Below are positions 1-64,000 of a stretch of 64,000 bases of DNA, piece after piece (position 1 is the stretch's first letter; the number at the start of each line of letters is the position of its first letter). The notes beneath the pieces are model-generated. The model did not search any database and was not told the DNA's origin. It saw only the letters and a program-made list of their open reading frames with translations. Both the position numbers and the translations under genes were made by a program. The DNA comes from Vibrio kanaloae (GTDB lineage Bacteria > Pseudomonadota > Gammaproteobacteria > Enterobacterales > Vibrionaceae), in NCBI RefSeq assembly GCF_024347535.1, contig NZ_AP025497.1:2852001-2916000 (forward strand). Direction: 5' to 3'.

Positions 1-809
1 TAAACAATCATTCAGAAAAAGCCAATCAACTGGCGACCCAATCTTCAATTCGCGTTGAAAATCAACAAAATGACATCACCCAGATTGCGACCGCGATTCA
101 TGAAATGTCGGCCACCGCCGCAGAAGTGGCCAGCCATGCTGAACTAACCGCATCCGCTTCTCAAGCGTCAGCTACCGCTTGTAATGAAGGCCAAGAGGTT
201 ATTCAGCAAAACCGTGATGCCATTACTGGCTTGGCAACGCAAGTTGAAGACGCCGCCAATGTTATTCGTGAATTGGAGAGCAACGCTCAGAGCATCAACC
301 AGATCCTATCGACCATTCAAGGCATTGCCGAGCAAACCAACCTGCTGGCATTGAATGCCGCCATTGAAGCCGCCCGTGCGGGTGAACAAGGCCGTGGGTT
401 TGCCGTTGTGGCCGATGAAGTTCGCGTGCTAAGTCAAAGAACGCATGGCTCAACGGAAGAGATCCGCGAGATGATTGATACGCTGCAGAAGAATACCGAA
501 CATGCCGTTGACAGCATGACCACCAGCACTCAGTTGGCGGAAAATAGTGTTGGATTCGCAGAGCAAGCCCATGGCAGCCTCACTAAAATCACCCAAGCGA
601 TCACTGAAATCAACGACATGGCGCTACAAATTGCCAGTGCCGCAGAAGAACAGCGCGCCGTAAGCGAAGACATAAGCCGCAATACACAAGGGATCAAAGA
701 TGCCTCTGACGATCTTGCACAGCAAGCAGAAAGCAGTCGCAATAGCTCAAACGAAATGAGCCATGCTGCACAGTCGATGCGCCAAGATGTGGAGCGCTTT
801 AAAGTGTAA
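1..809 (+). CDS. methyl-accepting chemotaxis protein, C-terminal part (5' end outside window)
   Basis: The reading frame is open from base 3, so the gene begins upstream and only its cytoplasmic signalling domain is visible. The hairpin tip that contacts CheA/CheW is plain: [20 protein letters not shown] followed by FAVVADEVR (bases about 340-420), as in chemoreceptors generally. Long heptad-patterned helices lie on both sides, and the protein ends at VERFKV without a CheR-docking pentapeptide. The sensor and membrane parts lie off the window, so the ligand cannot be inferred. The gene is probably monocistronic; a tandem 15-bp repeat and an EamA transporter gene follow. Confidence 0.95.
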   Translation, partial: NNHSEKANQLATQSSIRVENQQNDITQIATAIHEMSATAAEVASHAELTASASQASATACNEGQEVIQQNRDAITGLATQVEDAANVIRELESNAQSINQILSTIQGIAEQTNLLALNAAIEAARAGEQGRGFAVVADEVRVLSQRTHGSTEEIREMIDTLQKNTEHAVDSMTTSTQLAENSVGFAEQAHGSLTKITQAITEINDMALQIASAAEEQRAVSEDISRNTQGIKDASDDLAQQAESSRNSSNEMSHAAQSMRQDVERFKV

Positions 810-827
810 AGCGTAATTGATCACATC

Positions 828-857
828 AAGCTAAGCCGAACCAAGCTAGGCCGAACT
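828..857. repeat. tandem 15-bp direct repeat (2 copies)
   Basis: AAGCTAAGCCGAACC at 828-842 is followed at once by AAGCTAGGCCGAACT at 843-857, with two differences. It sits in the spacer after the chemoreceptor stop codon. No function is evident. Confidence 0.6.
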
Positions 858-958
858 GTAAACGTTCATGGTTCTTTTATTAAGAATCACTTTGTTCTCC
901 GTTCGGTTTGATGCATATTGATGAGCTAATTTATCCCAGACACAAGGATGTTAATGAC

Positions 959-1846
959 ATGGGATTTGAATGGTTAGCTCTAGCGGCCGCTTTTCTCTGG
1001 GCGATTGCGAGCTTAATGTCAGTAAAACCGGCTCAACATTTAGGTTCTTTCGCCTATAGCCGCTGGCGCATGGGTTGCACTGCGGTCATCTTATCGAGCA
1101 TGGCTTGGTTTACCGGTGGCTGGGCAAGTGTCGAGGCCGACCTAGTGACACCTATGATGCTTTCTGGCCTGATTGGTATCTTCATTGGCGATACCGCCCT
1201 ATTTGCCTGCCTGAACCGAATGGGGCCACGCCAAGCTGGCTTGCTGTTCTCGTGCCACGCCGTATTCTCCGCCATTCTTGGTTACTTCCTGTTTAGTGAA
1301 AGCATGACTTCGATGGAGCTGATTGGCTCGGCGTTGGTGTTTAGTGGTGTATTAACTGCCATCTTCTTTGGTCGACGAGGTCAATCCCAAAACCAACTTG
1401 AAACCATTAAGGGCACTGTGTGGGTTGGCGTCGCTCTAGGTATTACCGCCGCGATTTGCCAAGCGCTGGGTGGCATCATTGCAAAACCCATCATGCAAAC
1501 TGAGATTGACCCAGTTGCCGCTTCAGCGATTCGAATGATCACCGCCTTTATTGCTCACTCACTATTTCGCTTAACCGGAGCCAAGCATTCGCGAGCACTG
1601 AATCCGATGAATGGACAAATATTCGCCATCACCGCGGTTAACGGTTTTTTAGCAATGGCGCTGGGAATGACACTGATCTTGTATGCACTGCAGGAAGGTA
1701 ATGTTGGCATGGTCGCTCTACTGTCATCAACCACCCCCATCATGTTGTTACCGATACTGTGGCTTTACAGCAAACGGAGGCCGAATGCTTACGCTTGGAT
1801 CGGCGCCATTGTTGCCGTACTTGGTACTGGTATCCTGGTTAGCTAG
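959..1846 (+). CDS. EamA/DMT-family membrane transporter
   Basis: This is a polytopic protein of about 295 residues with the two-fold repeat of EamA domains typical of drug/metabolite transporters. It opens with the aromatic first helix FEWLALAAAFLWAIASL, and the second repeat begins near GTVWVGVALGITAAICQALGG. The frame stays open back to a TTG at 908 and an ATG at 911, but ATG 959 is preferred: AAGGA lies at 944-948, and the protein then starts at the first membrane helix as relatives do. The substrate cannot be read from sequence; family members export amino acids or other small metabolites. The gene converges on epmA. Confidence 0.85.
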   Translation: MGFEWLALAAAFLWAIASLMSVKPAQHLGSFAYSRWRMGCTAVILSSMAWFTGGWASVEADLVTPMMLSGLIGIFIGDTALFACLNRMGPRQAGLLFSCHAVFSAILGYFLFSESMTSMELIGSALVFSGVLTAIFFGRRGQSQNQLETIKGTVWVGVALGITAAICQALGGIIAKPIMQTEIDPVAASAIRMITAFIAHSLFRLTGAKHSRALNPMNGQIFAITAVNGFLAMALGMTLILYALQEGNVGMVALLSSTTPIMLLPILWLYSKRRPNAYAWIGAIVAVLGTGILVS

Positions 1847-1887
1847 TGGCTCAGGAACCCTAGTCAGCTAGTGAAGCGAATTCGAAG

Positions 1888-1922
1888 CTGAGAGTTAATA
1901 GCGAATGACGATTAACTCTCAG
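1888..1922. terminator. stem-loop between convergent genes
   Basis: A perfect 12-bp inverted repeat (CTGAGAGTTAAT / ATTAACTCTCAG) with an 11-nt loop lies between the stop codons of the EamA gene and epmA. Neither side has a strong T-run, so termination in either direction is inferred from position and stem strength. Confidence 0.5.
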
Positions 1923-1935
1923 TAAAAACCGAAAG

Positions 1936-2907
1936 CTAAGAACGCGGGAAAGGGAAAGCGGTCACATCATCGATATGGTCATAACCCAAAGCCAGCATGA
2001 TTAGCCTGTCGATACCTAACGCCACACCCGCACAATCGGGTAAGCCCGCTGTTAATGCCTCAATCAAGTGATAATCAATCGGTTGAGGCACTAAACCCAT
2101 CTCGATACGTTTGGCATTGTCATCTTCAAAACGTTGCAGTTGTTCTTGTGGTTTGTCTAACTCATGGAAGCCATTGGCTAACTCGATGCCTTTGAAATAC
2201 ACCTCAAAGCGATCCGCCACTCGTGAATCATCAGGGTTGATCTTAGCTAACGCTGCTTGCGATGCCGGGAAATCATAAACAAACGCAGGCACTGTTTGAC
2301 CAATCTCTTCTTCAACACCCACGCTGAACAGCAATTGCAGTAAGGTATCGCGATCTCCTTCAGGGTCCGCAATATCACTAAGACCCAGTTTCGCTGCGGC
2401 TTGCTTTAAAGTCGCCATCGAGTCTTCCAGCGGACACACACCGAGCACATCAATAAAGGCTTGCTGGTAGGTCATTCGATCGGCTGTGCCCGACTTGAGG
2501 ATTTGCTGCAACAGCAGGTCCATTTCGTCCATCAAATCGTGGTGATCAAACCCCACTCGATACCACTCCAGCATCGTAAATTCAGGGTTGTGGTAACGGC
2601 CGTTCTCTTCATTACGAAAAGACTTACAAATTTGGTAAATACAGCCACTGCCCGCCGCTAACAGTCGTTTCATATGAAACTCTGGGCTTGTCATAAAGAA
2701 CAGTGGCTGACCCTGCGCATAACCTGGCCCTACGAACTCTGTTTTAAAAGTATGTAAATGCACATCCGTCACCGTGGCGTGGCTCATCGCAGGCGTATCC
2801 ACCTCCATCACATCTCGCTCTGCAAAAAATTGACGGATTTGATTAAGGATATCAGCACGTTGCTTTAACTGCTTAATAGTGGCGGCTGGTTGCCATGTGG
2901 AGTGCAT
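1936..2907 (-). CDS. epmA: EF-P (R)-beta-lysine ligase EpmA (PoxA/GenX/YjeA)
   Basis: EpmA is a truncated class II lysyl-tRNA synthetase paralogue that attaches (R)-beta-lysine to Lys34 of elongation factor P. The protein is colinear with E. coli EpmA: STWQP at the N-terminus, class II motif 2 [20 protein letters not shown], and motif 3 [12 protein letters not shown] near the C-terminus. It lacks the tRNA anticodon-binding domain of true LysRS. The frame extends to 2952, but ATG 2907 gives about 323 residues, the family length (E. coli 325), so the extra 15 residues are not accepted. The substrate gene efp and the partner epmB lie on the far side of the frd operon. Confidence 0.96.
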
Positions 2908-3006
2908 TATCGAGTTCCATATTACTGAATGATAGGCAACGAAAATTACCACTTTTCGCCTCTTTTGTAAGCTTCTATCTTTGCCTTATCAAACCAGCAC
3001 CTTGTT

Positions 3007-3246
3007 TTGATGAAGCAAGAAAATCACGTACTACAACACATTTATCGATGTTGGCACGATGAGAATATTGATAACGAAAACCATACTCAACAAGCTGTTA
3101 ACACACGCCTTGTAGGAGGAACGCTATCAATAGTTCATTGCCGTGATTGCAGTCACATAACCTATAAATTCTATGCTTCCATATGCATTACCGACCTAAA
3201 AACCCAAATACATCAACTTTTCAAAGACCATCCTCTCTTACACTGA
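3007..3246 (+). CDS. hypothetical small protein (doubtful)
   Basis: This is an open frame of 79 codons between epmA and frdA. The predicted protein is polar, contains a CRDC pair and has no signal peptide or membrane helix. No ribosome-binding site precedes ATG 3007 or ATG 3010, and I do not recognise the product. It may be a chance ORF in the frd upstream region. Confidence 0.25.
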   Translation: MMKQENHVLQHIYRCWHDENIDNENHTQQAVNTRLVGGTLSIVHCRDCSHITYKFYASICITDLKTQIHQLFKDHPLLH

Positions 3247-3293
3247 ACCTACCACTTAAGGCTTAGGGGTGATAAACGGTTGATGCCGTTTAC

Positions 3294-3344
3294 GTGCTAT
3301 CGATTAGTAAGTGCTACCAATTAGTAAGAGCTACCAATTAGTCA
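3294..3344. repeat. three tandem 17-bp repeats upstream of frdA
   Basis: The units are GTGCTATCGATTAGTAA (3294-3310), GTGCTACCAATTAGTAA (3311-3327) and GAGCTACCAATTAGTCA (3328-3344), with no spacing between them. They end about 20 bp before a TATAAT box. Repeats 2 and 3 contain TACCAAT, one mismatch from the NarL heptamer TACYYMT. The array may be a regulator-binding site; this is inference. Confidence 0.7.
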
Positions 3345-3399
3345 GTACGATCAATAAGCTTTTTATAATAACAAGCGGAATACTCCGCATCACACTGGA
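3340..3399 (+). promoter_or_regulatory. putative frd promoter and ribosome-binding site
   Basis: TATAAT at 3364-3369 is a perfect -10 hexamer, but no good -35 lies 16-18 bp upstream, as expected of an activator-dependent promoter. CTGGAG at 3394-3399 is the ribosome-binding site for the GTG start of frdA at 3408. FNR control is expected from the family, but I find only half-matches: TTGAT at 3280-3284 and ATCAA at 3350-3354. Confidence 0.45.
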
Positions 3400-3407
3400 G
3401 AATAACT

Positions 3408-5228
3408 GTGAAGACAATTACCACAGATATCGCAGTCATCGGCGCAGGCGGCGCTGGTCTTCGTACAGCGATTGCTGCGGCTGAAGCTAATCCTGAATTG
3501 GAAGTAGCACTGATTTCTAAAGTTTACCCAATGCGTTCGCACACGGTGGCAGCAGAAGGCGGTTCAGCAGCAGTAATTAAAGACGAAGATAGCCTAGATA
3601 ACCACTTCAACGATACGGTTGGCGGTGGCGACTGGCTATGTGAACAGGATGTTGTTGAATACTTTGTTGAAAACTCGACTCGCGAAATGATCCAAATGGA
3701 GCAATGGGGCTGCCCATGGAGTCGTAAAGAAAACGGGGAAGTAAACGTGCGCCGATTCGGCGGTATGAAGGTAGAGAGAACGTGGTTCGCGGCGGATAAA
3801 ACCGGCTTCCATATGCTTCATACTCTGTTCCAGACTTCGATGAAGTACGACACAATCAAACGATTTGATGAGTACTTTGTGGTGGATTTGATCGTAGAGG
3901 AAGGCGAAATTCAAGGCCTAATCGCGATTCATATGTCTGAAGGTGAGCTTGTTACCATCAAAGCGAAATCCGTTGTTCTTGCAACCGGTGGCGCAGGTCG
4001 TGTTTACCACTGCAATACCAACGGCGGCATCGTAACGGGCGACGGTATGGCAATGGCTTATCGCCACGGTGTGCCACTGCGTGATATGGAGTTCGTTCAA
4101 TACCACCCAACAGGCCTACCTGGCACTGGCATCTTGATGACCGAAGGTTGCCGTGGTGAAGGCGGTATCATCGTCAACAAGAACGGCTACCGTTACCTGC
4201 AAGATTACGGCATGGGCCCTGAAACTCCAGTGGGCGAGCCGAAAAACAAATACATGGAACTGGGTCCTCGTGACAAAGTTTCTCAAGCATTCTGGCACGA
4301 GCAGCAGAAAGGCAACACCATCAAGCACCCACTTGGTGATGTGGTACACCTTGACCTTCGCCACCTTGGTGAAGAGTACCTACAAGAACGCCTACCGTTT
4401 ATCTGTGAGCTAGCAAAAGCGTACGTCAACGTTGATCCTGCAAAAGAGCCAATCCCTATTCGCCCGACGGTTCACTACACCATGGGTGGTATTGAAACCA
4501 ACGGCACTTGTGAAACTCGCATCAAAGGCCTATTCGCCGTGGGTGAATGTGCGTCAGTTGGCCTACACGGTGCAAACCGCCTAGGTTCTAACTCTCTGGC
4601 TGAGTTCGTGGTATTTGGCCGCGTTGCCGGTGAACACGCCGTGAAACGCGCTGCAGAATTCAAAGGTTGGAATGAAGAATCTATCGCTAAACAGGTGAAA
4701 GCGGTTGAAGATCGCATCGCTGGTATCTTGAATCAAGAAGGCGATGAGAACTGGGCTGATATCCGTACTGAAATGGGTCACACCATGGAAGCGGGTTGTG
4801 GTATCTACCGTCAAGAAGACTTGATGCAAGAAACCATCGACAAAATCACTGAACTGAAAGCGCGCTACAAGAAGATCAGCATTAAAGACAAAGGCAAAGT
4901 GTTCAACACCGACCTACTTTACGCTATCGAAGTGGGTTACGGCCTTGAAGTGGCAGAAGCGATGGTTCACTCAGCGATTCTTCGTAAAGAGTCTCGTGGT
5001 GCACACCAGCGTTTAGATGACAACTGCACTGAGCGTGACGACGTGAACTTCCTCAAACACACGCTTTCTTTCTACCAAGAAGACTCAGCACCAACCATCG
5101 ACTACAGCGATGTGAAGATTACTAAGTCTCAACCGAAAGCGCGTTTGTACGGTGAAGCCGCAGAGAAAGCCGCAGCAGCAGAAAAAGCCGCTGAGGCAAA
5201 CGACAAGCGTGAAGAGGAGCAAGCATAA
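3408..5228 (+). CDS. frdA: fumarate reductase flavoprotein subunit
   Basis: FrdA is the catalytic subunit of quinol:fumarate reductase, the terminal reductase of anaerobic respiration. The N-terminal dinucleotide-binding motif is IGAGGAGLR (11-19). His45 in SHTVAAEGG is the site of covalent FAD attachment. [21 protein letters not shown] and [10 protein letters not shown] carry substrate and proton-transfer residues, and [11 protein letters not shown] with [13 protein letters not shown] completes the FAD site. It has 606 residues, close to E. coli (602), with an Ala/Glu/Lys-rich tail. The start codon is GTG, as in E. coli. Its stop overlaps the frdB start, so the two are translationally coupled. 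Confidence 0.98.
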
Positions 5229-6007
5229 TGTCAGCGAACCGTATCCAAAAAGTAAACATCCTGCGCTACGATCCAGAGAAAGATGCAGAACCTCATATGC
5301 AGACTTTCGAAGTGCCTTTTGATGACACTATGTCAGTACTTGATGCGATTGGTTACATCAAAGACTACCAAGATAAAGACCTCTCTTACCGCTGGTCTTG
5401 TCGTATGGCGATCTGTGGCTCTTGCGGCATCATGGTTGATGGTGTGCCTAAACTCGCGTGTAAGAGCTTCTTACGTGACTACCCGAACGGCCTAACGATC
5501 GAACCACTTGCGAACTTCCCAATCGAGAAAGATTTGATTGTCGACATGACGCCGTTTATCGAGCGCCTTGAAGCGATCAAACCTTACATCATTGGTAACG
5601 ATCGTAAGCCTGAAGACGGCACTAACATTCAAACGCCAGAACAAATGGCGAAATACAAACAGTTCGCTGGTTGTATCAACTGTGGTCTTTGTTACGCAGC
5701 GTGTCCTCAGTTTGGTCTAAACCCTGAGTTCATCGGCCCTGCGGCACTGACTCTTGCTCACCGTTACAACCTCGATAGCCGTGACAATGGTAAAGCTGAA
5801 CGTATGCAGCTTATCAACGGTGAAAACGGCGCTTGGGGCTGTACGTTCGTCGGCTACTGCTCTGAAGTGTGTCCGAAGAAAGTAGACCCAGCAGCAGCGG
5901 TAAACCAAGGCAAAGTTGAGTCTTCAATGGACTTCGTTATCTCGATGTTCAAACCAGACGGCACTTCAGTTAGCAAGAACCAAGTAAAAACAACAGAGGA
6001 GGCATAA
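5228..6007 (+). CDS. frdB: fumarate reductase iron-sulfur subunit
   Basis: FrdB carries electrons from the membrane quinol site to FrdA through three Fe-S clusters. The [2Fe-2S] ligands are Cys58, Cys63, Cys66 and Cys78 in [10 protein letters not shown]...LAC. The ferredoxin-type part has [12 protein letters not shown] (Cys149, 152, 155, 159) and a second Cys group in [18 protein letters not shown], together holding the [4Fe-4S] and [3Fe-4S] clusters. The length is 259 residues, somewhat longer than E. coli FrdB (244), mostly at the C-terminus. The ATG overlaps the frdA TAA, and frdC begins just after the stop. Confidence 0.98.
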
Positions 6008-6008
6008 G

Positions 6009-6392
6009 ATGAGCAATCGTAAGCCTTATGTTCGTGAGATGAAGAGAACGTGGTGGAGCAACCATCCGTTCTACCGCTTCTACATGCTACGCGAAGCAAC
6101 TGTACTGCCTTTGATTCTGTTCACTCTGTTCCTAACCTTTGGTTTAGGTGCGCTAGTGAAAGGCCCTGAAGCGTGGGCAGGTTGGTTGAGCTTTATGGCG
6201 AACCCTATCGTTGTCGGTATTAATATCGTGGCACTGCTAGGTAGCTTGATGCACGCTCAAACCTTCTTCAGCATGATGCCTCAAGTAATGCCGATCCGCC
6301 TGAAAGGTAAATTGGTGGACAAAAGAATCATCGTACTGACTCAGTGGGCAGCGGTGGCTTTTATTTCTTTAATCGTTCTTGTTGTGGTGTAA
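6009..6392 (+). CDS. frdC: fumarate reductase membrane anchor subunit C
   Basis: FrdC is one of two small membrane subunits that anchor FrdAB and form the menaquinol site. It has 127 residues and three hydrophobic helices, with the family start RKPYVREMKRTWW and the loop HAQTFFSMMPQVMPIRLKGK. No haem-ligand pattern is expected in this FrdCD type. It sits immediately after frdB and 12 bp before frdD, with GGAG serving the next gene. Confidence 0.96.
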   Translation: MSNRKPYVREMKRTWWSNHPFYRFYMLREATVLPLILFTLFLTFGLGALVKGPEAWAGWLSFMANPIVVGINIVALLGSLMHAQTFFSMMPQVMPIRLKGKLVDKRIIVLTQWAAVAFISLIVLVVV

Positions 6393-6404
6393 GGAGCTTT
6401 CGTT

Positions 6405-6782
6405 ATGAACACAAACTACAAAGTAAATCGTGCTCCTAAACGTTCTGACGAGCCAATCTGGTGGGGCTTATTCGGCGCTGGCGGTACGTGGTTCGCGATG
6501 ATCACACCCATCACGATCTTAGTGCTTGGTATCTTAGTGCCAATGGGCATTATTGACGCTAACGCGATGAGCTACGAACGTGTCTCTGAATTTGCCACCA
6601 GCATTATCGGTGCGCTATTCATCATCGGCACGTTAGCACTGCCAATGTGGCACGCCATGCACCGTCTTCATCACGGTATGCACGACCTTAAGTTCCACGT
6701 CGGCGTTGCGGGTAAAGTGGGTTGCTACTTCTTCGCAGGCCTAATTAGCGCATTGTCTGTTATTTTCATTTTTATGATTTAA
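6405..6782 (+). CDS. frdD: fumarate reductase membrane anchor subunit D
   Basis: FrdD pairs with FrdC as membrane anchor of fumarate reductase. It has 125 residues, three membrane helices, and the family motifs [15 protein letters not shown] and [16 protein letters not shown], the latter near the quinone site. An AAGGAG ribosome-binding site lies at about 6391-6396. It is the last gene of frdABCD and is followed by a strong intrinsic terminator. Confidence 0.96.
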
Positions 6783-6828
6783 AAGCAGATTCGGGATTCG
6801 AGTAAACGAGCCTCGAAGCTCTAAAACT

Positions 6829-6863
6829 AAAAGCAGAACAAGATTATCTTGTTCTGCTTTTTT
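6829..6863 (+). terminator. intrinsic terminator of frdABCD
   Basis: The stem AAGCAGAACAAGA (6831-6843) pairs with TCTTGTTCTGCTT (6847-6859) around a TTA loop and runs into a T-tract. It also has an A-run upstream, so it may act in both directions. Confidence 0.9.
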
Positions 6864-6918
6864 GCTATTGGTTACATCTCATATCTCTCTGGCTCGGTTC
6901 TCCCCGATCTCCAGATAC

Positions 6919-6945
6919 AAAAAAGGCCGCCTAAGCGACCTTTTT
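6919..6945 (-). terminator. intrinsic terminator of efp
   Basis: On the minus strand AAGGTCGC and GCGGCCTT pair (one G-U) around TTAG and are followed by a run of T, directly after the efp stop codon. Confidence 0.85.
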
Positions 6946-6962
6946 CAGATACTTGAAGTCAA

Positions 6963-7529
6963 TTACTTCACACGACCAACGTATTCGCCAGTACGAGTAT
7001 CAACTTTAACAACTTCACCGATTGCGATGAATAGAGGTACGCGAACTACCGCGCCAGTTGCTAGAGTTGCAGGCTTACCGCCAGTACCTTGTGTGTCGCC
7101 TTTCAGGCCAGGATCGGTTTCAGTTACTGCGATCTCAACAAAGTTTGGTGGAGTTACTGTGATAGGGTTATCATTCCACAACGTTAGAGTACAAACGTCA
7201 TTTTCAACTAACCATTTTGCTGTTTCGCCCACTGCTTTTGCATCAGCCGCGATTTGCTCGAATGTTTCGTTGTTCATGAAGTGGTAGAATTCGCCGTCGC
7301 TGTATAGGTAGCCTAGTTCAACGTCGATAACGTCGGCTAGTTCTACGGTATCGCCTGACTTAAATGTTTTCTCTAACACTTTGCCTGACAGCAGTTTACG
7401 AAGTTTTACACGGTTAAACGCTTGGCCTTTACCCGGCTTAACGTATTCATTTTCGATAATTGAGCAAGGCTCGTTATCCATCATGAATTTTAAACCGCCT
7501 TTGAATTCATTGGTGCTTACTGACGCCAT
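6963..7529 (-). CDS. efp: elongation factor P
   Basis: EF-P enters the ribosomal E site and relieves stalling at consecutive prolines. The protein has 188 residues with the KOW-like N-terminal domain and two OB folds. The modified residue Lys34 is present in the loop KPGKGQAF, with the flanking residues preferred by the EpmA/EpmB beta-lysylation system rather than the rhamnose-arginine type. The C-terminal domain has [13 protein letters not shown] and [13 protein letters not shown]. It is divergent from epmB, with only 33 bp between the chosen start codons. Confidence 0.98.
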
Positions 7530-7562
7530 GATTTCCTCTTACACATCTTTGAGTTGATTTCA

Positions 7563-8585
7563 ATGCCGCATATCATAACCCGAAAAGTCGAATCTGTTGA
7601 GCAAAACTGGCTCAAACAGCTATCGAATGCGATCTCTGACCCGACAAAACTGCTCGAAGTATTAGAAATAGACCCTGCACCGTGGCAAAAAGGATTCGCG
7701 GCGCGTGAGCTGTTTTCGCTTCGAGTGCCCATAAGCTTTGTTGAGCGAATGGAAAAAGGCAACCCACATGATCCTTTACTGCGACAGGCTTTACCGCTCA
7801 GCGAAGAGTTTGAGGTTCATCCCGGCTACTCCGCCGATCCATTAGAAGAACAAGACAACGCCATTCCCGGGCTACTGCATAAATACAAAAACCGTGCATT
7901 GATGATTGTAAAAGGCGGTTGCGCGATCAACTGTCGCTACTGCTTCCGTCGTCATTTCCCTTACCAAGATAACAAGGGATCAAAGTCAGCGTGGCAAACC
8001 AGCCTCGACTATGTCGCAGAGCACCCAGAGATCAACGAAGTGATCTTATCGGGTGGAGACCCACTGATGGCAAAAGACAGCGAACTCGAATGGCTAGTGA
8101 AAGCCATTGAGACCATTCCACATATCAAAACGTTGCGTATCCACAGTCGCTTACCTGTGGTGATTCCTGCTCGAATAACGGATGAGTTGTGTCTGCTACT
8201 CAAACAAACGCCGCTCAATGTCGTCATGGTTAGCCATATTAACCATGCCAATGAGATCAATGCAGAGCTCAAGCAAGCCTTTCACAAACTAAAACAAACG
8301 GGTGCAACTCTACTTAATCAAGGTGTGATGTTGAAAGGGGTCAACAACAGTGCTGACTCATTGAAAGCATTAAGCGAAAAGCTATTCGATGCCGGTGTAT
8401 TGCCTTACTACATGCATGTGCTTGATAAAGTACAGGGCGCGGCGCATTTCCATATCTCGGATGAAGAAGCAAAGCATCACTTTAAAGGCTTAATCTCTGA
8501 AGTTTCTGGTTACCTAGTGCCCAAGTTAACTCGCGAGATCGGCGGTCGCAGCAGTAAAACCCCACTCGACCTACACATTGAATAG
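7563..8585 (+). CDS. epmB: EF-P lysine 2,3-aminomutase EpmB (YjeK)
   Basis: EpmB is a radical SAM, PLP-dependent enzyme that converts (S)-alpha-lysine to (R)-beta-lysine, used by EpmA to modify EF-P. The radical SAM cluster motif is Cys120-x3-Cys124-x2-Cys127 (CAINCRYC), followed by SGGDPLM. The C-terminal EIGGRSSKTPLDL contains the likely PLP lysine. The frame opens with a TTG at 7554, but ATG 7563 gives MPHIITRKVES, matching the start of E. coli EpmB in position. Length 340 residues, as in the family. It is divergent from efp, which suggests a shared regulatory spacer. Confidence 0.96.
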   Translation: MPHIITRKVESVEQNWLKQLSNAISDPTKLLEVLEIDPAPWQKGFAARELFSLRVPISFVERMEKGNPHDPLLRQALPLSEEFEVHPGYSADPLEEQDNAIPGLLHKYKNRALMIVKGGCAINCRYCFRRHFPYQDNKGSKSAWQTSLDYVAEHPEINEVILSGGDPLMAKDSELEWLVKAIETIPHIKTLRIHSRLPVVIPARITDELCLLLKQTPLNVVMVSHINHANEINAELKQAFHKLKQTGATLLNQGVMLKGVNNSADSLKALSEKLFDAGVLPYYMHVLDKVQGAAHFHISDEEAKHHFKGLISEVSGYLVPKLTREIGGRSSKTPLDLHIE

Positions 8586-8713
8586 AGTCTTCGTACCTAT
8601 TCAGATCGTATCGACTCAGAGTCACCGCCCCTATTCGAGCCTTTCGACTCAATGAACCAGAAGGTAGCGAAAACTAAACCTTGGTGACATGAGCTATAAA
8701 CCGTTATTAAAAC

Positions 8714-8740
8714 AACGCCTAAACCATAGGTTTAGGCGTT
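8714..8740 (-). terminator. intrinsic terminator of the VC2662-family gene
   Basis: A perfect 12-bp stem (AACGCCTAAACC / GGTTTAGGCGTT) with a 3-nt loop is followed on the minus strand by GTTTTAAT. It lies about 40 bp after the stop codon at 8782. Confidence 0.8.
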
Positions 8741-8781
8741 AGTCATTAGTTCGATTTTTCAATAACAAACGAAAAAATCAA

Positions 8782-9339
8782 TTATTTAGCGAAGTTAATA
8801 ATTGGGAAACATGGGAAGAAACCGTTGTCAGCACAGTTGATCAAACCAACTTGTACGCCTTCAATCTTGTTTGTTTTATTGAAAATACCCACCTGAACGG
8901 TTGATACTTCAGATAAGTTCGCGGCACCTACATCAACCAAAGTGTTACCTTCAGAGTAGTTGACGAAACTTACGTTGGCACCTTTAACATCGTTAGTAAT
9001 GTTCACGGCACCTAGGTTTACACCTGTTGTGTTACCCGTATTCCAGTTGAAGAAGCCAAGTGAAGCACCTGTCATCTCTTGGTTCACTTTTGATGCGCCG
9101 AAAATACCCAGGTTGACACCGGTTGTGGTTTGCGTTTCAGACATACCAACAACGGCAAGATCAAGGCCTTTTAGATCGCTCACTTGTCCGTGAAGAAGCG
9201 CAACACGTACACCGCCAACCGCATCGGCGTCTGGTGCGTTAAAACCGTTGATCGTTGAGAACATAACAGGCGAAGAAGCAAATGCTGCTGGTGCCATCAC
9301 TGCTGCAGAAACAGCAAGTATCGAAAGTAGTTTTTTCAT
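8782..9339 (-). CDS. VC2662-family exported repeat protein
   Basis: The protein has 185 residues and a clear Sec signal peptide (MKKLLSILAVSAAVMAPAAFA, cleavage about 21-22). The mature part is built from repeats of the form GVNLGxFNxxxxxxG (TGVNLGIFG, TGASLGFFN, TGVNLGAVN, KGANVSFVN, VQVGIFN, VQVGLIN), which suggests a small beta-solenoid or stacked-strand fold. Two Cys near the C-terminus (NCADNGFFPCFP) could form a disulfide. The position next to epmB matches what I recall for V. cholerae VC2662. No function is established that I know of. Confidence 0.8.
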   Translation of the reverse strand: MKKLLSILAVSAAVMAPAAFASSPVMFSTINGFNAPDADAVGGVRVALLHGQVSDLKGLDLAVVGMSETQTTTGVNLGIFGASKVNQEMTGASLGFFNWNTGNTTGVNLGAVNITNDVKGANVSFVNYSEGNTLVDVGAANLSEVSTVQVGIFNKTNKIEGVQVGLINCADNGFFPCFPIINFAK

Positions 9340-10189
9340 TGGGGAGTCTCCACTGACTTATTATTGCCTAGATTTATTGTTGCTTTGATTTATTATTAAC
9401 CTGATTTATACATTCTAAATCAAGCGTCTATTGTCCTTTATTATACAGTCACCCATGTTAAAACAATGTCATGACTATACTGTTGAATATAGCTTTAAAC
9501 TCATAAAGCGCAATGAAGCCCCCTATCCCCGGACAACCATACAACCGGAAGGTTCTGGTTAAACAGGTCATCATTCTTTGCCACTGTGGACGCTTAATAC
9601 CCTATAAATTGAGAATCCGATGAGAACCAAACACCATGTTTTTGATTGATATCTCTTATTCTCAACAATTGATTATCTGACCCATGAAGTATCGCACTTC
9701 GAGCTTGATTTCAGGGGTATCTAGAGTAGAGTCATCTCCATGGGGAAAGTGTTGACCAAAAAGCTTATCGTGACGGCACTTCTACTTCGAGCCGAATGGT
9801 CAGTGATAATTCTCACTTAATACAAAACCGTACAAACACCGATAAGCTCACCACCCAAATACGTTTCAGATAGAGAGTTGTGTCTAAAAACACGACCAAC
9901 TTTAGGCTACCTTGCGAAAGTGTTTATTTCACAACACACCGACTCAATCTATCGTTACTCAAACATTGGATTAACACTCACTTACTAGACCACAACACGG
10001 ATGGATTAGAGCAACAACACTGTTATCAAAAAACACTGTCATCCAAAACACGGTCATCCAAGTTGTGGTTTTATCTGTCTAACCTCCTATTTACTTTAAT
10101 GTTGACTGAGTAATAAGGCGTTAGATCAAATACTTAGTTTAATGCTTAGCGCTGTCTAACACGTCAGCGCTATTATTTATGAGGAAAAT
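9340..10189. other. 850-bp intergenic region
   Basis: This spacer lies between the VC2662-family gene and rnk, which point away from each other, so it should hold both promoters. The only sizeable open frame (9880-10113, GTG start) has no ribosome-binding site and an unremarkable composition. I see no RNA gene or strong repeat here. Confidence 0.6.
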
Positions 10190-10600
10190 ATGAATACGAA
10201 ACCGGATATCACACTCTCATCCTTAGATGTCGATAGAATCTATGACCTGATTGAGTCTTTACCACGCAACAGCCCGTCTACAGAGCAACTCGAACAAGAA
10301 TTGGAGCGTGGGACCATTCTTGAACCCGATCAACTGCCTGACAACATAGTCACGATGAATTCAACAGTGACATTTTCAATCGATGCGACAAAGAAAGAGT
10401 TTTCTTTGACTTTGGTTTACCCAAAAGACGTGGACAGTAGCGGCACAAAAATCTCAATTTTAGCGCCGATAGGGAGTGCTTTGATTGGCCTATCCACCGG
10501 CCATTCCATTCAATGGACGAAGCCAGATGGGTCTCAAGTTGATGTCACGATCCTAGATATTACATACCAACCAGAAAGGGCTGGCGAATACCGCCTGTAG
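10190..10600 (+). CDS. rnk: regulator of nucleoside diphosphate kinase Rnk
   Basis: Rnk is a GreA/GreB-family protein that binds RNA polymerase near the secondary channel but, in known members, has a short coiled coil and no transcript-cleavage activity. The protein has 136 residues, the same as E. coli Rnk. It has the short N-terminal helical hairpin (1-45), the VTMNSTVTF linker, and the FKBP-like C-terminal domain with TLVYPKDVD, ISILAPIGSALIGL and YQPERAGEYRL. GAGG lies just before ATG 10190. A terminator follows, so it is probably monocistronic. Confidence 0.93.
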   Translation: MNTKPDITLSSLDVDRIYDLIESLPRNSPSTEQLEQELERGTILEPDQLPDNIVTMNSTVTFSIDATKKEFSLTLVYPKDVDSSGTKISILAPIGSALIGLSTGHSIQWTKPDGSQVDVTILDITYQPERAGEYRL

Positions 10601-10606
10601 CGAAAA

Positions 10607-10640
10607 AAAATGCTCAAATGGATCCACTTGAGCATTTTAA
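10607..10640 (+). terminator. intrinsic terminator of rnk
   Basis: The stem AAAATGCTCAAATG / CACTTGAGCATTTT with a GATC loop follows the rnk stop directly, with A-rich left and T-rich right arms. Confidence 0.85.
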
Positions 10641-10899
10641 GAACACGAGAACTTCTTGCCGCTCACGACCCCGGCCGATACAAAGCTAAAAGCTCAGTTA
10701 TCCTACTTGCAAGCTGAGGTAGAGAGCTCTCTGTAAGGTTTTCTACACCTTGTTAGGGTCTAATTACTCAACGTTGAATACGGATAATATAACGTTGATC
10801 AGCCATCAATCATCTTTGGCGACGGTATTTAGAAAAAATAAGAGGATAAAAAACCTAATCAGCTGTTCTTACAATATACAATTATCAAGGAAAATATTA

Positions 10900-11835
10900 A
10901 TGAACGACTCAAGGCTTAATGTCGATGTCACGGCAAGTTTATCCATGCTTATGATCTGTTTTATTTGGGGAGTCCAACAAGCGGCCATCAAGTCAATTGC
11001 CGACCAAATCGCTCCTGTATTACAAATTGGAGGTCGTTCTTTTCTCGCCGCATTAATGGTGTGGGTAATAATGACCCTCAAAAACAACTCACTGAAACAA
11101 TCTAAAAACTATCTAATATCAGGCGTCGTCGTAGGCGCACTTTTTGCGTTGGAATTTTTGTTTGTTGCAGAAGGCTTGAGATATACCACCGCCTCTCATA
11201 TGACCGTCTTCTTATATACCGCACCTATTTTTGCTGCTATTGGCCTGCAATTATTCAACAAACACGAAACACTGGCCGGAATGCAGTGGGTCGGAATCTG
11301 CATCGCTTTTTGTGGAATTGCCGTCGCGTTTTTCTCGCGAGATGAAGCGAGCACCAACCTACAGGATATGTTAATAGGTGACATTATGGCCCTGATCGCA
11401 GGCTTACTTTGGGGCGCGACAACCGTAGTGGTTCGATGTACTCGATTAGGACTAGCTTCAGCAGAGCATACATTATTCTTTCAGCTTGGAGGAGCCGGTG
11501 TATTACTGCTCAGTTATGCGACCATTACAGACCAACTTCATTTTTCACTCACTTACAACGCATCAATCAACCTAATATTTCAGGTTATATTTGTGAGCTT
11601 TGCCAGCTACTTAGCATGGTTTAGCCTTATCCGAAAATACAAAGCATCACAGTTAGGCGTTTTATCATTCATGACACCAGTGATTGGCGTACTAGCGAGT
11701 ATTCTTCTTCTGGATGAACAAGCGCACAGCGGCTTTATCTGGGGTTCGCTTCTGATCTTAGTCGGGGTGTTACTTGTCAGTATTTGGCCATGGCTCCACT
11801 TAAAAATCCGTAACCATCATAAACTTAATCCGTAA
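10900..11835 (+). CDS. EamA/DMT-family membrane transporter
   Basis: This second DMT permease has about 311 residues and ten predicted helices in two EamA repeats (MLMICFIWGVQQAAIKS first; DIMALIAGLLWGATTVVVR second). The open frame begins at 10750, but ATG 10900 is preferred because AAGG precedes it at a proper distance and the protein then begins at the usual place before helix 1. The first 50 in-frame residues are polar and unlike the family. The substrate is unknown. The last residues are encoded by a duplicated 22-bp sequence. Confidence 0.85.
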   Translation: MNDSRLNVDVTASLSMLMICFIWGVQQAAIKSIADQIAPVLQIGGRSFLAALMVWVIMTLKNNSLKQSKNYLISGVVVGALFALEFLFVAEGLRYTTASHMTVFLYTAPIFAAIGLQLFNKHETLAGMQWVGICIAFCGIAVAFFSRDEASTNLQDMLIGDIMALIAGLLWGATTVVVRCTRLGLASAEHTLFFQLGGAGVLLLSYATITDQLHFSLTYNASINLIFQVIFVSFASYLAWFSLIRKYKASQLGVLSFMTPVIGVLASILLLDEQAHSGFIWGSLLILVGVLLVSIWPWLHLKIRNHHKLNP

Positions 11836-11848
11836 CCATCATTAACTT
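11805..11848. repeat. 22-bp tandem duplication across a stop codon
   Basis: The 22-bp unit starting AATCCGTAACCATCAT occurs at 11805-11826 and again at 11827-11848 with one mismatch. The stop codon of the DMT gene lies in the second copy, so the duplication has shaped the C-terminal tail. Confidence 0.75.
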
Positions 11849-12118
11849 TTTTCTAGCCAACAACGCGCTTTCGCACATAACTCGCGGAAAGGTTTTCTAT
11901 TATCATATGGATAATGTATTCAACCGGTGTCGTCACGCAGTTAACCTAGGCAGCTAATTAAGGTGATATCATCACTTCATAAATGAACAAGGTCATTGAT
12001 ATTTACTCAATATTCTTGAAGTAGTATTACTTCAGCGAGCATCTCCATTAAGCTCATATGTTTGCTTTACGTACCATTCAGACTATTTAACTTCTTTCTT
12101 ACCTCTCAAGTTCAGGAG

Positions 12119-13684
12119 CTATTTGTCAGCAGAGAAAATCTCAGAGCGGTTTCTGCCATTGTTTTTTGCACGATATAAGGCCGTATCCGCTTCTTTTAAC
12201 GTCGAGCGAATGGATTGTTGCTCGTTGCCCCAAAAAGCAACACCAATAGAAACCGTAACGCTTCCTATACCCGCAAAGTCGTATAACCCCACCTTTCTAC
12301 GTAACCGCTCTGCAGATTTAAAAGCATCTTGAACATCGGAATTGAGTAAAAAAATAATAAACTCTTCTCCACCAGTTCGAAACAACAAATCTTGTTCTCG
12401 AGATTGCTCTTTCATCAATTGCGCAAAACGTCTTAATAAATCATCACCAGCATCATGGCCAAAGTTATCATTAACTGATTTAAAAAAGTCGATGTCCAAT
12501 GCGAGAATAGAAAATGGGATAGCTTGAGATTGTAATCTCTCAATCGCTTTATCTAAGCCTCTTCTGTTTAATAAACCGGTCATCGAATCCGTTAAACTTG
12601 CGGTATGAAGCGTGTCAATCGTCTCAAACGCGACCCCAAAGGCTTTGATAAAGCTACTCTTAAGTTGTGATGCTTCAAAATACCAAGAGTGGATTTGCTT
12701 TACGTTGTTCACCGTACTTGAATGGCTACCCGCCTCTTTTACAGCCATGGCTAATTGTTTTAACGGTTTGGATATAAAGCTAGAAAAACCCCAAATAAAC
12801 ATTAATGTCAGCCCTCCAACAGGAAGCGTTGTGATAAACACTTCTTTCATTTGTTGATTCACTGTCAGTAGCGTACTTTGTTTCGATTTCTGAACAACTA
12901 CGCCCCAACCAGCCTGAGAGACAGGAGCAAATCCTGCCAACATTTGAATACCCAAAGAGTTCACAATATCTAGACTGCCACTTTCTCCCTTTGATACAGT
13001 ATTGATTGCGCGATTGTTTGTGATTACTTGACCGATCCTTGATTTATTTGGGTAATAAATCAACGTTCCATGCCGGTCCACAACGTAAAGGTACGAGCCA
13101 TCCTCATAACTATGCTCACTCAACAACTTCCCTAGTATATTCGCCGTTTCTAGATAAATGCTCCCACTGATATAACCGAGATATGTCCCTTGACTCGAAA
13201 AAATAGGGTATGACAGACTAATAAGATAGTTACCTGCAGGGGACACGAAAGGATCCGTTACCAAAGGAGCTTGGGCTTTTAATGATTGAAGGGAGCTTTC
13301 ACTCTTCAACTTGATCCCTTGCACTTTAATGGTTTCAGGAGAAACCGACGTGATCACGCCATCAGAGTTGACAACCACCACAGAGTTAAACATATTTGTT
13401 TGATTTTTGAGTCGTTTCGTTTCCTCTGCCAACGCCTCCTTATCATTGGTGAGGTCAGATAAGGCTTTTGCACTGTATTCAAGTTGTGTCATCGCGGAAT
13501 CAAGAAAAACATCCGTCATTTCTGCCATCTTCTTAGCATAAACTCGATTCGACTCAAGCGTCGTATTAATGATGATATTTCGCTGCACTTGATAAAGTGA
13601 ATAGAAAGCGTTTAATAAAGTAACCATTACAGAAAATACACACAAGACTAGAATTAACTTTCTTAAATTAACCTTTTCTAACAT
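12119..13684 (-). CDS. membrane diguanylate cyclase with periplasmic dCache-like sensor
   Basis: The protein (521 residues) makes cyclic di-GMP from two GTP. It has an N-terminal membrane helix (about 9-29), a large periplasmic sensor (30-280) with the Cache-type strand PAGNYLISLSYPIFSSQGTYLGYISGSI, a second helix near 285-310, and a GGDEF domain from about 360. The active-site signature is GGEEF (about 438-442). RxxD (REQD) lies five residues before it, forming the inhibitory I-site, so product feedback is expected. Sensor ligands of this family are often small organic molecules, but none can be named here. Confidence 0.92.
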   Translation of the reverse strand: MLEKVNLRKLILVLCVFSVMVTLLNAFYSLYQVQRNIIINTTLESNRVYAKKMAEMTDVFLDSAMTQLEYSAKALSDLTNDKEALAEETKRLKNQTNMFNSVVVVNSDGVITSVSPETIKVQGIKLKSESSLQSLKAQAPLVTDPFVSPAGNYLISLSYPIFSSQGTYLGYISGSIYLETANILGKLLSEHSYEDGSYLYVVDRHGTLIYYPNKSRIGQVITNNRAINTVSKGESGSLDIVNSLGIQMLAGFAPVSQAGWGVVVQKSKQSTLLTVNQQMKEVFITTLPVGGLTLMFIWGFSSFISKPLKQLAMAVKEAGSHSSTVNNVKQIHSWYFEASQLKSSFIKAFGVAFETIDTLHTASLTDSMTGLLNRRGLDKAIERLQSQAIPFSILALDIDFFKSVNDNFGHDAGDDLLRRFAQLMKEQSREQDLLFRTGGEEFIIFLLNSDVQDAFKSAERLRRKVGLYDFAGIGSVTVSIGVAFWGNEQQSIRSTLKEADTALYRAKNNGRNRSEIFSADK

Positions 13685-13930
13685 TGTTTTTATCCATTTC
13701 TTAACGCTACATTTTGCATAACATTAACATTTAAAGTTAAGATTTTCAGTCAATTCCTCGCAGAAGTAGAAATATAGATTATAAGCTGCACTTACCACCA
13801 ATAAGTGTCCGAGTTCATATGTATATATATTTTTTATCATCTCAGAAAAGGAAAATATAAAACCAGTACGCACCCATCACAACAAGACATCATGTTTAAA
13901 AACAGTGCTCAAAATACAGTGCCATTCCCA

Positions 13931-14947
13931 TCAAAGGTGCAGAGTTTTCACTCCATTTTTACCGTTCTTCTTAATTTGATACATAGCCAAATCAGATTGC
14001 TGGTAAACGTCATCAAAATGATGATCACCTTGGTTAAAGAAACACACACCGATACTCATTCCAATAGAGACACCCGTCAGCATTTGATTGCTTTCAGGTA
14101 CCGCCTTTTGCAACAACTCTTCACAAAAGTGAGTGACTTGGTCTGGTTCCATATCGGGAAACAAAATGACAAATTCATCCCCACCAATTCGTCCGATTTG
14201 CGCCGGTTCAGAGGATGATTTAGCTAAATCAGAAGTTAGAGAAGCGACGTCAGAGGCTAGCGTACCTAAACGCTGAGCAATAAAACTCAACACCTGGTCG
14301 CCCGCCTGGTGTCCTAATGTGTCATTGACCGCTTTAAAGTTGTCGATATCAATAAAGATCATCGCCGCTTTAACTAATGTATCCGCGCTTTTCATCTCAC
14401 GAAAACGTTGTTCGATGGCTTGTCTATTGAATAACCCCGTCAACCTATCGGTAGAGGCCAAAGTCGCTAACTGTTGTTCAAAGCGTTTTTCTTTGGTGAT
14501 ATCGATGTGCGTACCCATAATTCTAAGCGGAACTCCATTGGTATCAAATTCGACAACACGACCTCTATCATACACATAGCTATCACTGCCATCTTTATGG
14601 GTCATCCGGTAAACAACTTCATACAAATCACACCTTCCCGCTAGATGATCTTCAAAAGCTTTCATGGCCTGGTGATAATCATCAGGGTGTAAGTTATTTT
14701 TCCAAGTTTCAAACGTCGCTGTCAGCTCGTGCGGTTGGTAGCCGAGCATTTTTCCCCAATCCATATTAAAGATAGTGAGTTGTCCTGAAGGAATATGATG
14801 CTCCCACAAACACAAGCCATTACTGTCGAGTGCGGCATTCAACTTTTCTTGCAGGCGAGCATTATGTCGTTTGAGATCAGCATTCTCTTTTTCGAGTTCT
14901 GCAATTTTCTTTTCGAGTTCGGCAATGATGTTCAAATCGGCTTGCAT
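13931..14947 (-). CDS. cytoplasmic PAS-GGDEF diguanylate cyclase
   Basis: The 338-residue protein has an N-terminal coiled coil (about 8-40, ELEKKIAELEKENADLKRH), a PAS domain with PAC motif (about 40-155, ending GTHIDITKEKRFE), and a GGDEF domain (about 165-338). The catalytic signature GGDEF is intact at about 254-258. No RxxD I-site lies at the usual position; instead a Ser/Ala-rich insert (LASDVASLTSDLAKSSSEP) precedes the active loop. There is no signal peptide or membrane helix. It is in tandem with the upstream-sensor cyclase in the same orientation, with 246 bp between them. Confidence 0.92.
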   Translation of the reverse strand: MQADLNIIAELEKKIAELEKENADLKRHNARLQEKLNAALDSNGLCLWEHHIPSGQLTIFNMDWGKMLGYQPHELTATFETWKNNLHPDDYHQAMKAFEDHLAGRCDLYEVVYRMTHKDGSDSYVYDRGRVVEFDTNGVPLRIMGTHIDITKEKRFEQQLATLASTDRLTGLFNRQAIEQRFREMKSADTLVKAAMIFIDIDNFKAVNDTLGHQAGDQVLSFIAQRLGTLASDVASLTSDLAKSSSEPAQIGRIGGDEFVILFPDMEPDQVTHFCEELLQKAVPESNQMLTGVSIGMSIGVCFFNQGDHHFDDVYQQSDLAMYQIKKNGKNGVKTLHL

Positions 14948-15586
14948 GATCTTGACAAAGTTTGTGGGAGTGGTGTCTTAATATAAAGAAAAAAATCGCG
15001 AGGTTCTATGCCTTAATAACACATTTAATTTTAATGTCTTTTTCTTTCTTGGTTAGAGAGCCCCGGTTAATGAGTGATTGGTTGTATTGCTTCCAGTTGG
15101 TTATTTTATAACGAGGTTTAGACATAGGGCTACGAGAGGGAATGGACGTAACGGCTCAGATCGTAGGTTCTGAATTTAGTTCCAATGAATTACGCAACAA
15201 AGCCATTCATCGTTGATCACGAGCTCACCACCGCCAGACGAAAATATTGTAAAGGAGATATTTCTGTTTTTTTGTGTTAATAAAATGTTTTACATGCGCT
15301 TTAACTCTATTTTTAATTTATAAAAAATTCTCAATTGAATAAAAAAACGCTTCTGGTATATTCATTTTAAAATAAAAAACAAAGGTGTTAAAAATGTTAT
15401 TCATCTTACAGAATTTAGTCCGAAAGTATCACTTTCGGACGTTAGTTTAGTGTTTATCAACTAATTCTGGAGGTGCTTTAAATAAACTTCATTTATGTAT
15501 TATTTTTTTATTTAATACAAAAACTGGTTACTAGCTCTTTCTTTATTTTCCAATCTCCTGTTATTTTACTTAGTGTTTTTGAAAAA
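14948..15586. other. 639-bp AT-rich intergenic region
   Basis: Base composition falls sharply from about 15240 onward and stays low up to about 15960. The region holds a short ORF with a strong hairpin (15394-15450). I find no attC site, insertion sequence or tRNA at its edges. Confidence 0.6.
15394..15450 (+). CDS. possible 18-codon leader peptide with internal hairpin
   Basis: ATG 15394 is preceded by AAAGGTG at a normal distance and opens an 18-codon frame (MLFILQNLVRKYHFRTLV). A perfect 10-bp stem, GTCCGAAAGT / ACTTTCGGAC with a 3-nt loop (15418-15440), lies inside it. The arrangement could be a leader or a small RNA. It could also be chance in AT-rich DNA. Confidence 0.25.
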   Translation: MLFILQNLVRKYHFRTLV

Positions 15587-15874
15587 ATGGAAGATATCTA
15601 TCCATATGATAACTTCGATATAAAGAGAAGAGCAAACATTGGAGATAGAGTTAAATTCTTTGATGAAGAAAGAAATAAAAGCTATCAAATAATTTTAGTT
15701 TCAAATAAAAAAAGCAACCCAAACGATGGTTTAATTTCAATTTATTCATACTTGGGTTCTTCTATTTTTAGATTATCCGAAAACGATAATTTTGAATTGT
15801 ATATTTTTGGAGAAAAAAGGAAGTATAAAATAAAAAACATTTCACACGAGAAAACAATTAACAACAAAAGATAA
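15587..15874 (+). CDS. orphan GreA/GreB C-terminal-like domain protein
   Basis: The 95-residue product is rich in Lys, Asn and Ile, matching its AT-rich DNA. From about residue 18 it fits the GreA/GreB/Rnk FKBP-like C-terminal domain: GDRVKFFDEERNKSYQIILVS, then ISIYSYLGSSIFRL for the family ISxxSPLGxALxG, and FGEKRKYKIKNI for the final strands. The N-terminal coiled coil that enters the RNA polymerase channel is missing. The ribosome-binding site before ATG 15587 is poor. It may be a transferred or decaying gene, or a small RNA polymerase-binding protein. The family call is by eye. Confidence 0.55.
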   Translation: MEDIYPYDNFDIKRRANIGDRVKFFDEERNKSYQIILVSNKKSNPNDGLISIYSYLGSSIFRLSENDNFELYIFGEKRKYKIKNISHEKTINNKR

Positions 15875-15886
15875 AAATAGTCAATA

Positions 15887-15927
15887 ATTCTACCATATTT
15901 TCACATTATATAAGAGTGTGGTAGAAT
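15887..15927. promoter_or_regulatory. inverted repeat upstream of the thioesterase gene
   Basis: ATTCTACCA (15887-15895) and TGGTAGAAT (15919-15927) form a 9-bp inverted repeat with 23 bp between, about 36 bp before the thioesterase start. It could be an operator or a terminator of the small upstream ORF; no T-run of note follows. Confidence 0.4.
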
Positions 15928-15962
15928 AAAGTAATATATTGTATTTAGTATAGGAACCTATC

Positions 15963-16382
15963 TTGCGTACTTCAGTAAATACCAAACAAAAGCCTAAAGG
16001 GCAGCTTCTTTTACGTACTCTTTCAATGCCCGCAGACACTAATGCGAATGGTGATATTTTTGGGGGATGGATAATGTCACAGCTAGATTTAGCTGGAGCA
16101 ATTCTAGCTCAAGAAATATCAGGAGGACGAATAGCAACAGTTTCAGTATCAAGCATCACTTTTAAAAAGCCAGTAAAGGTCGGTGATGTTGTTTGCTGTT
16201 ATGGTGAATGCGTTAAAACGGGTAGAACATCAATGTCGATTGATTTGGAAGTTTGGGTCAAACCGATTCAAGAAGATAATGTTAATCTGCGATTCCAAGT
16301 TTGTGCGGCAAATTTTAATTATGTGGCTATAGATTTGGCAGGGAAACCAAGACCGATTCTAAAAAATGATGCTGCTAATTAA
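15963..16382 (+). CDS. yciA: acyl-CoA thioesterase, YciA type
   Basis: The protein (139 residues) is a hot-dog-fold thioesterase that hydrolyses acyl-CoA to free acid and CoA in the cytoplasm. It matches E. coli YciA along its length: LLLRTLSMPADTNANGDIFGGWIMSQLDLAGAILA, with the catalytic Asp in the NANGDIFGGW loop, then FKKPVKVGDVVCCYGE and the IDLEVWVK strand. The start is TTG 15963 with AGGA at a suitable distance; no in-frame ATG lies near the N-terminus. Vibrios may carry more than one yciA-like gene, and the AT-rich neighbourhood suggests this copy could be acquired. Confidence 0.88.
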   Translation: MRTSVNTKQKPKGQLLLRTLSMPADTNANGDIFGGWIMSQLDLAGAILAQEISGGRIATVSVSSITFKKPVKVGDVVCCYGECVKTGRTSMSIDLEVWVKPIQEDNVNLRFQVCAANFNYVAIDLAGKPRPILKNDAAN

Positions 16383-16581
16383 ACGAATTAAAAAAGAACC
16401 AACAACTTATAAAATAAAATTTACTCCATCACACTTCGTCGTCTTATTTCTAAGCCTCGTTATAAAAACAGAGCCAGTATTGTAATCTGTATCAATTCAG
16501 TGATCTAGTTTTAGCTATCAGGACTTCACCAGCATCTCCCAGGAAGGCTCAAATTTCTGGGAGTTTAATCATCCCCTCTAC

Positions 16582-17679
16582 CTATTGTTGCTTTAAGTTA
16601 TACAAAAATTCAATCAGATCTGACTGTGTTATCATACCTATTAACTGATCACTATCGTTTATAATTGGTATGTGATGAAAGCCTGAAGTTAAATAAGGTA
16701 TCAAACGCGCAATATGCTGGTCCTTGTGCATTGAAACCGGATTTCTTTTCATATATTGACCAATGGTCTTAGATGTTCTTTTCTTCGCTAGAAGATATAA
16801 ACCAACAAAAGAGTTAATTTTTCTATGTTCAACATAGAGTAAAAAGTCGACCAGAGAAAAGATACCTACAATCTTGTGATCGATGTTAACGATTGGAATA
16901 GCGCTAAACTTCGTTTTCTGAAGTATCTTGAGTCCATCGTAGACAGAGTCATTTTCGGCAAGAGTCAAAATTTCACTCGTCATGACGTGTTCACAAGTTA
17001 GTTTTTGATTATTGTGTTCTAAAGCGAGCAAATGAGTTTGTTTAAAAATCTCATCGATCGTTCTTTCATCAACATCCAACCAATCATTTCTATTTTCCAG
17101 AACTTCGTGCAATTCATCAAAATAGAATGATGATTTGTCATGAGCAGAAAGTGCGGAGTTTGATAAATGTTGAGGCGTCTTTGAAGATTTACTCACAATC
17201 CATCTACGATAAACAATACCAGAGAATGCTAAAGGAATAACATTGAGCAAAACCGGATCGAGCAAAAAACAAACATCAACCGGGTTCGATGTCTGACTCA
17301 ACACAGGAATAAGCGCAGTAGCAACCCCTGGAGGATGAACACATTTCAATGCAATCATAACCATAATGGTGCAGGTTATCGTCAGTGTGAACAATATTAT
17401 GATGTTATTAAACACCGCAGATAAACCGAGTCCTATCAATGCAGAAACTAAATGCCCACCGATTAAAGGCCACGTCTTACCCATTGGACTACTAGGAACC
17501 ACAAAGATAATTGTGATTGAAGCGCCTATAGAAGCAATCAATAAAGGGGTCGTTGGAGTAACATGACCATAGCTTGCTAATCCGGCAACAATGAATGAAG
17601 CAAAAAATATGGGAATAGTAAGATAGCAAAAATTGAGTAAACGCTTCACATTCGACATAAACATCATAATAAAAGTCAA
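16582..17679 (-). CDS. HPP-family membrane protein with two CBS domains
   Basis: The 365-residue protein has four to five hydrophobic helices (about 12-165) forming an HPP domain, with the family motif CVHPPGVATAL. Two CBS domains follow (about 230-290 and 305-365, VMTSEILTLAENDSVYDGLKIL and YMKRNPVSMHKDQHIARLIPYL). HPP proteins are thought to be anion transporters in some lineages (nitrite transport in plastids and cyanobacteria), and CBS pairs usually bind adenine nucleotides. The substrate here is not shown. Several ATGs lie at the N-terminus (17679, 17667, 17664, 17658) and none has a clear ribosome-binding site. Confidence 0.82.
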   Translation of the reverse strand: MTFIMMFMSNVKRLLNFCYLTIPIFFASFIVAGLASYGHVTPTTPLLIASIGASITIIFVVPSSPMGKTWPLIGGHLVSALIGLGLSAVFNNIIILFTLTITCTIMVMIALKCVHPPGVATALIPVLSQTSNPVDVCFLLDPVLLNVIPLAFSGIVYRRWIVSKSSKTPQHLSNSALSAHDKSSFYFDELHEVLENRNDWLDVDERTIDEIFKQTHLLALEHNNQKLTCEHVMTSEILTLAENDSVYDGLKILQKTKFSAIPIVNIDHKIVGIFSLVDFLLYVEHRKINSFVGLYLLAKKRTSKTIGQYMKRNPVSMHKDQHIARLIPYLTSGFHHIPIINDSDQLIGMITQSDLIEFLYNLKQQ

Positions 17680-17740
17680 AATGGGATTCTATGCGAAGTG
17701 CAAAAGTTATTAAAGTGTTTAAAATAGAGTGCGAAGTAAG

Positions 17741-17766
17741 CCCCCCCCCCCCATTGATATATCAAT
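17741..17766. repeat. C12 homopolymer next to a 14-bp palindrome
   Basis: Twelve C in a row (17741-17752) abut the perfect palindrome ATTGATATATCAAT (17753-17766). They lie between the divergent HPP-CBS and PAS-chemoreceptor genes. The palindrome looks like an operator. Homopolymers of this length are prone to slippage and to sequencing error. Confidence 0.6.
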
Positions 17767-17907
17767 AAGCGCATTTATCCTACCTTGAACACCCTGCAGA
17801 ATTATACATTTAGAACGGCTAGAAAATGGTCATTCAAAACTCATAGCAACTGTGTATAATCGCATCAATTTCATTTGATTCGTATATTTCCTATTTAAGT
17901 AAGGTCA

Positions 17908-19206
17908 GTGGTGTTTTTTACTAAGAAGCAAAAGCCAGAGATAAAACCTAGCCATTCCGACAATGTTTATCAGTCTTTAAAAAAGCATGTTGCATGGATC
18001 GAGTTTACCCCTGAAGGCGTCATCCAAGATGCCAGTGCGCCCTTTTTAACGCTTGTCGGGTACTCATTAGATGAGGTAAAAGGGCAGCACCACAAAATGC
18101 TCTGTACGGATAGCTATATTCGCTCTTCGCTTTATCAAAGCTTTTGGCGAGATCTTGCCAATGGTGTCTCAAAAGAAGGCACGTTCGAGAGAGTAAATAA
18201 GCAAGGTGACACGGTTGTTCTAGAAGCGACCTATTTACCGATCAAAAATTCAGATGGTCGTGTCACTGGCGTAGCAAAACTAGCTTCTGATATCACAGAG
18301 ATCAACGAGCAAAACAAAAAAAATGATGCGTTATTTTCTGCCTTAGACAAATCACAAGCGATTATTGAATTTGATCCTGAAGGGACAATACTGACCGCCA
18401 ACTCAAACTTTTTAAATACGTTGGGTTACAGAGAAAACCAGGTGGTAGGTAAACATCATCGCATGTTCTGTTTTGAGGAATTCTATAATAATCACCCTCA
18501 CTTCTGGCAAGAATTGCAAAAAGGACAGGTAAAGTCGGGGCTTTTTCAACGTCGCAACTCTAACGGAGCAAGCATCTGGATTGAGGCCAGCTACAACCCC
18601 ATCATGAATGAAGCAGGCAAGGTCGTGAAAATCGTCAAGCTTGCCAGCAACATAACGGATCGCATTGAACGCAGCCATGCGATTGCTGAAGCTTCAGAGG
18701 TAGCCTACTCAACATCACTAGAAACGGCGCAAATAGCACTGGAAGGATCGAAACTGCTTGCCGATTCGGTAGAGGTCTCTTTAACGGTATCCCAAAAAGC
18801 GGCCAGTACCTCTCAAAAGGTGCATTCACTCAATGACAGTTCGAAAAGTATTCAAAATATTGTCGCTACAATTCAAGAGATCGCAGCGAGAACGAATTTA
18901 TTGGCACTCAACGCCGCCATCGAAGCCGCAAGAGCCGGTGAATACGGGAGAGGTTTTGCCGTAGTCGCTGACGAAGTAAGACAACTCGCGTCTCGAACTT
19001 CAGACTCGACAAACGAAATAATCAAAGTCGTCGAAGAAAATCAACAACTCATCAACGAGGTGACCAATATGATGACCGAAATGTCATCAATTACGGAAGA
19101 AGGCAATGCCAAGATTACCGAAGTCTCGACTGTCATGGATGAGATCCATAAAGGTGCAGAGAATGTTTCGAGCACGGTGATGAATCTTTCTAATAGCCAA
19201 CATTAA
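17908..19206 (+). CDS. cytoplasmic PAS-PAS methyl-accepting chemotaxis protein (BdlA-like)
   Basis: The 432-residue protein has no membrane helix. Two PAS/PAC units lie at about 25-140 and 145-260 ([47 protein letters not shown], each ending [10 protein letters not shown] or VKLASNITD). A short signalling domain follows with the receptor tip [20 protein letters not shown]. Architecture and length resemble Pseudomonas BdlA, a biofilm-dispersal and redox sensor, which usually binds haem or flavin in PAS; no cofactor residue is certain here. The start is GTG 17908 or GTG 17911; AAGG at 17901-17904 suits 17911 slightly better. Confidence 0.88.
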
Positions 19207-19297
19207 TCAAAATTTAACGATCGACACATTCTAACCCGCGAGATGACACGCTATGGTCAACTCGATGAGGTTTCATGTCGTCAGGTATAAAAACAAC

Positions 19298-19325
19298 AAA
19301 GTCAGTGACTAAACACTGACTTTTT
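19298..19325. terminator. bidirectional intrinsic terminator
   Basis: AAAGTCAGTG / CACTGACTTT with a 6-nt loop has an A-rich left flank and a T-run on the right. It lies between the convergent chemoreceptor and gdhA genes and can serve both. Confidence 0.85.
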
Positions 19326-19341
19326 ACTACGAGTAGAATGT

Positions 19342-20694
19342 TTAAACAACGCCTTGCTCGATCATTGCATCAGCAACTTTTCTAAACCCCGCAATATTCG
19401 CACCGAGTACCAAGTTACCAGGTTGTCCAAACTCTTTACTGGTCTCATTCGCACTGGTGAAAATGTTCTTCATTATGACTTGTAGATGAGAATCTACCTT
19501 TTCAAACGTCCATTTTTGCATACTGGCATTTTGCGCCATTTCAAGTTGACTGGTCGCAACACCGCCTGCGTTTGCCGCTTTAGCAGGACCGTACGCAATT
19601 TTGGAATCAACAATTGCATTCGCCGCTTCTTGAGTGGTTGGCATATTCGCACCTTCACAGATCAATCGACAACCGTTACTCATAAGCGCTTGCGCATCGG
19701 CTAAAGTAAGTTCATTTTGTGTTGCGCACGGAAATGCAGCGTCCGCTTGATAACGCCATATTGCATGGCCATCAAGAGGATAATCATCGACTGGAGTGTA
19801 GACCGCTTCAGGATAAGTACTTAAGTACTCTTCTAAGGAACAGCGCTTCACTTCTTTGAGCTCTTTAAGTAACTCAAGATCGATGCCCCTCTCATGATAG
19901 ATCGTCCCGCGAGAATCACTGCAAGTTACTGGAAGTGCTCCAATATGATAAAGCTTTTCGATAGCGTAAATCGCAACATTACCAGCACCAGATACCAGAC
20001 ACCTTTTACCTTTCAGCGTATCTTGACGATCATTAAGCATGTATTCGGCAAAGTAAACGGCGCCATACCCAGTAGCTTCTTTGCGCCCAAGAGAGCCCCC
20101 CCAGAGTAAACTTTTACCAGTAAACACACCTTCGTAACGGCCGGTTAAACGCTTGTATTGGCCAAACATATAGCCAATTTCACGAGCACCGACACCGATG
20201 TCACCTGCTGGCACATCAGTAACAGGGCCAATATGACGATATAGTTCGTTCATAAAAGATTGACAAAAACGCATGATTTCACCATCAGATTTGTCTTTGG
20301 GATCAAAATTAGAGCCACCTTTGCCGCCACCAATAGGTAATCCCGTCAGTGCGTTTTTGAATATTTGCTCAAAACCAAGGAACTTAATGACACTAGCGTT
20401 TACTGATGGGTGAAACCTTAGCCCTCCTTTGTATGGGCCTAATGCCGAGTTAAACTCTATGCGATAGCCTTTATTGACTTGCACGTTTCCGGCATCATCA
20501 ACCCAAGGTACACGAAAAATGATCTGCCTTTCAGGCTCTACAATTCTTTGAATAATCGCTTGTTCTTGATATTGACGATTGCTTTCGATAACCGGTGTAA
20601 GAGAGGATAGAACCTCTTCTACCGCTTGATAAAACTCTTTTTGCGCGGGGCTACTGTGTTGTAATGAAACAATCGTATTGTGTATATGTTGCAT
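19342..20694 (-). CDS. gdhA: NADP-specific glutamate dehydrogenase
   Basis: GdhA makes glutamate from 2-oxoglutarate, ammonium and NADPH. The length (about 450 residues) and sequence match the hexameric bacterial NADP enzyme: GYRIEFNSALGPYKGGLRFHPSV with the substrate-binding lysine, IGGGKGGSNFDPKDKS with the catalytic lysine, DVPAGDIGVGAREIGYMFGQYK, and the nucleotide fold VSGAGNVAIYAIEKL. The frame starts at ATG 20703, but AAGG directly abuts that codon and is correctly spaced for ATG 20694, so the latter is used. It stands alone between two terminators. Confidence 0.95.
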   Translation of the reverse strand: MQHIHNTIVSLQHSSPAQKEFYQAVEEVLSSLTPVIESNRQYQEQAIIQRIVEPERQIIFRVPWVDDAGNVQVNKGYRIEFNSALGPYKGGLRFHPSVNASVIKFLGFEQIFKNALTGLPIGGGKGGSNFDPKDKSDGEIMRFCQSFMNELYRHIGPVTDVPAGDIGVGAREIGYMFGQYKRLTGRYEGVFTGKSLLWGGSLGRKEATGYGAVYFAEYMLNDRQDTLKGKRCLVSGAGNVAIYAIEKLYHIGALPVTCSDSRGTIYHERGIDLELLKELKEVKRCSLEEYLSTYPEAVYTPVDDYPLDGHAIWRYQADAAFPCATQNELTLADAQALMSNGCRLICEGANMPTTQEAANAIVDSKIAYGPAKAANAGGVATSQLEMAQNASMQKWTFEKVDSHLQVIMKNIFTSANETSKEFGQPGNLVLGANIAGFRKVADAMIEQGVV

Positions 20695-21129
20695 ATTATT
20701 CATCCTTGCTATATTTAAAAATGTATATCCATATTATTTCACGGTATTTATTTCTGAGAGCACATCTTTAACAGAGGCAGCTGCACATAAAAGCAACACC
20801 TTGAGGTTATTGAATTGATAGGCTTGGGAGAGTCATTTAATAATCATTTTCATCACAAGTCAGTCATTTAATTGCGTAACTTCGATGAATGTTTATTATT
20901 AGGTATTAGCTTTGTTGGGTAAAGAAGATGTGAGCTTTTCTATACTTAACATCGCTTACGTAATATGTCACGCTCTTATCGAACGTGATTAAGCATATAA
21001 GCCAATATAAGATCTTAAGGCTGTAACATCTGGCAACTTGATTTCAAAAGCTACTCTCCCCTCATTAATCCCTTAAGAACCTTAGAAATTATGCTCTTCC
21101 ATTGAATACTATAGAAACTCAAAACAAAC
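20695..21129. other. 435-bp intergenic region between gdhA and the groEL terminator
   Basis: This space holds the gdhA promoter region and nothing else I can support. TCACG and CGTGA half-sites 11 bp apart near 20968-20990 are the only notable symmetry. Confidence 0.5.
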
Positions 21130-21164
21130 AAAAGCCCCGTAAGCGCTAGTCCTACGGGGCTTTT
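21118..21164 (-). terminator. intrinsic terminator of groS-groL
   Basis: On the minus strand a 12-bp stem (AAAAGCCCCGTA / TACGGGGCTTTT) is followed by TTTGTTTG, directly after the groL stop. Confidence 0.92.
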
Positions 21165-21197
21165 CAGACTTTATAGGATTAAGTCAGGGGGATGATT

Positions 21198-22856
<1,659 letters not shown>

Positions 22857-22895
22857 TCAATTCTTTATTCAGTCAGTTCTGTTTTATGGGTCGGA

Positions 22896-23186
22896 TTACT
22901 CAACGATCGCCATGATGTCGTTTTCAGACATGATCAGAACTTCTTTGCCATCGATCTTTTCAGTTTTAGTGCCGTAGCCTTCTGCAAAGATAACGGTGTC
23001 GCCAACTTTAACGTCCAACGGTTGTACTGAACCGTTTTCTAGAATGCGGCCTTTGCCAACAGCTAGAATAATACCGCGCGTTGATTTTTCAGCGGCAGAA
23101 CCAGTTAGAACGATGCCACCAGCAGACTTAGATTCAACTTCTTGGCGCTCAACGATAACTCGGTCGTGTAGAGGACGGATATTCAT
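22896..23186 (-). CDS. groS: co-chaperonin GroES (10 kDa)
   Basis: GroES is the heptameric lid of the GroEL folding chamber. The 96-residue protein starts [16 protein letters not shown] and contains the mobile loop [16 protein letters not shown] that docks on GroEL and the roof segment. The open frame reaches 23330, but ATG 23186 gives the standard length; it is preceded by AGGAG on the minus strand. It is the first gene of the groS-groL operon. Confidence 0.98.
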
Positions 23187-23253
23187 CGGTCGTATCTCCT
23201 GATAATTTCCATTTAATATGATAGTTGCCACGATTGGCATGAGGTTACTCAAT

Positions 23254-23282
23254 ATGTTGGGGGCAATGTGGAAGATCCCAAG
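23254..23282 (-). promoter_or_regulatory. probable sigma-32 (heat-shock) promoter of groS
   Basis: On the minus strand CCCTTGGGA (-35 core CTTGGG, plus-strand 23277-23282) and CCCCCAACAT (-10, plus-strand 23254-23263) are 14 bp apart. They fit the RpoH consensus CTTGAA / CCCCAT with a few mismatches, about 70 bp before the groS start. No CIRCE element is present. Confidence 0.65.
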
Positions 23283-23308
23283 GGGGGAAAAGATAAAAAT
23301 TGTGATCG

Positions 23309-23393
23309 AAAGAGCAGATTCGAGATGCAAATGAACGAGTAGCGAAAAAAGAAAAAAGAAGCCTCCCTATCCCGCATCTGTTTATCCGCTCTC
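23309..23393. repeat. dispersed imperfect-palindrome repeat
   Basis: AAAGAGCAGATTCGAGATGC on the left and CCCGCATCTGTTTATCCGCT on the right form the arms of an imperfect inverted repeat between the groS promoter and the MATE gene. Similar sequences occur at about 6783, 24766, 45945, 46215, 46771, 49690 and 54330. Confidence 0.6.
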
Positions 23394-23448
23394 TACATTT
23401 GATTCATTCTGATTTATCCTACGTTTTTCGTTTCAATCGGCGTTTTAC

Positions 23449-24786
23449 ATGCAAGATAAGCACGGGCTTTTAACCGCCCCGATAGCAAACACTCTGCGCA
23501 CTATGACCATACCGACCATCTTCGGTATGGTGGCGATCTTGATGTTTAACCTAGTCGACACCTTCTTTATCTCGTTGCTTGGCACCCAAGCCTTAGCGGC
23601 GGTCAGTTTTACTTTTCCGGTTACCTTTGCCATCAACTGCATCACCATGGGCATTGGCATTGGCTTATCGACGTGTATTGGCCGATTACTTGGCCAAGGC
23701 AGTGCGCAAAATGCGGCACGTTTTACCTGTCATGGCTTACTGCTTGCCTTACTGCTTGTCGGCTGCGCTTCAACGCTGGGTATTATTTTCTTAGAACCAC
23801 TGTTTATTCAGTTAGGGGCAAAGCCAGCGTTATTGCCGCTGATATCGGAATACATGTTGGTCTGGTATCTCGCGATCCCATTACTGGTTATCCCAATGGC
23901 AGGCAACAGCGCCATACGAGCCAGCGGCGACACCAAAACGCCAGCCAAAATTATGATGATCGCAGGGCTGATCAATGGCGTCTTAGATCCGCTACTCATC
24001 TTTGGTTATGGGCCTTTTCCTGAGCTGGGGATTCAAGGCGCAGCCATTGCCAGCGGTTTTAGTTGGTTTGGTGCGTTATGTGGCTCACTGTACGTGTTAA
24101 CAATACGAGAGAAACTGTTGGCTCCCCCTAAACTGGCCAATATCATCAATGACTGGCGACAGACCCTAAAAATAGGCACCCCAGCCGCACTCTCTAATGC
24201 CCTAAACCCACTTGCTGGCGCTATCATCATGATGATGTTAGCCAAACAAGGCACTGAAGCCGTGGCCGCTTACGGCGCAGCGCAACGTATTGAATCGATT
24301 CTTATCATCGTATTAATGTCTCTCACCTCGGCCCTGACCCCTTTCATGGCGCAGAACTTTGGCGCAAACAACCCTAAACGCAGCTTTGACGGGCTCTTTT
24401 TGAGCATGCGTTTTGCCGTATTGTTCCAAGGTTTGGTTTTCTTAATGATGGTACCGCTGAGCATTCCTTTGGCCGCTCTGTTCTCTCAAGAAGAGTCGGT
24501 GCGAGGCATATTATGGCATTACCTGCTAGTTGTACCCTTTAGCTATGGGTTCCAAGGCATTGTGATGATGCTGATCAGCGGCATGAACGCGATGCATCAA
24601 CCACTCAAAGCCTTCCAATGGAGCTTCATGCGCCTGTTTGTGTTTACCTTACCTTTTGCATGGATAGGCAGCCAAATCGATGGCGTCGAAGGACTGTTTA
24701 TTGGCTTGGCTTTGGGGAATATTGTCGGCGGTATTACCGGATACTGCTTTGCGCTTCGAGTAGAGAAAGATTCGAGATGCGGGTAA
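23449..24786 (+). CDS. MATE-family multidrug/metabolite exporter
   Basis: The 445-residue protein has twelve predicted membrane helices in two homologous halves and the typical MATE opening (LRTMTIPTIFGMVAILMFNLVDTFFISLLGTQALAAVSFTFP), then the second half from about residue 235 (LKIGTPAALSNALNPLAGAIIMMMLA). MATE proteins use Na+ or H+ gradients to export cationic compounds. The substrate cannot be told. The C-terminal tail runs into a dispersed repeat, which encodes its final residues. Confidence 0.9.
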   Translation: MQDKHGLLTAPIANTLRTMTIPTIFGMVAILMFNLVDTFFISLLGTQALAAVSFTFPVTFAINCITMGIGIGLSTCIGRLLGQGSAQNAARFTCHGLLLALLLVGCASTLGIIFLEPLFIQLGAKPALLPLISEYMLVWYLAIPLLVIPMAGNSAIRASGDTKTPAKIMMIAGLINGVLDPLLIFGYGPFPELGIQGAAIASGFSWFGALCGSLYVLTIREKLLAPPKLANIINDWRQTLKIGTPAALSNALNPLAGAIIMMMLAKQGTEAVAAYGAAQRIESILIIVLMSLTSALTPFMAQNFGANNPKRSFDGLFLSMRFAVLFQGLVFLMMVPLSIPLAALFSQEESVRGILWHYLLVVPFSYGFQGIVMMLISGMNAMHQPLKAFQWSFMRLFVFTLPFAWIGSQIDGVEGLFIGLALGNIVGGITGYCFALRVEKDSRCG

Positions 24787-24822
24787 GCTCTTCGCATCCC
24801 GTTTACTCGTATCTCGCATCTA
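24766..24822. repeat. dispersed imperfect-palindrome repeat
   Basis: AAGATTCGAGATGCGGGTAA on the left and ACTCGTATCTCGCATCT on the right form an imperfect inverted repeat that overlaps the last codons of the MATE gene. Confidence 0.6.
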
Positions 24823-24825
24823 TAA

Positions 24826-24854
24826 AAAAGCCCGCACTTTGAAGTGCGGGCTTT
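24826..24854 (-). terminator. intrinsic terminator of gpmI
   Basis: AAGCCCGCACTT / AAGTGCGGGCTT with a 2-nt loop is followed on the minus strand by a T-run (TTTTTTATAG). It may also stop the convergent MATE transcript. Confidence 0.88.
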
Positions 24855-24910
24855 CAAAATCGTTAAAGCTCAACGTGAACCGCTGAGCCAAACCATTACT
24901 TAACTACTGA

Positions 24911-26443
24911 CTACTTAACGAGCACGTCACCTGACATTTCAGCTGGGATATCAATACCAGATAAAGAAAGCATGGTTGGTGCTAGGTCAGACAGTTTACC
25001 GCCCTCTTTAAACTCAACGTCTTTGTTACCCACGTAGATAAGTGGCACTGGTAAGTTCGTGTGCGCCGTGTGAATGCCGCCCGTTTCTGGGTTTACCATC
25101 ATTTCCGCGTTACCGTGGTCCGCAGTGATTAGCAGTTGGCCATCGGCTTCTTTGATTGCTGCTACCACTTTGCCAAGACATTCGTCTAGCGACTCTACGG
25201 CTTTAACCGCTGCATCGTAAACGCCAGTGTGGCCAACCATGTCACAGTTCGGGAAGTTACAAACGATAGCGTCGTATTTGCCGCCTTTGATCGCTGCAAC
25301 CAACTTGTCAGTTAGCTCTGGTGCGCTCATTTCTGGCTGTAGGTCGTAAGTTGCGACTTTTGGAGAAGCCACCAGTTGACGCTCTTCGCCTTCGAACTCG
25401 TCTTCTTTACCGCCGTTGAAGAAGAACGTCACGTGCGCGTATTTCTCGGTTTCAGAGATACGTAGCTGCGTTTTGCCTGCTTTTGATAGCCATTCGCCGT
25501 AAGTGTTCTCTAGAGAAGCCGGTGGGAATGCACAAAGAAGTGGGATGTCTGCTGCGTATTGAGTCAGCATCACAAAGTCGATTGCTGGGAATACGCTACG
25601 CTCAAAGCCGTCGAAATTAGGCACGAACGCACGTGTGATTTCACGCGCACGGTCGGCACGGTAGTTCATGAAGATAACCGCATCGCCATCAACGATAGCA
25701 GCAGACTCTTCGCCTTCCGCTTTGATTTCCGTTGCTTTAACAAACTCATCGTTTTCTTCACGAGCGTAAGCCGCTTCTAGGCCAGCTACGGCCGTGTCGA
25801 ATGTGAATTCCGCTTTTGCTTGAGTAAGCAGGTCGTAAGATTCTTGAACGCGATCCCAGTTGTTATCACGGTCCATTGCGTAGTAACGACCAATAAGCGA
25901 AGCCACACGGCCTTTGCCTAGTTTCGCGAATAACGCTTGGAAGCGCGCTAATGTGTTTTCTGCGCTACGTGGCGGCGTATCACGGCCGTCTAGGAATGCG
26001 TGTAGGTAGATTTTCTCTGCGCCACGTTCAGCGGCCATTTCAACCGCTGCGTAGATGTGGTCTTCATGAGAGTGAACGCCACCTGGCGACATAAGGCCCA
26101 TGATGTGCACGGCTTTCTCAGCTTTTACCGCTTTATCGATAGCGTTCGCTAGCGTTTCAGTTTGACCAAATTCGCCGTCTGCGATTGATTTCGTAATACG
26201 CGTTAAATCTTGGTATACCACGCGGCCCGCACCAATGTTGGTGTGACCCACTTCTGAGTTACCCATTTGACCATCAGGTAGGCCTACATCTAGGCCAGAA
26301 GCAGAGATTAGCGTGTTAGGTTGGTTAGCGATAAGACCGTCGATTACTGGTGTATTCGCGTTCGCGATCGCGTTGTCTTGGTTGTCTTCACGGTAACCGT
26401 AACCGTCAAGGATCACTAGAGCCATTGGCTTCTTAGCTGACAT
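24911..26443 (-). CDS. gpmI: 2,3-bisphosphoglycerate-independent phosphoglycerate mutase
   Basis: GpmI interconverts 3- and 2-phosphoglycerate in glycolysis with two Mn2+ ions and a phosphoserine intermediate. The protein has 510 residues, the family norm. The first metal site is in [12 protein letters not shown] (Asp13), the phosphorylated serine is Ser63 in [17 protein letters not shown], and the C-terminal metal site includes HGNAEMM and [12 protein letters not shown]. The frame reaches 26461, but ATG 26443 has GAGG at proper spacing and starts [17 protein letters not shown] decayed second copy of this gene lies at 60226-60745 in the same orientation. Confidence 0.97.
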
Positions 26444-26578
26444 AGGACTGACCTCGTTCAATTCAAAATAAATCGGTATAGAAACAAATTAGCGTAATTT
26501 TACTACAGTTTACAGTCAAAACTGTAGCGGAAGATCAAGAAAGGGCGCAGGTCGGGCAACTGAACATGAAAAAAATCA

Positions 26579-28132
26579 TCATTTTGTATTTGATGATCTC
26601 ATGTTTGCTTTGGTAAAGCCCCCGTATAAATCAAGTCGACGGTGGCGCAAGTTAGTCACCGATCCTTCCATATTAAGCTGCTTAAGCTTCGTTAAATCGA
26701 CATCTGCAAAAATGATCATTTCGGTATTGGCACTGGCTTCTGTCAACGTTGCATCGTGCGGGAAATAAATATCTGAGGGTGAGAACACGGCGGACTGTGC
26801 GTATTGAATATCGACATTATCAACACGAGGTAAGTTGCCAACACTGCCACCAATCGCCACATAACATTCATTCTCGATCGCTCGCGCTTGCGAACAAATA
26901 CGAACGCGCTGGTAACCATTTTTGGTATCCGTCCAAAACGGTACAAACACAATTTGTGCGCCCTGCTCCGCCATCATTCGGCCTAGCTCCGGGAACTCGC
27001 TGTCGTAACAAATGAGTATGCCCACTTTACCTGCATCCGTATCAAACACCTGTACCTTGTCGCCACCATCAATCACCCAATCTCTTTGTTCATGAGGCGT
27101 AATGTGGATTTTGTACTGAGCATTAATGCTGCCGTCACGCTGCAGTAGGTAAGCGACGTTATACAACTTACCGTCTTCTTCAATAATCGGCATACTACCG
27201 GCGATGATATTGATGTTGTAGGTCACCGCTAATTGGGAAAAGCGCGATTTGATCTCTTCTGTGAAGCCAGCGAGAAAACGGATGGCCTCAACCGAGTTTT
27301 GTTCCTTTTTCAGCCCCATCAGTGGTGCGTTAAAAAATTCAGGGAAAAGCGCGAAGTCAGCTTGGTAATTGGCCAGAGAAGAAATAAAGAACTCCGCTTG
27401 ATCGAGCAAATCTTCTAAATCGTTCATGGCACGCATTTGCCATTGCACCACGCCAATGCGGATCAGGTTTTTCTCTACATCGTGAACCGATTGAATGTCT
27501 TCCTCATAGAAAAAGTTATCCCACTCCAGCAGCGTGGCATACCCTTTGGATGCGTCGTCTTCGGGTAGATAGCCGCGCATAATTCGTTTCACATCGAAAT
27601 CATTCGCTAATTGAAACGACAAAATGGGATCATGAAGTTCACGACGTTTTACTTTGTCGATATATTCCGCCACGCTCAGTTCATTCGCATGTTCGTGGTA
27701 ATGAGGAATGCGACCACCTGCTAATATGGCTTTAAAGTTCTTGCTCCGGCACAATTCTTTACGAGCATTATACAAACGGCGGCCCAAACGAAGCCCTCGG
27801 TAATCGGGGTGTACAAAGACATCCAAACCATACATGGCATCGCCTGTCACTTGGTTCTGAATCACGTTATTTTCCGTGATGATGTCCGTATAAAGGTGAG
27901 GGAGAGAAAAGCGATTGTAATTCACTTTAATCGTCAAAGCGGCGCCGATGATCTTGCCGTTATCTTCAATACAAATTTGCCCATCAGGAAACTGATGAAT
28001 CAGATCCAGGATGGTCAAACGTGGCCACGCCCCTCCAACATCAGGAAAGACGAGATCCATTAATGCCGCGAGCTCGGTGTAATCCGATGGTTCAATGGTG
28101 CGTAAAGAGAGTTGATGCGAGTTGGTATCCAT
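26579..28132 (-). CDS. GNAT acetyltransferase-carbon-nitrogen hydrolase fusion
   Basis: The 517-residue protein joins an N-terminal GNAT domain (about 8-200, acetyl-CoA motif DVFVHPDYRGLRLGRRLYNARKEL) to a C-terminal nitrilase-superfamily amidohydrolase (about 223-510). The nitrilase catalytic triad is complete: Glu265 (FPEFF), Lys341 (QYKIHITPHE) and Cys375 (ICYDSEFPE). Such fusions are widespread in bacteria; their substrates are not settled. It is preceded by its own upstream space and is separate from gpmI by about 135 bp. Confidence 0.93.
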   Translation of the reverse strand: MDTNSHQLSLRTIEPSDYTELAALMDLVFPDVGGAWPRLTILDLIHQFPDGQICIEDNGKIIGAALTIKVNYNRFSLPHLYTDIITENNVIQNQVTGDAMYGLDVFVHPDYRGLRLGRRLYNARKELCRSKNFKAILAGGRIPHYHEHANELSVAEYIDKVKRRELHDPILSFQLANDFDVKRIMRGYLPEDDASKGYATLLEWDNFFYEEDIQSVHDVEKNLIRIGVVQWQMRAMNDLEDLLDQAEFFISSLANYQADFALFPEFFNAPLMGLKKEQNSVEAIRFLAGFTEEIKSRFSQLAVTYNINIIAGSMPIIEEDGKLYNVAYLLQRDGSINAQYKIHITPHEQRDWVIDGGDKVQVFDTDAGKVGILICYDSEFPELGRMMAEQGAQIVFVPFWTDTKNGYQRVRICSQARAIENECYVAIGGSVGNLPRVDNVDIQYAQSAVFSPSDIYFPHDATLTEASANTEMIIFADVDLTKLKQLNMEGSVTNLRHRRLDLYGGFTKANMRSSNTK

Positions 28133-28227
28133 ATCCTACTATCCATGTGTCCTTTTTAAACAGTAACAATGAGAATGCCATATTTTGACCGATACATACA
28201 CCTAGCCGAGAGTAAGATCAGCACGCC

Positions 28228-30162
28228 TTAGACTCCTACAACCTCTTTTCGTACTTGAGTGGCATTCCAAACCAAATCACCAACCCCATCAGTCGGTTTA
28301 AACCCAGCCGGCGCGTCGACGAGAAGTTGACGTATCGTTTCATGCTGTAGGTTATGACAAGCAAAATCTAAAGATTCTAGTAAAGTGTCGTATTCTTCTA
28401 TCGGCAAGAAGACTTCTTGAGCGGTCATGATCCGAGCATGAGCCGTTGGCTCCACGTTGTCTCCAATCAACAATTCTTCATAAAGTTTCTCGCCAGGTCG
28501 AAGACCAGAAAATTGAATCTCAATATCGCCATGAGGGTTCTCTTCATTCTTCACAGAAAGCCCTGAAAGGTTGATCAAGTTTTCTGCAAGATCTGTGATT
28601 TTGACCGATTCGCCCATATCAAGAACGAATACATCGCCACCTTTGCCCATTGCGCCAGCTTGAATAACTAGCTGCGCTGCTTCAGGAATGGTCATAAAGA
28701 AACGGGTAATATCACGGTGGGTAACGGTGAGTGGACCACCGGCCTTAATCTGCTTTTTAAACAAAGGAATTACCGAGCCAGAAGACCCAAGTACATTACC
28801 AAAGCGAACCATACAAAAACGTGTGCCATTCTCTTTTTGGTTCTCTTGCTCGGCCAACGCCTGCAAACCTAGTTCAGCCATACGCTTGGTTGTGCCCATA
28901 ACATTGGTTGGGCGCACCGCTTTATCTGTCGAGATAAGCACAAAAGATTCAACGCCGGCTTCGATAGCCGCTTTAGCTGTGTAGTAAGTGCCATAAACAT
29001 TGTTACGCACACCTTCTACTACATTATACTCGACAAGAGGGACATGTTTATAAGCAGCTGCATGATAAACCGTTTGAACGCCAAAAGACTGCATGGAAGT
29101 TAACAGGCGGTGTGAACGCTGAACTGAGCCCAATAACGGCACAATTTCAACATCATAACCTTGGGTTTCTTTTGCTAAACAAAGCTCACGGTCGATTTGA
29201 TACAAGCCAAACTCAGAGACTTCAAATAAAACTAGCGTTTTAGGTTGTTGCTTTAGGATTTGACGACAAAGTTCAGAACCGATTGAGCCACCGGCACCGG
29301 TCACCATCACCACTTTATTCTTGATATTGGCTTCCATTAAAGCCTGCTGAGGCTCAACCGCATCACGACCTAACAAATCTTCAATGGGAACATCAGTAAG
29401 CTCATCAATTTTCGCTTTACCTGACACAATATCAGCCATTTCTGGAACGGTTTGAATCTCAACAGGCAGTGGCGCTAACAAATTCAACACTTGCTTACGG
29501 CGTGCACGAGAGGCACTGGGTATTGCTAGCAATATCTTAGAAATGTCGTACTTCTCGATCAAACGTTCCGTTTTATCTAAATCGATAACCGGTAAACCTA
29601 AAATAACGGTATGAGTTAATGTTCTATCTTCATCAATAAACGCGCGTACTCGATAGCTCCCAGACGCCCTTAACGCTAAAGCCAATTGTCGGCCACCAGA
29701 TCCCGCACCGTAAATTAATACTTCTTCGGGTGAATCTTTAGACGGTGAAGTCGTCGCAATAAGGTTACGAACCACTAAACGAGAACCACCACATAACAAA
29801 GCTAAATAAGCACCATAAATAATAGGTACTGTGCGAGGGATCGGCTCTTGTAAGTAATAAGCAAATATCGCCAAAGATATTGCCGAAAATATTGCACCAG
29901 CCATCACTACAAACAGCGCTTGAAAGGTAAGGTAGCGAAGAACGGCGCGATAAAGTCCTATTTTAGTAAAAGCAATGACCGTCGCTATTACTGTTAAGCC
30001 TGTCAGTAATAAGTTGTCACCATTATTCAAGAAATGAAATTCACCTAACCTTGTCCACAACGCAATATGCAGAGCAAAGATAATAAGTAAAGTATCGATA
30101 GAAACACTGATAACTCGCTTTTTAAAACGAGAAAGGTGCCATATGAAATGTAGACGTTGCAT
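28228..30162 (-). CDS. membrane UDP-GlcNAc 4,6-dehydratase, WbpM/CapD/FlaA1 large type
   Basis: The 644-residue protein has four N-terminal membrane helices (about 14-130), a first Rossmann segment (IYGAGSGGRQLALALR, about 150) and the catalytic SDR domain from about 280 (VTGAGGSIGSELCRQ). The Ser is in LISTDKAVRPTNVMGTTKR; the usual Tyr of the SDR YxxxK is Met, the SMK triad known in WbpM-type enzymes. It converts UDP-GlcNAc to the 4-keto-6-deoxy sugar. The product may feed the DegT aminotransferase at 32752. It is last in the minus-strand polysaccharide gene block, with 310 bp before it, so it may have its own promoter. Confidence 0.92.
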   Translation of the reverse strand: MQRLHFIWHLSRFKKRVISVSIDTLLIIFALHIALWTRLGEFHFLNNGDNLLLTGLTVIATVIAFTKIGLYRAVLRYLTFQALFVVMAGAIFSAISLAIFAYYLQEPIPRTVPIIYGAYLALLCGGSRLVVRNLIATTSPSKDSPEEVLIYGAGSGGRQLALALRASGSYRVRAFIDEDRTLTHTVILGLPVIDLDKTERLIEKYDISKILLAIPSASRARRKQVLNLLAPLPVEIQTVPEMADIVSGKAKIDELTDVPIEDLLGRDAVEPQQALMEANIKNKVVMVTGAGGSIGSELCRQILKQQPKTLVLFEVSEFGLYQIDRELCLAKETQGYDVEIVPLLGSVQRSHRLLTSMQSFGVQTVYHAAAYKHVPLVEYNVVEGVRNNVYGTYYTAKAAIEAGVESFVLISTDKAVRPTNVMGTTKRMAELGLQALAEQENQKENGTRFCMVRFGNVLGSSGSVIPLFKKQIKAGGPLTVTHRDITRFFMTIPEAAQLVIQAGAMGKGGDVFVLDMGESVKITDLAENLINLSGLSVKNEENPHGDIEIQFSGLRPGEKLYEELLIGDNVEPTAHARIMTAQEVFLPIEEYDTLLESLDFACHNLQHETIRQLLVDAPAGFKPTDGVGDLVWNATQVRKEVVGV

Positions 30163-30472
30163 AGAAATATTCTTATTTATTAGTATTTAATAAACCACAA
30201 AGACTGCATGAGTGGGATGTATTGAACATGTTTGAAGTTCACAAGAAGAACGTGTGAACGACAGCCTGAATATTTAATTCAAGCTTCAATTTTGATGGAT
30301 ATAAACACCCCGACAATTCGACAACTTTCACCTATTGGGGAATTTATGACCTATCAAAGAAAGGATCTTAAACTAACTGGCATCTCATATATTGGAAACT
30401 CAAGCAAATAAGCCAATAATGCTGAGACCAAAGATACTGAAAGAAAAGTCCTTTTTAATAACGTGTACTATT
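30163..30472. other. 310-bp intergenic region in the polysaccharide block
   Basis: This lies between the UDP-glucuronate epimerase gene and the dehydratase gene. It is AT-rich and has no ORF of note. TTTTACT-TGC-AGTAAAA (30471-30487) overlaps the upstream stop codon. A promoter for the dehydratase is likely but not resolved. Confidence 0.5.
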
Positions 30473-31477
30473 TTACTTGCAGTAAAACTCGCGATACCAC
30501 TGGATAAACTCAGCAACGCCTTCTTTTACCGTTACTTTAGGTGTGTAACCTGTTGCGGCAAACAAGTCCTGTGTATCGGCATAAGTTTGGTAAACGTCAC
30601 CAGGCTGCATCTCGCGGAAGTTTTTCTTCGCTTCAATACCGAGTTCGTCTTCAATCGCCTTTACAAAATCCATCAAGTTGATTGGTGAACCGTGACCAAT
30701 GTTATACACCGCATAAGGCGCAGAACTGGTTGCTGGAGAACCCGCTTCGACCGTCCAATCGTTTTCACGCGTTGGCATCACATCTGCGATACGCACAACA
30801 CCTTCAACAATGTCTTTTACATGAGTAAAGTCACGCCACATATCGCCATTGTTGTTGATATCAATGGTAGCGCCATCGAGGATCTTCTTAGTGAAGATAA
30901 ATGGTGCCATATCTGGGCGGCCCCACGAACCATACACAGTAAAGAAGCGCAAGCCTGTGGTTGGAATGTCGTATAGGTGAGAGTAACTGTGCGCCATCAA
31001 CTCATTCGACTTCTTGGTCGCCGCATACAGTGAAACTGGGTGATCAACCGAATCTGACGTTGCAAACGGTGTTTTCGCATTCAACCCGTAAACCGAGCTT
31101 GAAGAGGCATACACCAAGTGCTTCACTTTATTGTGACGACACCCTTCAAGAATGTTCAAATGACCGACTAAGTTCGAATCGGCGTAGGCGTGTGGGTTTT
31201 CAATTGAATAGCGAACCCCCGCTTGTGCAGCCAAGTGAATCACTTGATCAAACTGCTCGGTTTCAAACAAGCTAGCTACACCATCGCGATCGGCAATGTC
31301 TAACTGAACCAGTTTAAAATTGGCATGTTGAATACGGGCTAGGCGCGCTTCTTTCAAAGCGACATCGTAGTAGTCATTCAGGTTATCGACACCGACAACC
31401 GTGTGGCCTTTCGCCGTTAGCTGCTCTGCTACTGCACTGCCGATAAAACCCGCCGCGCCCGTTACCAAATACTTCAT
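30473..31477 (-). CDS. UDP-glucuronate 4-epimerase (SDR family)
   Basis: The 334-residue extended SDR enzyme opens with the NAD motif TGAAGFIGSAVAEQL and VDNLNDYYDVALKEARL, the latter typical of UDP-glucuronate 4-epimerases (WbnF/LspL type). The catalytic Ser/Tyr/Lys lie in ASSSSVYG and YAATKKSNELMAHSY, then LRFFTVYGSWGRPDMA. It should convert UDP-GlcA to UDP-GalA, using the product of the adjacent ugd gene, whose stop-to-start spacing is short. Confidence 0.9.
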   Translation of the reverse strand: MKYLVTGAAGFIGSAVAEQLTAKGHTVVGVDNLNDYYDVALKEARLARIQHANFKLVQLDIADRDGVASLFETEQFDQVIHLAAQAGVRYSIENPHAYADSNLVGHLNILEGCRHNKVKHLVYASSSSVYGLNAKTPFATSDSVDHPVSLYAATKKSNELMAHSYSHLYDIPTTGLRFFTVYGSWGRPDMAPFIFTKKILDGATIDINNNGDMWRDFTHVKDIVEGVVRIADVMPTRENDWTVEAGSPATSSAPYAVYNIGHGSPINLMDFVKAIEDELGIEAKKNFREMQPGDVYQTYADTQDLFAATGYTPKVTVKEGVAEFIQWYREFYCK

Positions 31478-31488
31478 TTTTTTGTTCC

Positions 31489-32655
31489 TTAATCTGAACC
31501 GAATAGATCGCGTGTGTAGACTTTGTCTTTTACATCCGCCAGTTCTTGAGCCATGCGGTTTGAGACAATCACGTCACAGCTTGATTTAAATTGGTCAAAA
31601 TCGGTGAGCACTAATGAACGGAAGAACTCTTTTTCTTTAAGTTCAGGTTCAAACACTACAACCTCAATACCTTTTGCCTTCAAGCGCTTCATAATGCCTT
31701 GAATACTGGACGCGCGAAAGTTATCTGAACCGGACTTCATGACTAAGCGATAAATACCCACACGTTTCGGGTTGCGCTTAATAATAGAGTCAGCAATAAA
31801 ATCTTTACGTGTGGTATTCGAATCGACAATCGCACCAATAATATTGTTTGGTACATCAGAGTAGTTGGCACGCAACTGCTTAGTATCTTTTGGTAAACAG
31901 TAACCGCCGTAACCAAACGAAGGGTTATTATAGTGTGAACCAATGCGAGGGTCTAAACTTACACCATCGATGATTTGACGCGTATCTAGCCCGTGTGACT
32001 CGGCGTAGGTGTCTAGCTCGTTAAAGTAAGCAACGCGCAGCGCTAGATAAGTATTCGAGAATAGCTTAACGGCTTCCGCTTCTGTTGAATCAGTGTATAG
32101 GATTTCAACGTCTTTTTTAACCGCACCTTCTAACAACAAGTTCGCAAAAACTTGAGCACGTTCAGAGCGCTCACCGACCACAATACGTGATGGGTGTAGG
32201 TTGTCGTATAACGCTTTACCTTCACGTAAGAACTCTGGCGAGAACATCAGGTTGTCACACTCTAATTCTTGTTTAATGCGCGCGGTATAACCGACAGGCA
32301 CGGTTGATTTGATCACCATTACCGCGTTTGGGGTAATCGCCATCACATCTTTAATCACCGCTTCAACTGATGAGGTGTTGAAGTAGTTGGTTTCAACATC
32401 GTAATCGGTCGGTGTTGCGATAATCACGAATTCCGCGTCTTGATACGCCGCTTTTTTATCTAAAGTTGCGGTGAAGTTTAACGGCTTATTTACCAAGAAA
32501 TCTTCAATTTCAGCATCGACGATAGGAGATACTCTGTCATTAAGTAATCTCACTTTCTCTTCGATAATATCGACCGCGATAACGTCATGATGCTGTGATA
32601 ACAACATCGCATTTGATAAGCCTACATAGCCGGTACCGGCAATTGCAATTTTCAT
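31489..32655 (-). CDS. ugd: UDP-glucose 6-dehydrogenase
   Basis: Ugd oxidises UDP-glucose to UDP-glucuronate with two NAD+. The protein starts [19 protein letters not shown] (ATG 32655, giving 388 residues; the longer frame to 32742 adds 29 unrelated residues). The active-site cysteine is in [15 protein letters not shown], and the substrate-binding region includes [24 protein letters not shown]. It belongs to the shorter ugd class found in LPS and capsule loci. It sits between the aminotransferase gene and the UDP-glucuronate epimerase gene. Confidence 0.95.
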
Positions 32656-32751
32656 TTTATTTTTCTTCGCTGACGTTGTAATTTGTATAATTAAGAATTT
32701 GATATAAAAATAATTAGGGAAAGCTCTAACCTTGCCTATCATAAGATTTAA

Positions 32752-33927
32752 TTAGATTTGAGCTTCGAGTAAAACAGCACGAATAACTTCAGCCGTCTTC
32801 TCAATCTCACCCTGTAATAAAGTTGGGTGCACTAAAAACATTAAGCTGGTTTCACCTAACTCAACGGCATTCTTTAACGGCGTTTCAGGCCTGTAACTTG
32901 TGCCATCAAATGCTTTTTCTAGATAAACCTCAGAACAACTGCCTTGATAGGCAGGTACACCGCGTTCAACAATCGCTTCAACAATTTTATCGCGAGTCCA
33001 ACCTGGTTTTAGGTGCTCGGGGCGAATAAACACATAATGTTTATATTCAGCATGTTCGATGTAATCTGGAACTTCCACACTTCGAACAATTGAAAGTTCA
33101 GCAATCGCCGCTTCAATAATAGCAGCATTAGACTGACGCTTTTGGGTCCATTCAGCCATGCGTTGGATTTGGATACGACCAATAACCGCTTGCATTTCTG
33201 TCATGCGCCAGTTGGTACCAAAGCGTTCATGAAGCCAACGGAAGCCCGGTGGGTGCTCGCGGTTGTAAATAGCATCAAAGCTTTTACCATGATCCTTATA
33301 AGACCACATAAACGACCATAGATCTTTGTTGTTGGTGGTTACCATGCCGCCTTCGCCGCCGGTGGTCATGATCTTGTCTTGGCAGAAAGACCAAGCACCA
33401 ATATCACCAATCGTACCGACACTGCGACCTTTGTATTTAGCACCATGCGCCTGAGCACAATCTTCAATAACCTTGAAACCATGCTTTTCAGAGAGCGCCA
33501 TAATTGCATCCATCTCGGCAGGCATACCCGCAAGGTGGACCACGATCACCGCTTTTGTTTTTGGTGTAAGTACCGCTTGTATTGATTCAGCGGTAATGTT
33601 TTGACTATTCAAATCCACATCAGCGAAAACAGGGATTGCTCCCGCCGTCACTATCGAGGAAGCTGACGCCAAAAAAGTCCGCGATGTAGTAATAACTTCA
33701 TCACCTTGACTTACCCCTAGAGCTTTCAATGCAATATCTAACGCTAGCGTTCCGTTACCTAGCGCCACTGCATATTCACAGCCAACCCAAGCCGCAAACT
33801 CTTTTTCGAATTCACGCCCTTCTTGGCCTGTCCAATAGTTAACGCGATTAGAAAGTAAAACTTGCTTAACAGCATTAGCCTCCTCATGAGTAAAGCACGG
33901 CCAAGGTGACACTTTAGTATTTAACAT
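32752..33927 (-). CDS. DegT/DnrJ/EryC1/StrS-family sugar aminotransferase
   Basis: This PLP enzyme of 391 residues aminates a keto sugar nucleotide. The PLP lysine is Lys185 in AWSFCQDKIMTTGGEGGM, with EDCAQAHGA for the cofactor ring and GNGTLALDIALKALGV for the phosphate. The most likely substrate is the 4-keto-6-deoxy product of the WbpM-type dehydratase at 28228, giving a UDP-4-amino-4,6-dideoxy sugar as PglE does. The start overlaps the 3' end of the sugar-transferase gene by 14 bp. No PglD-type acetyltransferase gene is visible in the block. Confidence 0.9.
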   Translation of the reverse strand: MLNTKVSPWPCFTHEEANAVKQVLLSNRVNYWTGQEGREFEKEFAAWVGCEYAVALGNGTLALDIALKALGVSQGDEVITTSRTFLASASSIVTAGAIPVFADVDLNSQNITAESIQAVLTPKTKAVIVVHLAGMPAEMDAIMALSEKHGFKVIEDCAQAHGAKYKGRSVGTIGDIGAWSFCQDKIMTTGGEGGMVTTNNKDLWSFMWSYKDHGKSFDAIYNREHPPGFRWLHERFGTNWRMTEMQAVIGRIQIQRMAEWTQKRQSNAAIIEAAIAELSIVRSVEVPDYIEHAEYKHYVFIRPEHLKPGWTRDKIVEAIVERGVPAYQGSCSEVYLEKAFDGTSYRPETPLKNAVELGETSLMFLVHPTLLQGEIEKTAEVIRAVLLEAQI

Positions 33928-34573
33928 TAGTTGTCCTTAATAATTCCAAACATTCCTTAGTTGACCTTAAAGGCATGATTTTTTTATTAAACAAAGTAAT
34001 ACCTGTTACTGTTTGTAATATTATATCTATATCAAATAGAGTGCTTTTATTTCTAATATACATACAATTCAATTTCACCTTCAAAGGAAACATAACTTCA
34101 TTATTAAAATCTGATGCATCCTTAGTACTAAGTAATATTTCCTCTTCATACTTAAAATACAAAGTAGCATAACCTGTAATACCTGGTTTCACTTTCAATA
34201 TGGTTCTGTCATCACCAATTAATTTATCCGCATAACCAGGAACATCCGGACGAGGCCCAACAAAACTCATGTGACCTAGAAGCACATTAATCAACTGAGG
34301 TAACTCGTCGATTTTATATTTCCTTAAAATAGAACCACATGCAGTAATTCTGTTTACGTTCAAAGCCGTAACAGATGACGAATGATTAGGTGTGTCGGAC
34401 ATAGTTTTAAGCTTAATGACTTTAAATATAGTGCCGTTTAATCCAACTCGATCTTGTAAGAAAAAACCATTTGACTTAGTGCTCCAACTAGCGAAAATCC
34501 AACCCAAAAATATTATTGGCCATAAAACCAAAAGGCCGCAGAAAGAAAATAAATAATCGAAAGCATTTTTCAT
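33914..34573 (-). CDS. initiating sugar-phosphate transferase, short PglC-like type
   Basis: The 219-residue protein has one N-terminal membrane (re-entrant) segment (about 8-30) and the bacterial sugar transferase domain: FKVIKLKTM, KYKIDELPQLINVLLGHMSF followed by VGPRPDVPGY with the Asp-Glu catalytic pair, and VKPGITGYATL. It transfers a sugar-1-phosphate to undecaprenyl phosphate to begin the repeat unit. The small size (monotopic class) suits a dideoxy-amino sugar as first sugar. It overlaps the genes on both sides and begins the AT-rich part of the block. Confidence 0.92.
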   Translation of the reverse strand: MKNAFDYLFSFCGLLVLWPIIFLGWIFASWSTKSNGFFLQDRVGLNGTIFKVIKLKTMSDTPNHSSSVTALNVNRITACGSILRKYKIDELPQLINVLLGHMSFVGPRPDVPGYADKLIGDDRTILKVKPGITGYATLYFKYEEEILLSTKDASDFNNEVMFPLKVKLNCMYIRNKSTLFDIDIILQTVTGITLFNKKIMPLRSTKECLELLRTTNVKY

Positions 34574-35355
34574 TTAGATAACCCTAGAAGAAACTTCAAA
34601 ACAAAAACAGGGGAATACTTAACAACATAGTTCTTAATCAAGAACCTATATTGAAAAATGCTAGTAATATAGTTTTTTTTGATATTAATATTATAACTTT
34701 GCTCACGAATACGCCTATTAACCAAACTATCATCATACCTAAACTTTAGTAAAACCTCTTTATTAAGATAATATACGCAAGAATTAGACACAGCTTTTAA
34801 CCACAAATCTAAATCTTGTGACTTCATAAGTCTTTCATCATAGAATCCATATTTATAAAAGAAATCTCTGCGAAACATAACTGATGGGTGTATTACCGTG
34901 CATTTGTTCAACAAACTATCAACTGTCAATTTAGCTGAGAAGTTAGTAGTTTTTAAATGAACACCTTTTGAATCTATTATTTCAGCATTGCTTGAACAGA
35001 AGTCAACTTTCAAATCTGATTTTAGAGTTTCAAGTTGTTTTTTGAACCTATCATTTACAACGATATCGTCAGCATCCATCCTTGCGATAAACTCATACCC
35101 GCGTTCAAGGGCGAATTGTATACCTATATTTAAAGCGACAGGCAATCCTGAGTTAACAGCCAACTGAATCAAATGGATGTTATTTTGATTAAGATAATTG
35201 ATAACATCTGAATCTAAAGGACCATCAGCCACAACTATAACATCCGCAATATTTTCAGAAAAATATAACGAACTATTAACAGCCTCTTTAATAAATATAA
35301 ATTTATCTCCGTGATATATCGGTATAACAATTGCCAGTTCATTCATTTCAATCAC
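34570..35355 (-). CDS. glycosyltransferase family 2
   Basis: The 261-residue GT-A enzyme begins AIVIPIYHGDKFIFIKEAV and has the nucleotide-sugar metal motif ARMDADDIV, with VADGPLDSDV before it. The later HPSVMFRRDFFYKYGFYDERLMKSQDLDLWLKAV is typical of GT2 acceptor-side sequence. The sugar and linkage cannot be told. ATG overlaps the previous gene (35348-35355), and its stop overlaps the next start in an ATGA arrangement. The coding DNA is AT-rich. Confidence 0.9.
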   Translation of the reverse strand: MIEMNELAIVIPIYHGDKFIFIKEAVNSSLYFSENIADVIVVADGPLDSDVINYLNQNNIHLIQLAVNSGLPVALNIGIQFALERGYEFIARMDADDIVVNDRFKKQLETLKSDLKVDFCSSNAEIIDSKGVHLKTTNFSAKLTVDSLLNKCTVIHPSVMFRRDFFYKYGFYDERLMKSQDLDLWLKAVSNSCVYYLNKEVLLKFRYDDSLVNRRIREQSYNINIKKNYITSIFQYRFLIKNYVVKYSPVFVLKFLLGLSK

Positions 35356-35977
35356 TTTCTATAATCCTGTCTACTTTGTGGTAATGCCAAAATTCCTTAT
35401 CCTTTTCATTGTTACACACCGCTATTATTTCGACATCAAAATTGACAAATGAGAAATCAGCATAATTATCAGTTACTATCTGTTTCTCTTTATATACACC
35501 AAGCTCTATATGATTAGTTTTATTTTTATAAATGTTAAGTTCAAAAACATTAACCGTATTATTTTTTGATATTACTGTTGCAATACAATCGTCAAAATCA
35601 AAAAAAAGCTTTATCTCTTCGGCAATTCTTGAATCAGTACCACTTATTATTATTTTCCTAGCATCGACGTGAGATATGAAATTCAAAACTTTTTCATTTA
35701 GATAATTCGAGTTCAAATGAACAACATAATCCTTATAAGAAGTGTTTTCATTTACTAAAAACTTTGAATATAAAGCCAAAATAAATCTAGACAAAGATAT
35801 ATTAAAAATTTTTTCAAGCGTAAAGTTAATCGATTTAAATAAAAATGAATTGAGGAGACTATACGTTTTCAACCCCCCGCTCCAATGAACAAACTCATAC
35901 CAAGTGTTTACTTTATAAAGCGTATTACATAAATCAATAAGTAATAATTTATCATCTAACGTATTCTTCGTAGTCAT
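35348..35977 (-). CDS. HAD-superfamily protein with DxC motif I
   Basis: The 209-residue protein has a HAD fold pattern: motif I LLLIDLCNTLYKVNT (Asp15), motif II KIIISGTDSR, and a late motif IVTDNYADFSF. The second Asp of the usual DxDxT is Cys17, so it is not a standard HAD phosphatase. I recall DLCGTL-type HAD proteins near UbiA-like proteins in surface-polysaccharide loci; here a UbiA-like gene lies at 39445. It could act on a polyprenyl-phosphate sugar. The role is inferred from context only. Confidence 0.7.
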   Translation of the reverse strand: MTTKNTLDDKLLLIDLCNTLYKVNTWYEFVHWSGGLKTYSLLNSFLFKSINFTLEKIFNISLSRFILALYSKFLVNENTSYKDYVVHLNSNYLNEKVLNFISHVDARKIIISGTDSRIAEEIKLFFDFDDCIATVISKNNTVNVFELNIYKNKTNHIELGVYKEKQIVTDNYADFSFVNFDVEIIAVCNNEKDKEFWHYHKVDRIIESD

Positions 35978-36986
35978 AATTTACTTCCATAACATTAAAT
36001 CTTTCAACAGTGTGTCTAATATCAGAGCCAGAAAGTTCACTAATATTGTTTAACTTAGTAGTCAAACTATCAATGTCGTCTTGCGGTATTAGGAAACCAT
36101 TTACACCATCGATTATGATATCTGAGGGCCCAGAGATACAATCGTAGGATATAACTGGACAATTATAGCTTATAGCCTCAGAAAGAACGTTTGGGAACCC
36201 TTCATATTTAGAAGTCAACATTAACACCTCGGCTTTAGCGTAATAATTATGAACATCATTAACTGAACCAAGAAAAACTAACATTTCGGACACGCCTAGT
36301 TTACGAGCTAATTCAGAAACTGAAGATTTAACACTCATACAACCTTCTCCAACAATATAAAGAAAAACACCATCTTTGGGAAAGTTAGATTTTGAATAAG
36401 CCTCAACAATATGTTCAATTTGCTTAACTAAATTAATCCGACCTACAAATAAAACAAATCTAGGAGAAGCTTCAGTTATGTCTATCGTCTTCAAACTTCC
36501 CAAAGGGTTATTGATCACCTTATAGTCACTAACACCTGCAGATACTGCATCTCCTATCATACCTTTTGATTGAAGTATTATCCCATCAGACTTTTTTAAT
36601 GCGAACTTAATGTAAAACTTCTTAAAAAACCCGACTTCACTTTGCTCCCTAGATATAGAACTAATAACTCTAGTATAGACTTTTCTTTTTTTAGGCACAA
36701 AGAAATTAACCACTAGTAAAATAAATGATATATTATATTTAAAAGAAACATAACAACCAGGGTTTCTTAGGAAAAAAATTATGAGCTTAATATAAGGAAA
36801 AAATTTACACTCTGAATTTGATAAAATATTCAAGTTAGAAGATTCTTGCTCATCTTGGTATGAGAAATTACGGTTTTCTTTGAGTAAGATGTAATTAAAA
36901 GTACTACCTTCGTAGCAAGATAAACTATGAAAAACTCTTTCAGCCCCCCCCTGCCTAAGATCATAGTTAACCATATACTTATTCAT
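35952..36986 (-). CDS. glycosyltransferase family 4 (GT-B)
   Basis: The 344-residue enzyme has a GT4 C-terminal domain: FVLFVGRINLVKQIEHIVEAY, then VFLYIVGEGC, MLVFLGSVNDVHNYYAKAEVLMLTSKYEGFPNVLSEAI with the E-x7-E pair, and CPVISYDCISGPSDII. The N-terminal acceptor domain begins YDLRQGGAERVFHSL. It adds one sugar to the lipid-linked repeat unit on the cytoplasmic side. Gene starts and ends overlap both neighbours. Confidence 0.92.
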   Translation of the reverse strand: MNKYMVNYDLRQGGAERVFHSLSCYEGSTFNYILLKENRNFSYQDEQESSNLNILSNSECKFFPYIKLIIFFLRNPGCYVSFKYNISFILLVVNFFVPKKRKVYTRVISSISREQSEVGFFKKFYIKFALKKSDGIILQSKGMIGDAVSAGVSDYKVINNPLGSLKTIDITEASPRFVLFVGRINLVKQIEHIVEAYSKSNFPKDGVFLYIVGEGCMSVKSSVSELARKLGVSEMLVFLGSVNDVHNYYAKAEVLMLTSKYEGFPNVLSEAISYNCPVISYDCISGPSDIIIDGVNGFLIPQDDIDSLTTKLNNISELSGSDIRHTVERFNVMEVNYDYEEYVR

Positions 36987-38238
36987 AACTAACGCCTTTC
37001 TTTTTAAACATTAAAAACATTATAGGTAATACCAAAATTATTGACCAGTGCATTATAGCAATGTAATTATCCCAAAAACTCCCTCTAAAGAAGAGTCTTA
37101 TATTGGGTATATATATTAGCAACATAACAAACCCCCAATAACTACCCTTTTTCCATATATATATCCAAAGAAGTAGAAGGAATGAAATAATAAAGGGATA
37201 GGCCAATAACAAAATCACACCTCCATAATACAAAGATTCGGACATTATATTACCAGCAAAGCCAAATCCGCGACCTATATGCCCACTAACTATATCTGCA
37301 TACCAAGAAACCCTCTCAATACCAAATAAAAATGATACATTTTTCAATATAGGTGTATATATATACTCGAATAAGTTCCCGTTAGACACTAAATTATTCT
37401 GAATCATATATGTCGTTGTAAATGCAGTATGATAAAACTCAGAAAGTAACAAATAGTCAATTCTAATCCCGTGAGTTCCAGAAGAAAAATATCCATTTTG
37501 GAAAAATCTAAATATAATAAGGAGTAACATTGTAATACAAACAAATATAACAAGTTTTTTTATCTTATCATTGGGTATTTTAATAACCCCAATCAACATA
37601 AAAAACACAATAATTGAAAAAATCATATCTCTATCACCACTCAATCCAGCTAATATGATTAGAATTATTTGTGGTGTAAAATAAATCAACTTAAAACGAA
37701 TAAATATTGAAAGCGTTATCGAGCAAACAGATGCGACTGCAAATACAATAGGGATTTTAAAATTGTTAAACACATCAGAATAAATTGAATATGCAACACC
37801 TCGACTAGAAAAATTCGCAAATAACTGTGGTGAATACTTTACAAGAATATAGATTGAGAGTAATGAAATTAAGGTTAGAATAAATATCAAGTATCTCCTC
37901 ATAAATTCACCCAAACTGTTTGACACAACTAAATTATTAAAGTTAGGCATCACAAATCGGTGGGATATGTATAATATAAAAGCGAACGTTACATTCACAT
38001 AAATAGAAAGTAATTTTATATAAACAATGGTATCTATATCAATCTCATATCCAAAATATTCAAACAAGTAATCAGGAGTAATATATGGCACCCCTAAATA
38101 CATTACAGAACAGACTAAGCAATATGACATCGGATTTAACAATAATTTCTTAGGGTTTTTATGAAACAAAAACATCAAATAAATTAATATCATTACAATC
38201 ATTAAAACTTGAAATAATGTAAGAATTGCCTCTAACAT
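36979..38238 (-). CDS. wzy: polysaccharide repeat-unit polymerase candidate (Wzy)
   Basis: The 419-residue protein is almost all membrane helices (about ten to twelve) with one larger periplasmic loop (about 255-330) containing RIDYLLLSEFYHTAFTTTYMIQ and SWYADIVSGHIGRGFGFAGNI. Wzy proteins diverge too much for motif proof; topology, size, AT-rich DNA and position between flippase and glycosyltransferase genes support the call. It would join repeat units on the periplasmic side. It overlaps the flippase gene by 7 bp. Confidence 0.75.
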   Translation of the reverse strand: MLEAILTLFQVLMIVMILIYLMFLFHKNPKKLLLNPMSYCLVCSVMYLGVPYITPDYLFEYFGYEIDIDTIVYIKLLSIYVNVTFAFILYISHRFVMPNFNNLVVSNSLGEFMRRYLIFILTLISLLSIYILVKYSPQLFANFSSRGVAYSIYSDVFNNFKIPIVFAVASVCSITLSIFIRFKLIYFTPQIILIILAGLSGDRDMIFSIIVFFMLIGVIKIPNDKIKKLVIFVCITMLLLIIFRFFQNGYFSSGTHGIRIDYLLLSEFYHTAFTTTYMIQNNLVSNGNLFEYIYTPILKNVSFLFGIERVSWYADIVSGHIGRGFGFAGNIMSESLYYGGVILLLAYPFIISFLLLLWIYIWKKGSYWGFVMLLIYIPNIRLFFRGSFWDNYIAIMHWSIILVLPIMFLMFKKKGVSYE

Positions 38239-39458
38239 TGTTCTATTCTTCTATATAATAAAAAACTAACAACCAAATAAGATAATGAATATGCAAAGAT
38301 CCCAGCCCAGCCAAACAACCAAGAAGTAAAAACAAATATAGGGAAAAATATTAATGGCATATAAATATTAACCCAAAACAAAACATGATCAAACTTTAAC
38401 GCATATAGATAGTTTCTTAGATCTTGGTAAACATAAATAAAGAAACTGACAGAAAAACAAACTAAGATCATTTTTAAATCAACAACTTCAATCAAACTAC
38501 TAATTTTCTCTGATATATACTCTGGCATGTACCCAATTAAGGAGTAATATGTTTTTGATATTATCAAATAGCCAGCGATGACAAACAGCATTACTGATAA
38601 GAAAAATGTAAAATTTTTCTTCAAAACAGCTCTGTACTTAACATTACAACCCTTTAAAAACATACTCAAATTTTTAGATAGAATTGATGCATCCCAGACT
38701 GAATTCAATGCCATTATAATATTCATGTTGAAGCTATATATCCCTACTACTGATGAGTTTGTAAAATATAATAAAATCAATTTATCAAACGAGTAGATGC
38801 TTCGATGCGCTATATTTGAATAATACATTTTAAACAAAATTTTTCTATCCTTGAAAATATTACGCAAGTTACAAAATATTTTGCTGAATGAAAAACCACC
38901 AACCCCAAGCAAACAAAATATAGATATAAAAAATAACGATAACAATGTATAAGTCCAGATATCAATAATCCCTATTATATCTAGCACGGAAAAAAACATT
39001 ACAATAATCGGCCATATTGCTACCCTAAAGCATATTAATATATTAGCAGTTACTATTTCTCCCTTAGCTATTAATAATCGAGTTAGCTCTTGAGCATTGC
39101 CTTCTAAGAAAACCAGCAATATAAAACTATTAATTCCTATATTTAAACCAGAATAATTAAGAATAAAATCTAAATTAATAAACAAATCAAGAAACAGTAT
39201 TAAAAGACAAATAGAAATATACGGTAATAATTTTACCAAATGAGAATTAAACAAACCATTCTCATTTACCAACCTGTCAATAAAGTAGTAAAATTCAAGA
39301 CCAAATAGATAGGTCAAAAAATAAACAACAGCCAATATAATTGAAATCTCACCGTATAGTCCTAATTTATCATTTGTTATCATCCACCCTGCAAATATAA
39401 ACTTTGAAAATATAGTAACAAGTCTTAAAGCTATACTAAGTAAGTTATTTATATTCAT
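38232..39458 (-). CDS. wzx: repeat-unit flippase candidate (Wzx)
   Basis: The 408-residue protein has about twelve membrane helices in the MOP-superfamily pattern, opening with LSIALRLVTIFSKFIFAGWMITNDKLGLYGEISIILAVVYF and containing YSNIAHRSIYSFDKLILLYFTNSSVVGIYSFN, typical of O-antigen/capsule flippases. It would move the undecaprenyl-linked repeat unit across the inner membrane. Its gene overlaps those on both sides. Confidence 0.82.
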   Translation of the reverse strand: MNINNLLSIALRLVTIFSKFIFAGWMITNDKLGLYGEISIILAVVYFLTYLFGLEFYYFIDRLVNENGLFNSHLVKLLPYISICLLILFLDLFINLDFILNYSGLNIGINSFILLVFLEGNAQELTRLLIAKGEIVTANILICFRVAIWPIIVMFFSVLDIIGIIDIWTYTLLSLFFISIFCLLGVGGFSFSKIFCNLRNIFKDRKILFKMYYSNIAHRSIYSFDKLILLYFTNSSVVGIYSFNMNIIMALNSVWDASILSKNLSMFLKGCNVKYRAVLKKNFTFFLSVMLFVIAGYLIISKTYYSLIGYMPEYISEKISSLIEVVDLKMILVCFSVSFFIYVYQDLRNYLYALKFDHVLFWVNIYMPLIFFPIFVFTSWLFGWAGIFAYSLSYLVVSFLLYRRIEQC

Positions 39459-40248
39459 AGTCTGGATGTTTCTTGATTTTTAGAATTTTTCTATCCTTAA
39501 TGAATTTGGCTAGAAACTTGTAAGTTATAAGAAATAGAAAAGAACAGGCTACAATCAAACTATTCTCAATGGAGTAATAAAAAGAAAATAATAACATTAT
39601 AACACATGAACACATTGTATATAAAATTCTAAACAAATCACGGTCAATCAATAAATTCTGTATGCTTTTTATATTGTAACGATTCCTAGATGTATGCTCT
39701 ATAACCCTAGGAAACACTACAACTAGCATTAAAAAACAAATCAAAAAGTAATTATTGACAAAAAACAAAACCGGTAATAAAGTTTTTATTGAGAATAGTA
39801 GACAATAAGTTAAGATGTTATAATTACTCCTTACTTCATTGTGAAGCAAAAAGGAAAGTAACAATAAAAACAAACCAAATGTAAACCTTATTTCAAAAAA
39901 ATAAACACTAATTGAAAAAGCTAAAACAGCTTTAAGAATAATAACCAACTCATAATTTTCATCCGTAAATAAAAATGAGCATCTTATAGTGGGGCTTTTT
40001 TCTTTCTTAGTCGTGACTTTATCATTGTAAATATAACCTATCTCATAAACTAAGTTAATGCACAAAAAATAAATCAACATATTAATAACAGGGGCAGTGG
40101 ATTCCATCATATTAAAAATCATGATGTAAAATATAGGAAAACTAATCAACCATGACAAAAAATTACTAAAATTATCATACCTAGATCTTACTGTATAAAA
40201 AAAAGGTAGTATCGAATATAGTACATCTATTCCCTTATTATTTTTCAT
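39445..40248 (-). CDS. polytopic membrane protein, weakly UbiA-like
   Basis: The 267-residue protein has about eight membrane helices. A polar cytoplasmic stretch, [25 protein letters not shown], recalls the first Asp-rich motif of UbiA prenyltransferases (ND followed by a basic/charged loop), and [16 protein letters not shown] occupies a comparable place later. The assignment is by pattern only. UbiA relatives in polysaccharide loci include decaprenyl-phosphate phosphoribosyl transferases, which pair with a HAD phosphatase; a HAD-like gene lies in the same operon. The real reaction is unknown. Confidence 0.5.
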
Positions 40249-41281
40249 GATGATTTTTTCTTATTTCATTATTTATATACCATTCAACCGTAACCCCAAT
40301 ACTATCAGAAAATTTATGCTTACTTGAATAGCCTAATTTACTTATAGCTTTACTTATATCTGCTTGAGAATGACGTACATCTCCCGCCCTGAATTCTCGA
40401 TATATCAAATTGTTCGTTATATTTCCAATAAGAATATTTACTATATTAAATATTGATTCGTATAAGTCATTTAAGGTAACCCTTTCACCCAAAGCGACAT
40501 TATATACCTCATCTTTTGTATTGTCTGACGCTAATGAAGCTAAAATATTCATTTCAACCACATTCTCCACAAAACAAAAATCTCGACTCGTTAAACCATC
40601 CCCATTGATATATACATTTTCGTTATTTATAATGGAATCAGTCCACTTCGGAATAACTGCAGCATAAGCACCACTTGGGTCTTGGCGAGGCCCAAACACG
40701 TTAAAATACCTTAGACCAACAGATTTAAAACCGTAAGTGCGAGCGTATACGCCTGCGTAAAGTTCGTTTACGTACTTAGTTACTGCGTAAGGCGAAAGTG
40801 GGTTGCCAATATTTTCTTCCACTTTTGGTAACGCTGGGTGGTCGCCGTATGTCGAACTGCTCGCTGCATAAGTAAAGCTGCTTACCCCTTCTTCTTTTGC
40901 AGCATCTAGCATGTTTAGAAAACCGGTGATGTTCGCAGCATTCGTGGTAAGTGGATCAGCGATAGAACGAGGTACAGAGCCGAGTGCTGCTTGGTGCAGT
41001 ACGTAATCAACACCTTTTACGGCTTGTTGGCATGTTTGAGGCTCTCGGATGTCGCCTTTAATAAAGCTAAAGCGATCCCACTGAGCGTCGCTTACTAAGC
41101 CTTTAACTTCATCTAAGTTGTGCTGATGCCCCGTTGCGAAGTTATCTAACCCCACCACGGTTTGATCAAGCTTTAGTAATTTTTCAAGTAGGTTTGAGCC
41201 AATAAAGCCCGCAACACCCGTTACTAACCATGTTTTTGGTGACTCAGCTAGCTCTTGTTGGATTTGTTCGTATTTGGTCAT
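40238..41281 (-). CDS. wbpP: UDP-GlcNAc/UDP-GlcNAcA 4-epimerase, WbpP/TviC type
   Basis: The 347-residue SDR enzyme has the NAD motif [16 protein letters not shown], the WbpP-type [18 protein letters not shown], catalytic AASSSTYGD and [12 protein letters not shown], and [24 protein letters not shown]. With the WbpA-like enzyme upstream it would give UDP-GalNAcA. The gene is mosaic: the 5' two thirds have ordinary Vibrio composition, while the last third (about 40238-40640) is as AT-rich as the serotype genes downstream. Confidence 0.92.
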
Positions 41282-41420
41282 TGTGTTTTCCGTGGAGAGG
41301 CAAATATTATTTTTCGACAGGATAAATTGTGTTTATAAACTCTGAGCCATATTCGTTTCTCGAAACTCAGTATGAATAAGTTCAGCTTACAGTGTTGAGG
41401 TTCTCGTTCCTACCTCATAA

Positions 41421-41459
41421 TAAAACTCAGGAGCTAAAACGTTTCTCTCCTGAGTTTTA
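41421..41459 (-). terminator. intercistronic intrinsic terminator after wbpA
   Basis: A perfect 13-bp stem (TAAAACTCAGGAG / CTCCTGAGTTTTA) with a 13-nt loop lies just after the wbpA stop codon and is followed on the minus strand by TTTTATTAT. It would stop most transcripts unless they are antiterminated, which fits the ops element upstream. Confidence 0.75.
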
Positions 41460-41473
41460 GTTCTGTCTATAAA

Positions 41474-42754
41474 TTAAAGACGCATATCCACACTTTCTTT
41501 GTCTAGAACGTACTTCAAGTCATACAGAACATGCTCTGATTTACCAAACGAGCGGATTTTTTCTACGCCCATCTCTTTGAACTCGTTGTGAGATACCGCC
41601 ATGATGATTGCATCGTAATGATTTTGTTGTTCTTTTTCACACAAAGTTAGGCCGTATTCGTGTTGCGCTTCTTCGCTTGAACACCATGGGTCCATAATGT
41701 CTACGTTGATGTTGTACTCTTTCAATTCAGAGACAATATCAACTACTTTAGTATTACGTAGGTCAGGACAGTTCTCTTTAAAAGTTAGCCCCATCAACAG
41801 TACGTTAGCACCCTCTACATGAATGCGTTTTGTCAGCATTTTTTTAACTAATTGAGAAACAACATACTGCCCCATACCATCATTTAGTCGACGCCCCGCT
41901 AAGATCATCTCTGGGTGGTAACCGACTGTTTGCGCTTTGTGCGTTAGGTAGTAAGGATCCACACCAATACAGTGGCCACCCACCAAACCCGGGCGGAATG
42001 GAAGGAAGTTCCATTTTGTGCCTGCAGCTTCAAGTACTTCTAACGTATCAATATCAAGCTTACTAAAAATGATTGAAAGTTCGTTAATTAAGGCAATGTT
42101 TACATCGCGCTGCGTGTTTTCAATCACTTTTGCCGCTTCTGCCACTTTGATAGAAGATGCTTTGTGTGTGCCAGCTGTGATAATGCGCTTGTAAAGTTGA
42201 TCTACGTATTCAGCCACTTCTGGTGTCGAACCACTGGTTACTTTTAAGATATTAGTCACGCGGTGTTCTTTATCACCTGGATTAATACGTTCAGGTGAGT
42301 AACCAGCAAAAAAGTCTTGGTTAAACTTAAGGCCAGAAACACGCTCTACAACTGGGATACAGTCTTCTTCCGTCGCGCCTGGGTATACTGTTGATTCATA
42401 AACAATGATATCGCCTTCTGATATCACTGTGCCTAACGCTTCTGACGCTTTAATCAGTGGTGTTAGATCGGGTTGTTTATGCTCATCAATCGGTGTTGGA
42501 ACGGTAACAATGTAGACATTGCACTCTTTTAAGTCTTGAAGAGAGGTGGTGTAAGAAAGGTGAGAGGCTTCAGCAAGTTCATTGTCACTGCACTCTAGCG
42601 TACTATCACGACCAAGCGCCAGTTCATCAATACGTACTTGGTTAATATCAAAGCCAATCGTTGGTGACCTTTTACCAAACTCTACAGCCAAAGGTAAACC
42701 AACGTAACCTAAGCCAATTATTGCAATTTTTGCATTTTCTACTGACAAATTCAT
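41474..42754 (-). CDS. wbpA: UDP-N-acetylglucosamine 6-dehydrogenase, WbpA/TviB type
   Basis: The 426-residue enzyme oxidises UDP-GlcNAc to UDP-GlcNAcA with NAD+. It has the Rossmann start [19 protein letters not shown], the substrate-binding segment [19 protein letters not shown], and the active-site cysteine in [19 protein letters not shown]. It is the first gene after the ops/JUMPStart leader and is followed by a hairpin terminator. Confidence 0.93.
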
Positions 42755-42940
42755 AAGTAATAAAACCTGATTGTTAATAATTATTTTATTGAGACCACCC
42801 TTTCACTTGATTCCGATGAACTTAGTGATGGGTAAACATCAAAAAATGCCTCAGTACACTTTTAGGTACTCAGACATATTTAATTTAGTTTAAGAAGAGA
42901 TAGTTAGTGTTCTAGGCTCGGCTAGTCATTAAGATTCAGG

Positions 42941-43030
42941 CACGCTACCGCCCTTAGGTTTGGCTCCTAAAGGCAAGGTATTTACGGGGTGAATGCATCC
43001 CCCAGCTATCCGTGGCTGTTTTGCGCAGGG
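42941..43030 (-). promoter_or_regulatory. JUMPStart leader with ops element (RfaH loading site)
   Basis: On the minus strand GGCGGTAGCGTG (plus-strand 42941-42952) is an exact ops match. The upstream part of the leader, CAGCCACGGATAGCTGGGGG and GCCTTTAGGAGCCAAACC, resembles the JUMPStart sequence of O-antigen and capsule operons. RfaH recruited here would reduce termination in the long operon that begins with wbpA about 190 bp downstream. Confidence 0.9.
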
Positions 43031-43091
43031 GATTCTAGCAAAGTAAGTGCATATTAACCAGTTTGATTTATAAGCGAAGTGGTCGAACATC

Positions 43092-43412
43092 TTACCAAGC
43101 ATTCACCCAGCGAAAACATTGTACGTCTTGCAGAAACTTAGTCCCTATGTGGTACCGGTTTTCTTGTGCTGCGTCGCAGTAGCGCTTTTCTATATCAATG
43201 AAAATTTTACCGTTTCTATAAAGTGAGACAAAACTTTCATTATTGTTCACCGCCAACAAGTCCTTAATTTCTGTGCGTGTTAGCCCTTGTGGGTAGTGGT
43301 TAACCAGCAAAGTTAAGAACTCGCCGATGCGTCCTTCCACCCGTTCTATCTCGCGCTCTAACACCTTTACTTTTTCTTCCGTTGTCAGCTTTTTTAGGTT
43401 GGTATCGTCCAT
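43092..43412 (-). CDS. hypothetical protein with N-terminal coiled coil
   Basis: The 106-residue product starts with a charged helix (LTTEEKVKVLEREIERVEGRIGEFLTLL) and continues with a winged-helix-like stretch (YPQGLTRTEIKDLLAVNNNESFVSLYRNGKIFIDIEKRYC). I do not recognise it. It follows the wHTH replication-type gene at 43508 in the same orientation (95-bp gap) and probably belongs to the same phage-like module. There is no signal peptide or membrane helix. Confidence 0.6.
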   Translation of the reverse strand: MDDTNLKKLTTEEKVKVLEREIERVEGRIGEFLTLLVNHYPQGLTRTEIKDLLAVNNNESFVSLYRNGKIFIDIEKRYCDAAQENRYHIGTKFLQDVQCFRWVNAW

Positions 43413-43507
43413 ATGCCTCTCCTAATTTTACCTTTGTCTCTTGACGTTTTTATGTCTGTGTTCGCTTTGGCTAATTTAAGCCTTTAAGTAATGTGAAATA
43501 CAGGTTC

Positions 43508-44560
43508 TCACTGCTCGGGGTCGGTACTCGCCAATTTGGATTGAATTAGGGCCTTGATACGCGCCTCAAACGGGTTGGTGGTGCTTTTGGCTTTGTAGTC
43601 CGCTAGGGCCTGAGAGACCGGTGTTGGTTGTTGCTGCTTATTTTCAACTTGGTCGATTTGGAGCGAATGCGCATGGTGGAGATCAGCTGTCGGTTTATTT
43701 GTGTCTGTTGGTTTAGCCGCTCTTTTTTGTTTAACCGTTAGGGTTTGCTTGGCGCCTTTTGTTTGCTGAAGCACAGGCGTTAAACCTCGTTTGGTTTTGG
43801 CTTGGGCACTTCTTCTTAGCCAACCATTCACAAAGTGGCCAATGTGTTCAAAGGGTTTGCGCTTGTCGGGGTTGATGTACAACCAAGCTTGCATGGCATG
43901 CAGTTCTTGCAGCACATCTAACTTCGGGTAGGTGCGTTTTAATATTTCGTAGAACTCATGATAAATCGGTGCGCAGCCCTCTTCGGTAAGCAGATCAATC
44001 ACGGCTTCTTTTTGGGTTGTAGGTATGGAGGTCGCATGTTCTTCAGAGGCGTTGGGGGTATCAAGAATATCGGCGTCGTCTACCATGCCGCTTTTCAAGC
44101 TGATATCTGTTTTATGTTCTTTATGAAAGATTATGTGTGCCGGGCGATCACTCTCCGTGTTGGATCTTGAGTCCCCCTGGTGGGTGTCTGAATGGTCACT
44201 TTGTGGAAGGCTTGGGTTGAGTTCCGGTTGCTCGTTCTCGGCTTTATCGACGTCCGAGCGGTCTAAATCACTCTGTTCAATATGACAACCGCTGGGTAGG
44301 CGTAATTGGTATAAATTGCTGCGCTGACGGCCTTTGTTATCAAACCGCTTTATCCGCTTCACAAACCCTTGTTTTTCTAGCTCGTTAAGATGTCGTTTCA
44401 CGGTTCTTACCGATACTTCGCAATATTGTGCTAAGTAATTTAAGGATGGAAAACACACACCACGCGCGTCGGCATTGTCGGCCAACTTTAATAACACCAA
44501 CTTGCTTATCGGCGAGCCGGTTTTTAATGGGATGAAAGAGAGAATGAGGGAAACACACAT
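43508..44560 (-). CDS. winged-helix replication-type protein (phage-like)
   Basis: The 350-residue protein has an N-terminal winged helix (about 16-85): ISKLVLLKLADNADARGVCFPSLNYLAQYCEVSVRTVKRHLNELEKQGFVKRI, the pattern of helix-turn-helix domains in phage and plasmid replication proteins. The middle (90-180) is polar and Ser/Asp/Gln-rich, and a helical segment follows (YPKLDVLQELHAMQAWLYINPDKRKPFEHIGHFVNGWLRR), then a basic, low-complexity tail. It could be a replication or regulatory protein of a mobile element. No helicase-loader motif is seen. Confidence 0.7.
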   Translation of the reverse strand: MCVSLILSFIPLKTGSPISKLVLLKLADNADARGVCFPSLNYLAQYCEVSVRTVKRHLNELEKQGFVKRIKRFDNKGRQRSNLYQLRLPSGCHIEQSDLDRSDVDKAENEQPELNPSLPQSDHSDTHQGDSRSNTESDRPAHIIFHKEHKTDISLKSGMVDDADILDTPNASEEHATSIPTTQKEAVIDLLTEEGCAPIYHEFYEILKRTYPKLDVLQELHAMQAWLYINPDKRKPFEHIGHFVNGWLRRSAQAKTKRGLTPVLQQTKGAKQTLTVKQKRAAKPTDTNKPTADLHHAHSLQIDQVENKQQQPTPVSQALADYKAKSTTNPFEARIKALIQSKLASTDPEQ

Positions 44561-44760
44561 GAATAACGCTCCTTGTTAATGGGTCTATCTACTTAAATCG
44601 TTCTCGCTATAAAAGCGGATAGATATGCATAACCATTGATAAAAGGTGCATTAACAACACTTTTTGGTGCTTTGGGGGCTAAGGTGGGGCGAGATTAAAA
44701 GTAACAAAACGTGTTTTTCCTTTGTGCTCTCATTGATATGCAACAAGAACATTACTTAAG

Positions 44761-45345
44761 ATGATAACCTTCGAAGCACCTCTCACTTTTCTGCGCTCTT
44801 CCTTTTTCGCGTTATTGCCACCAACCCCAATCAAAAGTCTTGAAGTACATTGCCCTCCCCATACAGCAATAAGGTGCTTAATGAAGGCGATAGTTTCTCT
44901 TTTTATTTCAGCGTACCAGCCGGGCATGGCGAGCATCGAGTGTCGTCCTTATTCCCTCAATCGGTCTTACCTGCCGCTACTTGTTAGTCAGAGCGACGGG
45001 TGCCGTGATAGCAATGGATTAATGGCTGATGGTTCGATAAGTGATGAATCGGTTTGTTTTGAAGAGGAGCGTTTTGAAGATCCCAGCTATGAAGACATGT
45101 GTTGGATGATCAGCCGAGCGCGGCGAAGCCAGCCTCTGGGTTATTGCGTGATGTATTTACGTTATGTCAGTCACCACGCCGGTTATGCAAAAACCGTAGC
45201 CGCGAGTTTGCGACAACACATCGCATTACACCCTGATTTAAAAGAATCGTTATCAACGTTTTTAGTCACCTGGTTACAACAACAAGAGGATTTATTTTGT
45301 CAAACACTCCACCAGCAACTGATCGAGTTCCACACCAGCCGTTAG
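44761..45345 (+). CDS. hypothetical protein of the lysis module
   Basis: The open frame has 194 codons. The start is uncertain: ATG 44761 gives an odd N-terminus, while ATG 44926 (MASIECRPYSL) gives 139 residues; neither has a strong ribosome-binding site. The C-terminal part (EDPSYEDMCWMISRARRSQPLGYCVMYLRYVSHHAGY) looks like a folded helical domain. I do not recognise it. Its 3' end overlaps the amidase start by 49 bp, which argues that the frame is translated. Confidence 0.55.
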   Translation: MITFEAPLTFLRSSFFALLPPTPIKSLEVHCPPHTAIRCLMKAIVSLFISAYQPGMASIECRPYSLNRSYLPLLVSQSDGCRDSNGLMADGSISDESVCFEEERFEDPSYEDMCWMISRARRSQPLGYCVMYLRYVSHHAGYAKTVAASLRQHIALHPDLKESLSTFLVTWLQQQEDLFCQTLHQQLIEFHTSR

Positions 45346-45938
45346 CCGCGTCTGTTTTGCAAGAGCAAGATGATTCGCAAAAGTCGCCCTATTCAGAAGA
45401 GCCGACTGGTTCGCAAGAGCAGGCTCATTCCGAAAAACAAGCGGGCGAGGTGGAGTTCATCCCTTCGTTAGATCCTTGTTTGCCTTCAGCCTCCTATTCT
45501 TTCAGCCTGGTTTCGGTGTTACTCCGCTTACCTCATTGCCCGCCCTACTCTTTTATTACTGTGCATTGCAGCGCCACACCGTCGGAGCAAGATGTTCACG
45601 TCGCCGATATTCGCCGATGGCATAAAAAGAGAGGCTGGCGCGATGTGGGGTATCACTTTGTGATTCGTCGCAATGGGGATGTCGAACTGGGTAGGCCGCT
45701 GTCGCAAACCGGCGCGCATGTGAAAGGACACAACAAGGGCAATATTGGCGTTTGCATGGTCGGTGGTTGTAATTCCGAACTGCAACCAGAAGATAACTTC
45801 ACGCTTGCACAGCGTAAGGCACTGTTTGGTTTGGTGGCGGCCTTGCAAGAGCAGTTCTTGATTTCAGATGAGAATGTGAAGGGGCATAAAGATTGGGGGG
45901 TAAATAAGGCGTGTCCGGTGGTGAGGCTAAGGGAGTAA
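45297..45938 (+). CDS. N-acetylmuramoyl-L-alanine amidase, T7-lysozyme type
   Basis: The 213-residue protein cuts the amide bond between MurNAc and the peptide of peptidoglycan. From residue about 80 it matches T7 lysozyme: FITVHCSATPSEQDVHVADIRRWHKKRGWRDVGYHFVIRRNGDVELGR, then GHNKGNIGVCMVGG and KGHKDWGVNKACP. Zinc ligands (His in VHCSAT, His in KGHKD, Cys in KACP) and the catalytic Tyr (DVGYHF) and Lys (NKAC) are present. There is a polar N-terminal extension with no signal peptide, so it would need a holin. The C-terminus stops earlier than in T7. TTG 45297 has AAGAGG upstream. Confidence 0.9.
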   Translation: MSNTPPATDRVPHQPLAASVLQEQDDSQKSPYSEEPTGSQEQAHSEKQAGEVEFIPSLDPCLPSASYSFSLVSVLLRLPHCPPYSFITVHCSATPSEQDVHVADIRRWHKKRGWRDVGYHFVIRRNGDVELGRPLSQTGAHVKGHNKGNIGVCMVGGCNSELQPEDNFTLAQRKALFGLVAALQEQFLISDENVKGHKDWGVNKACPVVRLRE

Positions 45939-45980
45939 GAGCCGATGCGGGATTCGAGTAACCGAGATACGGAAAGCTTA

Positions 45981-46065
45981 AGAGCAGATTCCAGATACTT
46001 CGTTCCTCAGTTCTGGAATGACTAAATGACGAAATGATTAAGTAACAAAATGGCGGAATGACGGA
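45981..46065. repeat. 85-bp dispersed repeat, copy 1
   Basis: It starts AGAGCAGATTCCAGATACTT and ends ATGACGGA. It contains the inverted repeat ATTCCAGA / TCTGGAAT. A second copy lies at 46261-46345, with four differences. Confidence 0.85.
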
Positions 46066-46260
46066 GTCGCGAGCGGTGCGAGTGGTGAATAACGAGTGGC
46101 GAATAGCGAAGAGTTTTGGAGTGTGACGTTACTTAAGTCGTCATTCTGAACAGCGAGGCACGAGCGTGATTCAGAATCTAGCTTTTGCTGATAACGCGTT
46201 AGGAGCTGAAGAGAATTCGGGATAAAAATGAACGATATGCGAAAAGCTTGAAGAGCAGAA
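46066..46260. other. intergenic repeat-rich segment between the two 85-bp repeats
   Basis: The segment lies between amidase and holin and holds degenerate words of the dispersed repeat family (GAATTCGGGATA, GATATGCGAAAAGC). No gene is supported; a minus-strand open frame through 46199-46507 is opposite the holin and is taken as a shadow. Confidence 0.5.
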
Positions 46261-46345
46261 AGAGCAGATTCCAGATACCTCGTCCCTCAGTTCTGGAATG
46301 ACTAAATGACGAAATGATTGAGTAACAAAATGGCGTAATGACGGA
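46261..46345. repeat. 85-bp dispersed repeat, copy 2
   Basis: Second copy of the repeat at 45981-46065, in the same orientation, ending 46 bp before the holin start codon. Confidence 0.85.
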
Positions 46346-46391
46346 AGAACTAGAAAGGCGGTATATAACCATCAACGAACCAAGGAGCAGC

Positions 46392-46727
46392 ATGACATTG
46401 TTCGGGCGAATATTTGGGAGCCAGTCTTCCATTAACAAAGGGTTAGATGCACTCACCAACACAGGAGATGCGATGTTTTTTACTGATGAAGAAAAAGCGA
46501 AGCACAAACTGGCACTGCTTAAAGCCTATGAGCCTTTTAAGTTAGTGCAGCGCTACATCGTGTTGTTGTTCACCATTCCTTATGTAGCACTGCATGTGAT
46601 GGTGATTTTGGGTTGTATGCACGGCTACGATTGGAAACCGTTAGGGGAAATGACCAATGAAGCCTTTGGCTATCCGGTATTAGCGGCGATTGGTTTGTAT
46701 TTAACAGGGGGCGTGGTGAAAAAATAG
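46392..46727 (+). CDS. 3TM-type holin
   Basis: The 111-residue protein begins MTLFGRIFGSQSSINKGLDAL, has a charged amphipathic segment (DEEKAKHKLALLKAYEPFKLVQRY) and then two or three membrane helices (YIVLLFTIPYVALHVMVILGCM; PVLAAIGLYLTGGVV). This matches the GTA/phage 3TM holin family. ATG 46392 has AAGGAG at 46382-46387, while the open frame itself begins at 46338. A holin would form the inner-membrane hole that releases the amidase encoded 450 bp upstream. Confidence 0.82.
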   Translation: MTLFGRIFGSQSSINKGLDALTNTGDAMFFTDEEKAKHKLALLKAYEPFKLVQRYIVLLFTIPYVALHVMVILGCMHGYDWKPLGEMTNEAFGYPVLAAIGLYLTGGVVKK

Positions 46728-47113
46728 AAGAGCAGATACGAGTAACGGGTAAACAGGATTCGAAGCGCTGAAAGAGCAGATGCGGGTAGCGAGTAAACGG
46801 GATGCGAAGAGCGGTGCTTTTCATATCTCGCCACTCGCATCTCGTTACTGCTCTTTATTTTTTGTCGCTCGTTTACTCATCACTTCTCACATTCATGCTC
46901 ATCTTGGTTAAAAACACGCAAGCGAAAACATGAAGTTCGTTCTAATTAAATGAAACTAATATGCTGTATTAAATGATCTTTTTTGTTAATAACAATCTCT
47001 ATCACAGAAATTAATTTTGAAGCACATACAATGCGTGCACTTTCGAATGATGATCAACTTTGTTCGTTCGAGCATTTATTGTACGTTTTAAGCCCAATTT
47101 TTATGAGGTTTCT
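46728..47113. other. 386-bp intergenic region before glpT
   Basis: It holds the repeat-derived terminator (46771-46863), then an AT-rich glpT leader. TGTTCG-TT-CGAGCA (47061-47074) is a near-palindrome that resembles GlpR half-sites but with a 2-bp instead of a 4-bp spacer. Confidence 0.5.
46771..46863 (+). terminator. repeat-derived terminator after the holin gene
   Basis: AAAGAGCAG (46771-46779) and CTGCTCTTT (46849-46857) close an imperfect long stem made of the dispersed repeat family, followed by ATTTTTT. Confidence 0.6.
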
Positions 47114-48484
47114 ATGTTTGGAATATTCAAACCTATGGCGCATATCGATCGCTTATCAGCAGATAAGGTTGATGGCACCTATGCGCGATTACGCTGGCAG
47201 CTTTTTCTCGGCATCTTCGTTGGTTACGCGGGTTACTATTTAGTCCGAAAAAACTTTAGTTTGGCGATGCCCTATCTTATTGAGCAAGGGTTCAGCCGAG
47301 GAGAGCTAGGGGTAGCGTTAGCGGCCGTCTCTATCGCTTACGGTCTATCAAAGTTTTTAATGGGCAGCGTGTCCGATCGCTCCAACCCTCGTTATTTCCT
47401 CAGTGGCGGCTTGTTAATGTCGGCTCTGGTGATGTTCTGCTTTGGCTTTATGCCATGGGCAACCGGCAGCATTACCGCGATGTTTATCCTGCTGTTTTTG
47501 AATGGTTGGTTTCAAGGTATGGGCTGGCCAGCTTGTGGACGAACGATGGTTCACTGGTGGTCACGCAAAGAACGTGGCGAGATAGTGTCGGTATGGAATG
47601 TCGCGCATAATGTTGGCGGCGGATTGATTGGTCCAATGTTTTTATTGGGACTTTGGGCTTTCAACGATGACTGGCGCACCGCTTTTTATGTTCCTGCATT
47701 TTTTGCCACTCTCGTCGCTATTTTTGTTTGGTTTACGGTAAGAGATACCCCTCAATCTTGTGGCCTGCCACCGATTGAAGAACACAAAAACGATTACCCA
47801 GACGATTACAATAAATCTCATGAGACAGAGATGACAGCGAAAGAAATTTTCTTTAAGTATGTCTTCTCTAATAAGTTGTTGTGGTCTATCGCGATCGCAA
47901 ATGCGTTTGTTTACCTTATTCGTTATGGTGTACTCGATTGGGCACCGGTTTACTTAAAAGAAGCAAAAGACTTCTCGGTGGATAAATCGTCTTGGGCTTA
48001 CTTCTTGTATGAGTGGGCCGGTATTCCTGGCACCTTATTATGTGGTTGGATTTCAGATAAGTTGTTTAAGGGCCGCCGTGCTCCGGCAGGGATTCTCTTT
48101 ATGGTTTTGGTCACCGTCGCCGTTTTGGTGTACTGGCTAAACCCAGCTGGTAACCCAACGGTTGATATGCTGGCACTGATTGCGATTGGCTTCCTTATTT
48201 ACGGCCCAGTGATGCTAATCGGTTTGTATGCGCTCGAACTGGCACCGAAAAAAGCCGCAGGTACGGCGGCAGGCCTCACCGGGCTATTTGGTTACTTAGG
48301 CGGCGCGGTTGCTGCCAATGCGGTACTTGGCTTTATGGTGGATCACTACGGCTGGGATGGTGGTTTCATTATTTTGGTCGGCGCTTGTGTTGCTTCAATC
48401 ATTTGTCTGCTTTACGCCTTCTTAGGCGAGCGCGCACACCACAAACAAAAAGATCTCGAACGAGAGAAAGAAGCGTTGGCTTAA
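47114..48484 (+). CDS. glpT: glycerol-3-phosphate:phosphate antiporter
   Basis: GlpT imports sn-glycerol-3-phosphate in exchange for phosphate. The protein has about 456 residues and twelve helices of the MFS organophosphate antiporter type: [31 protein letters not shown] with the substrate arginine, [21 protein letters not shown], and the second half [27 protein letters not shown] with another Arg. The frame opens at 47060, but ATG 47114 has GAGG five bases upstream and gives the family N-terminus MFGIFKP. It is the first gene of glpT-glpQ. Confidence 0.95.
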
Positions 48485-48562
48485 GCGAACGTTAACGGAA
48501 TAAAAATCAATACACCACAGAGGCAGGCGAACCCTGCCTTTGTGCTATCAAGGGAAAACATA

Positions 48563-49618
48563 ATGAAAACAACGTCACTGTCTCTGACTTTTTTAGCACT
48601 AAGCTTATCGGCTAATGCATTCGCCGATCCTTTAGTGATTGCGCATCGCGGTGCATCCGGTTATTTACCCGAGCACACACTGCCCGCTAAATCGCTCGCC
48701 TATGCCATGAAACCCGACTATATCGAACAAGATGTCGTGATGACCAAAGACGACCAATTGGTGGTATTGCATGATCACTACTTAGATAGAGTCACCAATG
48801 TCGCAGAGCGTTTTCCAACACGAGCACGAGCTGATGGCCGCTACTATGCGATTGATTTTACGCTGGCCGAGATCAAATCACTCACCGTGACCGAAGGCTT
48901 CAATATTGATAAGCAAGGGAATAAAGTCGCCGGTTTTCCTGAACGTTTCCCAATGTGGCAGTCTGATTTTCGCGTCGCGACTTTTGCCGAAGAGATTGAG
49001 CTAATCCAAGGTCTAAATAAAACATTAGGTTATGACGTGGGGATCTACCCTGAGATTAAAGCACCTTGGTTCCACCGCCATGAAGGGAAAGATATTTCAA
49101 AAGCGGTACTGGTGACTTTGAAGCAATATGGTTACCTATCAAAAGACGACAAGGTGTATCTACAGAGTTTTGATACCAATGAACTGCAACGCATTAACAA
49201 TGAACTCATGCCAGCCATGCAGATGGATCTGAAACTCGTACAGTTGATGGCCTACACAGACTGGAATGAAACCATGACTTATCAAGGCGACAAAGCGACG
49301 CCGTACAATTATGACTGGATGTTCGAAGACGAAGGTATGGAGAAGGTTGCAAGCTACGCAGACGGGATTGGTCCTTGGAAACCAATGCTGGTTGATGATG
49401 CATCCACCAAAAGCAATATTATGATTAAGCCGTTGATGAAGTCGGCTAAAGACGCCGGATTAGAAGTGCACCCTTATACTTTCCGCGCCGATCCGGGAAG
49501 AATTCCGGCTTATGCGGACAACTTTGATGGCATGCTGGATGTTTTTTACAATCAAGTTAAAGTCGATGGGTTGTTTACCGATTTTCCAGACAAAGCGGTC
49601 AATTTTCTTAACCGTTAA
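48563..49618 (+). CDS. glpQ: periplasmic glycerophosphodiester phosphodiesterase
   Basis: GlpQ hydrolyses deacylated phospholipids to glycerol-3-phosphate and an alcohol in the periplasm, supplying GlpT. The protein (351 residues) has a signal peptide (MKTTSLSLTFLALSLSANAFA), the GDPD catalytic motif VIAHRGASGYLPEHTLPAKS and the second metal/acid segment YIEQDVVMTKDDQLVVLHDHYLDRVTN. AAGGG precedes ATG 48563; the frame itself starts at 48542. It lies 78 bp after glpT. The stop codon lies inside a 9-bp tandem repeat. Confidence 0.95.
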   Translation: MKTTSLSLTFLALSLSANAFADPLVIAHRGASGYLPEHTLPAKSLAYAMKPDYIEQDVVMTKDDQLVVLHDHYLDRVTNVAERFPTRARADGRYYAIDFTLAEIKSLTVTEGFNIDKQGNKVAGFPERFPMWQSDFRVATFAEEIELIQGLNKTLGYDVGIYPEIKAPWFHRHEGKDISKAVLVTLKQYGYLSKDDKVYLQSFDTNELQRINNELMPAMQMDLKLVQLMAYTDWNETMTYQGDKATPYNYDWMFEDEGMEKVASYADGIGPWKPMLVDDASTKSNIMIKPLMKSAKDAGLEVHPYTFRADPGRIPAYADNFDGMLDVFYNQVKVDGLFTDFPDKAVNFLNR

Positions 49619-49645
49619 GCCGTTAAGCCGTTAAGCCGTTAAGAA
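49612..49645. repeat. 9-bp tandem repeat across the glpQ stop codon
   Basis: CCGTTAAGC is repeated almost four times. Each unit holds CGT TAA in the glpQ frame, so copy number changes would not alter the protein. Confidence 0.8.
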
Positions 49646-49674
49646 AGCAAACAGCAAACAAGCAGAAAAGAGTA

Positions 49675-49830
49675 AGAACGAAAAACTAAGAGTGAGAACG
49701 AGATACGAAGAGTGGGAAAAGCAGAGGTAAAGCGCTCATTCCAGAGACTTCGTTTCTCACTTCTCACTTCTCACTTCTCAATAACAGAATAGCAGAATGG
49801 CGTAATAGCAGAATGGTAGAACGGCGAAAT
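49675..49830. repeat. degenerate members of the dispersed repeat family
   Basis: GAACGAGATACGAAGAGTGG, CATTCCAGAGACTTCGTTTC, three CACTTCT units and AGAATGGCGTAATAGCAGAA resemble parts of the 85-bp repeats at 45981 and 46261. No gene is present in this spacer. Confidence 0.55.
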
Positions 49831-49856
49831 GACGGGGTGTGGTGACACACCCCGTC
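49831..49856 (-). terminator. terminator of the wza-wzb-wzc operon
   Basis: GACGGGGTGT / ACACCCCGTC with a 6-nt loop lies just after the wzc stop. The T-run on the minus strand is weak (ATTT). Confidence 0.65.
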
Positions 49857-49863
49857 TTTGATG

Positions 49864-52035
49864 TTATTTTTTATCGCTCGAATAAGCGTAGTTATAGTAA
49901 CCGTAGCCGTATGAGCTTGATGCTTTCTTCTCGATGGCGTTAAAGATAACGCCTTTCACTTCAATACCCGATTGTTCGAAGCGGTTACGAGCGACCTCAA
50001 TCTCTTTAACGGTGTTTTGAGCATAGCGCGCCACCATTAATGTGGTACCAGCAAAGGCACCAACAATACTTGGGTCGGTAACCGCGAGTACAGGTGGAGT
50101 ATCCACAATCACCAAGTCATACTCCTTGGATGCCCATTCAATCAACTCTGCAAAGCGTGGGTGCATTAACAGTTCAGATGGGTTGGGTGGCACTTGGCCG
50201 CGCGTAAGAATATCGAGATTCTCTACCGGTGTCGCTTTGATTGATTGAGCAAAGTCTTGCTTGCTGCTTAATACATCCGAAAGACCATTATCCCACTTCA
50301 CACCAAAGCTTTGTTGTAAGTAACCTTTACGCATATCGGCATCAATCAGCAGCACCTTTTGACCCGTTTTCGCAGCAACTGCGGCAAAGTTGGTTGAGAT
50401 AAACGACTTACCAATGCCTGGCGCTGGGCCAGAAATCATCAGTATGTTATTTTTCGCTTCCAGCATCGCAAAGTGCAAACTGGTTCTTAAGCCACGCAGT
50501 GCTTCAACGGAAAGATCCGCAGGGTTCGATTCAGCAAGCAGGGCTTGAGTCCCTTTCGTTTTCTGTTTCTTCGATTTAAAACGGTTGGTTAGCTCAACTT
50601 GTAAATCAGATTTAGGTACGGCCGCGTACACAGGTAAACCAATTTCTTCAATTTGGTCTGGGCTTTCAACACCACGGTGAAAGGCCGCTTTTACTAACAC
50701 AAACGCCACACTTAACATGCCACCAAGGAGTGTCGCTAGTACCACAATCAGTGGTTTCTTTGGTTTTACAGCACGAGAATACGCTTGGGCATCATCTAAG
50801 ATACGAACGTTACCCACAGTGCCGGCTTTAATAATGCTCAGCTCTTGAACTTTATTAAGTAGCTGGATGTAGATCTGTTGGTTCACTTCAACATCACGTG
50901 TCATACGCAGTACTTCACGTTGTGTTTTGGGTAGTTTTTGCACTTGCTTGTTGAGGCGTTCTTTTTCACCCAATAACGTTTTACGCTTATCAAGCAGAGA
51001 TTTATAAGCCGGGTGATCTTTAGTGAAGCGTTGGCTGATTTCACTCTCTTTAAACGTCAACTCATTCAATTGCGCTTCAAGCTCGACCATTACTTTCAAG
51101 GTTGACTGTGCTTCTAAGCCTAAATCGATCGAATCATTGGCTTGGCGATAATTGTTTAGTACGTCTTCATAGCCGGTCAATTCAGATTTAATACCCGGAA
51201 GGTGGCTTTCTAAGAAAGCGAGGCTTTTCTCTGCTTCCGCGGAATTACGCTTTACGTTTTGTAAGAAATAGATCTGGCTAATATGGTTGAGTATTTCAGA
51301 GATCTTCTGCTTGTCTTCACCTTCAAAGCTCAGCTTCAAAATACCGGTTTGCTTACCTTGCTCAGATAGAGACAGCGAAGATTTCAACCATTCGATGGCT
51401 TCTAATCGGGTTTGTTTACCAATAGCAAACTCAAAGCCGTTACTTGATTCAAAATCTGCCACAAACAAGCTGTAACCGTCAGCCGTTGCTGGCTCACCGA
51501 TTTTACCGGTTAAGATAACGCGCTCATCATCACGCACCAGTTGATAAGTGCCTTGTTCGGCATCAACAACCTGAATCGTGTGAGCATAAGCACTTGCATA
51601 ACTTGGCAAGGTAAAACGGCTCACCGCAATGTGGTTAATGTCGCCAGTTAAACGTGCGAAGCCTTTGCCGACAATGGGGGCATAAATAGGTGAAGTCACG
51701 GTGGTTAAATTAAATTTATCGACCGTTTCGCCCAAGATCATACGCGATTTAATGATCTCAACTTCCGTCGTGGCAGAGGATTCCTGAGAGAACAATTCGC
51801 CCATGTCACCGACCATCGATGAGATACCGCCAGAGCTCTTCTCTTCAATTTGAATAAGAGCATCCGCTTTGTAGATCGGGGTTGAAAGTAGGGCAAATGC
51901 GATACCAAACACAGCAAAAGCAAATGTGGTAACCATGATTAACCATTTAGCATCCAACAGAATGCCAAGCAGTTTCCCTAAATCTATCTCATCAGAATTA
52001 TTAGTATGTGCTTGCTGAGATGGTTGTGTTGTCAT
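49864..52035 (-). CDS. wzc: polysaccharide co-polymerase and tyrosine autokinase Wzc
   Basis: The 723-residue inner-membrane protein controls chain length and, with Wza, spans the envelope. It has a Wzz domain between two membrane helices (about 32-52 and 425-445), a long periplasmic coiled coil, and a C-terminal BY-kinase: Walker A SGPAPGIGKSF (about 535), Walker A' LLIDADMRKG (about 565), Walker B LVIVDTPPVL, and a tyrosine cluster at the tail (SSSYGYGYYNYAYSSDKK). Wzb should dephosphorylate this tail. It is the third gene after wza and wzb. Confidence 0.96.
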   Translation of the reverse strand: MTTQPSQQAHTNNSDEIDLGKLLGILLDAKWLIMVTTFAFAVFGIAFALLSTPIYKADALIQIEEKSSGGISSMVGDMGELFSQESSATTEVEIIKSRMILGETVDKFNLTTVTSPIYAPIVGKGFARLTGDINHIAVSRFTLPSYASAYAHTIQVVDAEQGTYQLVRDDERVILTGKIGEPATADGYSLFVADFESSNGFEFAIGKQTRLEAIEWLKSSLSLSEQGKQTGILKLSFEGEDKQKISEILNHISQIYFLQNVKRNSAEAEKSLAFLESHLPGIKSELTGYEDVLNNYRQANDSIDLGLEAQSTLKVMVELEAQLNELTFKESEISQRFTKDHPAYKSLLDKRKTLLGEKERLNKQVQKLPKTQREVLRMTRDVEVNQQIYIQLLNKVQELSIIKAGTVGNVRILDDAQAYSRAVKPKKPLIVVLATLLGGMLSVAFVLVKAAFHRGVESPDQIEEIGLPVYAAVPKSDLQVELTNRFKSKKQKTKGTQALLAESNPADLSVEALRGLRTSLHFAMLEAKNNILMISGPAPGIGKSFISTNFAAVAAKTGQKVLLIDADMRKGYLQQSFGVKWDNGLSDVLSSKQDFAQSIKATPVENLDILTRGQVPPNPSELLMHPRFAELIEWASKEYDLVIVDTPPVLAVTDPSIVGAFAGTTLMVARYAQNTVKEIEVARNRFEQSGIEVKGVIFNAIEKKASSSYGYGYYNYAYSSDKK

Positions 52036-52156
52036 CAGATTGCTACTTCCTAAACTAGTACTTTAAGAGAATGTAAATACGATTTACGTACCCTTTTCTC
52101 TTATGTGATTCTATTAATGGCGATGTGTAAGCTAACTCGATTTCTTTTAGCTTTAA

Positions 52157-52597
52157 TTACAGCTTTTTCGCCCAAGCGTGTGCCGCTTCGTCAATAAGCT
52201 TATAAGCATGTTCAAATGCTTCACGGCTTTGACGGTACGGATCGGGAATGTCTTGCTGACCAATCCACTGACCAAACAGCATGGTTTTGCCTCTTGCCTC
52301 TGGTGAAATTTGGGTAAGCGCCTCCAAATGGCCCTTCTCCATCACCAAGATCAAATCATACTGAGCACAAAGCTGCGGCGTGACTTGTTGAGACTGATGA
52401 TTTTCAACATCGATACCATGTTCAGCGGCAATTAAAATTGCGGTGTCGTCTGCTGGCTTACCGATTAAGCGACTTTTTTCGGCTGCTATACCAGCAGAGG
52501 CGATGTTTTTGTTGGGAAGCAATTGTTGAAGAACGCGTTCTCCAGTTGGTGAACGACAAATATTGCCTACGCACACCACTAAAATTTTATCAAACAT
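52157..52597 (-). CDS. wzb: low-molecular-weight protein-tyrosine phosphatase Wzb
   Basis: The 146-residue cytoplasmic enzyme has the active-site loop VVCVGNICRSP (Cys-x5-Arg-Ser) near residue 10 and the general acid Asp in IPDPYRQS. It removes phosphate from the tyrosine tail of Wzc, which is needed for cycles of capsule polymerisation. It lies between wza and wzc in the standard order. Confidence 0.95.
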   Translation of the reverse strand: MFDKILVVCVGNICRSPTGERVLQQLLPNKNIASAGIAAEKSRLIGKPADDTAILIAAEHGIDVENHQSQQVTPQLCAQYDLILVMEKGHLEALTQISPEARGKTMLFGQWIGQQDIPDPYRQSREAFEHAYKLIDEAAHAWAKKL

Positions 52598-52728
52598 AAC
52601 TGACTTCTAACTATAATGTGCTTATTAAACTGAATACTCTTGCAAACCGAATGCGCTTACAAACTAAAGGCATTTACAAACCAAAGGCACTTGTACTTTT
52701 CAGCATCATTGACGTTTAAACATAAAAA

Positions 52729-52757
52729 ATCAGGTTACACACCAAATGTAACCTGAT
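52729..52757 (-). terminator. intercistronic intrinsic terminator between wza and wzb
   Basis: ATCAGGTTACA / TGTAACCTGAT with a 7-nt loop is followed on the minus strand by TTTTTTATG. It follows the wza stop codon and precedes wzb, as the hairpin after wbpA does in the other ops operon. Confidence 0.88.
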
Positions 52758-52790
52758 GATTAAACAGGGCTTTTTACCAACCAGGGCATA

Positions 52791-53924
52791 CTACCAATTA
52801 CGAACGCGCAACATACCTTCGGTTAGGTCGTTGAAGCCCGAAATGGTTGGTACAAGCTGACCAATCACACGGTTCCAACGGCTGATTGGCGCAGCGGTAA
52901 CATAAACAATATCGTAAGGTTTTAAGTCAAACTCGGTGCCTATGACCAGTGCCGATGCATCTTCCATATTAAGTTGGTAGATATCCGCCATGCGTTCTGA
53001 TTTGTCATCCGAAGTTCGAATCACAAATACACCAGTGGCATCGGCGGTCAGTTGGTTGATCCCACCGACGGTGCTAAGGGCTTCCGTTAGGCTCATGCCG
53101 ACACGGTCAATCTTCAACAGTTGAGGATCATTCACTTCGCCCATCACGAATACTTTCTGATTGTCATTACGCGGCACGTGAACAATATCACCCGCTTGCA
53201 GTAAACGGTTTTGTGTTAAATCACCACGTTGCATTAAGCCATAAAGTGAGAGGCTTTCTTCTACGCCATTACGCGTTAATGACACATTACGCCAGTCGGC
53301 ATTTTCAGATAAACCGCCAGAACGGTTCACGGCATCTAGTAAGGTCAAAGGGATATTGGTGATGGCTTGTTGGCCAGGCTTTTCTATCTCGCCTGTGACA
53401 TATGCTTTTTTAGAGCGAAACGCCGCCACGTTGACATCGACTTGAGGGCTCTCGATATACTTTGCTAAACGAGCCGCAATGTCAGCACGAACTTCGCGCA
53501 CGGTTTTGCCGACAACGTCAACCGTCCCAATGTACGGGTAGAAGATGGTGCCATCAGCATGAACCCAGTTGCCCGCTTCCGTACTACTACGGTAAGAACC
53601 AGCAGGAATGGTCAGTTCAGGGTGATCCCAAATAGTGATGTTTAAGATATCACCAACCCCTACTTGATATTCATACTTTGCAATATCAACATCTAATGTC
53701 GGGTTAGCCTGGGAAACCGATAACGGTTCATTTCGGTAACTCGATACTGACTGAGCCGTCAATGGGTAAAGGTTAACCACATCAGAGATATCAGATTCTT
53801 GCTGTTCCTCTGAAGGCTGAATCACATTCTTGTTGCCAGTAGAAAGGTGAGTTCCTGGAGTCGTACACCCTGCCAATAATGCAGGAAGGAGCGCTAAAAG
53901 GAGACGATTTTTATTAATCTTCAT
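52791..53924 (-). CDS. wza: outer-membrane polysaccharide export lipoprotein Wza
   Basis: Wza forms the octameric outer-membrane channel for capsule export. The 377-residue protein has a lipoprotein signal with lipobox LLAGC (Cys20), the Poly_export domain (YQVGVGDILNITIWDHPELTI; GTIFYPYIGTVDVVGKTVREVRADIAARLAKYI) and two SLBB segments (KKAYVTGEIEKPGQQ; QKVFVMGEVNDPQLL), and ends in the helix that lines the outer-membrane pore. The frame extends to a TTG at 53933; ATG 53924 is chosen. An ops element lies about 155 bp upstream. Confidence 0.95.
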   Translation of the reverse strand: MKINKNRLLLALLPALLAGCTTPGTHLSTGNKNVIQPSEEQQESDISDVVNLYPLTAQSVSSYRNEPLSVSQANPTLDVDIAKYEYQVGVGDILNITIWDHPELTIPAGSYRSSTEAGNWVHADGTIFYPYIGTVDVVGKTVREVRADIAARLAKYIESPQVDVNVAAFRSKKAYVTGEIEKPGQQAITNIPLTLLDAVNRSGGLSENADWRNVSLTRNGVEESLSLYGLMQRGDLTQNRLLQAGDIVHVPRNDNQKVFVMGEVNDPQLLKIDRVGMSLTEALSTVGGINQLTADATGVFVIRTSDDKSERMADIYQLNMEDASALVIGTEFDLKPYDIVYVTAAPISRWNRVIGQLVPTISGFNDLTEGMLRVRNW

Positions 53925-54076
53925 GTTAACCAAGTCATAGAAACGGAATGTGTTTTGACGCCCCTAAGGACATCCAAAGAATAGAAGGCAAATGATTTTA
54001 TCAGTTACACAGCGGTGAATCGGAGAGATGCGAAGAATTAACACGATCTTCCTCCCATTTATAGTCAGAAAATGAG

Positions 54077-54088
54077 AACGCTACCGCC
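54077..54088 (-). promoter_or_regulatory. ops element (RfaH loading site) of the wza operon
   Basis: The minus strand reads GGCGGTAGCGTT, matching ops except the last base, preceded by AAAG. RfaH bound here would carry RNA polymerase through the wza-wzb terminator. Confidence 0.85.
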
Positions 54089-54135
54089 CTTTGATATTTC
54101 GCGACATCACACTGCGTCATGTATTTTCCCAAGGT

Positions 54136-54199
54136 ATTTCAATTTGCCACCAAGGGATTTCAATTTGTTACCAAAGCATTCAAACCTGCCCACCAAGGC
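54136..54199. repeat. three 21-22-bp tandem repeats
   Basis: Units start at 54136, 54157 and 54178 and share ATTTCAATTTG and ACCAAGG cores. They lie upstream of the ops element in the direction of wza transcription and could be part of the promoter. Confidence 0.65.
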
Positions 54200-54432
54200 A
54201 TTTAAAATGGTATGGAATTGCCAATTTAAACATAAAAAAAAAAGCAGGTACAAACGCTCAGTTTAATTCGTAAGCATTATCCACAATCTGTGCTTAATAT
54301 CAACCTAGTTGAATGGTTTAGCACTAGGAAGAGCAGATGATAAATACCAGTAAACGAGAGACGAGTAAGTGAAAAAAAGCCAAAGAGCGAACACTTTTTG
54401 TGCCCGCCCTTCGCTTCTTCTCTTACTCAAAC

Positions 54433-56550
54433 TTATTTAACGGCTTCTAAATATTTTAGATAAGCATTACGCAAGCGTTGTCGGTTTTCTTGGTAATAGC
54501 TTGCACCGATTCGGTTACGGTTGAAATACTGTCTTTCAATATTGTGCTGTAACCCAGTATCGACACCTAAGCCTTCACCTAAGTTGTTACTACTCTCACC
54601 CACTCGAGTTTGAAGCGCATAAACAAACTGGTCGATACCACGCAACTGAACGTAGTTAGGGCTCATATCACGCCATGGTGTTAAAGGGATCGCGATAGAA
54701 AGAGTGACAAAGTCTTCGGCTTCACTATTCCCTACCGCTTTTGTGGTCTGGTATGAAGCGTCAACCCTTACATCTCCCAACCAATGACTGCTGGTCACTC
54801 GAACCCCTTCGTCACCTTTCCAAAATTGGCCAGCTTGCACTTTACCTTGCCAATTCCAATCGGGCCTTGCGTAGGTGTAATGGCCAATGATTGGCGTCGC
54901 ATCTGCGATAACGTCTCCTTTCGCATCAAATTTATCTTGAGCAGAGAAGTTGGCGTATTCAGAACCAAGAATATGTCGCCCGCTATTGCTGGCATACTGA
55001 GTTTCGTTCAAGAAGCCCAAGAAGTTGCCGTACACTTGGCCGAATGAGAATTGAGTGGTGAGGTTATAAGGCAATTGAAATGCTTGATGGAAAAGAACCC
55101 TATCAACTTCATTTTCAAAGGCATCATCGGCCCAGATTCTGCCTTCTTCAAAGTCATCACTATCCGCCAATGGCATTAAGTGTCTAACATCCAACGCGGC
55201 GCCCTTCCACAGAGAAGTATAAAGGTTGGTGGACAGTGCTAATGAGTAATCAAATACACCGTATTCTGTCGCAGTATTGTGATACAAAGCAGGAGAAACG
55301 ATAACTTGTGTACGTCCAAAACCGGAACGAGCAGCCTCTTTATCAAACTTCGCCTTGGCATATCTCTTTTTCACATCGGAAGTACGAACAATCAGGTTTC
55401 TGCAAGGCTCACCCGTTTTCACAAATTCTCGATAACATGGGGCACTGGTGATCACTTCCATCATTGGAATGTCATTAACCAAATTAAACAGGCGAATATT
55501 CTGCTGCTGATAATTTTTAACCCCAAGGTCTTGAAGCATGCCTTCTCCCACGTAGGAAGAGATGATCCCCAAAGCGACACCAACGCCATCAACTTGGTTA
55601 CGATTGTAACGTCTGTTTTCCAGAGCGACATTTAAACCAAGATCATCCGCAGAAATTCTCACATTAAGAAAGCCTTCATCAACTAGGGCTTTCTTAAGTT
55701 GCACAACGCCAGAAAATTCATGGTGTGCTTGCTCTATTGAGATCTTGTCTTCCAGAGTTAACTCATTGACTCTGCGAGATTCAGAGAAGCCCATTAAGGG
55801 AGCAGATGCCGCCACAGACCAAATATCGATATCGGCAGTGCCACTGGTGTAAAACTGGTATTGAAAAGAGAGTTGCGTATCGAGCGGCAAGTAGTTTTCT
55901 GGTGTAAACACCTTTAAACCAGCGTTAAATTGAGCAGAGTCGTGCTCAGCAATCAACTGAACAAAATCCAATGGCTGATACTCTAAACTGGCGAAAGGCC
56001 CATTCAACACGCCATGGCTAATATCCGATTTACCGAAACCCGCACTAAACCGAGCCGGCACAAAGTCAGGCACATAATCAGCGACCGCATAATAAGTTTT
56101 AAAATTATTTGCCGCCCCACCTAAATCTTGAGCACCGAAGGCAACATCGAACCCCGTCCAATCTTTAATAAAAGGGAGTTGGTATTTAAAGGAAGCCGAT
56201 AAATCACGAATGCCGTTACCACAGTTAGGATCGTAGTTCGGTACATTCGGGTAAAGGTGACAATCATAAGTTTTGGTGACAATTCTACCCGCTGCCTCCA
56301 ACCCATCGAATAAGCCAACGCTAAACAATATGTTGTCTAAGTCGCTGGTTTTTCCTCGGTATGGTACACCTTGGCCATAGAGGTAAGAGATATCTCCAGT
56401 GTCCATTACCTGAGCATTGGGAACGATAATCGCACCGGTATAACTTTGAGACGACATCAGGTTATCGACAGCATAAACATTAGAAGAGATGGCTAATGCG
56501 CTAATAGATGCCACGAGAGATACGTTTTTAGAATGACTGAGTATTTTCAT
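54433..56550 (-). CDS. YjbH-domain outer-membrane protein (WbfB-like)
   Basis: The 705-residue exported protein has a signal peptide (MKILSHSKNVSLVASISALAISSNVYA) and the YjbH opening SQSYTGAIIVPNAQVMDTGDISYLYGQ, followed by GLFDGLEAAGRI and many alternating-residue strands, consistent with a beta-barrel pair. YjbH proteins accompany capsule and exopolysaccharide operons; WbfB of Vibrio capsule loci is the nearest named relative I recall. It probably acts in outer-membrane passage or modification of the polymer. Its stop lies next to a dispersed-repeat hairpin. Confidence 0.87.
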   Translation of the reverse strand: MKILSHSKNVSLVASISALAISSNVYAVDNLMSSQSYTGAIIVPNAQVMDTGDISYLYGQGVPYRGKTSDLDNILFSVGLFDGLEAAGRIVTKTYDCHLYPNVPNYDPNCGNGIRDLSASFKYQLPFIKDWTGFDVAFGAQDLGGAANNFKTYYAVADYVPDFVPARFSAGFGKSDISHGVLNGPFASLEYQPLDFVQLIAEHDSAQFNAGLKVFTPENYLPLDTQLSFQYQFYTSGTADIDIWSVAASAPLMGFSESRRVNELTLEDKISIEQAHHEFSGVVQLKKALVDEGFLNVRISADDLGLNVALENRRYNRNQVDGVGVALGIISSYVGEGMLQDLGVKNYQQQNIRLFNLVNDIPMMEVITSAPCYREFVKTGEPCRNLIVRTSDVKKRYAKAKFDKEAARSGFGRTQVIVSPALYHNTATEYGVFDYSLALSTNLYTSLWKGAALDVRHLMPLADSDDFEEGRIWADDAFENEVDRVLFHQAFQLPYNLTTQFSFGQVYGNFLGFLNETQYASNSGRHILGSEYANFSAQDKFDAKGDVIADATPIIGHYTYARPDWNWQGKVQAGQFWKGDEGVRVTSSHWLGDVRVDASYQTTKAVGNSEAEDFVTLSIAIPLTPWRDMSPNYVQLRGIDQFVYALQTRVGESSNNLGEGLGVDTGLQHNIERQYFNRNRIGASYYQENRQRLRNAYLKYLEAVK

Positions 56551-56644
56551 TAGGATGCAATAGGTTATAACCGTATTTGACAGTGACTATATTGGATAGT
56601 AACTATGTTTAATAATGACAGCGTTTAATAATGACAGCGTGTAA

Positions 56645-56668
56645 AAAAGGCACCGAGTGGTGCCTTTT
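56645..56668 (-). terminator. intrinsic terminator after the lipoprotein gene
   Basis: AAAAGGCACC / GGTGCCTTTT with a GAGT loop continues on the minus strand with extra T. It lies just after the lipoprotein stop and before the YjbH gene, so the latter needs read-through or its own promoter. Confidence 0.85.
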
Positions 56669-56684
56669 ATCATTGGTGCTTAAA

Positions 56685-57590
56685 TTAGCCGCCAGTACCA
56701 CCGCCGTTACCGCCACCGCCAGTACCGCCAGTGCCGCCAGTACCACCAGTACCGCCAGTAGGTGGGTTAGTACCTTCATCTGGATTTGGAACAGGCTCAG
56801 CTTCTTTTTCCGGTGGAAGAACTACAGTTTCAGTTGGATCAGCAACTACTTTTTCAACTAACGTTGGGTTTTCAGTTAGATCCAAGAAAATTGTCTTACC
56901 ACTCGGTGCTTTAGGGTAGTCTGGGTAGTCATTAAAAACTTTTGTCGCAATAGCCTCTGCTGCCGCTGACAAATCAGTTGCTGATGCATTCGGGCTAACC
57001 ACTAGCACATCTGACAATACCGCGTTAGTCGCTAAAACTTGGCTCTTTTCAGTCGCTGGAAGACCATTAATAATTTCTTCAGTACGACGCAGGAAGTCAG
57101 CAACATTCTTAGCACGGCCATTGTTTATTAAGTAGCCCAAGCCAAGATCGTTAAGAATCTGTTCACCTACAGTGTCATTGTAAGGTTGGCCATCTAGCTC
57201 TTTCTCAATCAGTGTTGAGATTGGAGAAGATGTCACAAGGTCATCGAGATTAGCTAAGCCTTTAGGGAACTTGTAGCTCACCTTACTCATGTCTTTGCCG
57301 TTAGATACATCTTTGGCACCTGGCGTTGCGTTATAGGAAAACGAACAAGTTTCAGGCTTATTAAAAACGGTAAGCTCAGTAACTTCAGAAACACCATAAA
57401 AGTTAGTTGCTTCTAAAATGCCCGTTGTGCCATCGTCACAACTGAATGTTCCTTTCATACCCATAACTGCAGGGTCGAATGCCATAATATTACGATATGG
57501 TTCAACAGGAGGAGTGCTATTGTCATTATCGCTACCACAGCCCCCTAAAATTGCACCAACGACTGATAACGCTAAAATTTTATATTTCAC
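56685..57590 (-). CDS. lipoprotein with Gly/Thr-rich repeat tail
   Basis: The 301-residue protein has a lipoprotein signal (MKYKILALSVVGAILGGC, Cys18), then a linker, a domain with Cys pairs (TFSCDDGTTGILEATNFYG; PETCSFSYNATPG) and helical segments (ISTLIEKELDGQPYNDTVGEQILNDLGLGYLI). The C-terminus is Pro/Glu-rich and then GGTGGTGGTGGTGGGGNGGG, coded by short trinucleotide repeats. It sits in a gene set with a beta-barrel protein and YjbH, so a surface or periplasmic role in polysaccharide export or attachment is plausible. I do not recognise the family. Confidence 0.75.
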   Translation of the reverse strand: MKYKILALSVVGAILGGCGSDNDNSTPPVEPYRNIMAFDPAVMGMKGTFSCDDGTTGILEATNFYGVSEVTELTVFNKPETCSFSYNATPGAKDVSNGKDMSKVSYKFPKGLANLDDLVTSSPISTLIEKELDGQPYNDTVGEQILNDLGLGYLINNGRAKNVADFLRRTEEIINGLPATEKSQVLATNAVLSDVLVVSPNASATDLSAAAEAIATKVFNDYPDYPKAPSGKTIFLDLTENPTLVEKVVADPTETVVLPPEKEAEPVPNPDEGTNPPTGGTGGTGGTGGTGGGGNGGGTGG

Positions 57591-57609
57591 AATTGATCCC
57601 TACAAATAA

Positions 57610-58152
57610 TTAAAAGTAATGAGACAAAGCAACATTAAATGAATCGATATTTACACCACCAACATCCTGGTATACTTGGTATTCTAGGCCAATTTTCATT
57701 GCTGATGTCATGGAGTATTCAGTACCAAAAGCAATAGTTGGAGCAACGCCTGAATCATCAGACTCAACACCCTTACCATTTGCATTCCAATCATAAACAG
57801 CAAAGCCGCCTTTGGCATACACAGCCAAACTATCGTTTACATTGCCTGAGGCTTTTAGTACGACATCAAAACTGCTCGCGTCATAGCTGCCACCGACAAT
57901 GTCTTTAAGATCATATTCACCAAGGTAGCTGTAACCACCTTCTATGGCTAATGAATCGACAATCTGATAACCGACAAACAAACCGTAAGAGGTGTCTGAA
58001 TCATCAATAGCCGTTCTGCTTTCTACTAAAGGGGCAAACTTATCGGCAGAGACACTACCAACTTTGGCGCCTACGTATAAATTCTCAGCTCCCATGGCTG
58101 TTGCTGATAGCAACAACAAAGGTGAAACTTTAACTAACCACTGCATTTTCAT
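57610..58152 (-). CDS. small outer-membrane beta-barrel protein (OmpA-like/Opacity type)
   Basis: The 180-residue protein has a signal peptide (MKMQWLVKVSPLLLLSATAMGA) and alternating beta strands: NLYVGAKVGSVSADKF, TSYGLFVGYQIVDSLAIEGGYSYLGEYDL, SLAVYAKGGFAVYDW, TIAFGTEYSMTSAMKIGLEYQVYQ, ending in FNVALSHYF with a terminal Phe for BAM recognition. This is the eight-stranded porin-like fold. ATG 58152 is chosen over 58176 because it begins the signal peptide properly. It lies 19 bp before the lipoprotein gene, which is probably co-transcribed. Confidence 0.85.
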   Translation of the reverse strand: MKMQWLVKVSPLLLLSATAMGAENLYVGAKVGSVSADKFAPLVESRTAIDDSDTSYGLFVGYQIVDSLAIEGGYSYLGEYDLKDIVGGSYDASSFDVVLKASGNVNDSLAVYAKGGFAVYDWNANGKGVESDDSGVAPTIAFGTEYSMTSAMKIGLEYQVYQDVGGVNIDSFNVALSHYF

Positions 58153-58913
58153 ATAATTATATCTTCCATATTTCAAACTGAATTGATGCCGATTTTCCTA
58201 GCAAATCTGCGTGGTAGTCTAATCAGTTCTTGTACCACGACCCAAAAAATCAGGCAGTCATACGTACTTTCCGACCCCAAACAACTGACGTATTTAAGCA
58301 ACATCGGTGATATCACCACTCAATGTTGCACTCTTCATTAGCGCTAGGTTTGTCTATGTTTAATTGAGCTTAAAGAACTTAAGAGTCACTTGCTTAGTAC
58401 ACCATAAGCCAATCACAAGTACTCCTTTTTGCTCTCAACTCCGAGAGTGGAACTCTTAGATCACAGACGTAAGAAGAAAGCCTCTTTGACTGCGATAGCC
58501 AAACCACCTGCTTAGGCCTTCCTTACCTACCGACTGACTTGCTGATAGGTTTTGCAAAAAGGAATAACTCAGCTTAAACAACTGATTGAACACATGATAG
58601 ATAATAACAACTATCAAGTAAATGTATAATTAATAAACGCACCACAACGGTTCAAAAACTTCATAAAGCTAACGTTATGAGCCGAATAAGGGCCTCGTTC
58701 AACTCTATCGATTTATATTCAACTCTAGAACGATATATAAGGCAACACCCGATCGCCAGAGCCTTTGCCTAGTACCGTTTGAATGATGTTCAGATGTCTG
58801 TCTGGCATTGTATGCGTTAAGGATAAGCAACTTTAATTCGCCAAACGTTAGGTATCGGTATTTGCTTGGAGTTACGGTAGTCATTCGTTACGCAGTCTTG
58901 GCGTAAGAGGGAA
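58153..58913. other. 760-bp intergenic region without recognised genes
   Basis: This region lies between the wzz-like gene (its terminator) and the barrel-protein gene. I find no ORF, RNA gene or ops element. It should hold the promoter of the barrel-lipoprotein pair. Its length suggests a long leader or lost genes. Confidence 0.5.
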
Positions 58914-58944
58914 TAAAAAATGGCTAGTGTATAAACACTAGCCA
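58914..58944 (-). terminator. intrinsic terminator of the wzz-like gene
   Basis: TGGCTAGTGT / ACACTAGCCA with an ATAA loop is followed on the minus strand by TTTTTT. Confidence 0.92.
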
Positions 58945-58954
58945 ATAAAGCGAA

Positions 58955-60079
58955 TTAATCTTCTTTTCTAAATACAAATCTTATAAACACGATTACAACA
59001 CCCAACACTCCACCAAGCAATGTGCCGAGAACGACAATAAGAGACCGTTTAGGTTTATCTCGAGTGATCGGTTGCTCTACGCTTTCTATGTAACGAAACG
59101 TCTGAAACTCAACACTACGGTCAACATCAAGATGATCCAACATATCTAGCTTTGCATTTATTTGTTGAATGCGAGGCTCTATAACACTTAGATTTTTAAC
59201 CGATTCTAAAGCCTTAATTTTTGCATCTAAACCCTTAGCACCCAAATCAATACTAAACAGTTCCTTTTCATTACCTGTTTGGATTGGTCTATCGACACCT
59301 GCAGACTTAGCAATTTTGAAAGCATATTTTGCTCGCTCAGTTTCGACTAATAATTGATTGCTAGCCTGGCTTTCTAAGATTCTTTTTTGTTGAATCAACT
59401 CATTCCTTTTACCACTAACAACTGCACTCAAGTTATTGAATGCGTCTTGATGAACCTTCGACTCAGTCGCCAAAATGTAAGCGGTTAACAAGTTAAAGCT
59501 GCCTTCTTTAGTCATTGTTTGAAAATTAACAATGTATGGTGAATTATGATCCTTTTTATCAACTTTAGAAGCTGAGACTCTATTAAACCATTGAGCATAT
59601 AAGGCTCTAACCTCGTCAACGCTCATATCAGACTCGCCAACCACCAAAGAGTTTTTAAACTCTTGGAATTCGATACTATTATCTAAAAAAGCTCTCTTAT
59701 TATTAGTTGAATTAAAGGCATTCACAAATCGTTGGAACAACACCGTAGAGTCAATCAATCTATCTAGTTCTGTGCTAACAAGAACTGTCCCATCTTCTTG
59801 ATATATATTAAAAACAGGTTGAAATTGCTTCACCTGCTGCTGATATTCAGCTAAGTTTTGAGGCTGAGCTTTTGTAATTTTAGCATTAGAAGACCACCAC
59901 TCTTGAGCTGACAAGGCAAAGACAATACTACTAGCAGTAAATAAAGTAGTTACCAAAATTATTATTAGCTTACCGTCCCAAAGCGCTTTAAAAAGGTCTC
60001 GCAGATCAAGTTCATCATTTGCGCTATACATTGGCGGGTTTTCTGGGGAGTAAGGCTGTGGTTGGTAATGCTGCTTCAC
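58955..60079 (-). CDS. wzz: Wzz-type chain-length determinant protein
   Basis: The 374-residue inner-membrane protein has the Wzz domain: cytoplasmic N-terminus (DELDLRDLFKALWDGKLI), helix 1 (IIILVTTLFTASSIVFAL, about 38-56), a large periplasmic helical part, and the C-terminal proline-rich helix (PKRSLIVVLGTLLGGVLGVVIVFIRFVF). It sets the modal length of O-antigen or capsule chains. It has no kinase domain, unlike Wzc. It is nearest to wecA and may serve the LPS O-antigen rather than the capsule. Confidence 0.92.
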   Translation of the reverse strand: MKQHYQPQPYSPENPPMYSANDELDLRDLFKALWDGKLIIILVTTLFTASSIVFALSAQEWWSSNAKITKAQPQNLAEYQQQVKQFQPVFNIYQEDGTVLVSTELDRLIDSTVLFQRFVNAFNSTNNKRAFLDNSIEFQEFKNSLVVGESDMSVDEVRALYAQWFNRVSASKVDKKDHNSPYIVNFQTMTKEGSFNLLTAYILATESKVHQDAFNNLSAVVSGKRNELIQQKRILESQASNQLLVETERAKYAFKIAKSAGVDRPIQTGNEKELFSIDLGAKGLDAKIKALESVKNLSVIEPRIQQINAKLDMLDHLDVDRSVEFQTFRYIESVEQPITRDKPKRSLIVVLGTLLGGVLGVVIVFIRFVFRKED

Positions 60080-60225
60080 TATAAGTCTCTCAAAATATCT
60101 GAATTAATAACTACAAATGCTATCACACCGTATGGTGTTAGTATCGTGTAACTTGTTAGCTTTCTGAAAGCGCTCTTCAGACAACTAGCAGCGCACTATA
60201 ACCTAGTTTTATTTTAGTTCAATCG
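60080..60225. other. short spacer before the gpmI remnant
   Basis: This 146-bp spacer contains the likely upstream region of the wzz-like gene. No gene is seen. Confidence 0.5.
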
Positions 60226-60745
60226 GCATCATATTTGCCGCCTTTGATTGCAGTAACAAGTTTTTCAGTTAGCTCTGGTGCTCTCATTTCTGGCTGTGGG
60301 TCGTAATGGAGAAGCAACTGCTGTATCGAATATAAACTCTGATTGTGCTTATGTATGCACGCCGAAAGATTCTTGAACGCTGTCCAAGTTGTTATCACGG
60401 CCCACTACGTAGTATAACCAATAAGAGAAGCTACACGGCCTTTACCTAGCTTCGCGAATAGCCCTTTTCCTGCGCTACGTGGTAGAGTGTCACGACCGTA
60501 TAGGAATGCATGTAGGTAGATATTCTCTACGCCACTCTCATCTGCTATTTCAACAGCTGCGTAGATGTGACCTTCATGAGATTGAACACCATCTAGAGGT
60601 ATAAGCCCATGATGTGAAAAGTTTTGTCAATAGTGTTTCGGTTTAGCCGAGCTCGCCATATGAGCTTGACTTAGTAATTCGAGTGAAATCCTAATATACT
60701 AAAAGGCCAGCACCAACATTGGTATGACCCACTTCTGAGTTAGGT
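60226..60745 (-). pseudogene. gpmI: decayed second copy of gpmI
   Basis: Long segments match the intact gpmI at 24911-26443 in the same orientation. ATTTGCCGCCTTTGAT and TTAGCTCTGGTG (60235-60285) match 25275-25330; TTGTTATCACGG through TACGTAGTATAA and ACACGGCC (60390-60445) match 25860-25915; GCTGCGTAGATGTG with CTTCATGAGA (60555-60580) matches 26045-26075; ATTGGTATGACCCACTTCTGAGTTA (60718-60742) matches 26235-26260. About 470 bp between the first two blocks is missing, and many indels break the frame. A faint trace may reach 60845. It lacks the first ATG and the 3' end, so it makes no enzyme. Confidence 0.9.
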
Positions 60746-61030
60746 TGTTGTTTTTTTCATAGCCAAAATGCTCATCCATTACCGCATTGAGTAAGACCTC
60801 AATCGTAATTTTCATCGGCATTTAGCTGAACTCAGTTAATTCCTTTGACTACTTCCTTGGGACAAACTTCAAGCTCTTTCTTGATCATATAGCCTAAACT
60901 AAGCTTTTAAGGCTTAGTTCAAGCTATTGCACAGAATTTGAGACAGTCTCCTCACGTAGATGACTATCCCTTCTTTCAACTCGATGTTAAATACTCTAAA
61001 ATACTCCAAAATACATTATTAGGCTGAATC
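60746..61030. other. spacer between the gpmI remnant and wecA
   Basis: The sequence is AT-rich with a T7 run; TTTAGCTGAACTCAGTTAATTC (60826-60847) loosely resembles the region around the gpmI start codon. The wecA promoter should lie here. No ORF is supported. Confidence 0.5.
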
Positions 61031-62092
61031 GTGCTCATCTCATTTATTGACCTCCTTTTCCTGTTTTTCTTTTCTCTTGCGACTACTTTTACCATGCGTA
61101 AATTTGCAAAAAAAATAAGATTAGTTGACAAGCCAAATGCTCGTAAATTACACAACGGTGCCATACCTTTAGTTGGTGGTGTGTCGATTTGTATCTCTAT
61201 TCTCTATTTCTTATTCAATAACCCACACACTTTGCCTAATACACCACTCTATGCAGCATGTGTCTTAATACTTGTTGGTATCGGAGTTTTAGATGATAAA
61301 TATGACATCAGCTTTAAACTAAGATTTGCAGTACAGGCGGGGCTATCTGTTATCATGATGGTTGTGGGTGGTATTGAGCTTAATACAATAGGTGATGTCT
61401 TTGGTAGCGGCGATGTTATTACACTAGGTTGGCTTGGTTACTTTATGACCACGCTTGCAGTAGTGGGAGCGATCAATGCATTTAATATGGTCGACGGAAT
61501 TGATGGCCTACTGGGCGGGTTATCTATCGTAACTTTTGGTGGGCTCGGCATTATGCTTAACCATGACGGGCAATCAAATTTAGCCTACATTTGTTTAGTA
61601 TTGGTCGTTGTGATCATTCCGTATATCCTACTAAACCTCGGTGCCTTTGGCCGAAAAAGAAAGGTATTTATGGGGGATGCAGGGAGTATGTTGATTGGTT
61701 TTACCGTGATCTGGCTATTGCTGCTATCTAGTCAAAATGGAAGCTCTCCACCACTCCGTCCAGTTACTGCGCTATGGTTAATTGCTGTGCCTTTGATGGA
61801 CATGGCTGCTATCATGATTCGTAGAATAAGAAGAGGGGACTCTCCTTTTAAGCCTGACCGTGAACACTTACATCACATTTCCCAGCGTTTGGGGTTAAGC
61901 TCAACACAAACACTTATCGTTATTTGTAGTATTGCAACTCTCTACGCGGTGATAGGTATTTCCGGTGAAATACTAAACATCCCAGAATATGTCATGTTTT
62001 ATGCTTTTTTCATCTGCTTTGCAGTTTATCTTGTGATATTAAGTAACATTTGGAAGATCACTTCTTATATCAGAAAAGTATACCCTAAATAG
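61031..62092 (+). CDS. wecA: UDP-GlcNAc:undecaprenyl-phosphate GlcNAc-1-phosphate transferase
   Basis: WecA begins O-antigen or related glycan synthesis by moving GlcNAc-1-P to undecaprenyl phosphate. The 353-residue protein has about ten helices and the family's acidic motifs: VDKPNARKLHNGAIPLVGG, GVLDDKYDISF, AFNMVDGIDGLLGGLS, VFMGDAGSMLIGF, and the HxHH-like REHLHHI. The start codon is GTG 61031 with AGG seven bases upstream. It points away from the gpmI remnant and converges on the WbuB-like gene. Confidence 0.95.
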   Translation: MLISFIDLLFLFFFSLATTFTMRKFAKKIRLVDKPNARKLHNGAIPLVGGVSICISILYFLFNNPHTLPNTPLYAACVLILVGIGVLDDKYDISFKLRFAVQAGLSVIMMVVGGIELNTIGDVFGSGDVITLGWLGYFMTTLAVVGAINAFNMVDGIDGLLGGLSIVTFGGLGIMLNHDGQSNLAYICLVLVVVIIPYILLNLGAFGRKRKVFMGDAGSMLIGFTVIWLLLLSSQNGSSPPLRPVTALWLIAVPLMDMAAIMIRRIRRGDSPFKPDREHLHHISQRLGLSSTQTLIVICSIATLYAVIGISGEILNIPEYVMFYAFFICFAVYLVILSNIWKITSYIRKVYPK

Positions 62093-62109
62093 AAAAGTAC
62101 AGAAATACA

Positions 62110-62139
62110 ACTAAACTAAACTAAACTAAACTAAACTAA
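62110..62139. repeat. pentanucleotide tandem repeat (ACTAA)6
   Basis: Six exact ACTAA units follow the wecA stop by about 17 bp. They are non-coding, so copy-number change would have no protein effect. Confidence 0.9.
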
Positions 62140-62178
62140 GATTGTGTATAACTTACATATGTGGTGGTTTAAAGAGAA

Positions 62179-62213
62179 AAATATCCAATTTCAGAACATG
62201 AATTTGGATATTT
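62179..62213 (-). terminator. intrinsic terminator of the WbuB-like gene
   Basis: AAATATCCAATT / AATTTGGATATTT form a stem with a loop of about 11 nt; the minus strand continues TTTTTCTCTTT. It may also act on wecA transcripts. Confidence 0.7.
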
Positions 62214-62241
62214 CCAATGTGCGGCTAAGTGTTTAAAAAAA

Positions 62242-63465
62242 CTAACAAACATACTTTGTAAAAATAGATTCCATATCCGCTGCCATAGTATCTCGGCTAA
62301 ACTTTGGTGCTGTTTCTATACTATTGTAACGTATTCGCTGATATAACTCTTTGTCCTCATGCAATTGCAAAATTGCAGCGGTAATTTGATCTACACTTTC
62401 ACTTTCGACTACCAGACCTGAATTTGTATCTCGAATAATAGCGGTGGCTTCACCCTCTGGCACGCTCATTATCGTTGGTATCCCCATGCCCATGCATTCA
62501 AAGATTTTAGAGGGTATAACTGTTTTAAAGAGATCGCTATTCACTAAGGGAACCAAAGAAACATCGCAAAGAGACCATAACTTAGGCATCATCTCTTTTG
62601 GTTGCCTATCAATTAATACAACGTTTTTAAGCTGTTTCTTTTCGACAAGATCAACGACCTTTTGTCTTGCTGCACCACCACCTGCAAATACGACCCGAAT
62701 ATCATCATTGTTTTGCAAGCGTTCAGCTACATCCACGATATGTTCTAGGCCATGTGCCATACCGTGAGTACCAATGTAACCTGCTACAAACTTACCTTCC
62801 AAGTCATATTGTTCCGCTAAACCAGTGTATTTGGATAACGACGGTTCATACTTAGTCAAATCAACACCATTTAAAACAACCTCTATTTTTTCTCTATCCA
62901 CTCCACGCTCAATCAATTCCTTTTTAAAGGCATGGGTTACCGAAACAATGGAATCGGCTCTTCGATATAAAAACATTTCTATTCTTTCTAGCATACGAAT
63001 AGCAAAGCTGTCCTTCATAGCACCAACCGCTGTAATAGACGCAGGCCATATATCGCGTAGCTCAAACACAAACGGTTTTCTACGAACGGCTGATAACGCC
63101 CAACCAGCGCATGCACAGAAGAACTGAGGTGAAGTCGCTACGATGACATCCGGCTTTTTCTGAAACAGCCCTGCGATAAAGCCCGTCACCATAAAAGACA
63201 TGTAATCCAGAATACGCTTTACAAAACCTTCATTTGCAGTAATGAACGTTTTGACACGAACGACATTTATGCCATCGAGATCATGAGTTTGATACCAGCG
63301 GTTTTTAAAACCATCAAATACCTTACCCTCAGGAAAGTTTGGTGCGCACGTAATCACCGTCACTTTATGCCCCGCTTGCACCCAACGGATAGCATGTTCA
63401 TAAGTTCTGGTTGCTGGCGCATTGCCTTCTGGCGGAAAGTTATCAGTAAGAAAAAGAATATGCAT
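62242..63465 (-). CDS. glycosyltransferase family 4, WbuB-like
   Basis: The 407-residue GT-B enzyme opens MHILFLTDNFPPEGNAPATRTYEHAIRWVQAGHKVTVITCAPNFPEGKVFDG, the signature of WbuB-like amino-sugar transferases of O-antigen loci, and has VFELRDIWPASI, VVLNGVDLTKYEP, GYIGTHGMAHGLEHIVDVAERL and CDVSLVPL. The usual C-terminal E-x7-E is in the region KIFECMGMGIPTIM. It probably adds an N-acetyl-amino-deoxy sugar to the lipid carrier. Its start lies 2 bp after the stop of the heparinase-family gene. Confidence 0.9.
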   Translation of the reverse strand: MHILFLTDNFPPEGNAPATRTYEHAIRWVQAGHKVTVITCAPNFPEGKVFDGFKNRWYQTHDLDGINVVRVKTFITANEGFVKRILDYMSFMVTGFIAGLFQKKPDVIVATSPQFFCACAGWALSAVRRKPFVFELRDIWPASITAVGAMKDSFAIRMLERIEMFLYRRADSIVSVTHAFKKELIERGVDREKIEVVLNGVDLTKYEPSLSKYTGLAEQYDLEGKFVAGYIGTHGMAHGLEHIVDVAERLQNNDDIRVVFAGGGAARQKVVDLVEKKQLKNVVLIDRQPKEMMPKLWSLCDVSLVPLVNSDLFKTVIPSKIFECMGMGIPTIMSVPEGEATAIIRDTNSGLVVESESVDQITAAILQLHEDKELYQRIRYNSIETAPKFSRDTMAADMESIFTKYVC

Positions 63466-63467
63466 TG

Positions 63468-64000
63468 CTACGCTCGCCTTAAAACAAAGTTTACTTCATT
63501 CTGTTTAAAATTTAATACCAACTTTTTATTGGCTATCGATAAGCCAAATTCAGGATGCCATGTCGTCTCAATTACCTTAATGTCAGCACCTTCAGCGTTA
63601 ATCGTGTATTTAGTACCGTTCGGCAAGTGGAGTTGAACTTGACTAGAGTTATTTACCCCTTCAACTCTAACATCAGGATGGAGGTGATAATGGGCTTCTG
63701 CGTGGTTATACGTACCCGTTAGGTTGTCAATAATAAATAAGTCACCTTCCGTTAGTTTCCACTTTCTAGTGTGCGTCACTTTACCAGGCAAGCGCATGTA
63801 ACCATCATGAGAACATTCAACACTAATGCCGCCCTCATTATCCGTAATGAACGGTTGACTAGGGTATGCACGTCTTGCTACGCGAAATCCACTCCAGACT
63901 TCAGATGAATCCATGTCATCAACCACTACCGTATTATGAGTTTCGGTTTTGCGCTGCCTTAGTCTTTCTTCACCTAAGCCATAAACCGATGTCCCACTGT
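63468..64000 (-). CDS. heparinase II/III-family protein, C-terminal part (5' end outside window)
   Basis: The frame is open to the window edge, beyond the internal GTG at 63926. The visible part matches the heparinase II/III C-terminal beta domain: TSVYGLGEERLRQRKTETHN, then TVVVDDMDSSEVWSGFRVARRAYP, a long antiparallel beta region and LHLPNGTKYTINAEG. In O-antigen loci such proteins stand beside WbuB-like transferases; there they are thought to act on the growing glycan, possibly as lyase-related or modifying enzymes. The catalytic N-terminal part is not in view. Confidence 0.85.
   Translation of the reverse strand, partial: SGTSVYGLGEERLRQRKTETHNTVVVDDMDSSEVWSGFRVARRAYPSQPFITDNEGGISVECSHDGYMRLPGKVTHTRKWKLTEGDLFIIDNLTGTYNHAEAHYHLHPDVRVEGVNNSSQVQLHLPNGTKYTINAEGADIKVIETTWHPEFGLSIANKKLVLNFKQNEVNFVLRRA

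Follow-up and report, generated by a model that had tools for sequence, protein, structure and literature searches.

An intact gpmI and a decayed gpmI remnant border a capsule island in Vibrio kanaloae and may mark where two versions of a polysaccharide exchange site were joined

Results

The window analysed here is the whole stretch of 64,000 nucleotides of Vibrio kanaloae (contig NZ_AP025497.1, positions 2,852,001 to 2,916,000). One border of its capsule/polysaccharide island (26579..58176, its proteins annotated by profile searches) is formed by groEL (hsp60; 21198..22844, minus strand, NCBIfam GroEL), which is the sole copy found in this genome, groES (22896..23330 for the ORF as listed, minus strand, with the GroES profile beginning at residue 49), a MATE efflux transporter gene (23449..24786, plus strand) and gpmI (24911..26443, minus strand), the order gpmI-MATE-groES being also that of relatives. 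The gpmI ORF is intact and scores 1008 bits against a curated cut-off of 862 for NCBIfam NF003897. The island encodes a GNAT-nitrilase, a PseB/FnlA-like dehydratase, sugar dehydrogenases, an aminotransferase, glycosyltransferases, TviB/TviC-like proteins, a phage-like block (43508-46727), glpT-glpQ-like genes, wzc, wzb, wza, yjbH and an OmpA-like protein. Beyond it lie a hairpin-like inverted repeat (58922..58943), the chain-length regulator gene wzz (58955..60079, minus strand, Pfam Wzz; ~80% nucleotide identity with that of G185), the decayed copy of gpmI, and a wecA-type initiating transferase gene (61031..62092, plus strand, Pfam Glycos_transf_4) that anchors the O-antigen side and whose protein has up to 92% amino acid identity to relatives, in G024 and G201. 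No tRNA was found in the window, and there were no Rfam matches in 20000-64000.

The decayed copy consists of two pieces. BLASTN of gpmI against the window aligned the 5' piece (60313..60742, minus strand) to 25784-26261 of the intact gene with 71.5% identity when gaps are counted and 79.5% without them (E 1.7e-75), and the 3' piece (60226..60306, minus strand) to 25269-25349 with 86.4% identity (E 1e-21). Both pieces are on the strand of the intact gene, so that the copies are direct and not inverted repeats. Together they agree with it at 412 of 511 gap-free sites (342/430 and 70/81), and they form the longest self-match of the window, the runner-up being 86 bp at a threshold of E up to 1e-4. 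A preliminary description of this DNA had proposed that an intact and a decayed gpmI lie at the two ends of the island, the latter as same-orientation blocks with indels within 60226-60745; the BLASTN and profile searches bear this out. The deletion that it put at about 470 bp is present and measures 434 bp between the pieces (25350-25783), and the larger piece has another 48 bp of gaps. The remnant has stops in all three reading frames; the counterparts of the 3' end (24911-25268) and 5' end (26262-26443) of the intact gene are gone or eroded, and what is left encodes inner parts of gpmI (residues about 59-192 and 370-399). In the 4.65-Mb genome, a protein search found no further gpmI beyond the intact gene and the pieces inside the remnant, and a near match of 60100-61030 was not found in plasmids.

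At least two gpmI matches were found in 16 of 227 genomes of the genus, and in none of the 16 is the second a complete gene. The second matches in G007, G008, G166, G198 and G219 were rejected as distant 34% matches elsewhere, and those in G039, G059, G097, G117, G118, G158 and G169 as adjacent pieces of one gene, G118 having an additional weak match of 30%. The partial copies in G009, G199 and G205 comprise the 3' end only; in G205 a segment with integrase, HipA and CcdB separates the intact gpmI from a 275-bp 3' piece.

Two types of site were distinguished among relatives, the W type with the order wecA/gpmI/MATE/wzz/groES and the N type with gpmI-MATE-groES and no wzz. A complete gpmI lies within 350 bp of a wecA relative in 14 of the 45 relatives tested with wecA, at a wecA identity of 78-91% in five and 61-63% in nine. 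As the preliminary description had expected of relatives without the island at this site, 13 of the 14 have a single gpmI match, beside wecA (protein search, E 1e-3); the remaining one, G205, adds its 3' piece elsewhere. The empty-site W order is found in G185, G201, G130 and G018, the wecA relative being just 62-63% alike in the last two, and G024 has the W order with a wza-wzb-wzc segment inserted between gpmI and MATE.

In eight genomes, V. kanaloae included, the order is wecA/wzz/capsule island/gpmI/MATE/groES. Between wecA and wzz, V. kanaloae retains the gpmI pieces, and in G151 a gpmI start precedes remains of MATE, as in the W order; the other six have no gene-body remains (BLASTN E 1e-3), only short edges. 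All eight have an N-type MATE-groES side. In V. kanaloae this intergenic region (23187..23448) carries, on its MATE side, a match of 56-58 bp common to G009, G031, G150 and other wzz-free genomes, while the wzz-bearing MATE-groES side, found in 8 of 35 mapped relatives, shares only 37-38 bp. The N-type state is that of the more distant relatives G009, G031 and G150. Two W-type genomes, G011 and G121, have island genes beside gpmI and no match to this wecA; a scar of this kind is therefore not left by every gain of an island.

The edges of the scar correspond to intergenic sequences of the W type. Positions 58915-60227 align to 8571-9882 of G185, in which MATE starts near 9890, and G024 is alike: wzz and its upstream region match the wzz-MATE intergenic region up to the MATE start, where gpmI then joins. 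Within strictly intergenic sequence, from which wecA coding sequence was excluded, the relic upstream of wzz (60080..60227) matches the wzz-MATE region with 82.6% identity (E 4e-39), and the wecA leader (60952..61030) matches the wecA-gpmI region of G185 with 81.3% (E 7e-17). Aligned without this restriction, the leader has about 81% identity to both G185 and G151. Edge matches were found in eight of eight wecA/wzz/island genomes at the wzz end (E 2e-15 or better) and likewise at the wecA end (E 3e-25 to 1.6e-4, weakest in G199); none of 400 shuffled intervals reached 1e-4. In the six genomes without gene remains these edges are short and could be wecA and wzz leaders kept for function. Similarity to W-type G185 stops just past the hairpin-like repeat, at 58915, which would place the recombination joint just behind the wzz terminator and not inside gpmI.

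To study the ancestry of the decayed copy, each piece was aligned separately to gpmI genes. The remnant differs from the intact copy at 22, 20 and 57 sites of the three codon positions, which is non-uniform (p 2e-6). Counted against 33 of 42 aligned intact sequences (the V. chagasii genome being in twice; the more distant G009, G172, G190, G106, G123, chagasii, profundi, SWAT3 and HI00D65 left out), the differences private to the remnant are spread evenly (19, 19, 18) and those shared with other species fall mainly on third positions (3, 1, 39). When neutral decay of the own copy was simulated and compared against 32 sequences (the same set minus the own gene), 15 differences were shared on average and at most 27 in 2000 runs; 43 were observed. 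Because of this codon-position pattern, the alignments indicate that the remnant may be a once-working gpmI of another lineage that later decayed neutrally. A long-functional old in-place duplicate would yield a similar pattern. In the tree, the nearest branch to the remnant has 38% support. The AU test rejected none of five constrained placements (with the own gpmI; own plus G027; G151; G185; G201), with p 0.455 for the sister placement beside the own gpmI; the G151 constraint gave the best likelihood by 2.6 units, above the unconstrained search. The main MATE piece of G151 has 20 third-position differences to the MATE gene of G106 (V. chagasii) versus 42 to its own intact MATE gene, of 60. 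Against 36 MATE genes, its shared differences by codon position are 6, 3 and 40 and its private ones 7, 5 and 2, the latter too few for testing.

Comparison with the sister genome G027 shows a later event. The two genomes have groEL, MATE, gpmI and some 23 of the island's 32 kb in common, matching in blocks at 92-97% nucleotide identity, versus 71-72% at wzz and wecA; two stretches in the middle of the island (about 30.4-32.8 and 33.9-40.3 kb) are without a counterpart in G027. In sliding windows of 80 columns, identity across the breakpoint zone (58658..58858) is 88-100% on the island side and 54-85% on the wzz side, the sequence between being unalignable. Since wzz and wecA stand apart from the rest in this way, the wecA-wzz end was exchanged after the split from G027, separately from the shared island parts. 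In G027, too, wecA adjoins wzz with short edges, which makes the founding join seem older than this exchange; the scar probably dates from the split or before.

Discussion

Here, we have examined an island that lies between a working and a decayed gpmI. The decayed copy stands next to wecA and wzz, at the position that gpmI has in the W type, and the working copy adjoins MATE and groES as in the N type. We consider it likely that a chromosome join has united two versions of a polysaccharide exchange site and that the two gpmI copies mark its ends. One parent would have been of W type (O-antigen genes-wecA-gpmI-MATE-wzz-groES) and the other of N type, with the capsule island followed by gpmI-MATE-groES and without wzz. 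A fragment would have come in, perhaps by natural transformation and in a single founding event, through homologous recombination at one of its ends and illegitimate recombination at the other, which would lie just behind the wzz terminator. The product would have been the hybrid wecA-gpmI-MATE-wzz-island-gpmI-MATE-groES. Because one gpmI suffices, the wecA-side gpmI-MATE pair could lose function, and would have eroded to two gpmI pieces in the one strain that represents V. kanaloae here and, in G151, to the start of gpmI plus parts of MATE. The duplicated unit thus seems to be gpmI with the neighbouring MATE, not gpmI alone. As the groES side is wzz-free in all eight wecA/wzz/island genomes, all look like hybrids of the two types that once had gpmI-MATE twice, and the six others may have passed through the doubled state as well. 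The preliminary description had pictured a donor segment with its own gpmI, integrated by homologous recombination, whose spare copy decays. Copies of apparently different lineage and the decay agree with it, and one end may indeed have been homologous; the joint behind wzz, the duplication of MATE and the separate exchange of the wecA-wzz end depart from it.

One version of this same explanation is plausible, if not quite probable: an O-antigen cassette (wecA-gpmI-MATE-wzz) would have entered an N-type chromosome that already held the island, so that the decayed copy is the donor's. That V. kanaloae and G027 are alike from groEL through the island blocks but differ at wzz and wecA would fit such an entry, as would the N-type state of G009, G031 and G150. 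However, the founding join looks older than the wecA-wzz exchange, G027 having wecA beside wzz, and the island middle is without a G027 match too, so that the O-antigen end was not the sole part exchanged.

Duplication of the own gpmI in place, followed by decay and without foreign DNA, would accord with the AU test, which does not reject a sister placement beside the own copy. We regard it as improbable, since the differences are non-uniform over codon positions, the shared differences exceed all simulated values, the flanks correspond to two different site types, and a long-lived second working gpmI would be needed, of which the genus survey found none. An integrase that inserts into the 3' end of gpmI and leaves behind a partial, att-like copy would produce the look of G205; the remnant studied here, however, is inner gpmI without the 3' end and sits on the wecA side, and no integrase family was found among the island proteins scanned (each against at least one library), which makes this origin very improbable. 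That the similarity is due to chance or a shared domain is scarcely credible given the BLASTN E value, the gene order as in relatives and a window with no comparable self-match.

A similar arrangement is described for the cps island of Neisseria meningitidis, a capsule island with an intact sugar gene (galE1, Region D) at one side and a truncated remnant of that gene (galE2, Region D') at the other; the remnant has been linked to the gene that capsule-null strains carry once, and illegitimate recombination has been proposed as its origin (PMC5349592). Unlike here, the meningococcal regions are described as inverted repeats between which the cassette flips (PMC5349592), while the Vibrio copies are direct, gpmI is accompanied by MATE, the remnant is in pieces, and organism and capsule genes differ. 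The galE1/galE2 pair is a close precedent for the gpmI scar, which is ordinary in kind. In Vibrio, a capsule/O-antigen locus is described between gmhD and rjg or glpX, likewise a surface-polysaccharide cluster within conserved border genes, with accounts of recombination and multicopy genes (PMC7829505, PMC2987987, PMC1847822). The present site is bordered instead by groES-MATE-gpmI and wecA; none of gmhD, rjg and glpX was identified among the window proteins scanned; at its other end the O-antigen cluster extends past the window. Transfer of the wbe region among V. splendidus isolates was reportedly treated by Wildschutte in 2010, under a title on O-antigen genes and lateral transfer. In Streptococcus pneumoniae, natural transformation can form merodiploids, duplicated stretches with one spare copy; unlike here, the duplications described span about 100-900 kb and require repeats in the recipient (PMC3784515). 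A limited literature search on gpmI (phosphoglycerate mutase) in connection with Vibrio capsules or K-antigens found nothing on this site.

Tentatively, gpmI-MATE by groEL could be a general gate for surface-polysaccharide exchange in Splendidus-clade vibrios: joins would double the gate, the direct repeats would let the island pop out, and decay of one copy would lock it in. If this is true, pop-out would also regenerate wecA/gpmI/MATE/groES chromosomes, and groEL, present once, used for typing as hsp60 and only about 2 kb away from gpmI, could be dragged along. In an hsp60 tree, the placement of two populations has been described as a recombination artefact (PMC6246604). The scar would record footprints of surface-polysaccharide cluster swapping in marine vibrios, with a remnant readable enough to separate inherited differences from decay and a series of relatives that locates the joint, at an exchange site that adjoins the very gene used as hsp60 for sorting these populations.

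Results

A decayed second gpmI

The intact gpmI (24911-26443, minus strand) passes the curated family cut-off. Two further stretches match it in the same orientation, 60313-60742 (gpmI 25784-26261, E 1.7e-75) and 60226-60306 (gpmI 25269-25349, E 1e-21), which bears out the gpmI-like blocks placed at 60226-60745 in the preliminary description. This remnant, 34 kb from the intact gene, forms with it the longest self-match of the window; 412 of 511 gap-free sites agree, not a chance level, and stops interrupt all three frames. The deletion put earlier at about 470 bp exists, but the stretch absent between the two pieces measures 434 bp. A protein search of the whole genome (4.65 Mb, two contigs) found no further gpmI. 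The scan of relatives for gpmI named V. tasmaniensis, V. splendidus, V. chagasii, V. profundi and others, from which we take the clade to be the Splendidus clade.

Origin and age of the remnant

The remnant differs from the intact gene at 22, 20 and 57 sites in codon positions 1, 2 and 3. We sorted these differences by whether the base occurs in any of 33 intact gpmI genes of the clade. Those private to the remnant are uniform over the codon (19, 19, 18), as in neutral decay. Those shared with intact genes fall on third positions (3, 1, 39), the pattern that separates functional genes of different species. For an intact gene of the clade, private differences average 0.15, 0.15 and 1.82. Simulations of an own copy that only decayed gave about 15 shared differences, with a maximum of 27 in 2000 simulations, and 43 were observed. 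The codon-position split and this excess therefore argue that the remnant was probably first a working gpmI of another lineage and decayed afterwards, so that these measures favour the earlier proposal of a donor segment with its own gpmI; the tree gives the remnant no placement, and none of the alternative placements tried is rejected by the AU test. An old in-place duplicate of the resident gpmI that long stayed working would look similar by the codon-position measure, but gpmI is present in 227/227 genus genomes searched and no second working copy is seen among them.

Private decay affects 56/511 sites, which gives a corrected value of about 0.12 per site. For 14 genes other than wzz and wecA, dS between this genome and G027, a relative with the same gene order, averages about 0.13 (range 0.05-0.23), or about 0.07 per lineage. 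Under a neutral clock, the remnant thus died at about the time when the two genomes split, or earlier. The two genomes have the region from groEL to the OmpA-like gene in common in blocks of 92-97% nucleotide identity, which cover about 23 of the 32 kb of the island and leave about 30.4-32.8 and 33.9-40.3 kb, in its middle, with no G027 match. Since wzz and wecA are only 71-72% identical in nucleotides and a breakpoint lies at 58658-58858, the wecA-wzz end was exchanged in one of the two after the split, separately from the common island parts.

Gene order in relatives

We looked for wecA in 45 distinct relatives (29, then 16 more), and 14 of them have a complete gpmI within 350 bp of a wecA relative, of 78-91% amino-acid identity in G024, G185, G076, G201 and G224 and of 61-63% in G130, G116, G018, G163, G134, G145, G205, G146 and G153. 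Gene order was mapped in 35 fetched relatives, among which the MATE-groES side has two states. In 25/35 groES comes next after MATE, without wzz (N type), and in 8/35 (G011, G018, G024, G109, G121, G130, G185, G201) wzz lies between them (W type). On the MATE side, our intergenic region is matched over 56-58 bp in N type and 37-38 bp in W type; G172 and G190 (2/35) match it on the groES side only. N is probably the older state, since the more distant G009, G031 and G150 (gpmI 85-86%) are of N type. In G024 (stretches L101, L123) the order is wecA-gpmI-wza-wzb-wzc-MATE-wzz-groES, with wza-wzb-wzc between gpmI and MATE, another insertion point at the same site.

The order wecA-wzz-island-gpmI-MATE-groES is found here and in G027, G006, G106, G139, G151, G178 and G199. 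In our genome, wzz and its upstream sequence parallel G185 and G024 up to the start of MATE, and at that point (60227) gpmI sequence starts abruptly. The G151 interval holds the gpmI upstream region and first gpmI bases, then MATE pieces, in W order. The wecA-side interval of both is thus a collapsed wecA-gpmI-MATE-wzz block, and gpmI-MATE was once double in both chromosomes. Compared with the intact MATE of G151 itself, that of G106 (V. chagasii) is nearer to the main MATE piece of G151, an independent sign of mixed ancestry.

No gene-body remains turned up in the wecA-wzz intervals of the six other hybrids, which measure 360-542 bp when taken strictly between the two genes. The wzz-MATE intergenic region is matched by their wzz ends at E 2e-15 or better, and their wecA ends match the wecA-gpmI region more weakly (3e-25 in G178, 3e-8 to 7e-7 in G106, G139, G006 and G027, 1.6e-4 in G199; 0/400 shuffled intervals reach 1e-4). 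Because these edges may persist as leaders of wecA and wzz, we only infer the same history for the six. The groES side is of N type in 8/8 hybrids, and thus a W-type wecA-wzz side is combined with an N-type groES side.

Similarity to G185 continues for about 40 bp beyond the wzz stop codon of our genome and ends directly after a hairpin (58922-58943). Similarity to the groES leader starts about 80 bp (G185), 86 bp (G130) or 123 bp (G201) beyond the wzz stop of these relatives. From these two limits, the island-gpmI-MATE block takes the place of some 40-85 bp that separate wzz from groES in a W chromosome.

Island content and other gpmI scars

Between gpmI and the remnant lie, in order, the GNAT-nitrilase gene, polysaccharide genes, a phage-like block, glpT- and glpQ-like genes, wzc-wzb-wza, yjbH, an OmpA-like gene and wzz; the polysaccharide, phage-like, glpTQ and GNAT-nitrilase genes listed before are correct. 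The phage-like block (43092-46727: phage O-like replication protein, amidase, small proteins) is kept, whole or broken, in the capsule island of 7/7 hybrid relatives, and is whole or partial in G072, G193, G011 and G174, an unusual conserved component of capsule loci. The GNAT-nitrilase protein (26579-28132) has a relative in G134 whose identity to it rounds to 100% across residues 1-508 of 517 but which is encoded on the opposite side of wecA (73029-74552), which suggests recent transfer. Modules also move between the two clusters, since the epimerase and ugd genes (30473-32742) are within the island here and their counterparts (94-97% amino-acid identity) are near wecA relatives in G201, G116 and G163. 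An 86-bp direct repeat (45980-46065 and 46260-46345) is 95% identical, and a short element at 24787-24821 recurs at 46778-46812 and, more weakly, near 45944 and 6787.

In three relatives the scar repeats the 3' end of gpmI on the MATE side, and its mechanism need not be that of our scar. G205 has an intact gpmI beside its wecA relative and, 16.5 kb off, a 275-bp gpmI 3' piece (93% to its own gpmI, 96% to G018); in G199 a 3' piece lies at a distance of 0.9 kb from gpmI; in G009, 164 bp of gpmI 3' end and downstream sequence are repeated at 97% about 29 kb off, across polysaccharide genes. The gpmI 3' end could also be a target for integration. Between gpmI and the piece of G205 (6928-18722 of its stretch L257) are a tyrosine integrase, a second integrase-domain protein, HipA and CcdB, and the stretches fetched from G165, G031 and G024 contain relatives of the integrase.

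Discussion

The simplest account is that a W chromosome was joined to an N chromosome carrying the island, with one end homologous and one illegitimate, and that the redundant wecA-side gpmI-MATE would then have been lost. Island gain by homologous recombination of a donor segment with its own gpmI had been proposed; the two-copy join is retained, only one end would be homologous, and either the island side or the O-antigen side could be the newcomer. We infer natural transformation as the route. The arrangement is of the same kind as in the meningococcal cps island, for which PMC5349592 describes intact galE1 on one flank and truncated galE2 on the other, explained there by illegitimate recombination into the resident galE. 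In our case the two copies form direct repeats, and little is left of one of them.

The groEL gene (hsp60) is used for typing these vibrios, and the marker is presumably groEL at 21198-22844, because groEL is single-copy in the genome. A recombination artefact in hsp60 is reported in PMC6246604. The gpmI scar is real, well explained and belongs to a known type of feature. It is of value for the series of relatives and for the nearness of the site to groEL, which stands about 2 kb away from gpmI and 3.7 kb away from the island.
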